A stretch of DNA of 64,000 nucleotides, from the NCBI RefSeq assembly GCF_014646815.1, contig NZ_BMNZ01000002.1:186001-250000 (forward strand), written 5' to 3'. The stretch comes from Terrabacter tumescens (lineage in GTDB: Bacteria > Actinomycetota > Actinomycetes > Actinomycetales > Dermatophilaceae). The translations under genes and the position numbers were made by a program. The notes under the pieces are model-generated. The model did not search any database. It was not told the DNA's origin and was given only the letters and a program-made list of their open reading frames with translations. This document shows positions 1 to 64,000 of the stretch, one piece after another. Position 1 is the first letter of the stretch; each line of letters begins with the position of its first letter.

Positions 1-66
1 GACGCCACCTGGGACGAGCTCGACCTCGCCCTCGGCCGCCAGCTCGAGAAGGCGTGCCGACGATGA
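1..66 (+). CDS. rnpA: C-terminal end of ribonuclease P protein component (partial)
   Basis: Only the last 21 codons are present, ending [14 protein letters not shown] and a TGA at 64-66. The tail alone carries no diagnostic motif. The call rests on position: rnpA is the gene directly before yidD in the conserved rpmH-rnpA-yidD-yidC order, and a basic helical tail of this kind is usual for RnpA, the protein subunit of the tRNA 5' processing ribozyme. The stop overlaps the yidD start in an ATGA, implying translational coupling. The 5' part lies outside the window. Confidence 0.7.
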
Positions 67-350
67 GCGTCACGCTCAACCAGGTGCTGGCCTCGCCCCT
101 GCTGCTGGCGGTCCGCTTCTACCAGCGGTTCATCTCCCCGCTCTCCGCGCCGAGCTGCCGCTTCTACCCGAGCTGCTCGGCGTATGCCGTCACCGCGCTC
201 ACCCGGTTCGGTCCCCTGCGCGGGGGCTGGCTCGCGATCCGGCGCATCGGCCGCTGCAACCCGTGGAACCCCGGCGGGGTCGACCCCGTTCCGATGACGT
301 GGGCCACCCGCAACGACGTGCGCCCCGAGGACTTCCGTCCCAACCCCTGA
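63..350 (+). CDS. yidD: Membrane protein insertion efficiency factor YidD
   Basis: A small protein of 95 residues with the family signature: RFYQRFISP near residue 18, then the cysteine-containing block [11 protein letters not shown] near residue 32 and RIGRCNPW near residue 61. YidD is a membrane-associated factor that assists YidC-dependent insertion of inner-membrane proteins. I chose the ATG at 63, which overlaps the preceding stop as ATGA. A GTG at 54 in the same frame would add three residues and looks less likely. It sits between rnpA and yidC as in most bacteria. Confidence 0.93.
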
Positions 351-443
351 CCAAGCGGCATATGGTTGCCGATCAGTGGTGAGTGGCCCAACACCTCGAA
401 CCCGAGCTGAACCGGCCGGCCCACCAGACCACAGAGGAAACAC

Positions 444-1439
444 GTGATCGACTTCTTCAACACCCTGCTCTATCCGATCAAGCTCGGTGAAGCCTGGGTC
501 ATGTACGCCTGGCACTGGCTCTTCGACAGCCTCGGCATGTCGACCGGCTGGGCGTGGGCCATGTCGATCGTCGGCCTCACGGTCGTCGTCCGCCTCCTGC
601 TCATCCCGCTCTTCGTCCGCCAGATCCACTCCTCGCGCCGGATGCAGCTCATCCAGCCCGAGATGCAGAAGATCCAGAAGAAGTACAAGGGCAAGCGCGA
701 CCCCGAGTCCCAGAAGGCCCAGCAGGCGGAGATCATGGATCTCTACCGCCGGACCGGGACCAACCCGTTCAGCAGCTGCCTGCCGATCCTCATCCAGAGC
801 CCGTTCTTCTTCGCGCTCTTCCAGCTGCTCAACAACCTCAAGGCCCAGGCCGAGGGCGTGCCCGGCCACGACGCGATCGGCCCGATCACCCGCGAGGTCG
901 CGGCGCAGATCGAGAGCTCGACGATCTTCGGCTCGAAGCTGTCGGACCACTTCCTCGGCGCCGACGTGCCGCTCAACACCAAGATCCTCACGGCCGTGCT
1001 CATCGTGCTGATGTCGGCGACGACCTTCACGACGCAGTACCAGCTGATGCGCAAGAACATGCCGGCCGCTGCGCTGGACAACCCCTTCGCCAAGCAGCAG
1101 AAGGTCCTTCTCTACCTGATGCCGATCTTCTTCGCGATCTCCGGCGTCAACTTCCCCATCGGTGTCCTGCTCTACTGGCTGACCACCAACCTCTGGACCA
1201 TGGGCCAGCAGTTCTACGTCATCCGCAACATGCCGGCTCCCGGCTCCGAGGCCGAGCGTGCCCGCCGTGAGCGGATGAAGCGCAAGGGCAAGGACATGCA
1301 GGAGCTCACGGTGCCCGGCCTCGAGCAGAGCGACGCCGTCCCCGACGACGCCCCCAAGTCGGGCCAGCGTCAGCAGCCGAAGGGCAAGAAGCGGGCGCGC
1401 ACCCAGCCGAAGAGCCAGCCGACGAAGAACAGCCGCTGA
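444..1439 (+). CDS. yidC: Membrane protein insertase YidC (Oxa1 family)
   Basis: A 331-residue short-form YidC, as usual for Gram-positives. The first membrane segment is followed by a segment carrying the conserved groove arginine (about R50, in VVVRLLLIPLF). Next comes a charged cytoplasmic hairpin (about 60-95), then the NPFSSCLPILIQSPFFFALF segment and further hydrophobic helices. The tail (about 270-331) is Lys/Arg/Gln-rich, as in YidCs that contact the ribosome. It inserts membrane proteins alone or with SecYEG. The GTG start is preceded by GAGGAAACAC. It lacks an obvious lipoprotein signal peptide, unlike firmicute SpoIIIJ. Confidence 0.95.
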   Translation: MIDFFNTLLYPIKLGEAWVMYAWHWLFDSLGMSTGWAWAMSIVGLTVVVRLLLIPLFVRQIHSSRRMQLIQPEMQKIQKKYKGKRDPESQKAQQAEIMDLYRRTGTNPFSSCLPILIQSPFFFALFQLLNNLKAQAEGVPGHDAIGPITREVAAQIESSTIFGSKLSDHFLGADVPLNTKILTAVLIVLMSATTFTTQYQLMRKNMPAAALDNPFAKQQKVLLYLMPIFFAISGVNFPIGVLLYWLTTNLWTMGQQFYVIRNMPAPGSEAERARRERMKRKGKDMQELTVPGLEQSDAVPDDAPKSGQRQQPKGKKRARTQPKSQPTKNSR

Positions 1440-1442
1440 GGC

Positions 1443-1505
1443 TCGTCCACACACTTGTCCACACTGCTTCGGGCCTCTGAACTGCGGAAACGCGAGTTGT
1501 CCACA
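1443..1505 (+). other. Cluster of three DnaA-box-like nonamers
   Basis: The yidC-jag gap holds TTGTCCACA twice (1455-1463 and 1497-1505) and TCGTCCACA at 1443-1451, all in the same orientation. TTGTCCACA is the DnaA box form typical of high-G+C actinobacteria. The main oriC is normally next to dnaA, just outside this window. These may therefore be satellite DnaA sites or regulatory sites for jag; that role is inference. Confidence 0.55.
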
Positions 1506-1534
1506 GATCGGCCCGGGCGAGCGAAGGAGTATCC

Positions 1535-2224
1535 ATGAGCGACACCCAGGCCACCGACCTCGAGACCCCGACGGACGCGCCCGACCTGCAGGCGAGCGAG
1601 GCCACCGAGCCCACCGAGGCCTCCGACAGCACCGAGACGGCCGCGACTGACTCCGCAGCATCCGCGGACGCCGAGGCTGAGCCGGCCGAGAAGACCGAGC
1701 CGGCCGAGAAGACCGAGCCGGCCGAGAAGGGCGAGAAGGGCGACAAGAAGTCGCGCGTCCGCCAGCTCGAGCGCGAGGGTGAGGTGGCGGCCGACTTCCT
1801 CGAGACGCTGCTCGACATCGCCGACCTCGACGGGGACATCGACGTCGACGTCGACGGGGACCGCGCTGCCATCGCCATCGTCGACTCCGAGGAGGGCCGC
1901 GTGCCGCGCCGGCTCGTCGGCACCGACGGCAAGGTGCTCGAGGCGCTGCAGGAGCTGACCCGCCTCGCCGTCCAGGCCGAGACGGGCGAGCGCAGCCGGC
2001 TGATGCTCGACGTCGCCGGGTACCGCGCCCAGCGCCGGGCCGCCCTCGTCGAGCTCGCCCAGGCGGCGATCTCCGAGGTGAAGGACTCCGGCACGAAGCG
2101 TGCCCTGGAGCCGATGTCGGCCTTCGAGCGCAAGGTGGTCCATGACGAGGTCGCCGCCTCCGGTCTGGTGTCCGAGTCCGAGGGCGTCGACCCCCACCGT
2201 CACGTCGTCATCCTGCCGGAATGA
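1535..2224 (+). CDS. jag: Jag/KhpB (EloR) family RNA-binding protein
   Basis: 229 residues. The first ~75 are acidic, Ala/Glu/Thr-rich and repetitive, with three tandem copies of EPAEKT (18-bp DNA repeat near 1679-1732). They replace the Jag-N domain seen in firmicutes. A KH-type domain follows (about 80-160) with GTDG in the GxxG loop (LVGTDGKVLEALQELTR). Then comes an R3H segment (YRAQRRAALVELAQ to AFERKVVHD), ending in RHVVILPE. The family binds RNA, usually with KhpA, and influences cell elongation and division. The ATG follows AAGGAGTATCC. Gene order yidC-jag-rsmG is conserved. Confidence 0.92.
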   Translation: MSDTQATDLETPTDAPDLQASEATEPTEASDSTETAATDSAASADAEAEPAEKTEPAEKTEPAEKGEKGDKKSRVRQLEREGEVAADFLETLLDIADLDGDIDVDVDGDRAAIAIVDSEEGRVPRRLVGTDGKVLEALQELTRLAVQAETGERSRLMLDVAGYRAQRRAALVELAQAAISEVKDSGTKRALEPMSAFERKVVHDEVAASGLVSESEGVDPHRHVVILPE

Positions 2225-2233
2225 CGGACCCCC

Positions 2234-2247
2234 GTTTCACGTGAAAC
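2234..2247. promoter_or_regulatory. parS site
   Basis: GTTTCACGTGAAAC, the perfect 14-bp core of the bacterial parS palindrome bound by ParB. It lies in the short jag-rsmG gap, close to oriC and parAB, where actinobacterial parS sites cluster. Confidence 0.95.
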
Positions 2248-2299
2248 GGGTACCGCTCACCGGCACCATCCAGCCGTACCGATCGAGGAGTGAGGGCAC

Positions 2300-3199
2300 G
2301 TGACCCAGCGCGCTCCCGGAGCCGGCCGGCCCGAGCCTGACCAGCCCCACGACCAACCACGCGACCTCTTCGGAGCGGACGGCGCCGCAGAGTCGGGTGC
2401 AGCCGCGCAGGGGCTGGCGGGCGGGCTCGTCGAGGGGCTGCCGGCGACGCCACCGGCAGCCACGGCCGTCTTCGGGGAGCGGCTCGCACTCGCCGAGCAC
2501 TTCGTGGCGATCCTCGCCGACACGGGGATCAGCCACGGCTTGATCGGGCCCCGTGAGACACCCCGCCTGTGGGACCGGCACGTGCTCAACTGCGCCGTGG
2601 TCCATGAGGCGATCCCGCGCCTCGATGCGACCCAGCAGGTCATCGACGTGGGCTCGGGGGCCGGCCTGCCCGGCCTGACCCTGGCCATCGCCCGCCCGGA
2701 CCTCCACCTGCACCTCGTCGAGCCACTGGCGCGACGCACCGGATGGCTCACGGGGACGGTGGCCCAGCTCGGCCTCACCAACGTCACGGTCCACACTGCA
2801 CGCGCCGAAGCCATGTGGGACCGGCTGCACGCCCCGTGGGTGACGGCGCGAGCCGTGTCGCGGATCGTGCAGCTCGCCGAGTGGACGCTGCCCCTGCTCG
2901 ACGCCGGCGGCAGCCTGCTCGCCCTCAAGGGCAGCCGCGCCGTCACCGAGCTGGCCGAGAGCCGTACTGCCCTGACACGTCTCGGGGTCGTGGACGCCGG
3001 CGTCGACGAGTACGGCGCCGACCTGCTGGACGAGCCGACCATCGTGCTGCGCTGCACCATCGGAGAGGTCGTGGACCGTCGGCGCTTCCGTTCTCGACAG
3101 CCCTCGAGCGCCGGGTCGGCCCGTCGGAGGGCAGATCGTCCACGGGCATCACGACGCTCCGGCCCGGGAGTCAGCAAGCAGCCGCCCCATCAGCCATGA
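2300..3199 (+). CDS. rsmG: 16S rRNA (guanine(527)-N7)-methyltransferase RsmG
   Basis: 299 residues from a GTG preceded by GAGGAGTGAGGGCAC. The core carries the class I SAM-binding motif VIDVGSGAGLPGLTLAI (about residue 115), then the acidic HLVEPLARRTGWL, the WVTARAV segment and LALKGSRA, all typical of RsmG/GidB. It methylates G527 of 16S rRNA; loss of this activity is a known source of low-level streptomycin resistance. The first ~50 residues and the basic last ~40 are longer than the ~210-residue minimum. The 3' end lies 76 bases before parA. Confidence 0.94.
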   Translation: MTQRAPGAGRPEPDQPHDQPRDLFGADGAAESGAAAQGLAGGLVEGLPATPPAATAVFGERLALAEHFVAILADTGISHGLIGPRETPRLWDRHVLNCAVVHEAIPRLDATQQVIDVGSGAGLPGLTLAIARPDLHLHLVEPLARRTGWLTGTVAQLGLTNVTVHTARAEAMWDRLHAPWVTARAVSRIVQLAEWTLPLLDAGGSLLALKGSRAVTELAESRTALTRLGVVDAGVDEYGADLLDEPTIVLRCTIGEVVDRRRFRSRQPSSAGSARRRADRPRASRRSGPGVSKQPPHQP

Positions 3200-3275
3200 T
3201 CGTGACCAGACCATTTCGACGGACGCCTCGCGCACCCCTTGCGAGACGCCCCTCAACCCCGGAGGTGCTCTCCCT

Positions 3276-5153
3276 GTGACGATGTCGACCAACTTGGGCT
3301 GGCCGAGCGAACCGGAGCCAGCGCCGGAGCACCGCCGGCTCGGTTGGCTCGCACGGATGCTGGGCGTTTCACGTGAAACTGGCGGCGCCACCGCGGTGAC
3401 GGATGGCAGGCCCGACCAGGACGCCGTCGATACGGCGCAAGGCTCTCCTGAGACGGCCGAGGGCGGCGCACCCGTCACGACGCAGCGGGAGGCTGAGGCT
3501 CCGACGGAGCACGTCGTCGCCACTGAAGCGCCGACGGGCTCCACGATCGTCACCACGACCGACACCGGGACCGGCACCGGGACCGACAGCACGAGCGGCT
3601 CCACGAAGGGGCCGCAGGACGAGTCGAAGGACGAGTCCGGGAGTGCGGCGCCCGAGGTCGAGGGCGACGTGGAGGCAGCGGTCGGCCAGGCCGACGCTCC
3701 TCGCATCGAGGAGGGCGAGCCGCGTGACCTCGAAAAGGCCACGGATGGCGGGCAGCACCTTCGACCGGCCTCCCCGAGTGACGACGATGGCGCGCAGGCC
3801 GGGGAAGACCCGGTCGTGGAGGCTCCCCTCACACCGGCCGACGACATGATCTCCGCAGCCGTGGCGGACCCGACTTCAGCCGATCTCGGTGACGCCGACC
3901 TGAACACAGAGATGGCGGCAGGAATGGACTCGGATGTCGACCCAGCCATGAAGCCGCCTACGGCCATGGAGCAGAACGTGGCCACGCACGGTGTCGAGGC
4001 AACGGCGCCACACGCCGAGGAGCCCGCTTCGGGAGCCGCCTCGATGCCGGTCCACAACCAGCCCGCTGGCCCTCAGGAGGGCCCGGGTGGGGACCTCCCC
4101 ACGCCTTCCGGGCCTGTGGACAACGCGGTGGACGAAACTGCGAAAGATCCGCGCACTGAGCAGGAAATTGCGGCAAATCGGGCTGGGGACAACACTGTGG
4201 ACGGCGCAGAGGCGCGAACCCGTTACGACAACGATCACGCCGACCGCGAGGCCTTGGCCGCAGCCCTGCCCACCCCAGGCACAGACACTCCTCTGGCCAT
4301 GGAGCTCGCCGACAATGCGCGCCGTCGGATCCAGCTGACGGGTCGTCAGTTCCCCCGTCCCGTCTCGCCCCGCGTTCTCACCGTCGCCAACCAGAAGGGT
4401 GGGGTCGGCAAGACCACGACGACGGTCAACGTCGCCGCGGCACTGGCCCAGGCAGGGCTCAAGGTGCTCGTCATCGACCTCGACCCGCAGGGCAACGCCA
4501 GCACCGCCCTCGGCATCGACCACCATGCCGAGGTGCCGTCGATCTACGACGTCCTCGTCGATGGCACCCCGATGCTCGACGTGGTGCAGCCCTGCACGAC
4601 GGTCGAGAACCTCCACTGCGCTCCGGCCACCATCGACCTGGCCGGCGCCGAGATCGAGCTCGTGTCGCTCGTGGCGCGAGAGTCGCGACTGCAGAAGGCG
4701 ATCGCCGCCGCTGCCGAGGCCGGCCACGAGTTCGACTACATCCTCATCGACTGCCCGCCGAGCCTGGGCCTGCTCACGGTCAACGCCATGGTCGCCGCCA
4801 GCGAGGTCTTCATCCCGATCCAGTGCGAGTACTACGCCCTCGAGGGGCTCTCGCAGCTGCTCAAGAACATCGACCTGATCAAGCGCCACCTCAACCCGAC
4901 CCTGCACGTGTCGACCATCCTGCTCACGATGTACGACGGTCGCACCCGACTGTCGGCACAGGTGGCCGACGAGGTGCGGGAGCACTTCCCCAAGGAGGTC
5001 CTCCGCACGACGGTGCCTCGTTCGGTCCGGGTCTCGGAGGCGCCGAGCTTCGGCGAGACGGTCATGACGTACGACCCGGCGAGCAGTGGTGCCCTCGCGT
5101 ACCTCGAGGCAGCGGGGGAGATCGCCGACCGCGGTGCCGCCGGCAACACCTGA
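3276..5153 (+). CDS. parA: ParA/Soj chromosome-partitioning ATPase with a long N-terminal extension
   Basis: 625 residues, about twice the usual length. A standard ParA ATPase occupies about 363-625: deviant Walker A KGGVGKTTTT near residue 373, LVIDLDPQGNAS, YILIDCPPSLGLLTVNAM and VPRSVRVSEAPSFGE. It uses ATP-dependent DNA binding to move ParB-parS complexes. The first ~360 residues are acidic, Ala/Glu/Thr/Asp-rich and low-complexity, probably disordered. A parS site is embedded at codons 31-35 (reading VSRET). The GTG start has GGAGG upstream; an ATG lies two codons in. The frame is open throughout with no disabling change. Confidence 0.93.
   Translation: MTMSTNLGWPSEPEPAPEHRRLGWLARMLGVSRETGGATAVTDGRPDQDAVDTAQGSPETAEGGAPVTTQREAEAPTEHVVATEAPTGSTIVTTTDTGTGTGTDSTSGSTKGPQDESKDESGSAAPEVEGDVEAAVGQADAPRIEEGEPRDLEKATDGGQHLRPASPSDDDGAQAGEDPVVEAPLTPADDMISAAVADPTSADLGDADLNTEMAAGMDSDVDPAMKPPTAMEQNVATHGVEATAPHAEEPASGAASMPVHNQPAGPQEGPGGDLPTPSGPVDNAVDETAKDPRTEQEIAANRAGDNTVDGAEARTRYDNDHADREALAAALPTPGTDTPLAMELADNARRRIQLTGRQFPRPVSPRVLTVANQKGGVGKTTTTVNVAAALAQAGLKVLVIDLDPQGNASTALGIDHHAEVPSIYDVLVDGTPMLDVVQPCTTVENLHCAPATIDLAGAEIELVSLVARESRLQKAIAAAAEAGHEFDYILIDCPPSLGLLTVNAMVAASEVFIPIQCEYYALEGLSQLLKNIDLIKRHLNPTLHVSTILLTMYDGRTRLSAQVADEVREHFPKEVLRTTVPRSVRVSEAPSFGETVMTYDPASSGALAYLEAAGEIADRGAAGNT
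3366..3379. promoter_or_regulatory. parS site inside parA
   Basis: GTTTCACGTGAAAC, a perfect parS core lying within the coding sequence for the ParA N-terminal extension. A ParB complex here could affect parAB expression (inference). Confidence 0.93.
4115..4123 (-). other. DnaA-box-like nonamer within parA
   Basis: TGTGGACAA, the exact reverse complement of TTGTCCACA, within the low-complexity N-terminal region of parA. A related but imperfect TGTGGACGG follows at 4196. One nonamer in coding DNA can arise by chance. Confidence 0.35.
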
Positions 5154-5196
5154 GGTCTTCATCCAGGGCGGGGCCGTCACCGACCGGTGGCGGCCC

Positions 5197-5212
5197 TGTT
5201 CCACGTGAAACA
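5197..5212. promoter_or_regulatory. parS site between parA and parB
   Basis: TGTTCCACGTGAAACA matches the 16-bp consensus TGTTTCACGTGAAACA with one change in the left arm. It is the first of three sites in the 290-base parA-parB gap. Confidence 0.93.
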
Positions 5213-5230
5213 GCCCTACCAACAGATGGA

Positions 5231-5244
5231 GTTTCACGTGAAAC
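5231..5244. promoter_or_regulatory. parS site between parA and parB
   Basis: GTTTCACGTGAAAC, a perfect 14-bp core, 18 bases after the previous parS. Confidence 0.95.
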
Positions 5245-5302
5245 GACAGAGGCGCGCGCTTCCCGCCGCGAGGCCCGGCCCCGGCCGCGGCGGCTGCCCG
5301 GC

Positions 5303-5316
5303 GTTCCACGTGAAAC
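5303..5316. promoter_or_regulatory. parS site upstream of parB
   Basis: GTTCCACGTGAAAC, one change from the perfect core, about 130 bases before the parB start. The rest of the parA-parB gap (5154-5443) holds no other clear signal. A parB promoter probably lies between this site and 5443. Confidence 0.92.
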
Positions 5317-5443
5317 CGGGCCTCTGGTAGCGCAACGGCTCACACCCCGACATCGTGCTGCGGTGCCAGAGGTGAGCGCGCTCAGCACCTAGACTGACCC
5401 GGGACGCGACGGACGCGTCAGGAACGTTGTGAAGGGTTGTCGG

Positions 5444-6595
5444 ATGGCGGAGAAGCGACGCGCACTGGGTCGAGGCCTCGGAGCGCTCATCCCGAGCGCA
5501 CCGAGTGGGGGCGCTGGTCGACCTGTCGACGTCTTCTTCACCGAGCAGAAGCAGCCTGAGGTCACCAAGACCGCGGACACCGCCGAAGCCAATGGTTCGT
5601 CGGGCACCAATGTCGACGCCACGCCGGCCGACGGTGCAAATGGGTCCGCAGGCGCCGCCGCCACGTCGGTCGGCCAGACCGACTCCACGTCCGACGCCAC
5701 TGCCGCAGGGGCGGCGCGTGAGTCCGGACAGGCGAACGAGGGGAGCGGGCTGGCCGCCGTCCCGGGCGCCGAGTTCGCGGAGCTCGACATCGACTCGATC
5801 CGGCCCAACCCCAAGCAGCCGCGCACGGTCTTCGACGAGGACCACATGGCCGAGCTCGTCCACTCCATCCGTGAGATCGGCGTGCTCCAGCCGATCGTCG
5901 TGCGACGCATCCCGGCCGACCAGCTCGACGAGGCCGAGGGGCGCACGTTCGAGCTCATCATGGGTGAGCGTCGATGGCGCGCGTCGCAAGCGGCCGAGCT
6001 GGGAGTCATCCCGGCGATCATCAAGGAGACGAGCGACGACGACCTCCTGCGCGACGCCCTCCTGGAGAACCTCCACCGCAGCCAGCTCAACCCGCTCGAG
6101 GAAGCCGCTGCCTACCAGCAGCTGCTCGACGACTTCGGTTGCTCGCACGACCAGCTCGCGACCCGCATCGGTCGCTCGCGCCCGCAGATCTCCAACACGC
6201 TGCGTCTGCTCAAGCTGCCGCCCCTCGTGCAGCGACGCGTCGCAGCAGGGGTCCTCAGCGCCGGTCACGCCCGCGCCCTGCTCGGGATGGCCGACGCCGC
6301 CGCCATGGAGCGGATGGCTCAGCGGATCGTGGCCGAGGGGCTCTCGGTGCGCAACGTCGAGGAGCTCGTCGCCCTGGGGGAGGGCAATGACGCGCCCCGC
6401 GCGCGGCGCCCGCGCGCAGGCAGCCGTCACCCGCAGCTCGACGACTTCACCTCCGGCCTCTCGGACCACCTGGAGACGCGCGTCGCGATCGCCCTGGGTC
6501 AGCGCAAGGGCAAGATCACCGTGGAGTTCGCCTCCGTGGAGGACCTGCGACGCATCCTCGGGCTGATGGGCGTTCCCGAGCCGACCCGAGACTGA
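5444..6595 (+). CDS. parB: ParB/Spo0J chromosome-partitioning CTPase
   Basis: 383 residues. It begins [17 protein letters not shown], the conserved ParA-stimulating N-terminus, then a variable linker. The ParB/Srx CTP-binding domain starts at [17 protein letters not shown] and contains the MGERRWRAS motif. [15 protein letters not shown] and the helix-turn-helix [23 protein letters not shown] give parS recognition, and a C-terminal dimerisation domain follows. I chose the ATG at 5444 because GAAGGG lies seven bases before it. An in-frame GTG at 5429 would add five residues without a good ribosome site. Its parS targets lie alongside. Confidence 0.95.
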
Positions 6596-6768
6596 CCCGG
6601 GACCGACGAGCGCGCTCGTGAGCGGCAGCCGCTCGAGTGCCTGTGCCCCTGACCGCCGAGCAGCCCGTCACACGTCCGTTCAGGATGGTCCTGCGGGTAC
6701 GGGGATCGTGACCGTTGCGGTCCGGTTGATCGCCCGACGCCACCACGGACGGCACGGAGAGGACGACG

Positions 6769-7629
6769 ATGCCTGAGGGTCACACGATCCATGCGCTGGC
6801 TGACCGCCTCGAGCGGGCCTTCCGCGGACACGTGGTCGAGGCGACGAGTCCGCAGGGGCGGTTCGCGGCTGACGCCGAGCGTCTGGACGGACGTGTGCTC
6901 GAACGGGCGCAGGCCTGGGGCAAGCACCTGTTCGTCGACATCGGCGACGCCACGCTGCACGTGCACCTCGGCCTGATCGGCATGTTTCCCGTGAAACATC
7001 TCGCCGGCAGCACCCCACCCGCAGCTGTGGGAGCGGTGAGGCTCCGTCTGGTCGGCCCCGAGCACTTCGCCGACCTGCGTGGGCCGATGATCTGCACCCT
7101 CGTCGACCGGGCCAGGCAGCGTGAGATCGTGAGGACGCTCGGGCCGGACCCGCTCCGGCGGGGGCAGCGACCCGATGCGGGCTGGGAGCGGGTCCACCGC
7201 AGCCGTCGCACGGTGGCCGAGCTGCTCATGGACCAGTCCGTGGTCGCTGGGGTCGGCAACGTCTACCGCTGCGAGGTGCTGCACCGTCTGGCCGTCGACC
7301 CGCTCACCCGGGGCGTCGACCTGTCCGAGGAGGTCTGGCGGGAGATCTGGGACGACCTCGTCCTGCTCATGCCCCTGGGGCGCAAGTTCTCCCAGATCAT
7401 CACGATGCCCGACCAGGTCGAGGACGCAGCGCGAGCGAGACGGTCCGGGCGGGGGCGCGCCATCTCCCGGCGACTCACGGGAGAGCGGCTCGGTGACACC
7501 TTCGAGCGCCGGTTTCTCGTCTACAAGCGGACGGGCCAGCCGTGCCCGCGCTGCGCTAACACGTTGCAGGAGAAGGAGATTGCGGGTCGCCGCCTGTACT
7601 GGTGTCCGGTCTGCCAGCACCGGCACTGA
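6769..7629 (+). CDS. Nei/Fpg-family DNA glycosylase (Nei2-like)
   Basis: 286 residues. It starts MPEGHTIH, giving the catalytic Pro and Glu after removal of Met; this MPEGHT form is typical of the actinobacterial Nei2/endonuclease VIII-like branch. A helix-two-turn-helix segment contains DQSVVAGVGNVYRCEVL. A C-terminal zinc finger reads CPRC...CPVC (about 261-281). The enzyme excises oxidised bases and nicks the abasic site by beta/delta elimination. A parS-like sequence lies inside the gene at 6983. It stands 173 bases after parB, so probably has its own promoter. Lesion preference cannot be told from sequence. Confidence 0.88.
   Translation: MPEGHTIHALADRLERAFRGHVVEATSPQGRFAADAERLDGRVLERAQAWGKHLFVDIGDATLHVHLGLIGMFPVKHLAGSTPPAAVGAVRLRLVGPEHFADLRGPMICTLVDRARQREIVRTLGPDPLRRGQRPDAGWERVHRSRRTVAELLMDQSVVAGVGNVYRCEVLHRLAVDPLTRGVDLSEEVWREIWDDLVLLMPLGRKFSQIITMPDQVEDAARARRSGRGRAISRRLTGERLGDTFERRFLVYKRTGQPCPRCANTLQEKEIAGRRLYWCPVCQHRH
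6983..6998. promoter_or_regulatory. Degenerate parS-like site in the glycosylase gene
   Basis: TGTTTCCCGTGAAACA differs from the 16-bp parS consensus at one central base. The change breaks the central CACGTG, so binding is uncertain, but the match is long and near the functional cluster. Confidence 0.5.
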
Positions 7630-7632
7630 CGG

Positions 7633-7655
7633 GACAGCTCCCACGTGGAGCTGTC
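7633..7655. terminator. Hairpin between convergent genes
   Basis: GACAGCTCC, a five-base loop, then GGAGCTGTC: a perfect 9-bp stem lying directly after the glycosylase stop and just beyond the 3' end of the convergent deazaflavin pseudogene. There is no U-tract, so its efficiency is uncertain. Confidence 0.55.
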
Positions 7656-7659
7656 TCGG

Positions 7660-8060
7660 TCACCACCCGGTGAAGGGCTCTCGGGACAGCACCGGGATCT
7701 CGACGTACTCGTGACAACCGAGGACCGGCAGCATCGCCCGAGGCGGTTGCGGCATCCGCGCGTGCCCCGCGGCCTCGGACAGGCTCGCCGGCGCCCCGAG
7801 CAGAGCAGCTCGTCCCGAGCGTGCATGCGGCCACCCCCTGCCGAGCGCAGGTTGGCGAGCCAGTCGACGCCCGACCCGTAGGTCAGGGCGACGGTCACGG
7901 CGTCTCCCCGGTCGAAGGCCATGATCGGCACCCGGTAGGTGCGACCCGAACGACGCCCCACGTGCTCGAGCTCCACGAACCACCCGTGACCGGCCAGGTG
8001 CACGAGGACCTTGTTGACGTACTTCTTGTTCAGCCGGGCGACGGCTCGGGGCATCGGCAT
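7660..8060 (-). pseudogene. Frameshifted nitroreductase/deazaflavin (F420)-dependent oxidoreductase family gene
   Basis: Starting at an ATG at 8060 (GGAGG five bases before), one frame reads MPMPRAVARLNKKYVNKVL, LEHVGRRSGRTYRVPIMAF and GSGVDWLANLRSAGGGRMHA. This is the pattern of the split-barrel DUF385/Ddn-like family. Near 7799-7811 the homologous reading switches frame and continues LLGAPASLSEAAGHAR to EIPVLSREPFTGW, stop 7660-7662. The interval is 401 bases, one short of 134 codons, which fits a single lost base. It is either a recent pseudogene or a sequencing error. Related enzymes use F420H2 to reduce small substrates. Confidence 0.7.
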
Positions 8061-8144
8061 CGGGACCTCCACCCCCAGCGTCGCACCCCATGACCGGGTC
8101 TGCACCTGGGACACGGTGGGCGCCCGCGCGCCTAGGCTGACGCC

Positions 8145-9038
8145 ATGGCCCTCACTGGTTCGCGGCAGGCGCCGTCCCATGTCATCGCCCACCTCTCCGA
8201 CCCCCATCTCATCGGCAACGGTGGCCTGCTCGCGGGGCGCATCGACACCGAGACCCAGCTGCGCAACGCACTGGCCCGGGTCGAGAACGCCGGTGAGCTC
8301 TTCGACGCCCTCGTCATCTCCGGTGACCTGGCGGACAGCGGCGACCCAGCGGCCTACGAGCTGCTCCTGACGATCGTGCGGCCCGTCGTCGAACGCCTGG
8401 CCTGCGCGCTCGTGCTCACCGGGGGCAACCACGACGAGCGCCGGCCGATGGCTCAGGCGCTCTACGGCGTGGACAGCGACGACCCGCAGGACACCGTCAC
8501 GAAGGTCCGAGGCCTCCGGATCATCGCCATCGACTCCGCCGTACCGGGATACCACCACGGCGGCTTCTCGGATGCCCAATACGCTTGGCTCACAAAGAAA
8601 CTCGAGGATCCGGCGGAGCACGGCACGATCCTCGTCATCCACCACGCACCCATCACCTACCGTTCGCCGGTGATGCAGCTGCTGGACTTCGACGACGTCG
8701 AGCGGCTGCGCGACGTGCTGGCCGGCAGCGACGTCCGGGCGATCCTCAGCGGTCACCTGCACGTGACGAGCTTCGGCACGCTGGGTGCGATCCCCGTCCT
8801 CGTGGCCGGCGGCGTCAGCTACGTCGACGACGTGGGAGCGCCGCGTGAACTGCTCATGGGGGTCGACGGACCGCAGTCGTGGAACCTCGTGGAGATCCAC
8901 CACGACCAGGTCGTCGGCACCGTCGTGCCGATCGAGCAGCACGAGACGTGGCCGGCATTGTCGGAAGCCGTCATGGAGTTCATGGAGTCGGTGCCCGAGG
9001 AGGACCAACGCGAGGTCTTCTCCCGCAAACGCACCTGA
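8145..9038 (+). CDS. Calcineurin-like metallophosphoesterase (CpdA/Rv0805-type)
   Basis: 297 residues with all metal-binding blocks of the class III cyclic nucleotide phosphodiesterase group: HLSDPHL (about residue 15), VISGDLADSGD (about 64), TGGNHDERR (about 92), VIHHAPI (about 165) and LSGHLHVTSF (about 203). Such enzymes hydrolyse phosphodiesters with a two-metal centre; actinobacterial relatives such as Rv0805 act on 2',3'-cNMP and weakly on cAMP. No signal peptide is visible, so it should be cytosolic. It probably has its own promoter, 84 bases after the divergent pseudogene start. The true substrate is not predictable. Confidence 0.85.
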   Translation: MALTGSRQAPSHVIAHLSDPHLIGNGGLLAGRIDTETQLRNALARVENAGELFDALVISGDLADSGDPAAYELLLTIVRPVVERLACALVLTGGNHDERRPMAQALYGVDSDDPQDTVTKVRGLRIIAIDSAVPGYHHGGFSDAQYAWLTKKLEDPAEHGTILVIHHAPITYRSPVMQLLDFDDVERLRDVLAGSDVRAILSGHLHVTSFGTLGAIPVLVAGGVSYVDDVGAPRELLMGVDGPQSWNLVEIHHDQVVGTVVPIEQHETWPALSEAVMEFMESVPEEDQREVFSRKRT

Positions 9039-9140
9039 GAAGGCACAACTTCCGACGATCGACCTGTCGAGATGCGGCACCGCCGATCGACGCAGTGATG
9101 AAGGCTCGACCTGCGAGCCGCACACCTCGAGGAGTCAGAC

Positions 9141-9947
9141 ATGAGCACGGTGGAGCAAGCCACGTCGGCGGATGGCACCCCGATCGCCTACGAGGCCTAC
9201 GGATCGGGGCCGGTGGCGGTCGTCGTCGGAGGAGCCTTCTGCGACAGGGGAGCCTTCCGCGACGTCGCGCAGGTGCTGGGCGAGCTCGGCCTGACCGGCG
9301 TGACGTACGACCGGAGGGGCCGCGGGGAGAGCGGTGACACCCAGCCCTACGCCGTCGCGCGAGAGGTCGATGACCTGACCGCGGTCATCAGCGCCGCTGG
9401 TGAAAGCGGTTCTGCCGCATACGCTTTCGGCACCTCGTCCGGTGGCGCACTGGTCATCGAGGCATCCGCAGCGGGTGCGCCACTGACGAAGGCGTCGGTC
9501 CTAGAGGTCCCGTACCGGACCGCTACCTGGCCACCGCCCCCGGCGGACTACATCGAGCGGCTCGAGGCGTTCGAAGCTGCCGGAGACCGCGAGGGTATCC
9601 TGCGCTTCTTCAACCGGGAGGCCGTCGGCATGCCGGACGAGATGGTCGACGGTCTCAAGGGCTCGCCCATGTGGGAGCCGATGCTCTCGATGACCTACAC
9701 CGTCAAGTACGACGGGCTCTGTCTCGGCGGGGACGAGCAGGACATTCCGACGGAAACCTTTGCACGAGTGATGATTCCGGTCCTGACGGTGTGCAGCAGT
9801 GGGACGGCTATGCCGTGGCTGCACGACTCCGCCCAGGTCATCGCCGACGCCCTGCCCAATGCCACCGCCGTCGAGCTGCCTGGAGAGTTCCACCACGTCC
9901 CCGCCTCGACGCTGGCTCCCGCCTTGGCCGAGTTCTTCACTGGCTGA
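9141..9947 (+). CDS. Alpha/beta-hydrolase fold protein
   Basis: 268 residues after GAGGAGTCAGAC. It reads GTPIAYEAYGSGPVAVVVGG, then the oxyanion-side strand and TYDRRGRGESG, the nucleophile elbow GTSSGG (Ser about 99), a lid region around 135-195 and a late histidine in FHHVPASTL. This is the TAP/RsbQ-like single-domain layout. The substrate is unknown. The 3' end faces the convergent reductase gene and is closed by a long hairpin. Codon use is slightly less GC-biased than in neighbours (for example AATGCCACC and GAAACC). Confidence 0.85.
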   Translation: MSTVEQATSADGTPIAYEAYGSGPVAVVVGGAFCDRGAFRDVAQVLGELGLTGVTYDRRGRGESGDTQPYAVAREVDDLTAVISAAGESGSAAYAFGTSSGGALVIEASAAGAPLTKASVLEVPYRTATWPPPPADYIERLEAFEAAGDREGILRFFNREAVGMPDEMVDGLKGSPMWEPMLSMTYTVKYDGLCLGGDEQDIPTETFARVMIPVLTVCSSGTAMPWLHDSAQVIADALPNATAVELPGEFHHVPASTLAPALAEFFTG

Positions 9948-9963
9948 ACGGCTTTCGAGCAAT

Positions 9964-10004
9964 GCCGAGCGGATTCCTCTGCGGGACAGAGGAATCCGCT
10001 CGGC
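9964..10004. terminator. Strong bidirectional hairpin between convergent genes
   Basis: GCCGAGCGGATTCCTCTG at 9964-9981 pairs perfectly with 9987-10004 across a five-base loop (18-bp stem). It sits between the hydrolase stop and the stop of the convergent reductase. Confidence 0.85.
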
Positions 10005-10010
10005 AAATAG

Positions 10011-11033
10011 TCAGTTCTCAAGCAGGGCAAGCACCGGGTTGTGCTCCGGCGGGACGACCTCGCGCGGCGGTCCAGGGGGAGTGCCGTCACCGAACGGCGA
10101 TCCACCGAGCGACTCGCGACCGTGCGGCGTCGCCCAGTTCTCCAGGGACGGCCCGAGCGGGACGACGCCTGTGGGGTTCACGTCGGTGTGCACGACGTAG
10201 TAGTGCCGCTTGATGTGCGTGAAGTCGACCGTGTCACCGAACCCGGGCGTCTGGAACAGGTCACGCGCGTAGCCCCACAGCGCCGGCATCTCGATGAGCT
10301 TGCTGCGGTTGCACTTGAAGTGACCGTGGTAGACGGGGTCGAAGCGCACGAGCGTCGTGAAGAGTCGCACGTCGGCCTCCGTGATGTGGTCGCCGACGAG
10401 GTAGCGACGCGTGGACAGCCGCTGCTCGAGCAGGTCGAGGTTGTCCCAGAGCTTCCGGTAGGCCTTGTCGTAGGCCTCCTGGGTGCCGGCGAAGCCGCAG
10501 CGGTAGACGCCGTTGTTGACGTAGCGGTAGATCGGCTCGCTCACCGCCTCGATCTCGTCGGCCAGCGCGTCGGGGTAGAGGTCCGGCGCACCCTCGCGAT
10601 GGAACTCGCGCCACTGCGTCTCGAGGTCGACCGTGATCTGCTTGAAGTCGTTCGTGACGACGGCACCGGTCGGAACGTCCACGATCGCGGGCACCGTTAT
10701 GCCACGAGGGTATTCGGGGTCGCGCTTGAAGTAGGCGTCTTGGATGCGCGGTATCTGCAGCACCGGGTCGACGCCGCCGGGGTCGAGGTCGAACGTCCAG
10801 CTGCGCTTGTCGTGGGTGGGTCCGCAGATGCCCATCGACAGGGCGTCCTCGAGGCCCAGCAGCCGCCGGACGATGATGGCGCGGTTGGCCCACGGGCACG
10901 CCCGCGCGACGACGAGCCGGTAGCGACCGGCCTCGACGGGGAAGCCGTCGCGCCCGTCGGCGGTGATGCGGGTGGTGATGTAGTTCGTGTCGCGCTTGAA
11001 GCTCTTCTCGACGTACGTGCCCGGCTCGCTCAT
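10011..11033 (-). CDS. GST-fold hydroquinone reductase (glutathionyl/mycothiolyl-hydroquinone reductase type)
   Basis: 340 residues of the YqjG/ECM4 family. The thioredoxin-like half has the catalytic ARACPWANR (Cys about 46), the diagnostic DAYFKRDPEYPRGITVPAI block and VTNDFKQI. The C-terminal helical domain contains IYRYVNNGVYRCGFAGTQEAYD and EADVRLFTTLVRFDPVYHGHFKCN. Such enzymes reductively remove thiol adducts from hydroquinones. Actinobacteria generally lack glutathione, and ino1 (mycothiol precursor pathway) is in this window, so mycothiol is the likely partner (inference). The ATG at 11033 lies in a 144-base gap shared with the divergent GNAT-like gene. Confidence 0.88.
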   Translation of the reverse strand: MSEPGTYVEKSFKRDTNYITTRITADGRDGFPVEAGRYRLVVARACPWANRAIIVRRLLGLEDALSMGICGPTHDKRSWTFDLDPGGVDPVLQIPRIQDAYFKRDPEYPRGITVPAIVDVPTGAVVTNDFKQITVDLETQWREFHREGAPDLYPDALADEIEAVSEPIYRYVNNGVYRCGFAGTQEAYDKAYRKLWDNLDLLEQRLSTRRYLVGDHITEADVRLFTTLVRFDPVYHGHFKCNRSKLIEMPALWGYARDLFQTPGFGDTVDFTHIKRHYYVVHTDVNPTGVVPLGPSLENWATPHGRESLGGSPFGDGTPPGPPREVVPPEHNPVLALLEN

Positions 11034-11177
11034 GCGCCCCAGCCTAATTCGGTATGCCGTGTCGTCGAGGGGCGCCGTGCCGTTCGTAGAGGGGTGGTGC
11101 CTCCCCGGCGGGGGTCATGGTGCTGCGGCACCCCCTCGGGTCAGAATGGGGAGCATGACGGGCTGCGAGGAGACACG

Positions 11178-11828
11178 ATGCGTGAGCTCCGGCCCCTGAC
11201 GCCCGACCGGGTCGCCGATCTCGTCGGGACGTGCGCCCCGTGCACGTTCTGGCAGACCGTGCCCCGCAACGGGCACTCCGACCCGCGCACTCCGCTCGAG
11301 CTGCTGACTGACTGGGTCGAGACGGTCACGGCCGACTGGGGGCCACCCGGTCGCATCGCCTACGTCGACGGCGAGCCGGCGGGCCACGTGCTCCTGGCAC
11401 CGGCGCGGCACGTGCCGCGCCTCGCGGCCTTCCCGACCTCCCCGGCGGACCCCTCGACGCTCATGCTGGTCACGGCGATGACCACAGCCGGCCACGCCGA
11501 CCGCGGGTTGCGCAAGGCCCTGGTGCAGGTGGCGGCCAAGGACGCCCTGCACCACCGGAGCCGCTCCCTCGAGGCGGTGGCGGCTCGTCCGCTCGCCGTC
11601 TCCCGGCACACGTGCGTGCTCGACGTCGCGTTCCTCGAGAAGGTCGGTTTCCACGTGGAGCGCGACCACCCGGCATACCCACGCCTGCGCATCGACCTGC
11701 GCACCGTGGTCACGCTGCGCGACGAGGCGGCGGCAGCGCTGGCCCGCGCCCTCGCCTGGGTGCCGGGGGCGCGTCCTGTCCCGGAGACCCACCCCAACGG
11801 CCACAGCCACGCGCACGTCAGGGACTGA
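11178..11828 (+). CDS. GNAT-like acetyltransferase domain protein
   Basis: 216 residues from an ATG after GAGGAGACACG. It reads MRELRPLTPDRVADLVGTCAPCTFWQ, then PGRIAYVDGEPAGHVLLAP, a mid-region TMTLVTAMTT-like strand and helix, and CVLDVAFLEKVGFHVERDHP near residue 160, where the FLEKVGF element resembles the last strand-helix of GNAT folds. The two-cysteine CAPC motif and FWQ near the start recur in actinobacterial GNAT proteins of unknown function. The tail is His/Asn/Pro-rich. Acceptor unknown. It converges on cwlM, with only 35 bases between the stops. Confidence 0.7.
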   Translation: MRELRPLTPDRVADLVGTCAPCTFWQTVPRNGHSDPRTPLELLTDWVETVTADWGPPGRIAYVDGEPAGHVLLAPARHVPRLAAFPTSPADPSTLMLVTAMTTAGHADRGLRKALVQVAAKDALHHRSRSLEAVAARPLAVSRHTCVLDVAFLEKVGFHVERDHPAYPRLRIDLRTVVTLRDEAAAALARALAWVPGARPVPETHPNGHSHAHVRD

Positions 11829-11863
11829 GCGCGACCCGCCCGCCGAAGGCTGCAGGAGTCCGC

Positions 11864-13099
11864 TCAGCCGACCGTGCGGTCGGCAGGGACGGCAGGGACG
11901 GCAGGGACCTGCTGCGCGCGCATCGTCTCGAGGTGGCGACGGAGGTCGTCGAGCCGCAGGACGCCGGTGCGGGAGGTGTCGGCCTCGCCGAGGTAGACCC
12001 GCTGCAGGGCCACGACGACCGCCTCGGCGACGTGGTCGAGGATCTGGGCGTTGGCGAGCGAGGCGGCGTCGCCCTCGTGGCTGAGGTAGCCGAAGTCGAG
12101 CCGCACCGCAGGCATGCGCGTGCGGCGCAGCAGCGGCCAGGTGCGGGCGTGCGACCGGCAGTCGGTGAGGCCGGTGCGGGCCACGACCTCGCGCAGGAGC
12201 AGGTCGGCGAAGCTCTCGCCGATGACCGACCAGTCGGCGTGACCCGGGTTGTCGGGGTGACCGTAGAAGTAGGTCGACGCCCCGTGGGCCGAGCCGGACG
12301 CCGTGTGGTCGGTGTGCAGGGAGAGCACGAGGTCGGCGTCGCACGAGTTGGCGAAGGCCGCCCGCTCCTCGTCGGTGCCCCCGTCGGTGGCCTCGGTGTG
12401 GGTGAAGACGACGCTGACGCCGTGGGCCGACAGGCGCCCCTCGATGCGGCGGGCGAGGTCGAGGGCCAGGCGGGCCTCGACGAGCCCACGGTGGCCGTGG
12501 GCACCGGAGTCGCCGCCGCCGTGGCCCGGGTCGAGGACGATGGTGCGCCCGCTCAGGCTGTAGCCGCCGCGCCGGATGTGCTCGCGCTCGCGCAGGGCGT
12601 TGGCGGACCCGCCGCTGACCGAGCGTCGCAGGCCGGCGAAGGCACGCATCGTCTCGGGACCGACCGTGCCGTCGGGCACGAGCCCCACGGCGGCCTGGAA
12701 GGCGCGTAAGGCCGAGTCGGTGCTGGGACCGTGTAGGCCGTCGACCTTGCCGGGGGTGAAGCCGAGCTCGGCGAGGCGCGCCTGCAGGGCCACGACGTCG
12801 TCACCCTCGATGAAGTGCTCGGGCAGGTAGCGCAGCACCCGGTCACCGAGCGCCCAGCGCGCGCCGTCGAGGACGGCATACGTGGACCGTCCGACGACGC
12901 CGTCGACGATGAGCCCGCGGCGCTGCTGGAAGGACTTGACGGCCTGCTCGACGCGCTCGTCGAAGATGGGCTCGCCGAAGCGGTCGCTGTGCCCCGGACC
13001 GCCGGGCAGGTCGCCCGAGAGGACGAGACGTTCGCACACGGCGGCCACGGCGGGGCCTGAGTCGCCGCGCCGGAGGACGACTGACTGCTGGGGGGTCAT
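11864..13099 (-). CDS. cwlM: CwlM-like peptidoglycan-binding/amidase_3 protein
   Basis: 411 residues. Two PG_binding_1 repeats (about 10-70 and 88-150) precede an amidase_3 domain (about 180-375). Zinc-ligand positions are present: H in VLDPGHGG, E in GLVEARLALD and H in SLHTDH. The usual catalytic Glu block near the end reads RLDFGYLS, with Asp where active amidases have Glu. No signal peptide is seen, so the protein should be cytoplasmic, as M. tuberculosis CwlM, a PknB-phosphorylated activator of MurA. I chose the ATG at 13099 (AAGGAGCCGAG upstream). The trx neighbours match the mycobacterial locus. Confidence 0.88.
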   Translation of the reverse strand: MTPQQSVVLRRGDSGPAVAAVCERLVLSGDLPGGPGHSDRFGEPIFDERVEQAVKSFQQRRGLIVDGVVGRSTYAVLDGARWALGDRVLRYLPEHFIEGDDVVALQARLAELGFTPGKVDGLHGPSTDSALRAFQAAVGLVPDGTVGPETMRAFAGLRRSVSGGSANALREREHIRRGGYSLSGRTIVLDPGHGGGDSGAHGHRGLVEARLALDLARRIEGRLSAHGVSVVFTHTEATDGGTDEERAAFANSCDADLVLSLHTDHTASGSAHGASTYFYGHPDNPGHADWSVIGESFADLLLREVVARTGLTDCRSHARTWPLLRRTRMPAVRLDFGYLSHEGDAASLANAQILDHVAEAVVVALQRVYLGEADTSRTGVLRLDDLRRHLETMRAQQVPAVPAVPADRTVG

Positions 13100-13190
13100 C
13101 TCGGCTCCTTTCCTCGGAGGGCTCCGAACGGGTCGCGGTGGGCTGTGCGTCTGTCGGGAGTGGTCGGGCGCCGTCTGCAGCGTAGTACGC

Positions 13191-13227
13191 CGAAGGGGTG
13201 GCACCGTGACGGTGGACCACCCCTTCG
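13191..13227 (-). terminator. Hairpin downstream of trxA
   Basis: CGAAGGGGTGG (13191-13201) pairs with CCACCCCTTCG (13217-13227), with an inner CACC/GGTG extension. It lies just after the trxA stop on the minus strand. Between it and cwlM (13100-13190) I see only the cwlM ribosome site. Confidence 0.7.
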
Positions 13228-13240
13228 TGACCGGAGCCGG

Positions 13241-13564
13241 TCAGCCGATGAACTCCTCGAGCTCACGGAGCAGCTTGGGCTTCGGGTGCGCGCCGACGAT
13301 GGTCTTGACGACCTCGCCCTTGACGTAGACGTTCAGCGTGGGGATCGAGACGACGCCGTAGCGGGCGGCGGTGTCGACGTTGGCGTCGGTGTCGAGCTTG
13401 ACGACCTCGATCTTGTCGCCGTACTGCTCGTTGATCTCCTCGAGGATGGGGGCGACCTTGCGGCACGGGCCGCACCACGTCGCCCAGAAGTCGACGAGCA
13501 CGGGCTTGTCGCTCATGAGGACGTCGTCGGCGAAGGTGGCGTCGGTCGTGTTCTTCAGTGCCAT
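13241..13564 (-). CDS. trxA: Thioredoxin
   Basis: 107 residues with the canonical active site FWATWCGPCRKVAP (Cys31 and Cys34), the cis-proline segment VVSIPTLNVY and a C-terminal helix ending ELEEFIG. It reduces protein disulfides and is itself recycled by the adjacent trxB product. The ATG at 13564 follows GAAGGAATCTCC on the minus strand. Expression with trxB is likely, with 59 bases between them. In M. tuberculosis the equivalent pair (trxB2-trxC) sits between sigM and cwlM, as here. Confidence 0.96.
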   Translation of the reverse strand: MALKNTTDATFADDVLMSDKPVLVDFWATWCGPCRKVAPILEEINEQYGDKIEVVKLDTDANVDTAARYGVVSIPTLNVYVKGEVVKTIVGAHPKPKLLRELEEFIG

Positions 13565-13623
13565 GGAGATTCCTTCTCGGTGGTGCGGCGGGGTTCTGGG
13601 AGGTTCTGGGCGTGGGCCCGAGG

Positions 13624-14667
13624 TTAGGCGTCGGCGCCGACGGTGGCGCGCGGGTTGGGGATCTCGCCCGAGTCGGTCTCGTCGATGACGGCGGCCTCGG
13701 CGGCGGCCTCGGCCGGGGTGGAGGTGTCCTCGAGGGCTGCGAGGTAGTGCTCGGCGTCGAGGGCGGCGGCGCAGCCGGAGCCGGCGGCGGTGATGGCCTG
13801 GCGGTAGGTGTGGTCGACGAGGTCGCCGCAGGCGAAGACGCCGGGGACGTTGGTGCGGGTCGAGCGGCCGTCGACGAGGACGTAGCCCGCGTCGTCGGTG
13901 TCCACGACATCCGTGACGAGCTCGTTGCGGGGGTCGTGGCCGATGGCGACGAACAGGCCGGTGATCTCGAGGTCGCGGGTCTCGCCGGTGACGGTGTCGC
14001 GCAGGGTGACGCCGGTGAGCTTGCCCTCGCCGTGGATCTCGGCGACCCCGGAGTTCAAGGCGAAGCGGATCTTGTCGTTGGCGTGGGCGCGGTCGGCCAT
14101 GATCTTGCTGGCGCGCAGGGCATCGCGGCGGTGGATGATGGTGACGGTGCGGGCGAACTTCGTCAGGAAGGTCGCCTCCTCGATGGCCGAGTCGCCGCCG
14201 CCGACGACGGCGATGTCCTGGTCGCGGAAGAAGAACCCGTCGCAGGTGGCGCACCAGGAGACGCCGTGGCCGGAGAGCTCCTTCTCGCGGGGCAGGCCGA
14301 GCTCGCGGTAGGCCGAGCCCATCGCGAGGATGACCGAGCGGGCCCGGTGGACGGTGCCCTCGCCGTCGGTGACGGTCTTGACCTCACCGGTGAGGTCGAC
14401 GGCGGTGACGTCGTCGGTGATCAGCTGCGCGCCGAAGCGTTCGGCCTGGGCGCGCATGCCGTCCATGAGGTCCGGGCCCATGATGCCGTCCTTGAACCCG
14501 GGGAAGTTCTCGACCTCGGTGGTGTTCATCAGCGCGCCACCGGCGGTCACGGCGCCCTCGAAGACGAGGGGCTCGAGGTTGGCGCGGGCGGCGTAGACGG
14601 CGGCGGTGTAGCCCGCGGGGCCGGAGCCGATGATGATGACGTTGCGGACGGTGTCCGTAGTGGACAT
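13624..14667 (-). CDS. trxB: Thioredoxin reductase (NADPH, FAD)
   Basis: 347 residues. The FAD dinucleotide fold starts [19 protein letters not shown] (about 11-29). The redox disulfide is WCATC (Cys139/Cys142). The NADPH site is [12 protein letters not shown] (about 160), and the C-terminal FAD-contact segment reads [28 protein letters not shown]. It transfers electrons from NADPH to TrxA. The chosen ATG at 14667 has AGGAG upstream; upstream in-frame codons to 14778 lack family similarity. The ~30-residue Ala/Glu-rich tail beyond the conserved core is common in actinobacterial TrxB. Confidence 0.96.
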
Positions 14668-14861
14668 GTGTGCTGCTCCTCGTGACGCTCTCGTGTCGCT
14701 CTCGGGACCCGCTCTGCCTCCCGTCCGCGCACCGGCACGAGCCGGGACGGCGGGAGCGGCGAGCCGCATAGGCCTCAACCGATCCTAGGCGGTCGTTGTT
14801 CCCGCGCCCGTCAGCGGCGGAGCGGCCCGGCGCGTGGCGCCCGGTGTCGCGGGTCGGCCGT

Positions 14862-14924
14862 GCCGAGAGGGCCGAGAGGGCCGAGAGGGCCGAGAGGGCC
14901 GAGAGGGCCGAGAGGGCCGAGAGG
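14862..14924. repeat. Tandem repeat, seven copies of a 9-mer
   Basis: Seven exact copies of GCCGAGAGG in the 269-base gap between the trxB start and the stop of the putative anti-sigma gene. The copy number suggests slippage-prone DNA. The rest of the gap (14668-14861, 14925-14936) shows only the trxB ribosome site. Confidence 0.9.
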
Positions 14925-14936
14925 GGCCTGTGGGGC

Positions 14937-15800
14937 TCAGGGGACCGGCGTGGCGCTGGCCAGCACGCCGGGAGCACCGGTCGTGCAGCTGCGCTCGACG
15001 GCCCAGACCGTGCTCGCTCCGGCCCGCGTCACGACGACGACGACCGCGGGGCGCCCGTCGAACGTCGCGACGTCGGCCGACACGGCGTCGGGCGCCGGGT
15101 CGGTGCCGTCGAGCGCCCCGATCTCCTCGAGGCAGGCCTCGAGACCGATGGGGGTGGCGATGGGACCGATGCCCGGCGACTCGGCGGCGAGGTCGCGGAT
15201 CTGCTCACCGGGGTGGTCGAGCAGCGTCCGTGCCTGGGCGGCGAGCGTGCCGGCGGAGTATGCCGTCGTGCTGAGCTGGATGTGCAGCCCGGTCGTCGTG
15301 GGCGGCGGGCTCGACGGCGTCGCGCCGGCCACCGAGCTGTACGTGTCGCCGACGACCGCGGCGCCGTTGGGCCGCTTGGTCACGTGCAGGGCCGAGGCCC
15401 CCACGGCGACGACAGCGGCTGCCGCGGCCACCGCAGCGGCGAGGTAGATCGGCTTGGGCCGCTCGGCGCGTGAGGGCATCGCAAGGACCGTGCCGCCCCC
15501 CGTCGGGTGTCCCGTCCTCCCGGTCGCGTCGGAGCCCGCCGCAGACCTGGTGGCGAGGAGCGGCCCGGGGTCGACGCGCAGGCGGGCGGCCTCGAGCAGC
15601 GCCGCCTCGATGCGGTCGGACACCGCGTCGGGCATCGGGCCGGGGTCGGACGCGTCGGCGAGCAGGGAGCGCACGCGGGACTCGGTGGCCGGGTCGAGGC
15701 GCGGCTCGGGCGCGTCGTCCTCGATCTCGTGGTCGATCTCGTGGTCGGGCTCGTGGTCGGGCTCGTGGTCGGGCTCAGGGGGGTTCGCGGACTCGTCCAC
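14937..15800 (-). CDS. Putative anti-sigma-M factor / exported membrane-anchored protein
   Basis: About 287 residues from a GTG at 15800 with AAGGA upstream; an ATG at 15914 would add 38 residues but lacks a ribosome site. The N-terminus is acidic and repetitive (EPDHEPDHEIDHE, 12-bp DNA repeat at about 15721-15776). A cytoplasmic segment LDPATESRVRSLLADA follows, then one hydrophobic helix (IYLAAAVAAAAAVVAVGASA) and a Ser/Thr/Pro-rich outer part with three cysteines. Position after sigM and topology match RsmA (Rv3912), the SigM anti-sigma factor of mycobacteria. Sequence similarity is not obvious, so function is inferred from context. Confidence 0.6.
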   Translation of the reverse strand: MDESANPPEPDHEPDHEPDHEIDHEIEDDAPEPRLDPATESRVRSLLADASDPGPMPDAVSDRIEAALLEAARLRVDPGPLLATRSAAGSDATGRTGHPTGGGTVLAMPSRAERPKPIYLAAAVAAAAAVVAVGASALHVTKRPNGAAVVGDTYSSVAGATPSSPPPTTTGLHIQLSTTAYSAGTLAAQARTLLDHPGEQIRDLAAESPGIGPIATPIGLEACLEEIGALDGTDPAPDAVSADVATFDGRPAVVVVVTRAGASTVWAVERSCTTGAPGVLASATPVP

Positions 15801-15980
15801 CGATGTGGTCCTTCGGGCAGAGCGTGCAGTGGTCGTACGGGCAGGCAGGGGTATGCCGGTCGCCGTGGTTTCGACGGCCCCCTGTGGCCGTCGGGTTCCA
15901 CCGGATTCAACCATTGTTCGGCGGGATCATCGTTCGGCGGGATCGCGGCGCCGGCCTGCTGGTGCTGCGCCGAGCTGCGG

Positions 15981-16553
15981 TCAGTCCGCCTCGACCGGCC
16001 GGACCCCGGGGGTCAGGCCGAGGTGCTGGGCCAGTGCTGCCCGTCCGCGCGCGCAGCGGGACTTGATGGTGCCCTCGGCGACACCGAGGATGACGGCGGC
16101 TTCGGCGACGGGCACGGCGTGCATGTCGACGAGGACGAGCGCCGCCCGCTGTCCCTCGGGCAGCTTGGCGAGGGCCTCCTGGATGTCGAGGCGCACCTCG
16201 GTGGAGGCGTGGTGGTCGTGCCGGTCGGCGAGCTCGTACTCGGGCAGCTCGGCCGTCGGCTTGCGCCGTCGCAGCCGGTCGAGGCAGGCGTTGACGATGA
16301 TGCGGTGCAGCCAGGTCGTGACGGCCGCCTCGCCGCGGAACGAGTCGGCACGGCGGAAGGCGGCGATGAAGCCGTCCTGCACGCAGTCGGCGGCCAGCTC
16401 CGGGTCGCGCACGGTGCGCAGCGCGACGGCCCACATCCGGTCCTTGTGCCGACGGAAGAGCTCGGCGAAGGCATGGTCGTCGCCGTCGACGTGCAGTGCC
16501 AGCAGCTCCCGGTCGCTGAGGTCGGCGACCGGGGCGGCGTCCCCCGAGCTCAC
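15981..16553 (-). CDS. sigM: ECF RNA polymerase sigma factor SigM
   Basis: 190 residues from a GTG two bases after the stop of the pseudokinase gene, indicating coupling. Region 2 reads FAELFRRHKDRMWAVALR through DCVQDGFIAAFRRADSF to TTWLHRIIVNACLDRLRRRK. Region 4 reads ALAKLPEGQRAALVLVDM to EAAVILGVAEGTIKSRCARGRAAL, the promoter -35 reader. In mycobacteria SigM is a late-stationary-phase regulator that controls, among others, esx genes, which is relevant given the WXG100 locus in this window. A 180-base gap separates it from the downstream putative anti-sigma gene; two copies of GTTCGGCGGGATC lie in that gap. Confidence 0.92.
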   Translation of the reverse strand: MSSGDAAPVADLSDRELLALHVDGDDHAFAELFRRHKDRMWAVALRTVRDPELAADCVQDGFIAAFRRADSFRGEAAVTTWLHRIIVNACLDRLRRRKPTAELPEYELADRHDHHASTEVRLDIQEALAKLPEGQRAALVLVDMHAVPVAEAAVILGVAEGTIKSRCARGRAALAQHLGLTPGVRPVEAD

Positions 16554-16555
16554 GG

Positions 16556-18526
16556 TCAGCGCACCGTCACTTCGCTGATCTGTGCTCGGTAGTGGTTCGC
16601 GGCCTCGGCGGGCGCGGCCTTGGTCACGAAGACGAGGACCTTGCTGGCCGGCTTGAGATCGCCGCCGGCCTTGATGACGACGGTGCCCTGGGCGCCCTTC
16701 TTGGAGCCGACCTCCTGCGCACCGTCCAGCGAGTCGGTGGACCCGGAGTCGGTGACGTAGACGGTGACGTCCTGCTCGGCGCCGAGCACCAGCTCGACCT
16801 CCTTGACGACCGTGGGGGCGCTGAGGTCGAGCAGGACCCCGACGCCGTCCTTCTTGCCGTTGAAGGTGGCGGAGCCGTACCAGCGGGAGCGCCACTCGGT
16901 GCTGAGGTCGCCGTCGTAGGTGAGCTTCACGTTCTGGTCGGCCTCGTTGCCGTCCTCAGGGTCGAAGCTCTTGCCGCCGACGACGGAGACGGGTGCGGCG
17001 GGGGGTGCCTCGGTGGTGGTCGGCGGTGCCTGCGTGGTCTGGGTGGGCGCGGCGGTCGAGCTCGGCGTGCGCGTCTTGGTGACTGTGACCGCCGGGGCGG
17101 CCGAGCCGTCGTGCTGCCCGATCTTCATGACGTTGCTGACGCCGATGACGAGCGCCACGATGACGAGCACGCCCACGATGGCCAGGGCGATGCGGGACTG
17201 GGTGCCGCTGGGGGCCTCGGGCGCGTCGCGGCCGAAGACCGGGACGGGGGGCTCGAGGCGGGTGGTGGGGGCCTCGTCGAGGGCGTCGACGAGGCCGATG
17301 TCCTCGCCGTCGAAGTCGTCGAGGTCGCCGTCGCGCGAGGCGCGACGCTCGGCGGCGCGCGCGGCCGCCTTGTCGGCCGCGGCCCGGGCGAACGAGCCGA
17401 CCCGGTCGCCGATGGCGCCGGCCACTCCGGCCGCCGCGGCTCCGGCAGCGGCGATGCCGCCCGGGAGCCGTTCGCCCGACGCCTGCGTGGTGGTCACCGA
17501 CCGGTCGGCGCCTTCGTCGCTAACGCGGTCGAAGAAGACCGTGTCGTGCTGGCCGCCGTCGCCCGCGCCGCCCACCCCGGACCCACCGTCGCCGCCTGCA
17601 GCGCCTGCTGCCGCGGCTCCGGCGATGCCGGCCGCGCCCACGCCGGCACCGATCGAGGGCATGACCCGCGTCGGCTCGAGCGACTCGCGGTCGTCACGGG
17701 CCCGCAGTCGCATGCCGGTGGCGCCGTCGGACGTGGCCATCTCGGCGGGCCACGGGGCGATCTGCAGGGCGAGGTCGCCGGGGGAGACCGGGCCGCGTCG
17801 CCCGCTGCCCAGCGTCATGCGGCAGATGAGGTCGAGGTCGTTGGGCACGCCGACGGCGATCTCGGACGGCGCGGCGACCCCGCCGACGATGGTCGGCGCG
17901 GGCTCGAGACCGACGGGGGAGCCCGCCGGGATCAGCCCGTCGTCGACGGCCACCATCGGCCAGCGACCGGTGAGGCCGGCATACGCGATCTTGACGAGGC
18001 CGACGGCGTCGGCGCGGGACGCCCGCTCGTCGGAGAGCCGGTCGGCGTCGGTGAGGGCGGCCTCGGTGGCGAGGCCACGCACCTTGACGGCGCCGTCGGG
18101 CATGCGCAGCACGGAGCTGGGTGAGAGCGCGAGGTGGTGCAGGCCGCGGTGGGTGGCCTTGTCGAGGGCCGTGGCGGCCTCTCCCGTGAGCCGGCGCACC
18201 TCGTCGGCGGCGAGGCCGCCGCTCTGCAGGAGGTGCGACAGGGGCACGGCGCCGGTCAGCGGCTCCTCGACGATGAAGCCGACACCCTGGTCGGTGCCGA
18301 CGTCGAGGACGCGCACGAGGCGAGGGTCCTCGATGCCGGCGGCGCGCCGGGCCGCGTCGAGCGCGGCGGCCGCGACCGAGGCCGCTGCGGGGAAGCATAC
18401 GAGCACGACCTCACGCTCGAGGGTGTGGTCGTTGGCACGCCACCGCTCGTGGTGGGCGCCCTCGGAAGTGCGAAGTGTGACGGCATAGCGGCCGCCGAGG
18501 ACCGATCCGGGTCCGACTCCCTGCAC
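16556..18526 (-). CDS. Membrane pseudokinase with extracellular discoidin/CBM-like domain (MviN C-terminal-like)
   Basis: About 656 residues. The N-terminal ~270 resemble a protein kinase fold (VLGGRYAVTLRTSEG onward) without catalytic residues: no VAIK lysine, HRGLHHLALSPSSVL in place of HRDxKPxN, and VRGLATE in place of DFG. An Ala/Gly-rich linker, one transmembrane helix (ALAIVGVLVIVALVIGVSNV, about 450-470), a Thr/Pro stretch and a C-terminal beta domain (about 510-656, DGDLSTEWRSRWYG) follow. M. tuberculosis MviN carries the same modules fused to the MurJ flippase; here they stand alone. GGGGAGG lies nine bases before the chosen GTG; an ATG at 18535 abuts it. Confidence 0.8.
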   Translation of the reverse strand: MQGVGPGSVLGGRYAVTLRTSEGAHHERWRANDHTLEREVVLVCFPAAASVAAAALDAARRAAGIEDPRLVRVLDVGTDQGVGFIVEEPLTGAVPLSHLLQSGGLAADEVRRLTGEAATALDKATHRGLHHLALSPSSVLRMPDGAVKVRGLATEAALTDADRLSDERASRADAVGLVKIAYAGLTGRWPMVAVDDGLIPAGSPVGLEPAPTIVGGVAAPSEIAVGVPNDLDLICRMTLGSGRRGPVSPGDLALQIAPWPAEMATSDGATGMRLRARDDRESLEPTRVMPSIGAGVGAAGIAGAAAAGAAGGDGGSGVGGAGDGGQHDTVFFDRVSDEGADRSVTTTQASGERLPGGIAAAGAAAAGVAGAIGDRVGSFARAAADKAAARAAERRASRDGDLDDFDGEDIGLVDALDEAPTTRLEPPVPVFGRDAPEAPSGTQSRIALAIVGVLVIVALVIGVSNVMKIGQHDGSAAPAVTVTKTRTPSSTAAPTQTTQAPPTTTEAPPAAPVSVVGGKSFDPEDGNEADQNVKLTYDGDLSTEWRSRWYGSATFNGKKDGVGVLLDLSAPTVVKEVELVLGAEQDVTVYVTDSGSTDSLDGAQEVGSKKGAQGTVVIKAGGDLKPASKVLVFVTKAAPAEAANHYRAQISEVTVR

Positions 18527-18590
18527 GTGCGTCATCCTCCCCTCGTCCGGCCGTGCGTGCATGCGTGGCTCGGCCCCCATCCTAGGCGGG

Positions 18591-21026
18591 TCAGGCGCCA
18601 TCCCGTTCGTCCGCACCGCCGAGAGACTCGTGTGCCGCGGTGACCGCCTCGATGTCGGCGATCTCGTCGACGCGCGAGGTTCCCTTGACGACGGCGCGGA
18701 TGACACCGGCCAGCAGGACGAGGCCGACGAGGACCCCTCCGACCCAGTAGATGGTGCTGTCGAGCGGGTTGGCGGCGACCGGGATGGAGGCCGGCGAGCC
18801 GATCTGGGTGCCGTCGGCCGTGGTGAGGAACGCGCGGATCTCGGCGCGTCCGGCGGCCACCGCGGCGACCTCGACGGGCACGTTGGTGCGTGAGGACGGA
18901 CCGATCGTCACGGGCGCCGGCTGCTCCACGATCCGGATGCGCGGGTTGTCGGGCACGAGGCGCAGCCGGATGTCCTCCACCGTGTAGTCGAGGCCGTTCT
19001 CGACGGTGATGCGCAGCGTGCCGTTCTCGGCGAGCAGGTTGATCGTGCTCGTGCGCGGCACGACGCGGATCGCCCGCGTCGCGGCCTTGATGTCGTTGGC
19101 GACGGAGGCGGACAGCTTGACCCACGACGCCGGCTGCCACCGCCAGCGGGCGCTGCCGAGCTCGTCGAGGACCTCGCGGTAGGTGCGCTCGAACTCGGCG
19201 CCGTCGCGCAGCACCGACGAGACGCTGAGGAGGGTGTCGCGCTGCTCGGCCAGCTGGGTGAGGCGGCTCGCCGTGAGCACCGGGCGCGGGGCGGCGGACG
19301 CGACGGGCGTGGTGGGCTTCGTCTGGGGGACGGCCTTGTCGGTGCCGTCGTCGGACAGCAGCGAGGCCGCGCCCACGGTCTCGAGCCACGGCGCGCTCGC
19401 GGTGGCGGTGAGGAAGGTCGAGAGGGCGGCGGCGTCCGGGTCGTAGGTGCGCGGGGCGGCGACGAGGACGGAGCGGGGGGTGCCGGCCCGCTCGCCGAGC
19501 AGCACGAGCGTCTCGGCGAGGTAGCGCTGCACGGACAGGACCGGGCTGGGGTCGCTGCGCTTGGGCAGCAGCGCCGACAGGCGGGGGTCGTACGCGAGCA
19601 GCCGGGTCCCGGCGCTCGTGACCCGCCGCGCGGTGGGGGTGTATGCCGTCCCCTTCGTCACGGCGGGAGCGCTGACGACGATCCCGGCGGGCTTCTTGAC
19701 GGAGGTGCCGGACAGGAGCTTCTTGATGCCCTGCTCGCGTCCGGTCGGCAGGAGGCCGTCGACCGGCCACACGATGTCGGCGCGGGCCGGCTGGCCGAGT
19801 CGAGCGGCGAGGGTGGTGGCACGGCTGACGAGGTCGCGCACGAGGGTGTTGGCGGGGTCGATGCCGACGGTGGCCGCGATGTCGGCGTCCGCGTAGGGCA
19901 GCGCCCACACGCTGCGACCGTGCAGCTGCGTCACGAGCCCGTCACCGAGGCGGGCGATCGCGGCGGCGGCCCCGGACGGCTGGCCGCCCGTGCCCGTCGG
20001 GGCGGGCGTCGCCTGGCCGGACGTCGTCGGCGCCGGGGTGCCCGAGGTGCCAGACGTGCCAGAGCCGCCGGGGGTCGTCGTGCCGGGGGTCGTCGTGCTG
20101 GGGGTCGTCGGTGTGGTCGACGTCGTGCCGCTCGGGGTCGGGGTCGGAGTGCTCCCGCCGGGAGTGGCGTCGGTGCCGGTGTCGGGTCCGAGCACGGACG
20201 GGTCGACCGCGAGGTCGACCCGGGACTCCCGGGTGCCCTCGACGATGCGCTCCACCCGGGAGTCGGGTCCGATGGCCCGCTGCCAGGCGGCCTCCCGTGC
20301 GGCGTCGTCGCGGGCGAAGAGGTCGACGTCGGGATCGAGCGTCACCGGCATGACGGTCGCCACCTTGAGCGGGACGTACTCCTTGCGCCCGTTCCACGCG
20401 ATGAAGGTGCGCGTCCGGCCGGTCGGCTCGCTCGCCCCCTCCTGGACGACCTCGACCGAGATCGGCAGCGCGGCGAAGGCCTCGTCGGAGCGCAGCTGCT
20501 GCCACGGCACGGTGGCTTTGAACGCCCGACTCTGCCCGGCGGCCACAGTCGGCAGCGTCGTCGTCTCGACGGTGCGGCCGGCGGTCGGTGTGCGTCCCGA
20601 CGCCCAGGCGTCGAGAGCCGCGCGCTCGTTGACCGTCACGTCGCCCCGCACGACCCGCAGCTCGGGGCTCGACAGCGGACCCGTCAGCGGGGCCGTGACG
20701 GTACCGGTGATCGTCACGTCCTTGCCCGGACCCACCACCGCGGGCGACAGGGTGGCGAGGACGATGACGGCGACGTCCTTGGCGGGGGTGACCGCGGGCC
20801 CGTGCGCGGCTGCCGTGGCCTGCGCGACCGGCGTGACGGCATACGTCATCGGGACGGCGACGGCGGGCGCGGCGCCGGCCACGCTGCCACCCACCGAGAG
20901 ACCGACCGAGAGACCGACCGAGAGGCCTGCGGCGGCGAGTGTCGTCACGGTGGTGGTCAGGCTGCGCACGAGGCGGGTCACGCGACGCCCGCTCGTGTCC
21001 GGACGCCGCGACCCTCGAAGGATCAC
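18591..21026 (-). CDS. DUF6049-family exported membrane protein (Rv3909-like)
   Basis: 811 residues. The GTG at 21026 overlaps the Nudix stop (GTGA). A signal-like segment contains a 12-bp DNA repeat giving GLSVGLSVGLSVGG. The extracellular part holds beta-rich domains, a long Pro/Ser/Thr/Gly linker (about 240-330), a region of alternating strands and helices (about 340-590) and an Ig-like strand set (IRAFLTTADGTQIGSPASIPV). One transmembrane helix near 770 (STIYWVGGVLVGLVLLAGVI) and a short acidic cytoplasmic tail end the protein. Location between a MutT4-like gene and the pseudokinase/sigM genes matches Rv3909. Function unknown; an envelope role is likely from context. Confidence 0.82.
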   Translation of the reverse strand: MILRGSRRPDTSGRRVTRLVRSLTTTVTTLAAAGLSVGLSVGLSVGGSVAGAAPAVAVPMTYAVTPVAQATAAAHGPAVTPAKDVAVIVLATLSPAVVGPGKDVTITGTVTAPLTGPLSSPELRVVRGDVTVNERAALDAWASGRTPTAGRTVETTTLPTVAAGQSRAFKATVPWQQLRSDEAFAALPISVEVVQEGASEPTGRTRTFIAWNGRKEYVPLKVATVMPVTLDPDVDLFARDDAAREAAWQRAIGPDSRVERIVEGTRESRVDLAVDPSVLGPDTGTDATPGGSTPTPTPSGTTSTTPTTPSTTTPGTTTPGGSGTSGTSGTPAPTTSGQATPAPTGTGGQPSGAAAAIARLGDGLVTQLHGRSVWALPYADADIAATVGIDPANTLVRDLVSRATTLAARLGQPARADIVWPVDGLLPTGREQGIKKLLSGTSVKKPAGIVVSAPAVTKGTAYTPTARRVTSAGTRLLAYDPRLSALLPKRSDPSPVLSVQRYLAETLVLLGERAGTPRSVLVAAPRTYDPDAAALSTFLTATASAPWLETVGAASLLSDDGTDKAVPQTKPTTPVASAAPRPVLTASRLTQLAEQRDTLLSVSSVLRDGAEFERTYREVLDELGSARWRWQPASWVKLSASVANDIKAATRAIRVVPRTSTINLLAENGTLRITVENGLDYTVEDIRLRLVPDNPRIRIVEQPAPVTIGPSSRTNVPVEVAAVAAGRAEIRAFLTTADGTQIGSPASIPVAANPLDSTIYWVGGVLVGLVLLAGVIRAVVKGTSRVDEIADIEAVTAAHESLGGADERDGA

Positions 21027-21508
21027 GCCGTCCCCGCCAGCCGGTTCCACGCCGCCTGTGCGATGCGGCGCTCGTTGGGGAAGGTGAGGCTGCGGTGCAC
21101 CTCGTCGAGCCGCATCCAGGCGACGTCGATGGCCTCGTGGTCCGGGTCGTTCTCGATGGAGAGCTCACCACCCGTGGCCTCGAGGAGGTAGTGGTGCACG
21201 AACTTGTGGACCCGCTTGTTCGACGTCGCGAACCAGTAGTCGATGGTGCCGAGCTCGATGAGCACCCGACCGACGATGCCGGTCTCCTCGGCGACCTCGC
21301 GCGCGGCCGTCTCGACGAGCGTCTCGCCGGGCTCGACGTGTCCCTTCGGCAGGCACCACTCGATGCGGCCGGCCCGGTTGCGACGGGCGATCACGGCGAT
21401 GAGGGCCAGGCCCTCGCGCACGTCCACGACGATGCCCCCGGCAGAGCGCTCCTCGACCGCGGGCAGGCGCCTGCCCGGCACGGGGCTCGGGACGGGCAGG
21501 GCGCTCAC
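21023..21508 (-). CDS. Nudix hydrolase (MutT4-like)
   Basis: 161 residues with a complete Nudix box, GHVEPGETLVETAAREVAEETGI, arranged as G-x5-E-x7-RE-x2-EE-x-G (about 63-85). SAGGIVVD before it starts the fold. The family hydrolyses nucleoside diphosphates linked to another group; the substrate cannot be told. The GTG at 21508 is the first good start. The stop overlaps the next gene, so this begins the minus-strand operon that may run to sigM and beyond. A 109-base gap to the divergent CCA-enzyme gene must hold promoters for both; M. tuberculosis has the same divergent mutT4/pcnA pair. Confidence 0.9.
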   Translation of the reverse strand: MSALPVPSPVPGRRLPAVEERSAGGIVVDVREGLALIAVIARRNRAGRIEWCLPKGHVEPGETLVETAAREVAEETGIVGRVLIELGTIDYWFATSNKRVHKFVHHYLLEATGGELSIENDPDHEAIDVAWMRLDEVHRSLTFPNERRIAQAAWNRLAGTA

Positions 21509-21617
21509 ATCGCCACCATAACGGGCGGGGCCATGGGCGATCCTGTCGTCGCGACGGCAACACGGGGCGCCCGCCGGTGCGGTCGGGGCCGCGCCCACCG
21601 CTCACTAGGCTGGGCGC

Positions 21618-23114
21618 GTGCCTGACCGACCCGACACGCCCGCCCCCGACGGCGAGCAGCCCGCCGACGCCGGCCTGCCGCTGCTGCGCGCCGCCGTCGC
21701 CCGACTCGCCCCCGTCCTGCCGATGCTGACCGAGCTCGGCGAGCGGTTCGCGGGCGCCGGGCACGAGCTCGCCCTCGTCGGCGGACCGGTCCGCGACGCC
21801 TTCCTCGGACGCGTCTCGCCCGACCTCGACCTCACCACCGACGCGCGCCCCGACGACATCCTCGCGGTGGTCCGCGGTTGGGCCGACGCCCACTGGGACA
21901 TCGGCCGCGAGTTCGGCACCATCGGCCTGCGCAAGGGCGAGCACGTCATCGAGATCACGACCTACCGCGCCGACACCTACGACCGCTCGTCCCGCAAGCC
22001 GGAGGTCATGTTCGGCGACACCCTCGAGGGCGACCTGGTGCGCCGCGACTTCACCGTCAACGCCATGGCGATCCGGCTGCCCGGCCTCGAGTTCGTCGAC
22101 GTCCACGGGGGCCTGCCCGACCTCGTGCAGCAGCGGCTCACCACGCCGGCGGCCGCCGAGGAGTCCTTCGCCGACGACCCGCTGCGGATGATGCGGGCCG
22201 CCCGCTTCGCCTCGCAGCTCGGGTTCGACGTCGCGCCCGAGGTGCGCACGGCCATGACCGAGCGTGCCGGCACGCTCTCGATCATCTCGGCCGAACGCGT
22301 ACGCGACGAGTTCACCAAGCTGCTCCTGTCACCCCGTCCGCGGCTCGGGCTCACGCTCCTCGTCGACACGGGCCTCGCCGACGTGTTCCTCCCCGAGCTG
22401 CCCGCCCTGCGCCTCGAGCTCGACGAGCACCACCGCCACAAGGACGTCTACGACCACTCGCTCATCGTGCTCGAGCAGGCCATCGCCCTCGAGGGTCCTG
22501 CCGGCGGACCGCCCGAGTCCGTGCCCGGGCCCGACCTCGTGCTGCGCCTCGCCGCCCTGCTCCACGACATCGGCAAGCCGGCGACCCGGCGCTTCGAGGA
22601 CGGTGGCGGTGTCTCCTTCCACCACCACGAGCTCGTCGGCGCCAAGCTGACGAGCAAGCGGATGAAGGCGATGCGCTTCGACAAGGACACGACCAAGCAG
22701 GTCGCCCGCCTCGTCGAGCTGCACCTGCGCTTCCACGGCTACGGCGACGGCCAGTGGACCGACTCGGCGGTGCGCCGCTACGTCAACGACGCCGGGCCCC
22801 TGCTGACCCGCCTCCACCGGCTCACCCGGTCCGACTGCACGACCCGCAACGTCCGCAAGGCGCAGCGGCTCTCGCGTGCCTACGACGACCTCGAGCAGCG
22901 CATCGAGCGGCTCGCCGCGGAGGAGGAGCTCGCCAGCGTGCGCCCCGAGCTCAACGGCAACGAGATCGCCGAGGCGCTCGCCATCCGGCCGGGTCCCGTG
23001 CTCGGCGAGGCCTACGACTTCCTCCTGTCGGTCCGCCTCGACGACGGTCCCATCGGCAAGGACGCCGCGCGCGAGCGGCTGCTCGCCTGGTGGGCGGCTC
23101 GGTCCTCCGACTGA
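21618..23114 (+). CDS. cca: CCA tRNA nucleotidyltransferase
   Basis: 498 residues. The class II nucleotidyltransferase head has LALVGGPVRDAFLGR and DLDLTTDARPDDIL (about 52-80, with the metal-binding DLD), then RRDFTVNAMAI and the RMMRAARFASQLGF template region. An HD domain follows, with RHKDVYDHSL and LLHDIGKPATR (about 313). It adds or repairs the CCA 3' end of tRNAs; the HD part may give phosphohydrolase activity. In actinobacteria this gene (pcnA) regularly sits next to the mutT4-sigM block near oriC. The start is GTG at 21618. Confidence 0.93.
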   Translation: MPDRPDTPAPDGEQPADAGLPLLRAAVARLAPVLPMLTELGERFAGAGHELALVGGPVRDAFLGRVSPDLDLTTDARPDDILAVVRGWADAHWDIGREFGTIGLRKGEHVIEITTYRADTYDRSSRKPEVMFGDTLEGDLVRRDFTVNAMAIRLPGLEFVDVHGGLPDLVQQRLTTPAAAEESFADDPLRMMRAARFASQLGFDVAPEVRTAMTERAGTLSIISAERVRDEFTKLLLSPRPRLGLTLLVDTGLADVFLPELPALRLELDEHHRHKDVYDHSLIVLEQAIALEGPAGGPPESVPGPDLVLRLAALLHDIGKPATRRFEDGGGVSFHHHELVGAKLTSKRMKAMRFDKDTTKQVARLVELHLRFHGYGDGQWTDSAVRRYVNDAGPLLTRLHRLTRSDCTTRNVRKAQRLSRAYDDLEQRIERLAAEEELASVRPELNGNEIAEALAIRPGPVLGEAYDFLLSVRLDDGPIGKDAARERLLAWWAARSSD

Positions 23115-23171
23115 GCGCGGACTGAGCGCGTGCTGAGCGCGGACCGAGCGCTGCCGGTCGGCGTCCGCGGG

Positions 23172-23187
23172 TGGGGAGTTCTCCCCA
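23172..23187. promoter_or_regulatory. Palindrome upstream of the secretion/signalling cluster
   Basis: TGGGGAGTTCTCCCCA, followed by TCG, lies 162 bases before the first gene of the cluster. A near copy lies at 46453-46470 upstream of the WXG100 pair. Seven-base arms with a two-base centre suggest a dimeric regulator site. The rest of 23115-23348 shows a few TGAGCGCG direct repeats and a possible stem GGTGCCG/CGGCACC just after the palindrome. Confidence 0.5.
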
Positions 23188-23348
23188 TCGCGAGGGTGCC
23201 GCCGTCGTCGTACGCTCGGCACCACCTCGTTCCCATGCCGCCACCGTCCCGAGACGGCGCCTCGGCCGATCTGACACGGCATCTCGTGAATGATTGACTG
23301 ACCGCGCCGTCCCCGACCCCTGCGGGAACGACCGAAAGGAACGAGCCC

Positions 23349-23924
23349 ATGAGCACCCTCGCCTATCCGAGCGCCGACTTCCCGGGCCAGCCGTCGGTGG
23401 CCCTCGAGGTTCCGGACGGATGGGAGCCCGCGCACGCGCCGGGCACGACGATGGCCGCCCGGCTGCCGCGCGAGGGCGGCTTCGCGCCCAACGTCCTCGT
23501 CACGATCTCGTCGTGCGGACCCGAGTTCGACGTGCAGGAGTCGCTCGAGCAGATCGCCTCGCTGGCCACCTCCCGGGGCGGCACGGTCTCCGAGCCGTAT
23601 GCCGCCGACCTGGGCGGCGCGCAGTTCGTCGGGTGCGACGCGACCTGGCCCGACGCCGACGTCGAGACGGTGCTGCAGGCCAACCTCTTCCACCTCGTGC
23701 GCTCGGGGTCGCCCGACGCCGGTGCCCACGTCGTCCAGCTGACGGGCGCGGTCGGCGGACCGGATGCCGTGGACGACTACGAGCTCATCCGGCAGGTCCT
23801 GACGACGGTCCGGGTCACCCCCTGGAGCGACGACGCGGCTGACTCCTCGAGCGACCCCCCCGCGCCGGCCACGGCGGACGCTGCGGACACGGCTGCAGGC
23901 ACGGCTTCGGGAACGGACGCATGA
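23349..23924 (+). CDS. Small protein of LpqN/Mog1-like appearance, first gene of the cluster
   Basis: 191 residues preceded by GAAAGGAACGAGCCC. It reads ALEVPDGWEPAHAPGTTMAARLPREGGFAPNVLVTI, a pattern seen in actinobacterial proteins of the Mog1/PsbP/LpqN fold, then alternating strands ending VLTTVRVTPW (about 155). The last 30 residues are Ala/Asp/Thr-rich. No signal peptide is visible, so it is probably cytosolic. Its stop overlaps the PP2C gene start (ATGA), tying it to the signalling genes. I do not recognise a specific function. Confidence 0.6.
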   Translation: MSTLAYPSADFPGQPSVALEVPDGWEPAHAPGTTMAARLPREGGFAPNVLVTISSCGPEFDVQESLEQIASLATSRGGTVSEPYAADLGGAQFVGCDATWPDADVETVLQANLFHLVRSGSPDAGAHVVQLTGAVGGPDAVDDYELIRQVLTTVRVTPWSDDAADSSSDPPAPATADAADTAAGTASGTDA

Positions 23925-24733
23925 GCGGCGCTCTTCCGGCGATCTCCGTCGGCCTCGCGACCGACGTGGGCCGGGTCCGCCAGCACAACGAGGACACCGC
24001 CATCACCCAGGGCACCGTCTACGCCGTCGCCGACGGGATGGGCGGACACGCCGCCGGCGAGGTGGCGAGCCGCATCGCCGCAGAGACCGTGGCGGAGCTC
24101 GCCGACCGTCCCGTCATCCAGGTGCGCGACATCGTCGCCCAGGTCGAGGAGGCCAACCGGCGCATCCTCGGCTCCGCCGCACGCCACCCCGAGCAGACCG
24201 GGATGGGCACGACCATCGCCGGGCTGGCCCTGGTCTCGGTGGGCGGCTCGCGGCACTGGGCCGTCTTCAACATCGGAGACTCGCGGGTCTACCGTTGCAT
24301 CGACGGACGCCTGTCCCAGGTGACCGTCGACCACTCGGAGGTGTGGGAGCTCGTCGAGCGCGGGCTCATCACCCCCGAGCAGGCCCACCGGCACCCCGGG
24401 CGCAACGTCGTCACGCGCTCGCTCGGCCGCGACCCCATGGGCGTCGTCGACACGTGGGTCTTCCCGCCCTACCCGGGCGAGGTCTTCGTCATCTGCTCCG
24501 ACGGCCTGTCCAACGAGCTGACGCGTGAGGAGATGGAGGCCGTCCTGGCCGACCACCCCGACGCCGAGGCCGCCGCGGAGGCGCTCGTGCGACGCGGTGT
24601 CGAGGCCGGGGGCCGCGACAACGTCACTGCTATCGTCGTCGCCGTGCAGGGGCAGGACGCCGACTCCGACGTCGACGAGGACACCACCCCGCGCGAGAAC
24701 GTGAACGGCTCATCAGGGGAGAGCAGGTCGTAG
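23921..24733 (+). CDS. PP2C-family Ser/Thr phosphatase
   Basis: 270 residues with the PPM-family metal motifs in order: VRQHNEDT (about 21), VADGMGGHAAGEVAS (about 37), MGTTIAG, NIGDSRVYR (about 121), VICSDGLSNEL (about 190) and GGRDNVTAIVV (about 228). It should reverse phosphorylation made by the kinase encoded 3 kb downstream. Unlike M. tuberculosis PstP it has no transmembrane or outer domain and ends soon after the catalytic fold, so it is cytosolic. It overlaps the preceding gene by four bases and lies two bases before the FHA gene. Confidence 0.93.
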   Translation: MSGALPAISVGLATDVGRVRQHNEDTAITQGTVYAVADGMGGHAAGEVASRIAAETVAELADRPVIQVRDIVAQVEEANRRILGSAARHPEQTGMGTTIAGLALVSVGGSRHWAVFNIGDSRVYRCIDGRLSQVTVDHSEVWELVERGLITPEQAHRHPGRNVVTRSLGRDPMGVVDTWVFPPYPGEVFVICSDGLSNELTREEMEAVLADHPDAEAAAEALVRRGVEAGGRDNVTAIVVAVQGQDADSDVDEDTTPRENVNGSSGESRS

Positions 24734-24735
24734 AC

Positions 24736-27612
24736 GTGAGTGGCCCGTCCGTTGTTGTCGACCGGGCCCCCGACGGGTGGACGCACATCGGGGGCCCCGG
24801 CATGCACCTGCTCATCGGCCTCGACGAGGACGACGAGCGCACGATCGCCGCGAGCGACGCGGCCGACGGCGGCGACATCGACGACGTCGTCGAGGTGCTG
24901 ACGGCCGGCGGCATGCGCAAGGCCCACCACTTCGTCGGCGTGCACTGGCAGCCCCAGACCCGCATCGTGGCCTTCGGCCCGGTGTCGGCCCTCGTGACCC
25001 TCACCGACGGCACCGAGCACGACGTCCGGGCCACGAGCAGCAAGGTCTGGACCGACCTCGACCTGCCCGAGCACCCCGAGCGCGTCGTCCTGCGCGTGCT
25101 CGACGAGTCCGAGCGCTCCCAGCCGGTGCCGGCCCAGGGGCTCGCGGGAGGTCCTGCGGGCTCCGATGCCGTGCAGCAGGGCTCAGGAGGCGCGGCCTCC
25201 GCTGCGTCCACCGACCGTGCGGGCGACCTTGCCGGCCAGCCGGACGCCGTCGCGCCGACGGACCAGCACGACCAGCACGACCCGCTCGACCAACCGGCCG
25301 ACGTGGTCGCTGGCCCGGCCTCGTCCGCCCCCGGCTCGTCGGTGGAACCGGGCACGGCGCCCCCGTCCCAGCCGCCTGCCGGCTCGTCTGAAGACTCCAC
25401 CGACAACTCCACCGCAGACTCCTCGAACGGGGCCTCGGACGAGGTGCCGGACGCCCGCCCCGTCGGTGCCGGCATCCCGACCTTCGGGGACGTCTCGAGA
25501 TCGGCCGGGGCCGCCGCAGTGTCTGGTGCCGCGGGCGCCGACGAGCCCAGCGCGTCCGGCGCGTCCGGCGACCCTGCCGGCTCGAACGACTCAGGCCGTT
25601 CGCCGTGGGACCGCAGCTGGGCCCGCCGCGACACCCCGGCGGCACCCCCCGAGGCCGGCACCACGTCTCAGCCGCCGAGCACTGACGAGCCTCCGCCGAC
25701 CGTCCCCGCCGCCCAGCCGGCTCCTGCTGCTCCCGCTGCTCCTGCGGCTGCGGCTGCGCCGGCGCTGCGCGCGTGGACCGCCGCCGCGCCACCGGCGCCC
25801 GTGCGCGCCACGCCGAAGACGACGCCGCTGCACCCGCAGACGAGCGGACCTTCCGCTGCCGCGCCGTTGACGACGCCCCAGGGGCAGGCTCCGCAGCCCG
25901 AGACAGGTCAGCCCGAGGCACCTCAGCCCGATGAGCTCGAGGCAGCGGCACCTCCGGCGGCCGCCCCCCAGCCCGTCGCCGCGCCGTCCTCTCCCGCGCC
26001 CGCCGCGCCGTCCTCTCCCGCGCCCGCCGCGCCGTCCTCTCCCGCGCCGTCCGCGACGACGCCCGTGCAGCAGCAGGTACCCGAGCCGGCTCGGTCCGAG
26101 CCGGCTCCGTCCTCTCCCGCGCCCGCCGCGCCCGCCGTGCCTGCCGTGCCTGCCGTGCCCGCCGTGCCCGTCGTGCCCGCCGTGCCCGCCGTGCCGGTGG
26201 CCGGCGACCTGCCTGCGGCCGAGCCGCGCGACGTCGACTCGACCTGGGCCGCCCGACCCCTGCTCGAGCAGGACGCAGCCCCGGCCGCCGCGCCCGCGCA
26301 GGCCGCGCCGGCATCCGCCACGTCACTGTCACCCGCCCCGGGCCCGCCGGGCGTCGCCGGCACGGATGACCAGTCGGACGACGAGCCGGCGGCAGCGCTG
26401 CCCAGCTACGACTACCTCTTCGGTCACACCACGACGGCCGACGAGCATCGCAAGGCCCTCGCCCAGCTGACCCAGCCGGACGACGAGGACTCCGCCCACG
26501 ACGACGAGCACCTGTCGGTCCCGAGCGTCACCGACGTGCCCGACGTGCCTGTGACGAATGCCGCGCCCGTCCCCGAGGTGCCCGAGCGCCCCCTTCCGTC
26601 GGCACCGCTGCTCCCCGAGACGTCCGAGGGCGGCCTCATCTCGTCCGTCCCGTGGGCGAGCCCCGCTCCGGCTGCGGCGCCCCGGCCCGAGGTGACTCCC
26701 GAGGTGCCGACCTTCTCGGGGCGGCACACACCGCCCCCGGCCCCGAGCCTGCTGCCACCGATGAACACCCCGCCGCCCGGCGCCCGGGCGCCCGAGGCCA
26801 CTCCGCTCATCTCCATGGGCCCGCCGCCTGCCTCGCCTGCGCCTGCCTCACCTGCGCCGCCGACCGGCCAGGCTGCCCAGGGACCCGCCGCGCCATCGGC
26901 ACCCGCGCAGCCCGCGGCATACGCCCCGTCGGTGCAGTCGCCCACGGAGCCGAGCTTCGACGTGCCCATCTCGCTGCCCACGGCACCGCCGGCCCCGCCG
27001 GTCTCGGCAACCACGGCGCCCGCGGCGACCCCGGCTGCTCCCGTGGTCGACGCCGCTCCCGCAGCGGACGACGACGAGACGGAGCTGACCGTCGACCGCA
27101 GCGCGCTGCTCGAGGCGCGCAACGCCGCGCAGAACCAGACGTTCTCGGGCCCCAGCGTGCTGGCCGTGCTGTGCTCGGCGGGTCACCCGACGCCGCCGCA
27201 CGGCGACCGCTGCCGGGTGTGCGGCTCGAGCATCCCGCCGCAGGAGCCGTTCACGATGCCGCGGCCGCCGCTCGGCGTGCTGCGCCTGTCGACGGGCGAC
27301 GTCGTCACCCTCGACCGCAGCGTCCTGCTCGGCCGCGCGCCACGGCTCGGTGACGGCCTCGCAGCCCACGACCGGCCGCACGTCGTCAAGGTGCCGAGCC
27401 CCGAGCGCGACATCTCGCGCAACCACGTCGAGGTCATCCTCGAGGGATGGCACGTGCTGATCCGCGACCTCGGCACGACCAACGGCACCACCGTGACGCT
27501 GCCGGGCGAGAGTCCGATGCGCCTGCGCGCCAACGACCAGCAGGTCCTCGAGGCCGGGTCGCGCGTGTCCATGGCCGACGAGGTCTCCTTCACCTTCGAG
27601 GCGGCCCTGTGA
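24736..27612 (+). CDS. FHA-domain protein with N-terminal novel domain and very long Pro/Ala linker
   Basis: 958 residues in three parts. Residues 1-130 form a compact unrecognised domain (GWTHIGGPGMHLLIGLDEDD; GVHWQPQTRIVAFGP). Residues 130-790 are low-complexity Ala/Pro/Ser/Thr, with repeats such as PAAPSSPA and VPAVPAV. A small Cys cluster (CSAGHPTPPHGDRCRVCG, about 812-830) looks like a zinc ribbon. The final ~95 residues are an FHA domain with LLGRAP, SRNHVEV, DLGTTNGT and a strand-rich end. FHA domains bind phosphothreonine, so it likely reads marks set by the adjacent kinase. Start GTG, two bases after the phosphatase gene. Confidence 0.85.
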   Translation: MSGPSVVVDRAPDGWTHIGGPGMHLLIGLDEDDERTIAASDAADGGDIDDVVEVLTAGGMRKAHHFVGVHWQPQTRIVAFGPVSALVTLTDGTEHDVRATSSKVWTDLDLPEHPERVVLRVLDESERSQPVPAQGLAGGPAGSDAVQQGSGGAASAASTDRAGDLAGQPDAVAPTDQHDQHDPLDQPADVVAGPASSAPGSSVEPGTAPPSQPPAGSSEDSTDNSTADSSNGASDEVPDARPVGAGIPTFGDVSRSAGAAAVSGAAGADEPSASGASGDPAGSNDSGRSPWDRSWARRDTPAAPPEAGTTSQPPSTDEPPPTVPAAQPAPAAPAAPAAAAAPALRAWTAAAPPAPVRATPKTTPLHPQTSGPSAAAPLTTPQGQAPQPETGQPEAPQPDELEAAAPPAAAPQPVAAPSSPAPAAPSSPAPAAPSSPAPSATTPVQQQVPEPARSEPAPSSPAPAAPAVPAVPAVPAVPVVPAVPAVPVAGDLPAAEPRDVDSTWAARPLLEQDAAPAAAPAQAAPASATSLSPAPGPPGVAGTDDQSDDEPAAALPSYDYLFGHTTTADEHRKALAQLTQPDDEDSAHDDEHLSVPSVTDVPDVPVTNAAPVPEVPERPLPSAPLLPETSEGGLISSVPWASPAPAAAPRPEVTPEVPTFSGRHTPPPAPSLLPPMNTPPPGARAPEATPLISMGPPPASPAPASPAPPTGQAAQGPAAPSAPAQPAAYAPSVQSPTEPSFDVPISLPTAPPAPPVSATTAPAATPAAPVVDAAPAADDDETELTVDRSALLEARNAAQNQTFSGPSVLAVLCSAGHPTPPHGDRCRVCGSSIPPQEPFTMPRPPLGVLRLSTGDVVTLDRSVLLGRAPRLGDGLAAHDRPHVVKVPSPERDISRNHVEVILEGWHVLIRDLGTTNGTTVTLPGESPMRLRANDQQVLEAGSRVSMADEVSFTFEAAL

Positions 27613-27655
27613 CCCGCACGCCCGTCCACCCCCGACCCGCGGCCGGAGGTGCGTC

Positions 27656-29359
27656 GTGAAGAAGGGTGCGCCCCCGAAGATCCCGGGCCTCGTCTTCGTC
27701 CAGCCGCTCGGGTCGGGCGGCTACGCCGACGTCTTCCTCTACGAGCAGCAGAGCCCTCGCATGCCGGTCGCGGTGAAGGTGCTCAAGCCCGAGGGCCTGA
27801 CCGACGCGCTGCGCCAGCAGTTCGTCGAGGAGGCCGACACGATGGCCGCCCTCGGCGACCACCCCTACATCGTGCAGGTGTTCCGTTCGGGCACTTCCGA
27901 CGACGGTCGTCCGTACCTCGTCATGAAGTATTACCCGCCGCCCAACCTCGCGATGCGGGCGCGCGCCGAGCGCTTCTCGGTCGAGGACGTGCTGCGCACC
28001 GGCATCCAGCTCTCGAGTGCCGTCGAGACCGCGCACCGGGCCCACATCACGCATCGCGACATCAAGCCGGCCAACGTGCTCATCAGCGCCTACGGCGCCC
28101 CGGGCCTGACCGACTTCGGCATCGCCGGCCGTGGCGCGCGCGACGGCGACGTCGAGCCGGAGGCCACCGACGACGTCGGCGTCTCGGTGCCGTGGGCGCC
28201 GCCGGAGGTGCTCTACGGCCAGAGCAACGGCGACGAGCGCTCCGACGTCTACTCCCTCGCGGCCACGCTGTGGCAGCTCCTCGTCGGGCGTTCCCCTTTC
28301 GAGGTGCCGGGGGGCGACAACTCCGCGTATGCGTTGATGCCGCGGATCCGCAGCACCGCACCGCCCGCGACCGGGCGCCCGGACGTGCCGGCCGGCCTCG
28401 AGCGCCTGCTGGCGCAGGCGATGGCCAAGGACCCGTCGCACCGTCCCGCGTCGGCGCTGGAGTTCGCGCGCGCCCTCCAGGCCGTCGAGCAGCAGCAGCG
28501 CCTCAACCGCACGCCGATCGTCGTGCTCGACGAGCAGGGCCACACGACCCTGGTGAGCCAGACGCAGGGCTCGCCGACGGGCCGCGGCGGTGACGACGAG
28601 GACCGCACGCGCATCAAGGCGCCGCAGACGGTCGTCGCGCAGCCGCTCGGGCCGTCGCCGACCATGCCCGACGGCGAGACCCGTCGCCGGTCCGACGCCG
28701 GTGGGCAGCGGTGGTCACCGGCCCCGGTGCCGAGCGCCGGACCGGCACCCTCGGCGGCGCCGGTGCGCCCAGCCGCCGCGACCGACCCGGTGACGAGCCA
28801 GACGGCGCCCCTGGGGTCGGACTCCTCGGAGGAGGCGACCGTCCGTCGCGCCGCCGGCGCCGCCGGGGCGCAGGAGGCTCCGGCTCCGGCGCAGCCGCCG
28901 GTCTCGCCGCTGTCCAAGCCCCCCGTGCTGTGGGGCCTGGCCGCCGGGGTCGTGGTGCTCGTCGGTCTCGTCGTGTTCCTCCTGCTGCGTGGAGGTTGGG
29001 GGGACGCGCCCGAACCCGCCCTGCCGTCGCCGAGCGCGACCGTCTCGATGCCGGGCGACGACAGCGCCATCGGCGACGGCGTCTTCGACAAGCCGACCGT
29101 CACCGCGAGGTCGGGCGCCGGGAGCGTCGGTTTCACGTGGAACTACCCGCAACCGGACAAGAAGGACACCTTCCGGCTGTCCTACGCGCCGACCGCCTCC
29201 GACGCCGGGAACCCCGAGCGCTCCAAGCTCGTCTCGGTCACGACCCGGAGCTACACGGTCAAGGCGGCCAAGGGCACGAAGGTGTGCGCCACGGTCCGCG
29301 TGTCCCGGTCGGGCCAGGTCTCGCCGGGCTCCGACGTCCAGTGCGAGACCGCGCAGTGA
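27656..29359 (+). CDS. Transmembrane Ser/Thr protein kinase
   Basis: 567 residues. The kinase domain spans about 10-285 with intact catalytic parts: LGSGGYADVF (about 19), VAVKVLK (Lys about 42), THRDIKPANVLI (about 127), TDFGIAG (about 147) and PEVLYG, then SDVYSLAATLWQLLVGRSPF. A low-complexity segment with several Thr residues follows, then one membrane helix (about 422-446) and an extracellular FN3-like domain (about 475-567) with two cysteines. There are no PASTA repeats, so it is not PknB-type. GGAGGTGCGTC precedes the GTG start. Likely substrates are the FHA proteins and the ATPase encoded nearby (inference). Confidence 0.92.
   Translation: MKKGAPPKIPGLVFVQPLGSGGYADVFLYEQQSPRMPVAVKVLKPEGLTDALRQQFVEEADTMAALGDHPYIVQVFRSGTSDDGRPYLVMKYYPPPNLAMRARAERFSVEDVLRTGIQLSSAVETAHRAHITHRDIKPANVLISAYGAPGLTDFGIAGRGARDGDVEPEATDDVGVSVPWAPPEVLYGQSNGDERSDVYSLAATLWQLLVGRSPFEVPGGDNSAYALMPRIRSTAPPATGRPDVPAGLERLLAQAMAKDPSHRPASALEFARALQAVEQQQRLNRTPIVVLDEQGHTTLVSQTQGSPTGRGGDDEDRTRIKAPQTVVAQPLGPSPTMPDGETRRRSDAGGQRWSPAPVPSAGPAPSAAPVRPAAATDPVTSQTAPLGSDSSEEATVRRAAGAAGAQEAPAPAQPPVSPLSKPPVLWGLAAGVVVLVGLVVFLLLRGGWGDAPEPALPSPSATVSMPGDDSAIGDGVFDKPTVTARSGAGSVGFTWNYPQPDKKDTFRLSYAPTASDAGNPERSKLVSVTTRSYTVKAAKGTKVCATVRVSRSGQVSPGSDVQCETAQ
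29130..29143. other. parS-like sequence in the kinase gene (weak)
   Basis: GTTTCACGTGGAAC differs from the parS core at one position. It is about 24 kb from the parS cluster, inside codons for SVGFTWN, and may be fortuitous. Confidence 0.25.
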
Positions 29360-29534
29360 GGCGTGGCGCCGAACGTCTGAGTATGCCGGCGGGTGGACAT
29401 CGCGCGGTCGTCGCGGCAGCCTCGACCCCGAAACCACCAAACCACCACAAGACTCCGTAACAACGCACGACTGGACATCGTTGACCGCGAAGTGCCAGTA
29501 GCGGGCGTGTCGACAGGGATTAGGGGACCTGATC

Positions 29535-30344
29535 GTGATCCACAGCAAGGTGACCGTCGTGTTCTGCGGCGAGGAGTACTCCGTGTCACCCGACACCGGG
29601 CTGACCATCGGTCGCACCGGCGACGTCGAGGTGGACGACAACCCCTACCTGCACCGCACCTTCCTCGTCGTCTCGTTCGAGAACGGCTTCTGGTGGATCA
29701 GCAACACCGGTTCGACCCTGACCGCGACGGTCGCCGACGAGCAGGGCCTCTTCCAGGCCTGGCTCAACCCGGGCGCGAAGATCCCGCTCGCGATGAAGAA
29801 GCTCATCGTCTGGTTCACCGCCGGCCCCACCACCTACGACTTCGAGATCCACGTGGCGAGCCCGGCCTTCCGGTCCGTCACGGCCGACCCCGCCGCAGGG
29901 TTCGACGACGAGGCCGACGACGAGGTCGGCGCAGCCACCGTCGGGCGCGTGTCGTTCACCCCCGACCAGAAGCTGCTCGTCGTCGCGCTCTGCGAGCCGT
30001 TCCTCCTGCGCCGGGAAGCGGGTACGAGCCAGATACCCTCCTCGGCCGCTGCCGCCGACCGCCTCGGCTGGACTCTCACCCGCTTCAACCGCAAGCTCGA
30101 CAACGTCTGCCAGAAGCTCGCCGACGCCGGCACGCGCGGCCTGCACGGCGGCGTCGGCAAGCTCGCGACCAACCGCAAGGCGCGTCTCGTCGAGCACGCG
30201 CTCTCGACCAAGCTCGTCACCGAGGGCGACCTCGCCCTCCTCGACGAGCGGCTCGGCGCCCAGGGCGCCGACACCCACACCAGCACCGCCGATGAGAAGA
30301 GGGTCGACGGCCGCAAGGTCGTCGCCGAACAGGGGAACGCATGA
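29535..30344 (+). CDS. FHA protein with C-terminal winged-helix-like domain
   Basis: 269 residues from a GTG (GGGACCTGATC upstream). The first ~115 resemble an FHA sandwich (LTIGRTGDVEVDDNPYLHRTFLVV; WISNTGS). The second half (about 135-235) begins FTPDQKLLVVALCEPFL and continues ADRLGWTLTRFNRKLDNVCQKLADAG and RKARLVEHALSTKLVT, which has the look of a winged helix-turn-helix. It may sense phosphothreonine and bind DNA or a partner (inference). The gap before it (29360-29534) is unusually A/C-rich around 29430-29470 and may hold an internal promoter (TTGACC near 29479). Its stop overlaps the next start (ATGA). Confidence 0.75.
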   Translation: MIHSKVTVVFCGEEYSVSPDTGLTIGRTGDVEVDDNPYLHRTFLVVSFENGFWWISNTGSTLTATVADEQGLFQAWLNPGAKIPLAMKKLIVWFTAGPTTYDFEIHVASPAFRSVTADPAAGFDDEADDEVGAATVGRVSFTPDQKLLVVALCEPFLLRREAGTSQIPSSAAAADRLGWTLTRFNRKLDNVCQKLADAGTRGLHGGVGKLATNRKARLVEHALSTKLVTEGDLALLDERLGAQGADTHTSTADEKRVDGRKVVAEQGNA

Positions 30345-33300
30345 GCACCGCCGCCACCAAGCGACGGATAGGGGTCATCTCCACCGTCGTCGTCGCCCTC
30401 GTCGCGAGCCTGCTCGTCTGGCTCGCGACCCGCAGCGAGGGTGAGATGGTCCGCAAGGCCGACCTCAACGACGGCGGCATCTGGGTGACCAACTCGGAGC
30501 AGTCCCGCTTCGGGCGCATCAACAAGGCCGCGGGCCAGCTCGACGCCGGCGTCTACGCCGACGTGGGTGCCAGCTCGGGGCTCGACATGTTTCAGGACGG
30601 CGCGGCCGTCGTCGGCTACACCCGGGCCAGCAACCAGGTCGTCCCGATCAGCCCGTCGGAGGGCACCCTGCGGTCCGAGCAGGCCGTCCTGCTGCCCAAG
30701 GCCAGCACGGCCACCGGCAACCGCGTCTTCACGACGCCGCCCCTCGACCTCCGCGGCGGCAGCATCGCGATGATCGACCCCGCCACCGGGGAGCTGCGCG
30801 CCCAGCGCGTCGACGAGCGCTCGGGGGTCAGCGGACTGGACGGACTGCAGACCCAGGCCAAGCCGGTCGCCAAGGTGGGCGCCAACGCGGCCGTGGCGGT
30901 GGGTGTCGACGGCACCGTCTACGCCCTCTCGGCCGCGAAGGGCACGCTCACCGTCCTGCGGCAGAAGGGCAAGACGGAGTTCGACAAGCCGGTCACGACC
31001 GACCTGAAGTTCTCCTCGAAGTCGGCGCAGGTCACGGCCGTCGGCAGCCACTGGGTCGTCTGGGACTCCGGCACCGGCAAGCTCTACTCCGACGCCCTGT
31101 CCGAGCCGCAGCAGCTGTCGATCGGCGGCGCCGAGCCCGGCAACCCCGCGTTCGCGGCGCTGCAGCAGCCGGGCCCCGACGCCGCCTCGGTCCTCATCCA
31201 GGACGAGTCGCAGCTCGCCCAGGTGTCGCTGACCGGTGACGGCCCGACCACGGGTGGCGTCAAGCTGGGCCAGGGCGCACCCGGCCAGCAGCTGCTCCTC
31301 TCGGCACCCGTCCGCCTCGCGAGCTGCATCCACGCAGCGTGGGCCGGGCCGTCCAACGTCTACTACGGCCGTAACTGCGGCTCGCCGACCGACGCCGACA
31401 CCGTCGACCTCGGCGCGATGAAGAAGGGCGTGCGCACCGACGGCGTCAAGCTGCGCGTCAACCGCGGCCTCATCGTGCTCAACGACCTCGACTCCGGCGA
31501 CGTCTGGGACATCGACCGCGACAAGGTCAAGATCGACAACTGGAACTCGGTCATCCCGCCGCCGCAGACCGACGACAAGAACAAGAAGAAGGACGAGAAC
31601 CTCCTCGACGACCAGCAGAACCGGACGCCGCCCAAGGCGCAGCCGGACGTCATGCAGGTGCGACCGGGCCGGACCTCGACCCTCCACGTGCTCGACAACG
31701 ACTCCGACAGCCAGGGCTCGATCCTCGCGATCTCGCCCGGCGACGTGACACAGCCCGACGTCGCCGGCATCACCGCCGCCCCGTCGGCCGACGGCCAGAC
31801 GGTCCAGGTGACGGTGCCCGACGAGGTCCGCTCCGAGGGCTTCTCCTTCAGCTACACCGTCAACAACGGGACGACGGCCAAGAACGGCCGTGCCACCGCC
31901 AAGGTGACCGTCAAGATCGTCACCGACGACGTCAACTCCGCTCCCAAGCTGCGGGCCGGGCAGGCCCGTCTCGCGCAGTCGTCCTACCCCGTCGTCGCGA
32001 ACGGCTCGGTGAGGGTCGGCGTCGTCGCCGACTGGCGCGACGCCGAGAACGACCCGATCCAGGTGACGCCGGTCGACGTCGAGACGACGGGCGTCGACGG
32101 CTCCGGCGCTCTGACGATCAAGGCCCAGGGCCAGAAGGGCGACCAGATCGCCAAGTACGTCGTCGACGACGGTCGCGGCGGCACCGCCCAGGCCTCGGTC
32201 GGCCTCGACGTGCTGAGCGAGGACGACACCAAGCCCGTGCGTCCCCGCACCCAGCCCGACGTCGTGCGCGCCGTCGTCGGCAAGCCGGTCCAGCTCCAGC
32301 CGCTCGGCAACGACATCGCCGGCGCCGACCCCACCGACCCCGAGGCGCGCATGCGTCTCGCGCAAGCGGTCCGCGGTCCGGGCCAGCTGCAGCTCGACTC
32401 CAACCTCGACACCGGCGTCGTCACCGTGACGGGCCAGACGCCCGGGACCTCTGTCGTGACGTACACCGCCCAGGTGGGTGCTGGCGTCGCCACCGGACGG
32501 ATCCGCGTCGACATCCTGCCCGACAAGAACAACGACGCCCCGCCGGTCGCGACCCCCGACGCCGCCGTCGTGCGGGGTCAGACGCCGGTCATCGCCGACG
32601 TCCTGTCCAACGACTACAGCCCCCGCAGCGACGTCCTCGTCGTCCAGCGCGTCGAGACCTCGCAGGCGTGGCTGCGCGTGTCGATCGTCCAGGGCCGCTG
32701 GGTCCGGGTGCAGGCGACGTCCCCGGTGAGCGGCAGCCAGACCCGTCAGGGATCGGTGCGCTACACGATCTCCGACGGCACGAAGACCGCCGTCGGCCAG
32801 CTGTCCGTCGTGCAGAAGCCCGAGCCCAAGGACAAGGTGGTGCCGACCGTCGTCGACGACCTCGCCACGGTCCGCGTCGGCGACGCCGTGACGATCCCGG
32901 CGCTCGACAACGACTCGATGAGCGAGGGCATCCCGCTCAAGCTCGCGCCGCAGGTCCGCGTGCTCTCCGGCGGTGGCCAGGCCTTCGCGTCGGGCACCGT
33001 CGTGCGCTACGTCCCCGAGGTCGGCCCCATGACCGGGCCCAAGACGGCCATCCTCGAGTACACGACCTACCCCGAGGGCCTTCGCTCGCGGGGTCAGACC
33101 GGTCGCATCACGGTGACCGTCAACCCGCTGCCCGACTCGGTGAAGTACCCCAACCAGCCGCCGCAGGCGCGCAGCTTCAGTGCCAGCGTCACGGCCGGCG
33201 ACACCCTGTCGATCACGGTGCCGACGAGCGGGGTCGACCCCGACGGCGACCTGACCTTCGTCAGCGGCATCGTCGGCGGCGACAGCGGCACGGTCGACCT

Positions 33301-36300
33301 CAAGTTCGGCCGCGTCGTCGGCTTCGGTGCGGCGACCATCCGCTACGAGGCCTACCCGCGCAGCGCCGGCACCGAGGTGATCCGCTACCAGCTGCGCGAC
33401 CGGTTCGGCGGGACGAGCGACGGCTTCGTGCGCGTCGGTGTCGTCCAGCCGGGTGACCCGCAGCCGCCGGTCGCCGTCGAGGACGACGTCGTGGCCGCTC
33501 CCGGCCGCACGGTCCGCGCCGACGTCCTGTCCAACGACCTCATCGCCGCCGGTGACTCGGTCTCGTTCGTCGACCTCTCGACCCTCAACGACGCCGACGT
33601 CCTCAAGCAGTTCTCGCGCCAGAAGGACGACTCCTTCAAGGTCGTCGTGCCCGAGGTCGGTCCGGCCAAGGTCCTGACCTACGGCATCACGAACGGCCTG
33701 TTCGACCCGTCGAAGTCGACCCTGACCGTCCGCGGGCAGAAGGACTTCAACAACCCGCCGACGGCGGTCGACGACACGGGCTCCGCCAAGCCCGGCGAGA
33801 CCTCGATCGTCGTCGACGCGCTCGCCAACGACCGCGACCTCGACGGCGACCAGTCCCAGCTGAAGATCGTGAAGTTCTACGGCGACGGCGTGACCCGTGA
33901 GGGCCGCAAGCTGCGCATCGCCCTGCGTCCGCAGGCGCGCGTCGTGCCCTACGTCATCGAGGACGCCGACGGCGCCCAGGCGATGGCCCTCATCTACGTC
34001 CCGGCCGGCAACAACGGCCAGCCCTACGTCGTGTCGGGCAAGACGGTGAAGATGGGTGCGGACTCGACGGTCAAGGTGCCGCTCGGCGACTACGTCATCG
34101 ACCCGCGCGGCGGCAAGGTGTCGGTCACCTCGCCCGACACCGTGTCCACCTCGCCCGACGAGAACCTCCAGTCCGCCGTCACGTCCGGGACCGAGCTGAC
34201 GCTCACCTCGACGAACGGCTACGTCGGCCCGGCCGCGCTCATGCTCGAGGTGACCAACTCGACGGGACCCAGCGACAAGGCCGCGCAGAAGACGTACGTC
34301 ACGATCCCGGTCCAGATCGGACCCGACGTGCCCGTGCTGCGCTGCCCCGACCACGAGGTCCTCCTCGCGGCCGACGGCCCCTCGCGCACCTTCGACATCC
34401 CGCGCCTGTGCCACGCATGGCTGCCCGACGGCCTCGATGCCGGCGCCGCCGCCTACGAGGCGACGTGGGACCCGGCCGCCGACCGCGTCGACCTCTCGCA
34501 GGTCGGGCAGGGCGGCCGCCAGGTCATCCTCAAGGCGCAGGCCGCCGCGCAGGCCGGCACGACCGGTGCGGTCGCCATCAAGGCCAAGGGCGGCGCCGAC
34601 ACGTTCAAGATCAAGGTCCGCGTCACGAGCGCGCCCCCGATCGCGACGCTGCGCCCCATCACCGTCGAGGGCCTCATCGCCGGCACGAGCCGCACCGTCA
34701 ACATCGCCCAGTACCTCGACAGCCCGCTGACCGCGCCCCAGTGCTCGGTGCAGGAGTCGAGCGTCGTCTCGGGCGTGGGGGTCACGGCGTCGGTGAGCGG
34801 CTGCCAGCTGACGGTCTCGGCGTCCGACAAGGCCCGCAACGACACGAAGATCTCGCTGCGCGTCCTCGACGCCCCGGGTCGCCCGGCTGCCATCGGACAG
34901 GTCACGGTCACGGTCCGCAGCAAGCCGGACCCGACGGACGCCCCGGTGGCCGTCGCCGACCGCATCCTCGGCAGCACCGCCCGCGTCGACTGGCGCCCGC
35001 CGGCCTACGACGGCGGTCTGCCGATCTCGCAGTACGAGGTCATCGCCAACGGCGGCGAGGTGCGCCAGATCTGCACGAGCTCGCCGTGCACGATCACCGG
35101 CCTGACCAACGGCAAGGACTACTCCTTCACCGTCCGCTCGCAGAACGCGGTCGGCTGGTCCGACGAGAGCCCGCGGAGCAACACGGTCCGCCCCGACACC
35201 AAGCCCAAGGCGACGGTCATCACCAACGTCGTGCCGGGTGACCGCAAGCTCACCGTCAACTGGACGATGCCGCCCAACGAGGGCAGCGACGTCACCGACT
35301 ACCGCGTCCAGTACACCGACATCGGCGCCAGCGCCGGCTCGGGCGGCACGGTGCCGGTCAAGGCGCCGGCACTGACGAAGGTGCTCTCGGGCCTGATCAA
35401 CGACGACGCGTACAACATCCGCGTCCAGGCCAAGAACGGCGCCGGGTGGGGACCCTTCGGTCCGACGGTCAAGGCGCAGTCGTTCGGCAAGCCGGCCAAC
35501 GTGCCGGCGCCGGCGCTCTCACCGCGCACCCCGGTGCCCGGCGAGACCAATGCGCAGGTGTCGGTCTCCTGGCCGGCCACCGACCCCAACGGTCCGCCGA
35601 TCACGCGGTACGACGTCTACCGGCGCACCGGTGGCGGCGCCTGGAACCTCATCGCGACCCGCTCGGGCGGCGAGTCCCGCACGGCGAGCGACACGATCCC
35701 CTACGAGGGGCAGAAGGTCGAGTACACCGTCACGGCGACGAACGGCGGCCCGGCGACGTCCGACAAGGCGAACTTCGCGTCCTACGTCGCCAACGGCTAC
35801 CCCGACACGCCGACCCTGCTCACGGCGTCGACGCCGCGGGCCGACCAGACGATCGACGTCACGTTCCGGGTCGGCAGCGCGCACGCCGCGTCCTACGACC
35901 GGATCCACTGGACGACCGACGGCGTCACCGGCTCGTTCCCGTGCTCCGGCGGCAGCTGCCCGTCGGCGGGGACGACGAGGCCGCTGGACACGACGTCGAG
36001 GACCATCGCGATCCGGGCCTGCAACTCGGCGGGCTACTGCTCGCCGATGTCCAACGCCATCCGGGTGCACCCGTACGGTCCGACGCAGGGCGTGCCGAAC
36101 CTGCGCGAGAGCCACGACAACAACAGCATCACGTTCTCGTGGGGCACCGCCGCCAACAACGGCCGCCCGATCACCGGCTACGAGATCGACGGTGACCGCA
36201 ACCAGACCGTCGACGCCGGCACGCACTCGACGACGTTCGGCGGCCTGGGCTACTCCACGACGCGCAAGATCCGCGTCCGGGCCATCGCCCAGGACTCGGG

Positions 36301-36658
36301 CCCCGGCCCGTGGACCGCCTACGTGTCCGGCACGACCGACCCGAAGCCGAACCCGAAGGTCGTCAGCGTCTACCACGGCACCCGGTGCGGCACGACGGGC
36401 TGCTTCGACCCCTACCAGGGCAAGGAGTGCGGCACGAACTGCTACCACATCGGCTACGAGCTGCAGAACTTCGAGGGAGCCATCAGCTGCTCGGTGAGCG
36501 GCTGGTCCCAGCCCGACGACGGCACCGCCGGCACGCACCGGCCGACGAACGGCGGCAACAACTCCGGCAAGTTCCTCGGCTATCCGGACCAAGGGGTGAC
36601 CGTGACCTGCACCGGCGCGAACGGCCGGGACTCGGCGACCAAGAACCCATGGCAATGA
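30341..36658 (+). CDS. Giant exported Ig-like/fibronectin type III protein
   Basis: 2105 residues. One N-terminal membrane helix (IGVISTVVVALVASLLVWLA, about 10-30) anchors it. Residues 40-420 look like a beta-propeller-type domain (IWVTNSEQSRFGRINKAAGQLD). A charged linker leads to a series of Ig/cadherin-like repeats marked by VLDNDSDS, PLGNDIAG, VLSNDYSP, ALDNDSMS, VLSNDLIA and ALANDRDL (about 440-1400). About five FN3 domains (roughly 1533-2005) follow, then a 100-residue tail with six cysteines (RCGTTGC, ECGTNC, SCSVSG, VTCTG). No sortase motif or second anchor is seen. It is probably a surface partner of the secretion ATPase encoded downstream. Confidence 0.88.
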   Translation: MSTAATKRRIGVISTVVVALVASLLVWLATRSEGEMVRKADLNDGGIWVTNSEQSRFGRINKAAGQLDAGVYADVGASSGLDMFQDGAAVVGYTRASNQVVPISPSEGTLRSEQAVLLPKASTATGNRVFTTPPLDLRGGSIAMIDPATGELRAQRVDERSGVSGLDGLQTQAKPVAKVGANAAVAVGVDGTVYALSAAKGTLTVLRQKGKTEFDKPVTTDLKFSSKSAQVTAVGSHWVVWDSGTGKLYSDALSEPQQLSIGGAEPGNPAFAALQQPGPDAASVLIQDESQLAQVSLTGDGPTTGGVKLGQGAPGQQLLLSAPVRLASCIHAAWAGPSNVYYGRNCGSPTDADTVDLGAMKKGVRTDGVKLRVNRGLIVLNDLDSGDVWDIDRDKVKIDNWNSVIPPPQTDDKNKKKDENLLDDQQNRTPPKAQPDVMQVRPGRTSTLHVLDNDSDSQGSILAISPGDVTQPDVAGITAAPSADGQTVQVTVPDEVRSEGFSFSYTVNNGTTAKNGRATAKVTVKIVTDDVNSAPKLRAGQARLAQSSYPVVANGSVRVGVVADWRDAENDPIQVTPVDVETTGVDGSGALTIKAQGQKGDQIAKYVVDDGRGGTAQASVGLDVLSEDDTKPVRPRTQPDVVRAVVGKPVQLQPLGNDIAGADPTDPEARMRLAQAVRGPGQLQLDSNLDTGVVTVTGQTPGTSVVTYTAQVGAGVATGRIRVDILPDKNNDAPPVATPDAAVVRGQTPVIADVLSNDYSPRSDVLVVQRVETSQAWLRVSIVQGRWVRVQATSPVSGSQTRQGSVRYTISDGTKTAVGQLSVVQKPEPKDKVVPTVVDDLATVRVGDAVTIPALDNDSMSEGIPLKLAPQVRVLSGGGQAFASGTVVRYVPEVGPMTGPKTAILEYTTYPEGLRSRGQTGRITVTVNPLPDSVKYPNQPPQARSFSASVTAGDTLSITVPTSGVDPDGDLTFVSGIVGGDSGTVDLKFGRVVGFGAATIRYEAYPRSAGTEVIRYQLRDRFGGTSDGFVRVGVVQPGDPQPPVAVEDDVVAAPGRTVRADVLSNDLIAAGDSVSFVDLSTLNDADVLKQFSRQKDDSFKVVVPEVGPAKVLTYGITNGLFDPSKSTLTVRGQKDFNNPPTAVDDTGSAKPGETSIVVDALANDRDLDGDQSQLKIVKFYGDGVTREGRKLRIALRPQARVVPYVIEDADGAQAMALIYVPAGNNGQPYVVSGKTVKMGADSTVKVPLGDYVIDPRGGKVSVTSPDTVSTSPDENLQSAVTSGTELTLTSTNGYVGPAALMLEVTNSTGPSDKAAQKTYVTIPVQIGPDVPVLRCPDHEVLLAADGPSRTFDIPRLCHAWLPDGLDAGAAAYEATWDPAADRVDLSQVGQGGRQVILKAQAAAQAGTTGAVAIKAKGGADTFKIKVRVTSAPPIATLRPITVEGLIAGTSRTVNIAQYLDSPLTAPQCSVQESSVVSGVGVTASVSGCQLTVSASDKARNDTKISLRVLDAPGRPAAIGQVTVTVRSKPDPTDAPVAVADRILGSTARVDWRPPAYDGGLPISQYEVIANGGEVRQICTSSPCTITGLTNGKDYSFTVRSQNAVGWSDESPRSNTVRPDTKPKATVITNVVPGDRKLTVNWTMPPNEGSDVTDYRVQYTDIGASAGSGGTVPVKAPALTKVLSGLINDDAYNIRVQAKNGAGWGPFGPTVKAQSFGKPANVPAPALSPRTPVPGETNAQVSVSWPATDPNGPPITRYDVYRRTGGGAWNLIATRSGGESRTASDTIPYEGQKVEYTVTATNGGPATSDKANFASYVANGYPDTPTLLTASTPRADQTIDVTFRVGSAHAASYDRIHWTTDGVTGSFPCSGGSCPSAGTTRPLDTTSRTIAIRACNSAGYCSPMSNAIRVHPYGPTQGVPNLRESHDNNSITFSWGTAANNGRPITGYEIDGDRNQTVDAGTHSTTFGGLGYSTTRKIRVRAIAQDSGPGPWTAYVSGTTDPKPNPKVVSVYHGTRCGTTGCFDPYQGKECGTNCYHIGYELQNFEGAISCSVSGWSQPDDGTAGTHRPTNGGNNSGKFLGYPDQGVTVTCTGANGRDSATKNPWQ

Positions 36659-36762
36659 CGCCGCGGACCCGGCGCACGCCGCGCACCCCGCGGCGCCACC
36701 CCGACCCGGCCCACACGGCATACCCCCACTTCGATGAAACACCTGACAGGAGAACGACACTC

Positions 36763-37755
36763 ATGACGGCCACGCCCACCACCGGTCGCATCACCCAGGA
36801 GCAGGTCACCTGGTTCGCGCACACCTTCGACCAGCTCGTCGGCAACATCGAGAAGGCCGTCCTCGGCAAGCAGCACGTGACGCGCCTCGCGCTGACCTGC
36901 CTGCTCTCCGAGGGCCACATGCTCCTCGAGGACTTCCCGGGCACCGGCAAGACCCAGCTGGCGCGCGCCCTGAGCGCGACGGTGCAGGGCACGCACAGCC
37001 GCATCCAGTTCACGCCCGACCTGCTCCCGAGCGACGTCACCGGCGTGACGATCTACGAGCCGACGAAGCAGAGCTTCGAGTTCCACCCCGGCCCGATCTT
37101 CGCGACCATCGTGCTGGCCGACGAGATCAACCGCGCCTCTCCGAAGACGCAGTCGGCGCTGCTCGAGGTCATGGAGGAGGGCCGCGTCACCATCGACGGC
37201 AAGCCGCACTCGGTCGGCGAGCCGTTCATGGTCATCGCGACGCAGAACCCCATCGAGCAGGCCGGAACGTACCGCCTGCCCGAGGCGCAGCTCGACCGCT
37301 TCCTCATGAAGGCGAGTGTGGGCTACCCCGACCACGAGGCCACCATCGCCGTGCTCGCCGACGCCAAGACGCGTGACCGCGCCAAGACCCTCAGCCCGCT
37401 CATCGCGAGCAACGTCATCGTCGAGATGAGCAAGCTCGCCGACGAGGTGCACGTCGACCCGGCGATCCTCGGCTACGTCAGCCGCATCGCCGAGGAGTCG
37501 CGCCGCCACCCGAGCCTCAAGCTCGGCCTGTCGGTCCGTGGCTGCCTCGCGTACGTGCGCTGCGCCAAGACGTGGGCGGCCAGCCAGGGTCGCACCTACG
37601 TCGTCCCGGACGACATCAAGGTGCTCGCCGAGCCGGTGCTGAGCCACCGCCTCCTGCTCGGTGCGGAGGCGCAGTTCGCCGGCACGACGGTCGAGCAGTG
37701 CATCGACCAGATCCTCGGCGACATCGCTCCGCCGGCCGAGCGCGCCTCGGCCTGA
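36763..37755 (+). CDS. MoxR-family AAA+ ATPase
   Basis: 330 residues from an ATG after AGGAGAACGACACTC. Walker A is EDFPGTGKTQLARAL (about 56), Walker B is IVLADEINRASPKTQSALLEVMEEG (about 118), sensor 1 is VIATQNPIEQAGTYRLPEAQLDRF, and a C-terminal lid ends near DDIKVLAEPVLSHRL. MoxR proteins act as chaperone-like ATPases and are nearly always paired with a DUF58 protein, as here. In this cluster it may assemble the giant surface protein or the membrane complex (inference). In-frame codons further upstream overlap the giant gene and are not used. Confidence 0.93.
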   Translation: MTATPTTGRITQEQVTWFAHTFDQLVGNIEKAVLGKQHVTRLALTCLLSEGHMLLEDFPGTGKTQLARALSATVQGTHSRIQFTPDLLPSDVTGVTIYEPTKQSFEFHPGPIFATIVLADEINRASPKTQSALLEVMEEGRVTIDGKPHSVGEPFMVIATQNPIEQAGTYRLPEAQLDRFLMKASVGYPDHEATIAVLADAKTRDRAKTLSPLIASNVIVEMSKLADEVHVDPAILGYVSRIAEESRRHPSLKLGLSVRGCLAYVRCAKTWAASQGRTYVVPDDIKVLAEPVLSHRLLLGAEAQFAGTTVEQCIDQILGDIAPPAERASA

Positions 37756-37801
37756 GCGCGCCGGACCGCAGCAGGATCGCAGAAGCAAGCAAGGGGACCG
37801 C

Positions 37802-39271
37802 ATGACCCAGCAGGACCAGGGGGCCGCACCGTCGCGTCGCGGCGGCCGCTTCCGTATGCCGTCACGCAAGGGCGCGTCGGCCGGTGCCGTCGCGCCCGTG
37901 GCGGAGGCACCCGCCGGCGCGACCGGTGGGCGTGCGCGGGCCGTCAGCGGCACGACGAGCCGCGGCATCCGCCAGATCACCCAGCCGATCACCCGCTCGA
38001 TCGAGCAGGTGGCGGGCCAGACCGAGGGCGTGTGGCGCCCGGTCGCCGGGATCCTGCGCTGGATCTCGCCGCTCGGCTGGACGATCCTCGCTCTCGGTGT
38101 CGTCTGCTGGGTCGTCGGCGCGCGCTGGGGCTGGACCGAGCTGCTCATGGTGGCCGCGGCCGCCCTCGTGCTCTTCCTCGTCTGCTTCGTGCTCGCCCTC
38201 GGCCGCACCAAGGTCCGCATCCTCGCCGAGGTCGACCCGCGTCGTGTCGTCGTCGGTGAGCCCGCGACGGGTCGGATCCTCGTGACCAACGAGGCGCGCA
38301 CCCCGATGCTGCCGATCCTCGTCGAGCTGCCCGTCGGCCTGTCGGCGGCGCGGTTCGTCCTGCCGGCGCTGACCCCGGGCAACGCCCACGAGGAGCTCTT
38401 CGTCGTCCCGACCTCGCGCCGAGGCGTCATCCAGGTCGGCCCGGCGACGACGGTCCAGGGCGACCCGCTGGGCCTCATGCGCCGCACCCTGACGTGGACC
38501 GAGCGCACCGAGCTCTTCGTCCACCCGCGCACCGTCGCCCTCGAGTCGCTCGGCGCCGGCCTGCTGCGCGACCTCGAGGGGAGCACGACCGAGGACGTCT
38601 CGATGAGCGACCTCGCCTTCCACGCGCTGCGCGAGTACCAGCCGGGCGACGACCGCCGCTACATCCACTGGCGCAGCTCGGCCAAGGCCGGCCGTCTGCT
38701 CGTGCGCCAGTTCCTCGACACGCGGCGCTCGCACGTGACCGTCATCGTCGACCCCGACCCGGAGCAGTACCGCTCGGGCCACGGCAAGACCGGCCGGACC
38801 GACCGCGACGTCGAGCGCGACGTCATGGCGGCCAACGCCCCGACGGCCATCCAGGCCGACGTCGAGACGGCGATCTCGGTCGGCTCCTCGATCATGGTCC
38901 GCGTCATGCTCGACGAGCAGGACTGCACCATGGTCTGCGGCGACCAGAAGGTGAGCCGCGCGGTGCCGCAGGTCGGGCTCGACGCGATGTCGCGCGTCGA
39001 CCCGGGACCGGTCGACCTCTTCGCGGTGAGCCTCGACGCCACCGACCTCGCCCCCGACACCTCGACCGTCTTCTTCGTCACCGGCCCGCACCGCCCGTTC
39101 ATCGAGCTGCAGCGCGCGGCAGGACAGTTCCCGCCCGAGGTGACGCGCGTCATCATCGTCGTCGACCCGCTCGCCGACCACGGCCTGCGCCGCGGCGGTG
39201 GCCTGACGATCCTCACCCTGAGCGCCCTCGAGGACCTCCGTCCCCTCCTGTTCACCGGAGTCGCACGATGA
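37802..39271 (+). CDS. DUF58 membrane protein
   Basis: 489 residues from an ATG after AAGGGGACCGC. A basic, Gly/Arg/Ala-rich N-terminus (about 1-75) precedes two membrane helices (LGWTILALGVVCWVVGARWG and LLMVAAAALVLFLVCFVLAL, about 88-140). A beta-rich segment and the DUF58 core follow, with the hallmark REYQPGDDRRYIHWRSSAKA near residue 280 and a VWA-like end. DUF58 proteins are standard partners of MoxR ATPases. The last codons overlap the next gene (ATGA), so these two products are made together and may form one complex. Confidence 0.9.
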   Translation: MTQQDQGAAPSRRGGRFRMPSRKGASAGAVAPVAEAPAGATGGRARAVSGTTSRGIRQITQPITRSIEQVAGQTEGVWRPVAGILRWISPLGWTILALGVVCWVVGARWGWTELLMVAAAALVLFLVCFVLALGRTKVRILAEVDPRRVVVGEPATGRILVTNEARTPMLPILVELPVGLSAARFVLPALTPGNAHEELFVVPTSRRGVIQVGPATTVQGDPLGLMRRTLTWTERTELFVHPRTVALESLGAGLLRDLEGSTTEDVSMSDLAFHALREYQPGDDRRYIHWRSSAKAGRLLVRQFLDTRRSHVTVIVDPDPEQYRSGHGKTGRTDRDVERDVMAANAPTAIQADVETAISVGSSIMVRVMLDEQDCTMVCGDQKVSRAVPQVGLDAMSRVDPGPVDLFAVSLDATDLAPDTSTVFFVTGPHRPFIELQRAAGQFPPEVTRVIIVVDPLADHGLRRGGGLTILTLSALEDLRPLLFTGVAR

Positions 39272-41964
39272 GCCAGACCGGTATCTCCGCCCCGCCGCCG
39301 AGCGCGCTCGTGCAGCCCCCGAGCGCGCGCGAACGCCTCGGCACCCAGCTGGCCAAGCTGCGCCCGACGGTGCCGCAGCTCGTCGACGCCGGCTTCACCG
39401 TCGTGCTCGTCGGGATCGCCCTCGTCGGCTTCCGCACGACCTTCTTCGGCCTCGGTTGGCTGTGGGTCGGTCTGGCGGGTCTGCTCGTCGGCCTGCTCGT
39501 CAGCCACGTCGGCGCCGCCTTCCGCGCCCTCGGCGTCGTGACCCTGCTCGGCGCCGCGGCGGCCTACCTGCTCCTCGGCGGTCCCATCGCCGTGCGCGAG
39601 GACCTCATCGCGGGGTTCCTGCCCTCGGGCTCGACCTTCTCGACTCTCGTGCACATGGCGGTCCCCGGCTGGAAGGAGCTGCTGACGGCGCTGCCGCCGG
39701 TCGACTCCGAGGGCCCGTACATGGCGCTGCCGTTCCTCTTCGGTCTCGTCGGGGCCGCGCTGACCTACGGCGTGGCCCGTCGCTGGCCCGGCGCGGTGCT
39801 CGCCCTCGTCTCGCCGGTCGCGCTGCTCGTCGCCTCCATCGTGCTCGGCACGCAGACGCCGGCGGCCGTCCTCGTCCAGGGCGCGGTGTTCGCGCTCGTG
39901 GCCATCGGCTGGACCGCGCTGCGCAGCAACCGCAACCGACCGGCCCTGCAGAACGGTGCCGGCCGCACGACCCGCGCGGTCACGACCGCGGGCCTGCTCG
40001 CCGTCGCGACCGTCGGCGGCTTCTTCGTCGGGCCGATGCTGCCGGGCGCCGACCAGAGCCGCACGGTCCTGCGTCCTTCGCTCGTGCCGCCGTTCGACGT
40101 CAGCCGCTACGCCTCGCCGCTCGCCGGCTTCCGCCAGTACACCGAGCCCAACAGCGCGAAGCAGTTCGACAAGACGCTCCTCACCGTCAAGGGCCTGCCG
40201 GCGAACGTGCCGCTCCGGTTCGCGGCGCTCGACTCCTACGACGGGTTCGTCTGGGGCGCGGGCAACTTCGCCAACCTCGGCGACGGCCCCGACCCGCAGG
40301 GCACGAGCTTCCGCAAGGTCGGCACCCACATCGCCGCGGAGGGTCCGGGGCGGGAGGTCACGGCCACCGTGTCGGTCCCCGCGGGCGGCTACAGCGACGT
40401 GTGGCTGCCGACCTTCGGCACGGTCACCGGACTCGACTTCGGCGGCAGCCGCAGCGACCAGCTCTCCGACGACCTGCGCTTCAACGTCGACACCAACACC
40501 GGCGTGCTCCCCGAGAAGCTCGCCACGGGCGACCAGTACACCGTGACGGCCTACGTCCAGGACCCGCCGAAGGAGCTGCCGAAGTCGCTCGACGTCGCCG
40601 ACGGCTCGACGGTCGACGTGTCGGCCCTGTCGTTCCTCGACGACAAGGTGACGCCGTGGACCGACCGCGTCGACGGGCAGTGGGAGAAGGTCGCGGCCGT
40701 GGCCAAGGCCCTCCAGGACGGCGCTTACACCGACGGCGGCACGCCCGGCGACTACCAGAACGTCTTCCTGCCGGGCCACAGCCTGCTGCGCATGAGCCAG
40801 TTCATGAAGTCGACGCAGCTGGCCGGCAACGACGAGCAGTACGCCGCGGCCTACGCGCTCGTCGCCAACCGGCTCGGTGTCCCGGCGCGCGTCGTCCTTG
40901 GTGCCGTCCCCGAGGCCGGTGGCGTCGTCAAGGGCAAGGACGTCCGGGCGTGGGTCGAGGTCAAGCTCGCCGACGACACGTGGATGCCCATCCTCGCCAC
41001 GCAGTTCGTCCCGGACCGCAACAAGAAGCCGCAGCAGCTCATCCGCAAGTCGGAGGAGAAGAAGACCGGCGCCCAGGTGCCGCCGCCGGCGGCCAACAAC
41101 CCGCCGAGCGTGCTGCAGGGCCCCGACCAGGCGCAGAACGCGACGCAGCTGCGCAACCCGCCGAAGGACGACAACCCGCTCAACCCCGACAACTGGCCGG
41201 ACTGGCTGCGCTGGCTCATCTTCTACGTGCTCGTGCCGCTGGCCGTCCTGCTCCTCGTCTACGGCGCGATCCGCGGAGCCAAGTGGCTTCGTCGCCGGCG
41301 TCGGCGCACGACCGGTGGCATGGCCACGCGGGTCACGGGTGGCTGGCGCGAGATCATCGACACCGCGCGCGACCTGCGGATGCCCGTGCCCGCCAAGGGG
41401 ACCCGCATCGAGCAGGCCCGGGCGCTCGAGCTGCACGTCGACGGTCCGCCGCCGCCGAAGCCCAGCGTCGTCGTCGACGGCGCCCTCATGGGTGCCCCCA
41501 GGTCGAGTGCTCACTTTCCCCCCGACCCGGCAACGGCCACCCCATCCCCTGACGGGGGGAAGGTGAGCACTCGACCTCTGGCGCTCGTGCCGGTCGCGGC
41601 CGCCGCCAACGGGCACGTCTTCGACGTCGACGAGCCGACCTCGGAGGAGGTCGACGCGTTCTGGGCCGACGTCGAGACTGCCCGCAAGCGGATCCGGGGC
41701 GAGCAGTCGTTCTGGCAGAAGCTGCGCGGCGACGTGTCGCTGCGCACCTTCCGCGACCACCTGCCCACCGGGTCGGGTCTCGGGCCGGCGCTGGCGCGCA
41801 CCTCCCGCCGCCAGGGCAAGGCGGAGCCGGCCCGTCGGGGCCGGGCCGCCACCACCAAGGCCGGCGTCGGCACGTCCGCGCCGGGTGACACGAGGGCGAG
41901 CCGGCGCGCCGGCGCAGGCCGCAGCAGCTCCGGCACGGGTGTCGGCAAGAAGGGTGACGCGTGA
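39268..41964 (+). CDS. Membrane protein with a degenerate transglutaminase-like domain
   Basis: 898 residues. About six N-terminal membrane helices (40-275) are followed by an outer region with a transglutaminase-like fold (about 330-590). The catalytic triad appears lost: the segment aligned with G-x-C reads NDEQYAAAYALVANRLGVPAR, the His block HAWVE reads VRAWVEVKLA, and the DPT block reads PILATQF. A late membrane helix (WLRWLIFYVLVPLAVLLLVYGA, about 648-670) and an Arg-rich cytoplasmic tail follow. The tail contains an inverted-repeat insertion at 41500-41577. It overlaps both neighbours by four bases. Likely a structural member of the DUF58/MoxR/ATPase machine. Confidence 0.82.
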   Translation: MSQTGISAPPPSALVQPPSARERLGTQLAKLRPTVPQLVDAGFTVVLVGIALVGFRTTFFGLGWLWVGLAGLLVGLLVSHVGAAFRALGVVTLLGAAAAYLLLGGPIAVREDLIAGFLPSGSTFSTLVHMAVPGWKELLTALPPVDSEGPYMALPFLFGLVGAALTYGVARRWPGAVLALVSPVALLVASIVLGTQTPAAVLVQGAVFALVAIGWTALRSNRNRPALQNGAGRTTRAVTTAGLLAVATVGGFFVGPMLPGADQSRTVLRPSLVPPFDVSRYASPLAGFRQYTEPNSAKQFDKTLLTVKGLPANVPLRFAALDSYDGFVWGAGNFANLGDGPDPQGTSFRKVGTHIAAEGPGREVTATVSVPAGGYSDVWLPTFGTVTGLDFGGSRSDQLSDDLRFNVDTNTGVLPEKLATGDQYTVTAYVQDPPKELPKSLDVADGSTVDVSALSFLDDKVTPWTDRVDGQWEKVAAVAKALQDGAYTDGGTPGDYQNVFLPGHSLLRMSQFMKSTQLAGNDEQYAAAYALVANRLGVPARVVLGAVPEAGGVVKGKDVRAWVEVKLADDTWMPILATQFVPDRNKKPQQLIRKSEEKKTGAQVPPPAANNPPSVLQGPDQAQNATQLRNPPKDDNPLNPDNWPDWLRWLIFYVLVPLAVLLLVYGAIRGAKWLRRRRRRTTGGMATRVTGGWREIIDTARDLRMPVPAKGTRIEQARALELHVDGPPPPKPSVVVDGALMGAPRSSAHFPPDPATATPSPDGGKVSTRPLALVPVAAAANGHVFDVDEPTSEEVDAFWADVETARKRIRGEQSFWQKLRGDVSLRTFRDHLPTGSGLGPALARTSRRQGKAEPARRGRAATTKAGVGTSAPGDTRASRRAGAGRSSSGTGVGKKGDA
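41500..41577. repeat. 24-bp inverted repeat inside the transglutaminase-like gene
   Basis: Left arm 41500-41523 (AGGTCGAGTGCTCAC then TTTCCCCCC) and right arm 41554-41577 are inverse copies with one mismatch, around a 30-base spacer rich in CACCCCATCCCCTGACG. The reading frame stays open across it. The size and shape resemble a REP/MITE-type palindromic element that landed in a disordered tail. I found no second copy in this window. Confidence 0.75.
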
Positions 41965-44900
41965 AGCTGAAGTTCGTCCTCCGGTCCGGCGACCGTGAGA
42001 CCGACCTCGTCGCGACGACGGACTCCGCCACCACGGTCGGGGACCTCGCCGCCTACCTCGCCGCGGCTGACCCGCACCGCTCGAGCGTGCTCGGCGTCGA
42101 CGCACCGATGACGCTCGCCCTCGTCGACCAGGACATGCGGGGCCTCGACCCGCGCGCCACGGTCGCCGAGAGCGGGCTCCAGTCCGGCATGCGGGTCTCC
42201 ACGACGCGCGCCGGCGAGGGCTTCGTCGACCGCGGTCGACCCGCGGCCGTCGCCTACATCCGCTCGGGACCCGACGCGGGGCGCGAGTTCCCGCTCGCCC
42301 GCGGCACGGCATACGTCGGCCGCGGACGCGGCTGCGAGGTGCAGCTGTCCGACGAGTCGGTCTCGCGCAAGCACGCCAAGCTCGTCATCCAGGAGGTCGT
42401 CGAGGTCGTCGACCTCGGCTCGGCCAACGGCATCACCGCGGGCGGGCAGCAGGTCACGCGCGCGCACCTCAAGAGCGGCGACGTCGTGCGCGTCGGCGAC
42501 AGCGAGCTCGAGGTGCACCTGCAGGGCGACGGCGTCGTCAGCCGACCCGGCAGCGGCGTCCTCTCGGGTGACGCGGGCACGGTCGCCTTCTCGCGCTCGC
42601 CGCGGGTGGCGCCGCTCTTCTCGGGCCAGGAGTTCCAGGTCCCCGACCTGCCCGAGCGCGCCAAGCTCAACCCGATGCCGCTCGTCGCGATGATCGTGCC
42701 GCTGCTCATGGGCATCGTCATGTACCTCATCACCCGCAGCGCCTTCTCGATCATCTTCATGCTGATGATGCCGATGATGATGGCCGGCACGTACTACGAG
42801 GCCCGTCGCCAGCAGAAGAAGGAGTTCGCGCAGGCGATGCAGGACTTCCGCGAGGACCTCGAGCTGCTCTCGCAGCGCATCCGCGGGTCGCTCGAGGTCG
42901 AGGGGCGGACCCGGCGCGGCGAGCACCCGAGCGGCGTCGACTGCCTCACCGCCGTCCGTGACCGCAGCGCCCTGCTCTGGACCCGCCGCCGCGACGGCCA
43001 CGGCTACGGCGAGCTCCGGCTCGGCCTCGGCACCCGCCCGTCCCGCTCCGCGATCAAGATGCCGGCCGTCGGCCGCTCCAAGGCCGAGGCGTGGCTCGCG
43101 GTCTCCGAGGAGCTGAGCGGTCTCGAGGTCGTCCACGACGTCCCGGTCGTCGCCACGCCGCTGACCGACGGCGCCGTCGGCATCGCCGGCCAGCGTGCCG
43201 CCGCCCTGGGCGCGGCCCGCTCCTTCGTGCTCCAGACCGCGTCGCTGCACTCGCCGGCCGAGCTCGCCGTCTGCTCCTTCGCCTCGGGCAGCTCCGCCCG
43301 CGACTGGGACTTCCTCAAGTGGCTCCCGCACACGACCTCGCCGCACAGCCCGATCGGGGTCGACCACCTCGCCGCCAGCGCCCCCGGGTGCTCGGCGCTC
43401 GCGGACGCGCTCGAGGACATCGTCGAGGCCAAGGGCACCGGCAAGGAGCAGGAGCAGGCCGTCGCCGAGCGGCCCACGGTCCTCGTGCTCGTCGAGAGCG
43501 ACGCCCCCATCGACCGCAGCCGCCTCGTCGCGATCGCCGAGCGCGGCCACCGGCACGGCATCGTCGTCCTCTGGGTCGCCGAGACGCAGCAGCTGCTCCC
43601 GGCCGCGTGCCAGACCTTCCTCGTCGTGGCCGACGACCAGAGCTCGCTCGCCGGCTACGTCCACGCCGGCGAGGAGGTGCAGCCCGTCGCCGTCGACGCC
43701 ATCTCCTACGACGAGGCGATGGCCTGCGCCCGCCAGCTCGCGCCCGTCGTCGACGCCGGTGTGCCCGTCGACGACGCCAGCGACCTGCCCCGCGCCGTCT
43801 CGCTGCTCACGCTCGCCGGCACCGACCTCGCCAGCTCCGAGCAGGCGGTCATCGAGAAGTGGGGCGAGTCGCGCTCCATTCTCACCGGTCCGTACGCGCC
43901 GGCGGTCCTGCCGCGCAAACCCGGCAACCTGCGCGCCATCGTCGGCCAGTCGAGCCAGGGCACCTTCTCGGTCGACATCCGCAGCGACGGCCCGCACGCG
44001 CTCGTCGGCGGCACGACCGGCGCCGGCAAGTCCGAGCTGCTCCAGGCCTGGATCCTCGGCATGGCCGCGGCCCACTCGCCGCAGCGCGTCACCTTCCTGC
44101 TCGTCGACTACAAGGGTGGCTCGGCCTTCCGCGACTGCGTCAAGCTGCCGCACACCGTCGGCCTCGTCACCGACCTCTCGCCCCACCTCGTGCGCCGTGC
44201 GCTCGCCTCGCTCGCGGCCGAGCTGCACTACCGCGAGCACCTGCTCGCGCGGCACAAGGCCAAGGACCTGCTCGAGCTCGAGCGCCGCGGTGAGGTGGAG
44301 GCCCCGCCCTCGCTCATCCTCGTCGTCGACGAGTTCGCCGCGCTCGTGCAGGAGGTGCCGGAGTTCGTCGACGGCGTCGTCAACGTCGCCCAGCGCGGAC
44401 GGTCCCTCGGGCTGCACCTCATCCTCGCGACGCAGCGTCCCGCCGGCGTCATCAAGGACAACCTCCGCGCCAACACCAACCTCCGCATGGCGCTGCGCAT
44501 GGCCGACGAGAACGACTCCGAGGACGTCCTCGGCTCCAAGGAGGCCGCGTTCTTCGACCCCGCCCTCCCGGGTCGTGCCGTCTCCAAGACGGGTCCCGGC
44601 CGGCTCGTGCCCTTCCAGACGGGGTATGCCGGTGGGTGGACCTCCGACGTCCCGCCGCCTCCCGACATGAAGGTCGAGACGCTCACCTTCGGGCGCGGCA
44701 CCGAGTGGGAGCCCCCGCGCGTCGAGGGCGCCGACGACTCCGCCGACCTCGGCCCGACCGACATCCAGCGCCTCGTGTCGACGCTGGGACGCGCGGCGCG
44801 CGTGGCCGAGCTGCCCAAGCCGCGCAAGCCGTGGCTGCCCGACATGCGCGCGGTCTACGACCTCGCGACCCTGCCGACGCAGCGCCGCGACGACGAGCTC

Positions 44901-46361
44901 GTCTTCGGCATCGCCGACGACCCCGACAACCAGGCCCAGCCGGAGATCGCCTTCCGCCCCGACAAGGAGGGCAACATCGCGATCTACGGCACGTCCGGCT
45001 CGGGCAAGTCCGTCTTCCTGCGCTCGATGGCGGTCGCGGCCGGCTACACGGTGCGCGGCGGGCCCTGCCACGTCTACGGCCTCGACTTCGGCAACCGCGG
45101 TCTCGCGATGCTCGAGGCGCTGCCGCACGTCGGCTCGATCATCCCCGGCGGTGACCACGAGCGCGTCGTCCGGCTCATCCGCACCCTGAGGGCCACGATC
45201 GACGAGCGCGCCTCGCGCTACTCGGCCGTCAGTGCCGCGACGATCACCGACTACCGCCGCCTCGCCGGCCACCCCGACGAGCCGCGCATCATCGTGCTCA
45301 TCGACAACATGACGGCCTTCCGCCAGGCCTACGAGGTGGGCGGCCGCTTCCAGTGGCTCGACGCGCTCGCCGGTCTCGCCGCCGACGGCCGTCCCGTCGG
45401 GGTCCACTTCATCATCGCGTCCGACCAGCGCACCGGCCTGCCGACCAACCTCGCGGCCGCTGTCCAGGGCCGGATCATCCTGCGCATGAGCAACGTCGAC
45501 GACTACTCCGTCTTCGGCGTCCCCGGCGACGTGCTGACGATGGCCTCGCCCCCCGGACGTGGCCTGATGTCCGGGTCCGAGGTGCAGGTCGCGGTGCTCG
45601 GCGGCTCGTCCGACGTCACGGTCCAGGCCGCCGCCATCGAGGCCTTCGCCGACGCGACGCGCAAGGCCGGCGTCAGCCAGGCGCCGCCGATCGAGAGCCT
45701 CGCCGAGGTCATCCCCCTCGGCGACCTCCCGTCGGAGTTCCACGGCCGCCCCGTCGTCGGCGTCGCCTCCTCGAGCCTCGAGCCGCACGGCTTCGACCCG
45801 AAGGGCACGTTCATCATCACGGGCCCGTCGGGGTCCGGCCGGACGACGGCGGTCGCCGCCACGGCCGCCGGCCTCTTCCGGTTCAGCTCGGCGTCGGCGC
45901 TCTACCTCATGACGCCGCGACGCAGCTCCGAGCTGCTCGACCTCGGCATCTGGGCCGAGACGGCCGTCGGCAGCGGTCCCACGTCGGCACTGGCGAGCCG
46001 GCTCGCGGCCGAGATCGAGGAGGGGCGCGTCACGAGGCCGATCGCGGTCTTCGTCGAGCGCATCGACGACCTCGCCCCGTCCGGCGCCGAGAACGCCCTG
46101 ACCACCCTGGCCAAGGCCTGCGTCGACAACGACCAGCTCGTCGTCGCCGAGGGCGAGGCCGCCTTCTTCAGCAGCAACTTCGGGCTCCAGGCGCTGCTCA
46201 AGACCTCACGCTCGGGGCTGGCCCTGCACCCGGACGGCAACGAGGGGCTCTCGGTCTTCAAGGCCAACCTGCCCGCGCTCAACCGCGCGGAGCTCCCCCC
46301 GGGCCGTGGCTTCCTCATCGAGAAGGGCAAGTTCGAGCTCGTCCAGGTGGCCCTGCCGTGA
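41961..46361 (+). CDS. FHA-containing FtsK/SpoIIIE-type secretion ATPase (EccC/EssC-like)
   Basis: 1466 residues. A ubiquitin-like N-terminus (1-85) and an FHA domain (about 95-190: YVGRGRGCEVQLSDESVSRKHAKL, DLGSANGI) precede two membrane helices (about 234-275). Three ATPase domains follow. D1 has GGTTGAGKSELLQ (about 682), LLVDYKGGSAF and LVVDEFAALV. D2 has YGTSGSGKSVFLR (about 1008) and IVLIDNM. D3 has TGPSGSGRTTAV (about 1286), with Arg replacing the Walker lysine. N-terminal FHA plus three P-loop domains is the layout of firmicute EssC; actinobacterial EccC usually lacks FHA. It should drive export of WXG100 proteins encoded just downstream. GTG overlaps the previous stop. Confidence 0.9.
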   Translation: MKLKFVLRSGDRETDLVATTDSATTVGDLAAYLAAADPHRSSVLGVDAPMTLALVDQDMRGLDPRATVAESGLQSGMRVSTTRAGEGFVDRGRPAAVAYIRSGPDAGREFPLARGTAYVGRGRGCEVQLSDESVSRKHAKLVIQEVVEVVDLGSANGITAGGQQVTRAHLKSGDVVRVGDSELEVHLQGDGVVSRPGSGVLSGDAGTVAFSRSPRVAPLFSGQEFQVPDLPERAKLNPMPLVAMIVPLLMGIVMYLITRSAFSIIFMLMMPMMMAGTYYEARRQQKKEFAQAMQDFREDLELLSQRIRGSLEVEGRTRRGEHPSGVDCLTAVRDRSALLWTRRRDGHGYGELRLGLGTRPSRSAIKMPAVGRSKAEAWLAVSEELSGLEVVHDVPVVATPLTDGAVGIAGQRAAALGAARSFVLQTASLHSPAELAVCSFASGSSARDWDFLKWLPHTTSPHSPIGVDHLAASAPGCSALADALEDIVEAKGTGKEQEQAVAERPTVLVLVESDAPIDRSRLVAIAERGHRHGIVVLWVAETQQLLPAACQTFLVVADDQSSLAGYVHAGEEVQPVAVDAISYDEAMACARQLAPVVDAGVPVDDASDLPRAVSLLTLAGTDLASSEQAVIEKWGESRSILTGPYAPAVLPRKPGNLRAIVGQSSQGTFSVDIRSDGPHALVGGTTGAGKSELLQAWILGMAAAHSPQRVTFLLVDYKGGSAFRDCVKLPHTVGLVTDLSPHLVRRALASLAAELHYREHLLARHKAKDLLELERRGEVEAPPSLILVVDEFAALVQEVPEFVDGVVNVAQRGRSLGLHLILATQRPAGVIKDNLRANTNLRMALRMADENDSEDVLGSKEAAFFDPALPGRAVSKTGPGRLVPFQTGYAGGWTSDVPPPPDMKVETLTFGRGTEWEPPRVEGADDSADLGPTDIQRLVSTLGRAARVAELPKPRKPWLPDMRAVYDLATLPTQRRDDELVFGIADDPDNQAQPEIAFRPDKEGNIAIYGTSGSGKSVFLRSMAVAAGYTVRGGPCHVYGLDFGNRGLAMLEALPHVGSIIPGGDHERVVRLIRTLRATIDERASRYSAVSAATITDYRRLAGHPDEPRIIVLIDNMTAFRQAYEVGGRFQWLDALAGLAADGRPVGVHFIIASDQRTGLPTNLAAAVQGRIILRMSNVDDYSVFGVPGDVLTMASPPGRGLMSGSEVQVAVLGGSSDVTVQAAAIEAFADATRKAGVSQAPPIESLAEVIPLGDLPSEFHGRPVVGVASSSLEPHGFDPKGTFIITGPSGSGRTTAVAATAAGLFRFSSASALYLMTPRRSSELLDLGIWAETAVGSGPTSALASRLAAEIEEGRVTRPIAVFVERIDDLAPSGAENALTTLAKACVDNDQLVVAEGEAAFFSSNFGLQALLKTSRSGLALHPDGNEGLSVFKANLPALNRAELPPGRGFLIEKGKFELVQVALP

Positions 46362-46452
46362 CGTCTGAGAGTGCGCGAAAAGCGTTGGGTCACAAGGGAG
46401 CCCGAGGGTGCACGCGGCATACGCCAGCGGTGCCCGCAAGGGTGGGGAGGTC

Positions 46453-46470
46453 ATGGGGAGTGCTCCCCAT
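46453..46470. promoter_or_regulatory. Palindrome upstream of the WXG100 pair
   Basis: ATGGGGAGTGCTCCCCAT: eight-base arms with a two-base centre, followed by CG as at 23172-23190. It sits 165 bases before the first WXG100 gene in the 273-base gap after the ATPase gene. CTGACA at 46487 could be a -35 element. The rest of the gap is featureless apart from the ribosome site. Confidence 0.5.
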
Positions 46471-46634
46471 CGACACCCCCCGAGGGCTGACATAGGTTTC
46501 TGCATGTCGACGAAAGCCGCTCTTCGGACGAAGGGTGCGGACGTCGAGAAGTTTCGCATGGCGCGGGCCTGAACGGTTGGTCCGGAAGAGAACTTCCCGA
46601 ATCAGTCGGGGGAACACAGGCAAAGGAGAAGGTC

Positions 46635-46910
46635 ATGGCTTGGCTCGGTATGAACGACGATGAGGTCAACGCCCAGGGCAACGTCCTGCAGCAGCAGGCG
46701 GAGGCCATCCAGAAGCTCATCACGAAGGTCGACCAGGAGGTCGAGTCCCTGAAGCAGAACTGGCAGGGTGACGACTCCAAGCAGTTCGAGCAGGAGTGGA
46801 CCGGCACGCACCGTCCCGAGCTCCAGAAGGCCCAGAAGCTGCTCACCGAGATGAAGTCGACGATCGACCACGAGGTCCAGCAGCAGCGCAGCACCTCGTC
46901 GCAGTACTGA
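46635..46910 (+). CDS. WXG100-family secreted protein (first of pair)
   Basis: 91 residues from an ATG after AAGGAGAAGGTC. The predicted helical hairpin turns at NWQG (about 42-45), the W-x-G signature. The first helix is NVLQQQAEAIQKLITKVDQEVESLKQ and the second FEQEWTGTHRPELQKAQKLLTEMKS. It ends EVQQQRSTSSQY without a clear YxxxD/E export motif. Such proteins form homo- or heterodimers that are type VII substrates. It follows the ATPase gene and precedes a second WXG100 gene by 56 bases. Confidence 0.93.
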   Translation: MAWLGMNDDEVNAQGNVLQQQAEAIQKLITKVDQEVESLKQNWQGDDSKQFEQEWTGTHRPELQKAQKLLTEMKSTIDHEVQQQRSTSSQY

Positions 46911-46966
46911 TCGACCTCAGCTCACACATCGACCTACACACGCTTCACTTCTGAAGGGGAACTGAC

Positions 46967-47242
46967 ATGGCTGTTTACAAGAAGGGCATGAACGCCGACG
47001 CGGTGTCCGCGTCGGGCGACAAGCTCGTCGGCTACAAGGGCGAGCTTGACGGCATCGTCGAGGCCGTCAACGGCGCCGTCTCCACGATCAAGGGCAACTG
47101 GGGCGGCACGGACGCCGACCGCTTCCAGAGCGACTGGCACGGCCAGCGCCAGGTCGTGTCGGCCGCGGGCGACAAGCTCGACGCCATGGGCAAGAAGTGC
47201 AAGACCAACGCCGAGACGCAGAAGCAGACGTCGTCCAAGTGA
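46967..47242 (+). CDS. WXG100-family secreted protein (second of pair)
   Basis: 91 residues from an ATG after GAAGGGGAACTGAC. The turn is NWGG (about 44-47), flanked by helices VSASGDKLVGYKGELDGIVEAVNGAVSTI and RFQSDWHGQRQVVSAAGDKLDAMGKK. The tail ETQKQTSSK again lacks YxxxD/E. It is the likely dimer partner of the preceding protein, which it matches exactly in length. A terminator closes the transcript. Confidence 0.92.
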   Translation: MAVYKKGMNADAVSASGDKLVGYKGELDGIVEAVNGAVSTIKGNWGGTDADRFQSDWHGQRQVVSAAGDKLDAMGKKCKTNAETQKQTSSK

Positions 47243-47300
47243 GCCCGGCTGCTGCGTGAGCCCGGATCGGTCCGAGGCTCCGCGGCATCCGCAAGGCGCG

Positions 47301-47342
47301 AAGGGTGGTCGCTCCCGACAGGGGAGGAGCGGCCACCCTTTC
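47301..47342 (+). terminator. Terminator closing the WXG100 transcript
   Basis: GGGTGGTCGCTCC (47303-47315) pairs with GGAGCGGCCACCC (47326-47338) with one G-T type mismatch, followed by TTTCG. It marks the end of the secretion cluster. The remaining bases to 47494 hold the GGAGG ribosome site of the next gene. Confidence 0.75.
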
Positions 47343-47494
47343 GTGTGCCCCGGCGCACGAGGGCGCCCCACCCTGCCGGAGTGTGGGCGACGTCACGCAT
47401 GCGCGAGACGAATTGGCGTCGGCGCGTCAGGAGCCCGTAGATTCTTCATCAGCAAGGCATCAACGCCGAAGTATCTCCGGACAGGAGGCCCCTC

Positions 47495-49408
47495 GTGAGC
47501 CTGTTTCCCCTCGTGGCCGTCACCGCCGACCGACCCGGTCTGGCCGACGCGCTGACCCGTCGCGGCGCTGTGCCCACCCCCGCCGACGCAGCCGACGTGC
47601 TCGTCGTGGACGCCGCTGTTGCCGCTGACCCGACCACGGCCGTGTCCATGGCCACGCAGGTGCGTGACGCGCTCGCCACCGGCCGCGGCGTCGTCGTCCT
47701 CGGCGCCCCGAGTGTCGAGCTGGCCGGCATCGCTCCGGCCGGTGATGCCGGAGAGCTGCCCACCGGGGCCCTGCGTCCTGCCGTGCGCGTCGAGCGCGAC
47801 ACCGAGATCGGCGAGGACCTGCTCGCCCGCGTCGACCTCGGCGCCCTGGGCGCCACCGGCTCGCTGAGCGTCCAGGCTCCGGCCCGCGCACTGCTCGCCG
47901 CGGGCCCGGCCACCGTGGCGGCGATGGCAGCCACCCCCGAGAGCGGCCGGCTCGTCGTGCTCGCCGTGACGCCCGAGGCCGGCACGCCCGCCGGTGAGCA
48001 GTCCCTCGCCGAGCTCGTGCACAACGCCGTCTGCTTCGTCGCGCCCCGCCCCGTGCGCCGTGCCGAGAACGCCAGCACGCACCCGCTCGTCGCCTCGGAG
48101 GCGTGGCTCGGTCTCAAGTCCGCGGTCAGCGACCTGCGCCTGCTGCAGGCCGCCGACGGCTCCGTGCCCGAGGCCGGCGACCACGAGGCGGCGGCCCGCC
48201 ACGTCGGACGGCTCACGGCCGGCATCGAGGCGCTCGCGCCGCAGCTGTCGCACGACGCCGACTACCTCGAGGCCCTCGTCAAGGACTTCGGCCGCTGGGC
48301 CGACGGCGGCTTCGGCGTGCCCGACTTCTACGACTCGCTCGTGGCCTTCGCGCCGGCGCAGCACCGCGTCGACGGGCAGCTCCACCTCGTCGTCTTCCCG
48401 ATGTACACCCAGAACGGCAACCCGAACCGCCAGGTCGAGGCCGTGCTGCTCGAGGTGATCTGGCCCGACTTCGTCGCCGAGCTCGAGGGTGGCGACTACT
48501 CCAACAAGCTCTTCCTGCCGATCCGCTTCCTCGACTTCACTGCGGGCTACGACACCAACTCCGCGGTGCTCTTCCCCGAGACCGTCGCGATGCGCGAGAT
48601 CCCGACCTTCACGTGGGGCGGCATCTTCGCCGACCGCGAGGCCGCGCGCTTCCGCCGGGTCGTGTCGGAGGCCTCGGCAGTGACGCGCCTGTCGCTGCCG
48701 CCGGACGCCGCGCGCCTCATCGCGGACCAGGAGCTCGCCGAGCGAGCCTTCGTCATGTGGGACCTCATCCACGACCGCACCCACATGCACGGCGACCTGC
48801 CGTTCGACCCGTTCATGATCAAGCAGCGGATGCCGTACTTCCTCTACTCGCTGGAGGAGCTGCGCTGCGACCTCACGGCCTTCCGTGAGGCGGTCAAGCT
48901 CGAGGGCGAGGGCCACCCGTACGCCCGGTCGGTGCAGTATGCCGTCCTCTTCGACCGCATCTTCCGCTTCGCGATCACCGGTGACCGCACCCGCAACTAC
49001 GACGGCCTCGGTGGCCAGCTGCTCTTCGCCTGGCTGCACCAGAAGGGCGTGCTGCACTGGACCGACAACCGCCTCACCATCGAGTGGGAGCGCGTGGCTG
49101 AGCCGGTGCTCGAGCTCGGCCGGATGGTCGAGGACCTCTACTGGCGCTCCATCGACCGGCCCAAGACCGCGCACTGGCTCGCGGCCTACGACCTCGTCGC
49201 GTCGGTGCTGACGCCGCACCCACTCTCGGCGTGGGCGCGTCACCGCGAGGGCGACCTCGCCGCCCTGCCGCTCGACGGGCCGCCCAAGGGTCTGACCGAC
49301 GCGGTCCTGCCAGACGAGTTCCCGCTGTCGATGTTCTACGAAGCCCTGTCCAAGAAGATGAAGGGCGTCATCGAGTCGACGTCCGGCATCACCGGGGCCA
49401 GCGCGTGA
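47495..49408 (+). CDS. DUF6421-like protein of unknown function
   Basis: 637 residues from a GTG after AGGAGGCCCCTC. The first ~190 residues are Ala/Val-rich with alternating strands and helices. The conserved-looking part (about 200-620) includes FGVPDFYDSLVAFAP, VVFPMYTQNGNPNRQVEAVLLEVIWPDF, FLDFTAGYDTNSAVLFPETVA and WDLIHDRTHMHGDLPFDPFMIKQ, a His-rich stretch that could bind metal. I place it in the DUF6421 family from memory of these motifs. No signal peptide or membrane helix is present. Its stop overlaps the SDR start (GTGA), so the two proteins are probably linked in function. Confidence 0.65.
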   Translation: MSLFPLVAVTADRPGLADALTRRGAVPTPADAADVLVVDAAVAADPTTAVSMATQVRDALATGRGVVVLGAPSVELAGIAPAGDAGELPTGALRPAVRVERDTEIGEDLLARVDLGALGATGSLSVQAPARALLAAGPATVAAMAATPESGRLVVLAVTPEAGTPAGEQSLAELVHNAVCFVAPRPVRRAENASTHPLVASEAWLGLKSAVSDLRLLQAADGSVPEAGDHEAAARHVGRLTAGIEALAPQLSHDADYLEALVKDFGRWADGGFGVPDFYDSLVAFAPAQHRVDGQLHLVVFPMYTQNGNPNRQVEAVLLEVIWPDFVAELEGGDYSNKLFLPIRFLDFTAGYDTNSAVLFPETVAMREIPTFTWGGIFADREAARFRRVVSEASAVTRLSLPPDAARLIADQELAERAFVMWDLIHDRTHMHGDLPFDPFMIKQRMPYFLYSLEELRCDLTAFREAVKLEGEGHPYARSVQYAVLFDRIFRFAITGDRTRNYDGLGGQLLFAWLHQKGVLHWTDNRLTIEWERVAEPVLELGRMVEDLYWRSIDRPKTAHWLAAYDLVASVLTPHPLSAWARHREGDLAALPLDGPPKGLTDAVLPDEFPLSMFYEALSKKMKGVIESTSGITGASA

Positions 49409-50133
49409 CGGCCTCGGGAACCGGTCCGGCCGACGCCTCGGCTGACGGCGCGCGCGTCGTCGTCGTCACCGGGGCGACCGGGGCGACGGGCCGCGCCACC
49501 TGCGCGGCCCTGCTCGCCCACGGCGAGCGCGTCGTCGCCGTCGGCCGGGACGAGGCGACGCTCGCGGCCCTTCGGGACGAGCTCTCGGGCGCCGGTGACG
49601 ACCGCCTCGACACCCACCTCCAGACCCGTGTCTGCGACCTGCTCGACGGCGACGCCGTGCAGGAGCTCGCCCGCGAGGTCATCGCCGAGCACGGCCACGT
49701 CGACGCGCTCTTCCACCTCGTCGGTGGCTGGCGCGGCGGCAAGCACTTCGCCCAGTCCACCGACGACGACTGGCGCTGGCTCTCGGGCAACCTCGTCGAC
49801 ACGCTGCGGCACACGACGCTCTCGCTGCACGACGCCCTGCTCGCCTCGGGCCGCGGGCGGGTGGCGATCATCAGCGCGGCGGCGGCGCAGGCACCCACGG
49901 CCGGCAACGCGGCATACGCCAGCGCGAAGGCCGCGGCCGAGACGTGGCTCGCGGCGCTCGCGGACTCCTTCGGGTCCGAGGACGCGACCCCCGGTTCGGC
50001 TGCGGTCGTCGGTGTGGTGAAGTGGATCGGGACCGGTCGCACGGCGACCAGCCCGGCGAGGATCGCCGAGTGGCTCACCGAGCTGCTCGACGGCGACGCC
50101 TCGGCTCTCAACGGCACGCGCGTCGAGTTGTAG
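49405..50133 (+). CDS. Short-chain dehydrogenase/reductase
   Basis: 242 residues. The cofactor motif is VVVTGATGATGRATCAALL (TGxxGxxG, about 16-24). Asp in the CDLLDGDAV segment contacts the adenine. NLVGGW-type NAG replacement appears as FHLVGGWRGG. The active site reads VAIISAAAAQAPTAGNAAYASAKAA, with Tyr-x3-Lys (YASAK) but Ala where the catalytic Ser usually sits. Substrate unknown. The GTG start overlaps the upstream stop; this two-gene coupling suggests shared function. Upstream in-frame codons within the previous gene are not used. Confidence 0.85.
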   Translation: MTASGTGPADASADGARVVVVTGATGATGRATCAALLAHGERVVAVGRDEATLAALRDELSGAGDDRLDTHLQTRVCDLLDGDAVQELAREVIAEHGHVDALFHLVGGWRGGKHFAQSTDDDWRWLSGNLVDTLRHTTLSLHDALLASGRGRVAIISAAAAQAPTAGNAAYASAKAAAETWLAALADSFGSEDATPGSAAVVGVVKWIGTGRTATSPARIAEWLTELLDGDASALNGTRVEL

Positions 50134-50224
50134 TCGGCCCGGGCGGGCGGCCGGCCGAGAGCCGCATCGTCTCCGCACGATCTGCACTGCACGACCAGCA
50201 CCCCACGACCCGAGTGAGGATCCC

Positions 50225-51286
50225 GTGACGACCCTGCACGACCCCGACCGCCGCGGCTTCGCGTCCGACAACTACGCCGGCCTGCACCCCGAGGTGCTCG
50301 CCGCCATCGCCGACGCCAACGGCGGCCACGAGATCTCCTACGGCGAGGACGCCTACACGGCCCGGCTGCAGGAGGTCGTCGCCGGGCACGTCGGCGCCGG
50401 CGCCGTCACGTGGCCGGTCTTCAACGGCACGGGCGCCAACGTCGTCGCGCTGCAGGCGCTGCTCCCGCGCTGGGGCGCCGTCGTCTGCGCCGAGACGGCA
50501 CACATCAACACCGACGAGGGCGGCGCGCCCGAGCGGATGGGCAGCATCAAGCTGCTCACCGTCCCGACGCCCGACGGCAAGCTGACCCCCGAGCTCGTCG
50601 ACCGGCAGGCCTGGGGCTTCGGCGACGAGCACCGCGCGCAGCCGCTCGTCGTCTCGATCACCCAGACCACCGAGCTCGGCACCTGCTACACGCCGGCCGA
50701 GGTCAAGGCGATCGCCGACCACGCCCACTCGCTCGGCATGCGCGTGCACCTCGACGGCGCCCGCATCTCCAACGCCGCGGCCACCCTCGGCACCGACCTG
50801 TCCGCCTTCACCGGCGAGGCCGGCGTCGACGTCGTCAGCCTGGGCGGCACGAAGAACGGCGCCATGGCCGCCGAGGCGGTCGTCGTCGTGGACCCCGAGC
50901 TCGCCGCCGACCCGTCCCTGGGCCTCATCCACGTGCGCAAGCTCTCGATGCAGCTCGCCTCGAAGATGCGCTTCGTGTCGGCGCAGCTCGTCGCGCTCTA
51001 CGGCAGCGACCTGTGGCTGCGGTCGGCCACGCACGCCAACGCGATGGCCGCCCGGCTGGCCGCCGGCGTCGAGCCGCTCGACGGCGTGACGGTCCAGCGC
51101 CCCGTCGAGGCCAACGCTGTCTTCGCCGTGCTCGACCGCGACGTGGCCAACGCGCTGCGCGAGAAGTTCCGCTTCTACGACTGGGACCCGGCCACCCGCG
51201 AGGTGCGCTGGATGTGCTCGTGGGACACGACCGAGGCTGACGTCGACGCGTTCCTGGCCGAGCTCCGGCGCCTCCTCGGCGCCTGA
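50225..51286 (+). CDS. Threonine aldolase family PLP enzyme
   Basis: 353 residues of the beta-eliminating lyase fold. It begins FASDNYAGLHPEVLAAIADAN, then EISYGEDAYTARLQ and NGTGANVVALQAL. HLDGARISNAAATLG supplies the Asp/Arg pair, and SLGGTKNGAM holds the PLP lysine (about K210). Low-specificity L-threonine aldolases cleave threonine to glycine and acetaldehyde. The C-terminal part reads EANAVFAVLDRDVANALREKFRFYDWD. Start GTG at 50225 after GTGAGGATCCC. The stop codon falls inside a 12-bp tandem repeat that continues downstream. Confidence 0.9.
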   Translation: MTTLHDPDRRGFASDNYAGLHPEVLAAIADANGGHEISYGEDAYTARLQEVVAGHVGAGAVTWPVFNGTGANVVALQALLPRWGAVVCAETAHINTDEGGAPERMGSIKLLTVPTPDGKLTPELVDRQAWGFGDEHRAQPLVVSITQTTELGTCYTPAEVKAIADHAHSLGMRVHLDGARISNAAATLGTDLSAFTGEAGVDVVSLGGTKNGAMAAEAVVVVDPELAADPSLGLIHVRKLSMQLASKMRFVSAQLVALYGSDLWLRSATHANAMAARLAAGVEPLDGVTVQRPVEANAVFAVLDRDVANALREKFRFYDWDPATREVRWMCSWDTTEADVDAFLAELRRLLGA

Positions 51287-51332
51287 GCCCGGTCACGAGC
51301 CCGGTCACGAGCCCGGTCACGAGCCCGGACAC
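51285..51332. repeat. Tandem 12-bp repeat after the aldolase gene
   Basis: Four copies of GAGCCCGGTCAC (the last has one change), followed by degenerate GAGCACG units to about 51375. The first copy overlaps the stop codon. Confidence 0.85.
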
Positions 51333-51380
51333 GAGCACGCACGAGCACGCCACGAGCACGCCCGAGCACGGCACGACAAC

Positions 51381-51411
51381 GGAGCCCGCACCTCGTCGAG
51401 GTGCGGGCTCC
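51381..51411. terminator. Hairpin terminator between aldolase and peroxiredoxin genes
   Basis: GGAGCCCGCACCTCG (51381-51395) and its inverse copy at 51397-51411 form a nearly continuous palindrome (13-bp stem with a five-base loop). It lies between two convergent genes. Confidence 0.75.
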
Positions 51412-51416
51412 GTGCT

Positions 51417-51465
51417 GCGTCAGACCGATGCGTCAGACCGATGCGTCAGACCGATGCGTCAGACC
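51417..51465. repeat. Tandem 13-bp repeat
   Basis: Three complete copies of GCGTCAGACCGAT (51417-51455) and a partial fourth, just before the peroxiredoxin stop. Confidence 0.85.
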
Positions 51466-51480
51466 TTCGGGTCGGACCGG

Positions 51481-52119
51481 TCAGGCGGGAGCGTTGGTGA
51501 AGCGCAGGTAGGGCTTGACCTCGTCGACGGCGTCGTCGCCGAAGCGCTCGCGCGCGTCGGCGGTCGAGACGGTCGGGGCGACGATGACCTTCTCGCCCTC
51601 GCGCCAGTCGGCCGGCGTCGAGAACGGGCCGCGGTCGGTGAGCTGCAGGGCGTCGACGGCGCGCAGGATCTCGTCGAAGTTGCGACCGACGCTCTTGGGG
51701 TAGGTCAGCGAGAGCCGGACCTTGTTGGACGGGTCGATGACGAAGACCGAGCGGACGCCCGACGTGTCGCCCTCGCCGGGGTGGATCATGTCGTAGAGCT
51801 CGGAGACCTGGCGGGAGTCGTCGGCGATGATCGGGTAGCTGACCGGGGCGCCGCCGACCTCCTCGATGTCGCCCTTCCACTCCTCGTGCTGCTCGATCGG
51901 GTCGACCGACACGGCGAGCACCTTGACGTCGCGGCGGGCCCACTCGTCCTCGAGGGCGGCGACGCGGCCGAGCTCGGTCGTGCAGACGGGGGTGAAGTCA
52001 GCGGGGTGGCTGAAGAGGACCGCCCAGCTGGCGTCCTTCCAGTCGTGGAAGCGGATCGGGCCCTCGGTGGTCGTGGCCTCGAAGTCGGGGGCGATCTCGC
52101 CCAGTCGCGGTGTTGCCAT
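51481..52119 (-). CDS. 1-Cys peroxiredoxin (Prx6 type)
   Basis: 212 residues from an ATG at 52119 (GAGAGGACCACCC upstream). FSHPADFTPVCTTELGR holds the peroxidatic Cys (about C46) in the Prx6-type PxxxTxxC context. No second conserved Cys at the 2-Cys resolving position is visible. The C-terminal extension (TPADWREGEKVIVAPTVS to VKPYLRFTNAPA) is typical of the 1-Cys group. It reduces hydroperoxides, with thioredoxin or mycothiol-linked recycling possible. A 166-base gap shared with the divergent DedA gene is relatively AT-rich around 52170-52230 and probably holds promoters. Confidence 0.92.
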   Translation of the reverse strand: MATPRLGEIAPDFEATTTEGPIRFHDWKDASWAVLFSHPADFTPVCTTELGRVAALEDEWARRDVKVLAVSVDPIEQHEEWKGDIEEVGGAPVSYPIIADDSRQVSELYDMIHPGEGDTSGVRSVFVIDPSNKVRLSLTYPKSVGRNFDEILRAVDALQLTDRGPFSTPADWREGEKVIVAPTVSTADARERFGDDAVDEVKPYLRFTNAPA

Positions 52120-52285
52120 GGGTGGTCCTCTCGCGGTCGGGCGCCCGGCGCGCCCCGTCTGCTTCATTCTCACCACAAGACCATGCATCGCATTATGGGT
52201 GTCCAAATGTCGTGACGTGCATTCAGCCAACGTCCAGCCTGGCGACGAACACTGGGAGGCCTTGTCGCCGTCCCGAGGAGCCGAC

Positions 52286-52972
52286 GTGACCGCCCTGCTC
52301 GACACCATCACGACCCAGGTGCTGCATGCACCGGTCTGGCTCGTGCTCCTCGTCGTGGGCGGCGTCGTCTTCGTGGAGGACGCGATCTTCGTCGGCTTCG
52401 TCGTCCCCGGCGAGACCGTAGCGATCCTCGGCGGCGTGGCCGCCTCGCTCGGTCACGTCCCGCTCGCAGCGGTGCTCGTCGTCGTCGTGGTGGCCGCCAT
52501 CGTCGGTGACAGCGTCGGCTTCGAGGTCGGCCAACACCTCGGCGGCCGGGTCGTGCAGCTGCGGGCCTTCGACCGGCACCGCGACCGCATCGACCGCGCG
52601 CAGGGCTTCCTCGGTCGTCGCGGCGGGGCCGCGGTCTTCCTCGGCCGGTGGACCGCGTTCCTGCGGGCCGTCATGCCGGCGCTCGCCGGGATGTCGAAGA
52701 TGCACTACCCGACCTTCCTCGCCTGGAACGCCGCCGGCGGCATCGCGTGGGGGAGCGTCGTCGTCACGGCGGGCTACCTCGCCGGCCAGTCCTACGCCCG
52801 CGTCGAGACGTGGCTCGGTCGCGGCGCCGCCGTCGCCGTGGGGCTCGTCGTCGTCGCGGCGCTCGTCGTGTGGCAGGTCCGCCGCCACCGCGGCGAGGGC
52901 GACTCGACGGGTGGCAACGCCGGCTCCGCGGAGCGCAGCGAGGCCCCTTCGCGTATGCCGTCCGCCGGCTGA
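52286..52972 (+). CDS. DedA-family membrane protein
   Basis: 228 residues from a GTG after GAGGAGCCGAC. It has five to six hydrophobic segments and the DedA signature FVEDAIFVGFVVPGETVAILGGVAA (acidic residue plus PGE, about 28-50). GDSVGFEVGQHLGGR, then FLGRRGGAAVFLGRWTAFLRAVMPALAGMSKM (conserved Arg residues in a re-entrant loop) and NAAGGIAWG follow. DedA proteins are polytopic inner-membrane proteins; members flip undecaprenyl phosphate or phospholipids. The last ~30 residues are polar. The peroxiredoxin gene is divergent. Confidence 0.9.
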   Translation: MTALLDTITTQVLHAPVWLVLLVVGGVVFVEDAIFVGFVVPGETVAILGGVAASLGHVPLAAVLVVVVVAAIVGDSVGFEVGQHLGGRVVQLRAFDRHRDRIDRAQGFLGRRGGAAVFLGRWTAFLRAVMPALAGMSKMHYPTFLAWNAAGGIAWGSVVVTAGYLAGQSYARVETWLGRGAAVAVGLVVVAALVVWQVRRHRGEGDSTGGNAGSAERSEAPSRMPSAG

Positions 52973-53096
52973 CCGAGGCAGGGGCCCTTCCGCTCCCGTC
53001 CTCCACTTCTGACCGGTGTGCGGTGGTGCGTCACGATCCGGCCGCGAGGGTCCCGTTCTGCCCTTCCCGCGCGTTCTGCGTGCCATGCTCCACCGC

Positions 53097-53927
53097 GTGA
53101 CGATCGACCTCCCTCCCCCGAGTGGCGCGCCGCACCCCGTGCCCAACCCGCGGTCCACCGACGCGGTGCCGCCGCCGTATGCCGTCCAGCCGGGTCACCC
53201 CGACCACCCGGGCTTCCCGGGTCAGCCGGGGTTCACCGGCCAGCCGGGGTTCCCCGGTCAGCCGGCGTTCACCGGCCAGCCCGGCAAGCCGGGACTGCCG
53301 TGGATGCCGCCGGGACCGGTCGGTCGCAACGGCCTGGCGGTGGCCGCCCTGTGCTGCGGGCTCGGTGCGTTCCTGCCGCTCGTCGGCGTAGTCGCCGTCG
53401 TGCTCGGCATCGTCGCCCTCAACCAGCTGCGCAGCGGCTTCCAGCGCGGTCGGGGCATGGCCGTCACGGGCATCGTCCTCGGCGTCCTCGGCACGCTCGC
53501 CTGGGCCTTCTTCATCGTCGCCGTGGTCACCGGGGTCGATGACGAGCCGGTGCGCTCGGCGTCCGGACAGGTCGCCGGCCAGTCGAAGGTCTTCGTCGAC
53601 AAGCTCCGGGCCGGGGACTGCTTCTCGGGCGGCCGCACCGACCAGATCGACCTCGTCACCTCCATTCCGTGCTCGTCCCCGCACGAGAGCCAAGTCATCG
53701 TGATCTTCGACCTGCCGGACGGCCCCTACCCCGGGGAGGGCAAGGTCACCGACGCCGCCGAGAAGGGCTGCGCCGACAAGATGGACCCGCTCATCACCGA
53801 CAAGGCCTACGCCGACCTGGACCCGTCGTTCATCTACCCCGACGCGGACACCTGGCGCGGTGACCGATCGGTCTTCTGCCTCGTCGAGGCCCCGTCCGGC
53901 ACCACGACCGGCTCCGCCCTCCGGTAG
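53097..53927 (+). CDS. DUF4190-like membrane protein with collagen-like N-terminus
   Basis: About 276 residues from a GTG at 53097; an ATG at 53085 is an alternative, and neither has a strong ribosome site. The N-terminus is Pro/Gly-rich with HPGFPGQPGFTGQP-type repeats (about 30-75). Two membrane helices follow (LAVAALCCGLGAFLPLVGVVAVVLGIVAL and GMAVTGIVLGVLGTLAWAFFIVAVV), the DUF4190 pattern. An outer domain has four cysteines (DCFSGG, IPCSSPHES, KGCADK, VFCLVEA), like the septum-formation-type domain in actinobacterial proteins. Function unknown. Confidence 0.78.
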   Translation: MTIDLPPPSGAPHPVPNPRSTDAVPPPYAVQPGHPDHPGFPGQPGFTGQPGFPGQPAFTGQPGKPGLPWMPPGPVGRNGLAVAALCCGLGAFLPLVGVVAVVLGIVALNQLRSGFQRGRGMAVTGIVLGVLGTLAWAFFIVAVVTGVDDEPVRSASGQVAGQSKVFVDKLRAGDCFSGGRTDQIDLVTSIPCSSPHESQVIVIFDLPDGPYPGEGKVTDAAEKGCADKMDPLITDKAYADLDPSFIYPDADTWRGDRSVFCLVEAPSGTTTGSALR

Positions 53928-53962
53928 TCCACCCCACCCAGGCGCCGAGGGGCCGACGACGC

Positions 53963-53994
53963 GTGAGGCCCCCCTTCTCGAAGGGGGGCCTCAC
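53963..53994. terminator. Hairpin between convergent genes (copy A)
   Basis: GTGAGGCCCCCCTTC pairs perfectly with GAAGGGGGGCCTCAC (15-bp stem, two-base loop). GCATGTTCAGG follows. A related hairpin with similar flanks lies at 54497-54530. Confidence 0.85.
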
Positions 53995-54039
53995 GGCATG
54001 TTCAGGCAGTGCAGCGCTGTCCTCGGTGGAGACCGAGGC

Positions 54040-54354
54040 TCAGGGCAGCGGACCCTTGGGCCCGTGCTCCTTCTGGTACTGCACGGCCTCCTCGATGCGG
54101 GCGTCCGCATCATCGCTCGTCGAGTGCGAGGTGACCTTGTCGGTCGCGGTCCGGGCGGCATCTGCCACCTTCTCGGCCACGACCGGCGCCTGCTCGCGCA
54201 CCAGCTGGACACCCTGCTGCGCCTTCTCCTGCACGCGGGGGTCGTCCTTGAGCTGGCCGATCGTGCGCATGAACTGCTCGTAGGGCTGGCGGCCGGCCCG
54301 CGAGCCGAGCAGGAAGCCGACGGCGCCGGCGGTGACGATGAGCAGTCTCTTCAT
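54040..54354 (-). CDS. YtxH-like small membrane protein
   Basis: 104 residues from an ATG at 54354 after GGAGGCTCCC. It reads MKRLLIVTAGAVGFLLGSRAGRQPYEQF: a short hydrophobic helix with the G-x3-G-x-RAGR pattern of YtxH-domain proteins. A charged helical part (QLKDDPRVQEKAQQGVQLVREQAPVVAEKVADAA) and a polar tail ending HGPKGPLP follow. Probably a membrane-tethered coiled protein; function unknown. It stands alone, bracketed by two related hairpins. Confidence 0.75.
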   Translation of the reverse strand: MKRLLIVTAGAVGFLLGSRAGRQPYEQFMRTIGQLKDDPRVQEKAQQGVQLVREQAPVVAEKVADAARTATDKVTSHSTSDDADARIEEAVQYQKEHGPKGPLP

Positions 54355-54496
54355 GGGAGCCTCCGTAATTCGGGTCGGCGGCCCTGGACTGGCCGCCGAC
54401 GGTCTCCCTGCAGCCATACCCACCGCCGCCCGCACCCGCCCGCACCCGCCCGCCCCGCCCGCTCCGGCCGGCCAGGTCCACCGAACCCACGCATGC

Positions 54497-54530
54497 GTGA
54501 GGCCCCCTCCCGGCTGGAAGGGGGCCTCAC
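54497..54530. terminator. Hairpin downstream of ino1 (copy B)
   Basis: GTGAGGCCCCCT (54497-54508) pairs with AGGGGGCCTCAC (54519-54530). It shares the preceding GCGTGAGGCC context and the following CACGGCATTCAGG with copy A at 53963. It lies beyond the ino1 stop on the minus strand. Confidence 0.75.
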
Positions 54531-54557
54531 GGCATTCAGGATCACGTGACCGGAAGG

Positions 54558-55649
54558 TCAGCGCTCCTCGGTGCCCGCGATGAAGGCCTCGAGCTTGGCG
54601 CGACCGAGGTCGTCCGGGCGCTGCTCCGGCGGGGACTTCATGAGGTAGGACGAGGCGGACAGCAGGGCGCCGCCGATGCCACGGTCCTTGGCGATCTTCG
54701 CCGCACGGATGGCGTCGATGATGATGCCGGCCGAGTTGGGGGAGTCCCACACCTCGAGCTTGTACTCGAGGTTCAGCGGCACGTCGCCGAAGGCGCGGCC
54801 CTCGAGGCGCACGTAGGCCCACTTGCGGTCGTCGAGCCACGCGACGTAGTCGGACGGGCCGATGTGGACGTTCTTGCTGTCGACGAGACCCGAGAGCGGA
54901 CCGGTGAGGTTGCTCGTGACGGCCTGCGTCTTGGAGACCTTCTTGGACTCGAGGCGCTCGCGCTCGAGCATGTTCTTGAAGTCCATGTTGCCGCCGACGT
55001 TGAGCTGGTACGTCCGGTCGAGCACGACGCCGCGGTCCTCGAAGAGCTTGGCCATGACGCGGTGCGTGATCGTCGCGCCGACCTGGCTCTTGATGTCGTC
55101 ACCGATGATCGGCACGCCGGCGGCCTCGAACTTCGCGGCCCACTCGGGGTCGGAGGCGATGAAGACGGGCAGGGCGTTGACGAAGGCGACCTTCGCGTCG
55201 ATGGCGCACTGCGCGTAGAACTTGTCGGCCTCCTCGGAGCCCACCGGGAGGTAGGAGACGAGGACGTCGACCTTGCGGTCCTTGAGCACCTGGACGACGT
55301 CGACCGGCTCGGCGGACGACTCGTCGATCGTCAGCTTGTAGTACTTGCCGAGGCCGTCGAGCGTGTGGCCGCGCTGGACCTCCACGCCCGTGGTGGGGAC
55401 GTCGGCGATCTTGATGGTGTTGTTCTCCGAGGCGTTGATGGCCTCGGACAGGTCCTTGCCGACCTTCTTGTCGTCGACGTCGAACGCGGCGACGAACTCG
55501 ACGTCAGAGACGTGGTACTCGCCGAACTTGACGTGCATGAGGCCGGGGACACCGGCGGTCGGGTCGGCGTCCTTGTAGTACTCGACGCCCTGCACGAGCG
55601 AGCTCGCGCAGTTGCCGACGCCGACGATGGCGACGCGTACGGATCCCAT
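54558..55649 (-). CDS. ino1: Inositol-3-phosphate synthase
   Basis: 363 residues. It begins [21 protein letters not shown], the NAD-binding glycine motif, then [53 protein letters not shown] and [12 protein letters not shown] are the active-site blocks of the short actinobacterial/archaeal class, followed by [17 protein letters not shown]. It converts glucose 6-phosphate to inositol 3-phosphate, the start of inositol lipid and mycothiol synthesis. The PadR-type regulator gene lies three bases upstream in the same direction, so the two are co-transcribed, as Rv0047c-Rv0046c in M. tuberculosis. Confidence 0.96.
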
Positions 55650-55652
55650 GGA

Positions 55653-56312
55653 TCACTCCTTGTTGTTGGTGGTCGTGCTCTGGGGGGTGGAGATGTCTGC
55701 GGTGGTGTCGTCGTATGCCGTGGGGCCCGGGTCGAGGGCCGCGCGGCGTTCGGCGACGATGAGCTCCTCGAGCCAGCGCACCTCGCGCTCGGCGCGCTCC
55801 TCGCCGTGCTGCTGGAGGGCCAGGGTGTAGCTGTCCATGCGCTCGCGGCGCGCGTGCGAGGCGTCGCGGATGTTGGCGAGGCGCTCCTCGAGGCGGGAGC
55901 GGCGGCCCTCGAGGATGCGCAGGCGCACCTGGGCCTCGGTGCGGGAGAAGAAGGCGAAGCGGACGTCGAAGTCGTCGTCGTCCCAGGCGTCGGGCCCGCT
56001 GGCCGCGACGAGGTCCTGGAAGTGCTCCTTGCCATCCGCGGTCAGCTCGTAGGTGATGCGCGGGCGCTTGCTGCTCGCGGTGGCCACCTCGGTGGTCTCG
56101 TGGATCCAGCCGGAGTCGACGAGGTGCTTCAGGGCCGGGTAGAGCGAGCCGTAGGACAGGGCGCGGAAGATGCCGAGCGCCGTGGTGAGCCGCTTGCGCA
56201 GCTCGTAGCCGTGCAGCGGGCCGTCGTGGAGCAGGCCGAGGACCGAGAACTCGAGCAGCGCGGCGCGGCGGCTCTGAGGACGAGGGGAGGACGGCACCGC
56301 TCCAGAGTACAC
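55653..56312 (-). CDS. PadR-family transcriptional regulator
   Basis: 219 residues. A winged helix N-terminal domain reads LLEFSVLGLLHDGPLHGYELRKRL, YGSLYPALKHLVDSGWI and RPRITYELTADGKEHF. A long helical C-terminal part (about 100-185) with VRLRILEGRRSRLEERL gives dimerisation (PadR plus Vir_act_alpha_C pattern). I list the GTG at 56312; a GTG at 56297 (GGAG just before it) is an alternative. An operator-like palindrome lies at 56317-56335, directly upstream, suggesting autoregulation and control of ino1. Confidence 0.88.
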   Translation of the reverse strand: MYSGAVPSSPRPQSRRAALLEFSVLGLLHDGPLHGYELRKRLTTALGIFRALSYGSLYPALKHLVDSGWIHETTEVATASSKRPRITYELTADGKEHFQDLVAASGPDAWDDDDFDVRFAFFSRTEAQVRLRILEGRRSRLEERLANIRDASHARRERMDSYTLALQQHGEERAEREVRWLEELIVAERRAALDPGPTAYDDTTADISTPQSTTTNNKE

Positions 56313-56316
56313 CCAG

Positions 56317-56335
56317 ATATATCGCTGCGATACAT
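56317..56335. promoter_or_regulatory. Putative PadR operator
   Basis: ATATATCGC-T-GCGATACAT: nine-base arms with one mismatch around a central T. It lies five bases upstream of the padR start. The remaining gap to the PBP gene (56336-56596) shows no other clear motif; the divergent promoter must lie there. Confidence 0.65.
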
Positions 56336-56596
56336 CACGACGTCACACCGGGTTGCTCGGCCGAAGGGAACCCCGGTTGCGGCGCGGACCCGCCGACACC
56401 GGCGTTCGTTCCGGCCGCTCGACCCCCCGGTCCCGCCCGGGGGTATGTCACGGACGGCGTGTGCAGGAAGTCTGTGGGGTGCTTGTGCCGCAGGTGTGAG
56501 CCGCCTCCTTCGTTTCGTCGTCGAGGCGCCGGTCAGGTCATACTGAGTGGCGGCTCGGGACGGTTCCTCGGGCCTGATCACTGAATGGAGCAGGTT

Positions 56597-58846
56597 GTGA
56601 CGCAGAGCAGGCGCGACATCCGCGCTGCCCAGCTGGCGGCCGACAAGGCCCGTGCCCAGCGCGCCGGCGGCGGCAACGGCAACGGCCGGCCCACGCGGGG
56701 CGCGAGCTTCGACGACGGTGACGGCGAGGGCCGCACCGGCTGGAAGAAGTGGGTCCTCGGCACGCTCAAGTGGGGTTCGATCGCCGCGGCGGTCCTGCTC
56801 GTGATCGGCGTCATCGGCGTCGTCATCGCCTACAACCAGACCGCGATCCCGCAGCCCAACGAGCTGGCCAACAAGCAGGTCTCGATCGTCTACTACAGCG
56901 ACGGCAAGACCGAGCTCGACCGCATCGCCGTCCAGGACGGCAACCGCGAGTCCGTGGCGCTCTCGAAGGTCCCGAAGTTCGTCCAGGACGCGCACATCGC
57001 CGCCGAGGACCGCACGTTCTACCAGAACAACGGCATCTCGGTCGGCGGCATCCTGCGCGCCGTCAAGACGAGCGTCACCGGCGAGGCCCAGGTCGGTGGC
57101 TCCACGATCACCCAGCAGTACGTCAAGAACTACTTCCTCACCCAGGACCGGACGATCTCCCGCAAGGCCAAGGAGATCCTCATCGCCATCAAGATCGACG
57201 GCCAGCTCTCCAAGTCCGAGATCCTCGAGAAGTACCTCAACACCATCTACTACGGCCGCGGCGCCTACGGCATCCAGAGCGCGGCCAAGGCCTACTTCGG
57301 CAAGGACGTCTCCAAGCTCACCGTCGGTGAGGGCGCGGTCCTCGCCTCGGTCATCAACGCCCCCTCGCTCTACGACCCGGCCAACGGCGACAACGCCAAG
57401 GCCAACCTGACCAAGCGCTACGCATACGTGCTCGACGGCATGGTCTCGGAGGGCTGGCTCAGCAAGGCCGACCGGGCCAAGTACGACGAGCTGCCGAAGA
57501 TCCAGCCCTACAGGGGCAACAAGTTCTCGTCCGGCCCCAACGGCTACATCACGGCCCAGGTCAAGCGCGAGCTGCTCGGCACCGGTCTGACGGAGCAGGA
57601 CATCGACAACGGCGGCCTGCGCATCGTCACGACGATCGACAAGAAGGCCCAGACCGCAGCGGTCGCGGCGATGAAGGACAACCTGCCCAAGAAGGTCACG
57701 GGCGGCCTCGTCGCCATCAAGCCCGGGGACGGCGCCGTCGTGGCGATGTACGGCGGTCCGGACTACTCGAAGGACCAGTACAACACCTCGACGCAGGCGA
57801 TCATGCAGGGCGGATCCAACTTCAAGCCCTTCGGTGTGCTGGCCGCCGTCCGCGACGGCGTCTCGACGAAGACGAAGTTCGACGGCGACACCCCGCAGAC
57901 CATCAGCGGGACGAAGATCAACAACTACGAGGACACCTCGTACGGCATGGTCGACATGCGCCGGATGATCGGGCGCTCGATCAACACGGCCTTCGTCAAC
58001 CTCAACGAGCAGATCACTCCGGCCCTGACGCGACAGGCCGCGATCGACGCCGGCATCCCGGAGAAGACGCCCGGCCTGAAGACCGACCTCACCAACATCC
58101 TCGGCACGGCGTCCCCGCACGTCATCGACATGGCCTCGGCGTACTCGACGATCGCGTCGCAGGGCGTCCGGTCCAAGCCGTACTTCGTCAAGAAGGTCAC
58201 CTCGACGACCGGCGACTTCACCTTCGACGCCAAGCCCCAGACGCGGCGCGCGTTCGACAAGGACGTCACGGCCGACACCACCGACGCCATGACCTACACG
58301 GTCAAGCCGGGCGGCACTGCGACGAAGATCGGCCGGACGCTCAACCGTCCCGTCGCCGGCAAGACCGGCACGTCCGAGGAGAACCGGTCGAAGTGGTTCT
58401 CGGGGTTCATCCCCCAGCTCGCCGTCTCGGTGGGCATGTACAAGCCCTCGGCCGACGGCAAGACCAACCTGAAGCTGAGCCCGGAGGAGTCGTCCCTCTA
58501 CGACGGGTCGACGATCCCGGCGAACATCTGGCTCGACTTCATGAAGGTCGTCACCGACAACATGGAGGTTCAGGACTTCCCGACCCGGGCTGGCGTCGGC
58601 GACGACAAGATCCCGACCCCGACGACGACGTTCACGCCGCCGCCGACCACGACGACGACCCAGGCACCGACCACGACGACCCAGGCGCCGACCACGACGA
58701 CCCAGGCGCCGACGACCACCACGCAGCCGACGAAGACCAACGGGACGGGCAAGCCCCAGCCGACGACGACCCAGCCGTCGATCACCATCCCACTGCCCGG
58801 AGGCGGGCCGTCGCCCACGTCGACGAAGGCAGGCAACGGGCCATGA
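56597..58846 (+). CDS. ponA: Class A penicillin-binding protein (PonA1-like)
   Basis: 749 residues from a GTG at 56597 (GGAG six bases before); an ATG at 56585 overlaps that ribosome site. A basic cytoplasmic N-terminus and one membrane helix (about 58-80) lead to the GT51 glycosyltransferase: AAEDRTFYQNNGISVGGI (about 134), GGSTITQQYVKNYFL and KEILIAIKIDGQLSKSEILEKYLNTIYYGRG. The transpeptidase has GGSNFKPF (S-x-x-K, about 405), SIN (about 460) and KTGT (about 589). The tail is Thr/Pro-rich (TTTTQAPTTT repeats). It polymerises and cross-links peptidoglycan. Position before a GT87-like gene and rpsF matches M. tuberculosis ponA1. Confidence 0.95.
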   Translation: MTQSRRDIRAAQLAADKARAQRAGGGNGNGRPTRGASFDDGDGEGRTGWKKWVLGTLKWGSIAAAVLLVIGVIGVVIAYNQTAIPQPNELANKQVSIVYYSDGKTELDRIAVQDGNRESVALSKVPKFVQDAHIAAEDRTFYQNNGISVGGILRAVKTSVTGEAQVGGSTITQQYVKNYFLTQDRTISRKAKEILIAIKIDGQLSKSEILEKYLNTIYYGRGAYGIQSAAKAYFGKDVSKLTVGEGAVLASVINAPSLYDPANGDNAKANLTKRYAYVLDGMVSEGWLSKADRAKYDELPKIQPYRGNKFSSGPNGYITAQVKRELLGTGLTEQDIDNGGLRIVTTIDKKAQTAAVAAMKDNLPKKVTGGLVAIKPGDGAVVAMYGGPDYSKDQYNTSTQAIMQGGSNFKPFGVLAAVRDGVSTKTKFDGDTPQTISGTKINNYEDTSYGMVDMRRMIGRSINTAFVNLNEQITPALTRQAAIDAGIPEKTPGLKTDLTNILGTASPHVIDMASAYSTIASQGVRSKPYFVKKVTSTTGDFTFDAKPQTRRAFDKDVTADTTDAMTYTVKPGGTATKIGRTLNRPVAGKTGTSEENRSKWFSGFIPQLAVSVGMYKPSADGKTNLKLSPEESSLYDGSTIPANIWLDFMKVVTDNMEVQDFPTRAGVGDDKIPTPTTTFTPPPTTTTTQAPTTTTQAPTTTTQAPTTTTQPTKTNGTGKPQPTTTQPSITIPLPGGGPSPTSTKAGNGP

Positions 58847-58886
58847 CCCACGCGGTCAGGGGCTGCGGTGACCGGGTGACGGCTCG

Positions 58887-60230
58887 GTGACCGAGAAGGT
58901 CGACGATCCCGTCGTGCGGGCCGCCTCCGAGGTCATCGGAGGCCCCCGCGGACGGTATGCCGCGGCCCGTGAGCTCCCGTGGGTGCTCACGGCCGCGCTG
59001 CTCTCCGCCCTGACGGCCGTGACGGCCGGGCTCGCGATCCTGCTGCGGGTGCCCTGCCTGCGCACCGGCTTCAGCGGCGACACCCAGTTCTGGAGCGCCT
59101 GCTACGCCGACCTGCCGACCGCCTACCGAGACTCGAACGTCAAGGCCGGCGTCGCGGCATACCTCCAGGGTGGCGACGGCGCCCCCGCCACGGGGCAGCC
59201 GCCCCTGACCGGCCTCGTGCTGACCGCCGTCGCGAGCATCGGGCCCGACGACGGGTCGCTCAAGACGCGCGCGGCGTGGTACTTCGCGCTGTGGTCGGTG
59301 CTGCTGACGCTGCTGCTGCTCGCCATCGTGTGGCTCGTCGCGTCGTCCGCGGCACGGCCGTTCTCCGCGGCGCACGTCGCGCTCTCGCCGGTCGTGGTGC
59401 TCTCGGCCTTCATCTCGGCGGACCTGCTCGGGGTGGCGCTCGCCAGCGCCGGCATGTGGGCCTGGTCGCGGCGCAACCCGACGCTCGCGGGCGTGCTGCT
59501 CGGCCTTGCGATCGGGGCCCGGAGCTACCCGGTGCTGATCCTCGTCGCCATCGCGCTGCTCTGCGTGCGGTCCGGGAGGCTGCGCGAGATGGGCCGCGTC
59601 GTCGGCTACGCGCTGCTGACGTTCGGGGCGCTGCTGTCCGGGCTCTGGCTGCTCAACCGTGAGGCGGCCGTGTCGCCCTACCAGGGCTGGGCGTCCGCCG
59701 GGGCGGGCTACGGCTCGCCGTGGCTGCTGCCGCAGCTCGCCGGACACGCGCTGCCCAACGGGGCCGTCACGGCGCTCGCGGTCGCCGGCTGGCTCGTCGC
59801 GCTGCTCGCCGGGGCGGTGCTCGCACTGTCGTCGGCGCGGCGCCCCACGGTCGCCGAGGTCTCGCTCGTCATGGTCGGCCTCGTCCTCGTCACCGGCAAG
59901 TCGTTCACGGTGCAGAGCTCGGTGTGGCTGCTGCCGCTCGTCGCCTGGTGCGCGCTCCAGTGGCGCGACCACCTCATCTGGGCGGGCGCCGAGGCGCTCA
60001 ACTTCGTCGCCGTGTGGCTGACGATCGCCGCGACGACCGTGCCCGACCGGGGCCTGCCGGCGCCGTGGTACGCGTTCTTCTCGATGCTGCGCGTCGTGGC
60101 CGTGCTGTGGCTGGTGGCCGTCGTGTGGCTGCGGGCGCGGGAGCGCTGGGGTCGTGGGACCGTCGAGACCGACGACCTCGCCGGCCCGATGAGCGGGGCC
60201 GAGGACCGGCTCATCGTCCGCTTCTCCTGA
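58887..60230 (+). CDS. Polytopic membrane protein, GT87/DUF2029-like glycosyltransferase (Rv0051-like)
   Basis: 447 residues with about ten to eleven hydrophobic helices. After the first helix comes [26 protein letters not shown], an acidic first outer loop typical of GT-C glycosyltransferases, then [32 protein letters not shown] and [20 protein letters not shown] are further conserved-looking blocks. GT87 members transfer sugars from polyprenyl phosphate donors in the envelope; the acceptor here is unknown. It starts with a GTG 40 bases after the PBP gene, so is probably co-transcribed with it, as Rv0050-Rv0051. Confidence 0.78.
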
Positions 60231-60430
60231 GGGTTCGCCTGAGGGCGCACGCGGCGGGATCCGCCGATTTCGGGGTATGCCGTCCGGCCCGGTAGTCTTG
60301 CCCAGTTCGCCGTGTGCCCGGTGGCCTGTGGATCAAAGCGACTCGATGTCGGTGAGGTCTGCGAGGCTGACCCCGGCTGGAAGATCAGGCCGGGCCCCGT
60401 GCCCGCGGCGGGACGAATGCAACCCTCCTG

Positions 60431-60451
60431 TCACGAGAGAGACTCGTGACC
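60431..60451 (+). promoter_or_regulatory. Leader hairpin upstream of rpsF
   Basis: GTCACGAG, loop AGAGA, CTCGTGAC: a perfect 8-bp stem, then CGCCGAG, ten bases before the AGAGGAGGT ribosome site of rpsF. It lies at the end of a 250-base leader region (60231-60480). Some bacteria autoregulate rpsF-rpsR through an S6-S18 site in this leader; whether this hairpin is that site is inference. Confidence 0.45.
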
Positions 60452-60480
60452 GCCGAGACCAGAGGAGGTGGGTTAGAAGC

Positions 60481-60768
60481 ATGCGTCAGTACGAACTCAT
60501 GGTCATCCTCGACCCGGAGACCGAAGAGCGCACCGTCGACAAGACGATGGACAAGTTCCTCACCGTCGTGAAGAACGATGGCGGCACCGTCGACAACGTC
60601 GACATCTGGGGCCGTCGCCGCCTCGCCTACGACATCAAGAAGAAGTCCGAGGGCATCTACGTCGTCGTCACCATGACGGCGGAGCCGGCCACCGCACAGG
60701 AGCTCGATCGTCAGCTGAACCTCAGCGAGTCGATCATGCGCACCAAGCTGCTGCGCCCCGGCGCCTGA
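60481..60768 (+). CDS. rpsF: 30S ribosomal protein S6
   Basis: 95 residues: [19 protein letters not shown] start, [24 protein letters not shown] core strand and [16 protein letters not shown] end, all standard for S6. It binds 16S rRNA with S18 on the platform. GAGGAGGT precedes the ATG. First gene of the rpsF-ssb-rpsR-rplI operon. Confidence 0.98.
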
Positions 60769-60828
60769 TTCAGTAACAGTCACTGAACCCGCTCGATCAC
60801 CCGACGAAGGACTGAACGGAGCCCACGC

Positions 60829-61452
60829 ATGGCAGGCGACACCGTCATCACGATCATCGGCAACCTGACCGCCGACCCCGAGCTGCGTTTCACGCCGTCC
60901 GGTGCCGCGGTCGCGAACTTCACCGTGGCCTCGACGCCGCGGCAGTTCGACCGCCAGAGCAATGAGTGGAAGGACGGCGAGACGCTGTTCATGCGCTGCT
61001 CGGTGTGGCGCGACGCGGCGGAGAACGTCGCCGAGTCCTGCCAGCGGGGCATGCGCGTGATCGTGTCCGGCCGCCTGAAGTCTCGTTCCTACGAGACCAA
61101 GGAAGGCGAGAAGCGCACCGTCGTGGAGATGGACGTCGACGAGATCGGCCCGTCCCTGCGCAGTGCCACCGCGAAGGTCAACAAGACCCAGCGCGGCGGC
61201 GGCGGTGGCGGCTTCGGCGGCGGCCAGGGTGGCCAGGGCGGCGGCTGGAGCGGTGGCTCCGGTGGCGGCCAGGCCGAGGACCCGTGGGCGACCGGCGGCA
61301 GCGCCGGTGGCCAGTCGGCCCCGGCCGGCGGCGGCGGCCAGGGTGGTTGGAACAACCAGCCCTCCGGCGGCCAGCAGTCCGGTGGTCAGCAGGGCGGCCA
61401 GCAGGGTGGCGGTTGGGGCGCAGCCCCGAGCTACGACGAGCCCCCCTTCTGA
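60829..61452 (+). CDS. ssb: Single-stranded DNA-binding protein
   Basis: 207 residues. The OB fold spans about 1-115: [65 protein letters not shown] Gly/Gln/Ser/Trp-rich disordered linker follows (about 120-200). The acidic hydrophobic tip reads YDEPPF, the docking site for SSB partner proteins. It coats single-stranded DNA in replication and repair. Location between rpsF and rpsR is conserved. Confidence 0.97.
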
Positions 61453-61592
61453 TCGGTCCGTCGATCTCCGTCGACCTCGGTCGAGCAGGTCAGCACCGTC
61501 GTCCGGCGCACTGAGCCGGACGGCATACCAAGAAGTTCATTTCCATCCCGGGGCACCAACCCCGGGCTCTCATCAAGAAGGAGAGCACCACG

Positions 61593-61829
61593 ATGGCAAA
61601 GCCCGTTGTGCGCAAGCCCAAGAAGAAGGCCAACCCGCTGAAGGCGGCGAAGGTCGAGAACATCGACTACAAGGACACTGCGCTCCTGCGCAAGTTCATC
61701 TCCGACCGCGGCAAGATCCGCGCGCGTCGCGTGACCGGTGTGTCCGTCCAGGAGCAGCGTCTCATCGCCACGGCCGTCAAGAACGCCCGTGAGATGGCCC
61801 TGCTGCCCTACTCGAGCTCGGCTCGCTGA
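61593..61829 (+). CDS. rpsR: 30S ribosomal protein S18, zinc-ligand-free form
   Basis: 78 residues: [20 protein letters not shown], then [27 protein letters not shown], which is the S18 core, and [15 protein letters not shown]. The cysteine-containing zinc block (CAFC type) of many actinobacterial S18 proteins is replaced by ANPLKA, and no cysteine occurs anywhere. It is therefore a C-minus S18 in the main operon. The ATG follows AAGGAGAGCACC, 26 bases before rplI starts after the stop. Confidence 0.97.
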
Positions 61830-61855
61830 GCTAGTTCGGGAACGAGGAGAACACC

Positions 61856-62302
61856 ATGAAGCTCATTCTCACGCACGAGGTCTCCGGCCTCGGTGCCGCT
61901 GGTGACGTCGTCGAGGTCAAGGACGGCTACGGCCGCAACTTCCTGATGCCGCGCGGTCTCGCGACCCCGTGGACCAAGGGTGGCCAGAAGCAGGTCGACG
62001 CCCTGACCAAGGGTCGCGAGGTCCGCGAGATCAAGGACCTCGACCAGGCCAAGGGCATCAAGGGCCAGCTCGAGGCCACCTCGGTCAAGGTCCCGGCCAA
62101 GTCCGGCCAGTCCGGTCGCCTCTTCGGCGCCGTCAGCAACGGTGACATCGCCGCAGCCGTCAAGGCTGCCGGTGGCCCCGAGCTCGACAAGCGCAAGATC
62201 GAGGTCAAGCAGGCCATCAAGACGCTCGGCTCCTACGAGGCGACCGTCCGTCTGCACCCCGAGGTCGCGGCGACCCTGACCTTCGAGGTCGTCCCCGCCT
62301 GA
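61856..62302 (+). CDS. rplI: 50S ribosomal protein L9
   Basis: 148 residues beginning [36 protein letters not shown], the N-terminal L9 domain. A connecting helix and the C-terminal domain ([22 protein letters not shown] to [22 protein letters not shown]) follow. It binds 23S rRNA near L1 and affects frame maintenance. GAGGAGAACACC precedes the ATG. Last gene of the operon. Confidence 0.98.
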
Positions 62303-62321
62303 CCATCGAGGTCTGATCGGC

Positions 62322-62361
62322 CGAAGGGCCGGGCTCCGCACACGCGGAGCCCGGCCCTTCG
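62322..62361 (+). terminator. Strong terminator after rplI
   Basis: CGAAGGGCCGGGCTCCGC (62322-62339) pairs perfectly with 62344-62361 across an ACAC loop (18-bp stem), followed by TCATG. The 115 bases to 62476 show nothing further except GC-rich partial repeats (GGGCCGAGGGCCG). Confidence 0.88.
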
Positions 62362-62476
62362 TCATGCCCACCGGCCGGGCAGCCGCACACCCCCGGGCCA
62401 GCCGTACGCCGTGCACGGTGTGGCGTCGACCCGAGGGTGTGCGGCTGGCACGCGGCCGAGGGCCGAGGGCCGCGAG

Positions 62477-62914
62477 TCAGCGGCGGCCGACGACCGTGAC
62501 GGTTGCGTCGAAGAGGTTCCACGGCGTGTTGCCGGCGGCGTCCGGCACCTCGAGGTGGCCGTGCACCCAGACCCGCCCCTGCCGCAGTGCGCCCGCCGGG
62601 GCGGTGACCGTCCAGGACCGCGTCGTCCCGTCGCACGTGACCGCGACCTGGCCCGAGGTGGACGCGCCCGAGCGTGCGACGAGCTCGATGCCGATGGTGC
62701 CGGGGCCCGAAGCCACCGCGGCGTCCGGGACGGTGCACGTGTAGGTGCCGCCGAGGCTCACTCGGTCGGCGGTGAGACGAGCCTGGTGGTCGACGGTGAC
62801 GATTCCGAGGTCAGGAGCCCCACCGGCGTGAGCGGGTGCGACGGCGAGGGCCGTCGTCGTGAGCGCCGCGGTGGCGGCGAGGGTGAGGGCGGTCAGGGTG
62901 CGGGTGACGGACAT
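62477..62914 (-). CDS. Small secreted protein of unknown function
   Basis: 145 residues from an ATG at 62914 (AAGGGGATCC upstream). A clear signal peptide reads MSVTRTLTALTLAATAALTT to VAPAHA, with a likely cleavage after AHA (about 31). The mature part is about 115 residues, beta-rich with two cysteines (YTCTVP, VTCDGT) that could form a disulfide, and ends DATVTVVGRR. I do not recognise a family. It is a single gene, facing the rplI terminator. Confidence 0.75.
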   Translation of the reverse strand: MSVTRTLTALTLAATAALTTTALAVAPAHAGGAPDLGIVTVDHQARLTADRVSLGGTYTCTVPDAAVASGPGTIGIELVARSGASTSGQVAVTCDGTTRSWTVTAPAGALRQGRVWVHGHLEVPDAAGNTPWNLFDATVTVVGRR

Positions 62915-63038
62915 GTGTGGATCCCCTTGTCGGTTGGGCTCGTTCATCGAGCCGTGCCCATCAAGACCGTCACGTCGGCGAGAAGGTTGTCACGAGGTGC
63001 CGACGTGGACACTCGGGTGCGGGGAGGGACAGGAAGGC

Positions 63039-64000
63039 TCAGGTGGAGTCGCGGATGACGAGGTGGGTGTCGAGGGTCGTCACGCGGGGCGGGGACTCGC
63101 CGGCGAGCAGCCGCAGCAGGGTGTCGGCCATGACGACGCCCATCTCCTGGGCCGGCTGCGCGACCGTGGTGAGGCCGACCTTGCCGCGCGTGGCGTACTT
63201 GCTGTTGTCGAAACCGACGATCGCGACGTCCTCGGGCACCCGCAGGCCGCGCTCCGCGAGGGCGACGAGCGCGCCGCTCGCCATGAGGTCGCTCGCCACG
63301 AAGATCGCGTCGACGTCGGGGTAGGTGTCGACGAGGGTCAGCGCGGCCCGGATGCCGCCGGCCTCGGTGAAGTCGCCGTGGGCGATGCGGTGGTCCGACA
63401 GCCCGGCCGCGGCCAGGGCGTCGTGCCAACCCTGCTCGCGGTCGACGGAGGCCGGCATGTCCGCCGGTCCGGTGATGGTCGCGATCGCCGTGTGGCCACG
63501 GTCGATGAGGTGCTGAGTGCCGGTGACGGCGCCGAGACGGTTGTCGACGTCGATGTAGTAGTCGCTGTCCTTGGCCCCGTCGCCGATGGGCCGGCCACCG
63601 AACACGACGGGCAGCGACCGGCTGAGCGAGGTGAGGAAATGGTCGCCGGAGTGGTGCGAGACGACGATGGCGCCGTCGACGTTGCCGCCGAGCAGGTAGC
63701 GGCGGGTCTTCTCCGACGGGCTGCTCGGGTGGGTCAGCTGAAGGTTGAGCACGTACTCGCTGTCGTCGAGCCGGTCGCTGATGCCCTGGACGACATCGGC
63801 GAAGTACGGGTCACCGAAGAAGCGGTGCGCGTCCTCGGGCACGACGAGCGCGATCGACATCGTGGCCCGCGCGACGAGCGAGCGGGCGGCCCGGTTGGGC
63901 ACGTAGTTCAGCTCGGCGATCGCCTTCTCCACGACGGCGAGCACGTCCGGGCTGACCCGGGGCGAGCCGTTGATGACGCGCGAGACCGTGGCCCGGGACA
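63039..64000 (-). CDS. LacI-family transcriptional regulator (5' end outside window)
   Basis: About 320 codons are present; the start lies beyond 64000. The visible N-terminus is SRATVSRVINGSPRVSPDVL, the recognition helix of the LacI helix-turn-helix, then the hinge VEKAIAELNYVPNRAARSLVARAT. The periplasmic-binding-like domain includes IALVVPEDAHRFFGDPYFADVVQGI, VSHHSGDHFLTSL, DLMASGALVALAERGLRVPEDVAIVGFDN and a standard LacI C-terminus ending THLVIRDST. Likely sugar or metabolite-responsive repressor; the effector cannot be inferred without its neighbours. Confidence 0.92.
   Translation of the reverse strand, partial: SRATVSRVINGSPRVSPDVLAVVEKAIAELNYVPNRAARSLVARATMSIALVVPEDAHRFFGDPYFADVVQGISDRLDDSEYVLNLQLTHPSSPSEKTRRYLLGGNVDGAIVVSHHSGDHFLTSLSRSLPVVFGGRPIGDGAKDSDYYIDVDNRLGAVTGTQHLIDRGHTAIATITGPADMPASVDREQGWHDALAAAGLSDHRIAHGDFTEAGGIRAALTLVDTYPDVDAIFVASDLMASGALVALAERGLRVPEDVAIVGFDNSKYATRGKVGLTTVAQPAQEMGVVMADTLLRLLAGESPPRVTTLDTHLVIRDST

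Follow-up and report, generated by a model that had tools for sequence, protein, structure and literature searches.

What does a cluster of twelve consecutive plus-strand genes of Terrabacter tumescens encode, in which a secretion-type ATPase and two WXG100 proteins follow a kinase, a phosphatase and a giant surface protein? The cluster lies at 23349-47242 of the window, by which we mean the whole stretch of 64,000 nucleotides that was analysed. An earlier note had assigned domains to these genes and read them as a distinct type VII machine. Pfam searches confirm the twelve genes and their domains, namely PP2C, FHA, kinase, a Big_9/fn3 giant, MoxR, DUF58, TgpA_N with Transglut_core, FHA with FtsK_SpoIIIE, and two WXG100 proteins over cut-off. 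The "many" 4-base overlaps are found at four of the 11 gene junctions, the remaining seven being gaps of 2 to 273 bases, and of the two FHA proteins that had been announced g3 holds up (PF00498), while g5 is FHA-like by eye and has no Pfam match. The genes are as follows.

23349..23924, plus strand: g1, LpqN-like protein without signal peptide, candidate substrate chaperone (PF10738, 21.8 bits, cut-off 22.4)
23921..24733, plus strand: g2, PP2C phosphatase (PF13672)
24736..27612, plus strand: g3, long protein of low complexity, with what looks by eye like a zinc ribbon and with a C-terminal FHA domain (PF00498 at 886-934); the start is 24736 or 24802
27656..29359, plus strand: g4, Pkb2-type Ser/Thr kinase with one transmembrane segment and an outer tail (PF00069, E 3.8e-36)
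29535..30344, plus strand: g5, divergent FHA-like domain and conserved C-terminal domain
30341..36658, plus strand: g6, giant surface protein of 2105 aa with Big_9 and fn3 repeats, homologue of PFNA FN3 (Pfam, profile)
36763..37755, plus strand: g7, MoxR AAA+ ATPase (PF07726, E 2.5e-61)
37802..39271, plus strand: g8, DUF58 membrane protein (PF01882, E 2.4e-8)
39268..41964, plus strand: g9, predicted membrane pseudo-transglutaminase (TgpA_N and Transglut_core), Asp at the catalytic Cys position
41961..46361, plus strand: g10, TsdC, type VII ATPase (FHA and FtsK_SpoIIIE)
46635..46910, plus strand: g11, WXG100 protein (WQG; PF06013, 34.9 bits, cut-off 27.3)
46967..47242, plus strand: g12, WXG100 protein (WGG; PF06013, 29.7 bits, cut-off 27.3)

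No promoter-like site was found at 46000-47600, and the one terminator-like site there is at chance level.

The locus displays the general hallmarks of a type VII secretion system (T7SS), an EccC/EssC-family ATPase and WXG100 proteins. Against equivalog models, TsdC scores 501.9 bits for EssC, 363.2 for EccCa and 290.6 for EccCb, each under its own cut-off, and it matches the YukB and EccC5 structures in a profile search. This similarity spans most of the ATPase and, together with the dispersed WXG-fusion proteins found in the same genome, argues against a locus that exports nothing and serves as an envelope-maintenance or signalling complex, a reading we hold to be very improbable even with no recognisable channel protein among the twelve genes to speak for it. 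Of 72 loci, no more than 29 have a recognisable WXG100 gene immediately after TsdC; in several, other small proteins are encoded there.

The earlier note had found neither EccB nor EccD, and this extends to the whole genome, which has no match to EccB (PF05108) or EccD (TIGR03920). With a panel of 12 ESX genomes added as a positive control, EccB was detected in none of the 11 genomes that carry this kind of locus versus 12 of 12 controls, and EccD over cut-off gave the same counts; genome G377 has a nearly full-length EccD match of 82.2 bits, under the cut-off of 94.95. The best mycosin match in the T. tumescens genome reaches 210.8 bits versus a cut-off of 278.75 (TIGR03921, a model that also matches five non-ESX controls), and none of EssB, EsaA and EssA was reported among the window proteins scanned. 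While the locus shares an FtsK-type ATPase and a WXG100 pair with T7SSa/ESX, neither EccB nor EccD nor a mycosin passes the cut-off in its genome, and its ATPase carries an FHA domain and falls outside the EccC clade in a tree. That tree was searched quickly, two long branches (L257, L258) meet in it, and one of its EccC rows, L269, belongs to a genome outside the EccD search. ESX membership was rejected because the 11 genomes have no EccB and no EccD over cut-off and all 12 controls carry both. The distinctness claimed earlier is thus borne out, also by the kinase, phosphatase and FHA genes that are often conserved beside TsdC; the non-ESX systems T7SSc-j, already published, had been missed. 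On balance, we consider it probable that the locus is a non-ESX T7SS variant, related to T7SSd and T7SSe, with a co-inherited phospho-regulated envelope module.

TsdC exhibits an FHA domain at about 100-185 with a phosphothreonine-binding pattern, hydrophobic segments at about 239-274 and three P-loops, the third being GxxxxGRT. In the homologue sets used for motif counts, which include one or two duplicates (G306 = L158, L253 = L199), the FHA pattern is kept in 92 of 106 TsdC proteins; less constant are the Walker B pattern (66/106), the second P-loop (80/106) and the third, with Arg in 66/106 and Lys in 20/106. The same sets display HRD..N in 59 of 60 kinases, all 60 of which have DFG and one hydrophobic segment, DG[MV]GG in 50 of 52 phosphatases and Walker A in 52 of 54 MoxR proteins, while the active-site Cys is present in only one of 81 distinct transglutaminase (TGM) homologues. 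Judged by these motifs, the FHA domain of TsdC, the kinase and the PP2C phosphatase are intact, and beside them are encoded two WXG100 proteins and a module, itself conserved, in which MoxR, DUF58 and the pseudo-transglutaminase go with the giant Ig/FN3 surface protein. An active transglutaminase or cysteine protease was rejected on the same count: g9, rightly called degenerate before, is by its residues a pseudoenzyme across the family, and the tgm product is predicted not to be a cysteine enzyme. The sole Cys-bearing homologue (L255, genome G307) belongs to a MoxR-DUF58-TGM triple next to which neither a giant nor a kinase was called. A PP2C-like protein of L246 has no Pfam family at E≤0.01, yet scores 175 bits with our own profile.

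Residues ~1-85 of TsdC probably form a ubiquitin-like domain fused to the ATPase. Positions 8-83 of the EccD model match inside TsdC of G208 (E 6.8e-5), the only one of the 11 genomes with such a match, and the best PDB match of the N-terminal profile is a redesigned ubiquitin (E 0.0012, best-domain E 0.039), four of the ten listed chains being not ubiquitin-like. Pfam YukD matches four of 47 sequences (best E 0.056). A profile-profile comparison with EccD scored 22.1, against 15.9 for the best of 50 shuffles and 20.3 for the unrelated g5. The same genome encodes a second TsdC-like ATPase (G000:C6:348607-352944), for which no partners were recognised.

The genes upstream of TsdC have a known counterpart. 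By gene content and order, the kinase-giant-MoxR-DUF58-transglutaminase set is the PFNA operon of Bifidobacterium (pkb2, fn3, aaa-atp, duf58, tgm; prpC, hyp, fha). The five core genes have an identical order, save that g5 is inserted after the kinase in the window, and both sets have a Big_9 and fn3 giant plus PP2C and FHA genes; in Terrabacter, unlike in PFNA, the set is joined to TsdC and two WXG100 genes. A giant profile built without the Bifidobacteriaceae-like sequences (family f65, the likeness being judged from PFNA-like gene order and G+C) gives six Bifidobacteriaceae-like copies 981-1155 bits. The earlier note had missed both this identity and the likely ubiquitin-like domain, and had left the first gene, g1, unnamed. 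In text from PMC10688814, PFNA is described as found only in bifidobacteria.

This restriction is contradicted, the module being widespread. We named the best 80 of 585 relatives, a sample that favours kin of the window, and counted the 62 of these loci whose sequence reaches 9.5 kb or more upstream of TsdC, the TGM and g5 figures covering the upstream side only. The TGM gene is upstream of TsdC in 49 of the 62, from 13 families and seven orders. Directly before TsdC are DUF58 and TGM in 11 of these 62, kinase and g5 in 24, and g5 in 27; MoxR (22/62) and the giant (14/62) are limited by the 10-kb flank. All nine genes from PP2C through TsdC occur together in 11 of 33 loci, hand-chosen among TsdC matches, which is more than chance, and further arrangements of module and TsdC occur in G303, G390, G171 and G220. 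Co-occurrence was measured genome-wide with g5 and, in 25 chosen genomes, with MoxR. Of 198 genomes in the order, 74 have g5; it is present in 47 of 54 with TsdC of at least 839 bits versus 27 of 144 others (uncorrected for kinship), and eight of the 74 have no TsdC match at E≤1e-60 with two candidates per genome scored. One of the control genomes, G171, has a divergent TsdC linked to PFNA in addition to the two ESX genes. Near TsdC in L163, L207 and L211, paired proteins of 1160/1300 aa were rejected as alternative envelope parts; by their sequences we take them to be RpoB/RpoC.

Module and ATPase are nevertheless separable. PFNA lies apart from TsdC in G287, G294, G085, G225 and G370, as does a second copy in G303; in G308, G247, G262, G277, G437 and G317 it occurs with no TsdC at E≤1e-60, two candidates per genome being scored so that absence is not proven, and some Bifidobacteriaceae-like genomes likewise carry PFNA with no TsdC found among two candidates. 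At 13 of the 62 named loci (from the best 80 of 585 relatives) no TGM gene lies in about 10 kb upstream, genes having been called with a home-made scorer that missed TGM in G247 and perhaps in G377. These cases favour two independent systems that merely adjoin, a minimal T7SS of TsdC and WXG100 proteins and an autonomous PFNA adhesion and signalling module. We find this doubtful, for adjacency survives rearrangement across the 13 families of that sample, g5 is the gene directly upstream of TsdC in 27 of the 62 loci, and the intact binding pattern of the TsdC FHA domain would need a kinase. The separability does weaken the earlier proposal that MoxR, DUF58, transglutaminase and the giant replace the usual membrane parts. 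The giant has an N-terminal hydrophobic segment at 10-28 in g6; in one genome of Janibacter melonis (G306 = L158) its called length is just 419 aa, which makes an essential conduit less likely.

Among published systems, T7SSd is known from Actinomycetota (Olsenella, Bifidobacterium; Garrett et al. 2024, PMC11217815). It shares with the window an FHA-bearing FtsK-type ATPase, WXG100, a membrane kinase and a large Ig-type envelope protein, and its TsdA (WXG100) and TsdC with N-terminal FHA are both present, so that the locus might simply be T7SSd, with the giant as TsdI and the kinase as TsdD. We consider this improbable. Genome G322 has a T7SSd-like locus (by gene order), with TsdD-, TsdH- and TsdI-like proteins, and a separate PFNA locus. 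Eight proteins of the T7SSd-like locus were compared with those of the window, and the kinase alone found a counterpart (66.6 bits); the TsdH- and TsdI-like proteins of G322, the one reference locus, assigned by gene order, gave no phmmer match to window proteins at E≤10. The window kinase family, Pkb2-type, fits the PFNA kinases of G322 and G378 (316 and 318 bits) better than their T7SSd-like kinases (93), and the ATPases of these genomes form another clade in the tree. Moreover, the main text of PMC11217815 has neither MoxR, transglutaminase nor fibronectin, and the window adds PP2C, FHA proteins, MoxR/DUF58/TGM, a second WXG100 and the likely ubiquitin-like domain, which may be the very part that T7SSd was reported to lack. 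T7SSe of Bacillota (PMC11217815) shares two WXG100 proteins, a (likely) ubiquitin-like part, a kinase, a PPM phosphatase and a separate FHA protein; in the window, however, the ubiquitin-like part sits on the ATPase, the giant is of the FN3/PFNA type, g3 has no DUF6382 match and the phylum differs.

In a non-ESX variant with such a module, WXG100 and dispersed WXG-fusion proteins would dock on TsdC and be driven by it through the membrane, the fused ubiquitin-like domain taking the role of EsaB or of the EccD ubiquitin-like domain elsewhere. The outer tail of the kinase may read an envelope signal, the kinase would phosphorylate a partner bound by the TsdC FHA domain, and PP2C would reset it. 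In B. longum, text from PMC8430577 has the PFNA MoxR phosphorylated by Pkb2. MoxR, DUF58 and pseudo-transglutaminase could act together in the membrane as a chaperone complex for assembly or remodelling of the giant and the secretion complex, and the giant might span the wall to serve in adhesion, as a target sensor or as a conduit. Such a locus would be a kinase-controlled T7SS open to study in harmless bacteria.

PFNA beside an export cluster in a soil bacterium suggests an older PFNA role linked to protein export, and genes interpreted in gut bifidobacteria as a sensor of host immunity appear to have close relatives in soil and water actinomycetes. A bolder reading, possible when taken as a whole but rather less than probable, is that PFNA makes up one half, for envelope and phospho-control, of a so far undescribed, widespread T7SS class in Actinomycetota, in which the ubiquitin-like domain is fused to the ATPase, the giant FN3 protein is the trans-envelope part and MoxR/DUF58/pseudo-transglutaminase the assembly chaperone; the bifidobacterial module would have split from, or outlived, the ATPase, the reported cytokine binding of FN3 having arisen late as a side effect of an ancestral role in secretion. 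Research on PFNA and on type VII secretion, which no paper found in the literature searched combines, would be joined.

As for the remaining genes, g5 has 13 homologues that are 44-68% identical to it. The g1 profile matches 3lyd (E 9.6e-32) and LpqN (E 0.017), its fold presumably being Mog1/PsbP-type, and suggests an LpqN-like protein that is a candidate substrate chaperone; kinship with EagT6 was weak, the match being only at E 1.2. In the named loci, a WXG-profile match is encoded directly before the g1 homologue in 10 of 10 cases, weakly in L168.

The plus-strand arrangement and the domains described in the earlier note were confirmed by gene calls and domain matches, which define one run of genes in a genome of 4.71 Mb, the window itself being G000:C2:186001-250000:

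23349-47242, plus strand: twelve genes, encoding an LpqN-like protein (g1), a PP2C phosphatase, an FHA protein, a kinase, the FHA-like g5, a giant FN3 protein, MoxR, DUF58, a pseudo-transglutaminase (TGM), the FHA-bearing FtsK-type ATPase TsdC and two WXG100 proteins (g11, g12)

This run is bordered upstream by a nucleotidyltransferase (PolyA_pol/HD) gene and downstream by a DUF6421 gene. Four of its junctions show a 4-base overlap; the others do not, and the largest intergenic gap, 273 bases, lies directly before the WXG100 pair. Among the best 80 of 585 TsdC relatives, those of Terrabacter sp. Root181 and Intrasporangium flavum share 94% (best segment) and 90% identity, respectively, with TsdC of the window.

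Judged by its sequence, this locus is probably a type VII secretion variant distinct from both T7SSa and T7SSd. In contrast to T7SSa (ESX), it lacks EccB or an EccD over cut-off, and its ATPase falls outside the EccC group. EccB and EccD have no match in the window's genome and, in a 23-genome panel, score over cut-off in 0/11 genomes of the window's type versus 12/12 controls; G377 holds a nearly full-length EccD-like match slightly below cut-off. For the mycosin model TIGR03921, which also matches five non-ESX controls, nothing in the window's genome exceeds the cut-off (best 210.8 against 278.75 bits). TsdC itself scores below the cut-offs of EssC (501.9 against an equivalog cut-off of 778.4 bits), EccCa (363.2 against 509.15) and EccCb (290.6 against 346.55). 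In a quick-search ATPase tree of 63 rows, the 11 ESX EccC rows form one group with a support of 100, while 26 of the 28 rows that we had ourselves tagged as PFNA-linked lie within a 37-row clade (G171 and G220 are placed elsewhere), different from the clade of the T7SSd-like ATPases of G322 and G378. The notion of a distinct type VII system holds. The accompanying idea, that the module and the giant replace the usual membrane parts, is a hypothesis with evidence for and against it.

Across 106 TsdC homologues, the D1 Walker A is kept in 97, Arg replaces Lys in the third P-loop of 66, including TsdC of the window, and a loose expression search finds the FHA phosphothreonine-binding pattern in 92. 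The same genome encodes a second, 1,445-aa TsdC-like ATPase (33% identity; G000:C6:348607-352944, equivalent to L038:12608-16945) near Tad-pilus-like genes; neither WXG100 nor PFNA genes were recognized alongside. In Mycobacterium sp. GA-2829 (L161), a TsdC of the window's clade accompanies WXG100-type genes, with no PFNA gene recognized in the flank covered.

The kinase, giant, MoxR, DUF58 and TGM genes of the window constitute, in this order, a PFNA operon, as described for bifidobacteria (PMC8430577). Loci of this kind contradict the restriction of PFNA to bifidobacteria, as worded in PMC10688814; the mycobacterial moxR operon is called PFNA-like in a 2025 review (PMC12067865). Six genomes of a presumed Bifidobacteriaceae-like family (1.8-2.7 Mb; locus G+C 0.57-0.67) show the ordered kinase-giant-MoxR-DUF58 genes, with TGM called in five. 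A profile that excludes sequences of this family gives their giants 981-1155 bits. One of these genomes (G262) also has codirectional PP2C, hypothetical and FHA genes; in another (G277), a PP2C-like gene is accompanied by a hypothetical one, and an FHA gene lies on the opposite strand. A "cytokine receptor" WSxxS motif lies in the last 40% of 31/40 giants, including those of the window, Dactylosporangium (L139) and Actinospica (L143), a purely descriptive count made with no shuffled control. In Janibacter melonis (G306, locus L158), the giant is called at just 419 aa, the rest of the locus being complete.

The nine genes from PP2C to TsdC occur all together, in two orders, in 11 of 33 loci that we chose and joined. 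Among the best 80 of 585 relatives, 62 come with a TsdC upstream flank of 9.5 kb or more, and this flank contains TGM in 49, DUF58 in 43, FHA in 37, g5 in 31, PP2C in 31, kinase in 30, MoxR in 22 and the giant in 14; the 49 TGM-bearing loci span 13 named families and seven orders. In a set of 198 genomes from the order, g5 is present in 47/54 whose TsdC scores 839 bits or more versus 27/144 others (Fisher p 6e-19, kinship not corrected). The link is not absolute, since the module is sited away from TsdC in G287, G294, G085, G225 and G370, and TsdC was not found at E<=1e-60, with two candidates scored per genome, in G308, G247, G262, G277, G437 and G317. In G322 and G378, a PFNA locus and a T7SSd-like locus lie ~13 kb apart. 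The literature searched, subscription papers being outside its scope, contained no paper joining "PFNA" with "type VII secretion", none combining WXG100, Micrococcales and type VII secretion, and nothing on topic for WXG100, FtsK, DUF58, MoxR and type VII together, and the designation "T7SSd" appeared in a single paper; loci of the window's kind may be listed in the supplements of PMC11217815.

The transglutaminase is indeed degenerate, as had been proposed. At the catalytic Cys position, 81 distinct TGM homologues have Asp (56), Glu (10), Ser (9), Gln (3), Ala (1), Gly (1) or Cys (1). Beside the sole Cys-bearing copy (L255, in G307), neither a giant nor a kinase is called, and all five called copies of the Bifidobacteriaceae-like family have Ser. 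Of the 83 rows of a first count, 31 have His where it would be expected; an alignment covered 16 sequences. The TGM product of PFNA is termed presumably a cysteine protease in PMC8430577, a role that seems unlikely because the catalytic Cys is found in one homologue of 81.

T7SSd is reported, in Garrett et al. 2024 (PMC11217815), to be without the ubiquitin-like component found in other T7SS. Residues 1 to ~85 of TsdC are likely a fused ubiquitin-like domain. Positions 8-83 of EccD model TIGR03920 match inside the TsdC N terminus of G208 (C86:4971-5192, E 6.8e-5), and a profile built from 26 TsdC N termini (A8) has a redesigned ubiquitin as its best PDB match (sequence E 0.0012, domain E 0.039). 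Six of its ten matches listed up to E 10 are chains that we take to share the ubiquitin-like fold: ubiquitin, three SAMP1, ISG15 and the PB1 of PKC-zeta. Against this, G208 is the only one of 11 genomes of the window's type with the EccD match, and Pfam YukD matches just 4/47 members (best E 0.056). Profile-profile comparison with 18 EccD N termini gave 22.1, over the best of 50 column shuffles (15.9), a score weakened by an unrelated g5 comparison at 20.3 and an intended positive control at just 19.6.

Dispersed proteins of the window's genome, whose N termini match the g11/g12 profiles, are putative substrates. Three with WXG100-type N termini are 322-408 aa long:

L002:1480-2628, WXG100-type N-terminus protein
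L004:1483-2709, WXG100-type N-terminus protein
L006:1477-2445, WXG100-type N-terminus protein

The second has a lipase-like GHSLGG stretch, with sub-threshold Lipase_3 and Mbeg1-like matches. The LpqN-like g1 may be a substrate chaperone, since its relatives in the named loci (best 80 of 585) directly follow a gene matching WXG profiles in 10/10 cases and its fold family includes the T6SS chaperone EagT6, at E 1.2 only. In seven of the ten, the preceding gene encodes a 329-467-aa protein (L138, L140, L148, L168, two in L197, L205); Pfam WXG models match three of the six scanned (L140, L148, L205) at E<=0.05, and the profile match in L168 is weak. A glycine-rich C terminus is common to most of these proteins in the same six loci. 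After TsdC, loci L160, L171, L188, L198 and L203 have pairs of 95-117-aa proteins unmatched by WXG models; these pairs are followed by a protein of 415-541 aa that contains one, two or three hydrophobic segments. In G322, a 206-aa protein (L092:4259-4876) encoded downstream of the T7SSd-like ATPase has no Pfam match and looks LpqN/PsbP-like by eye.
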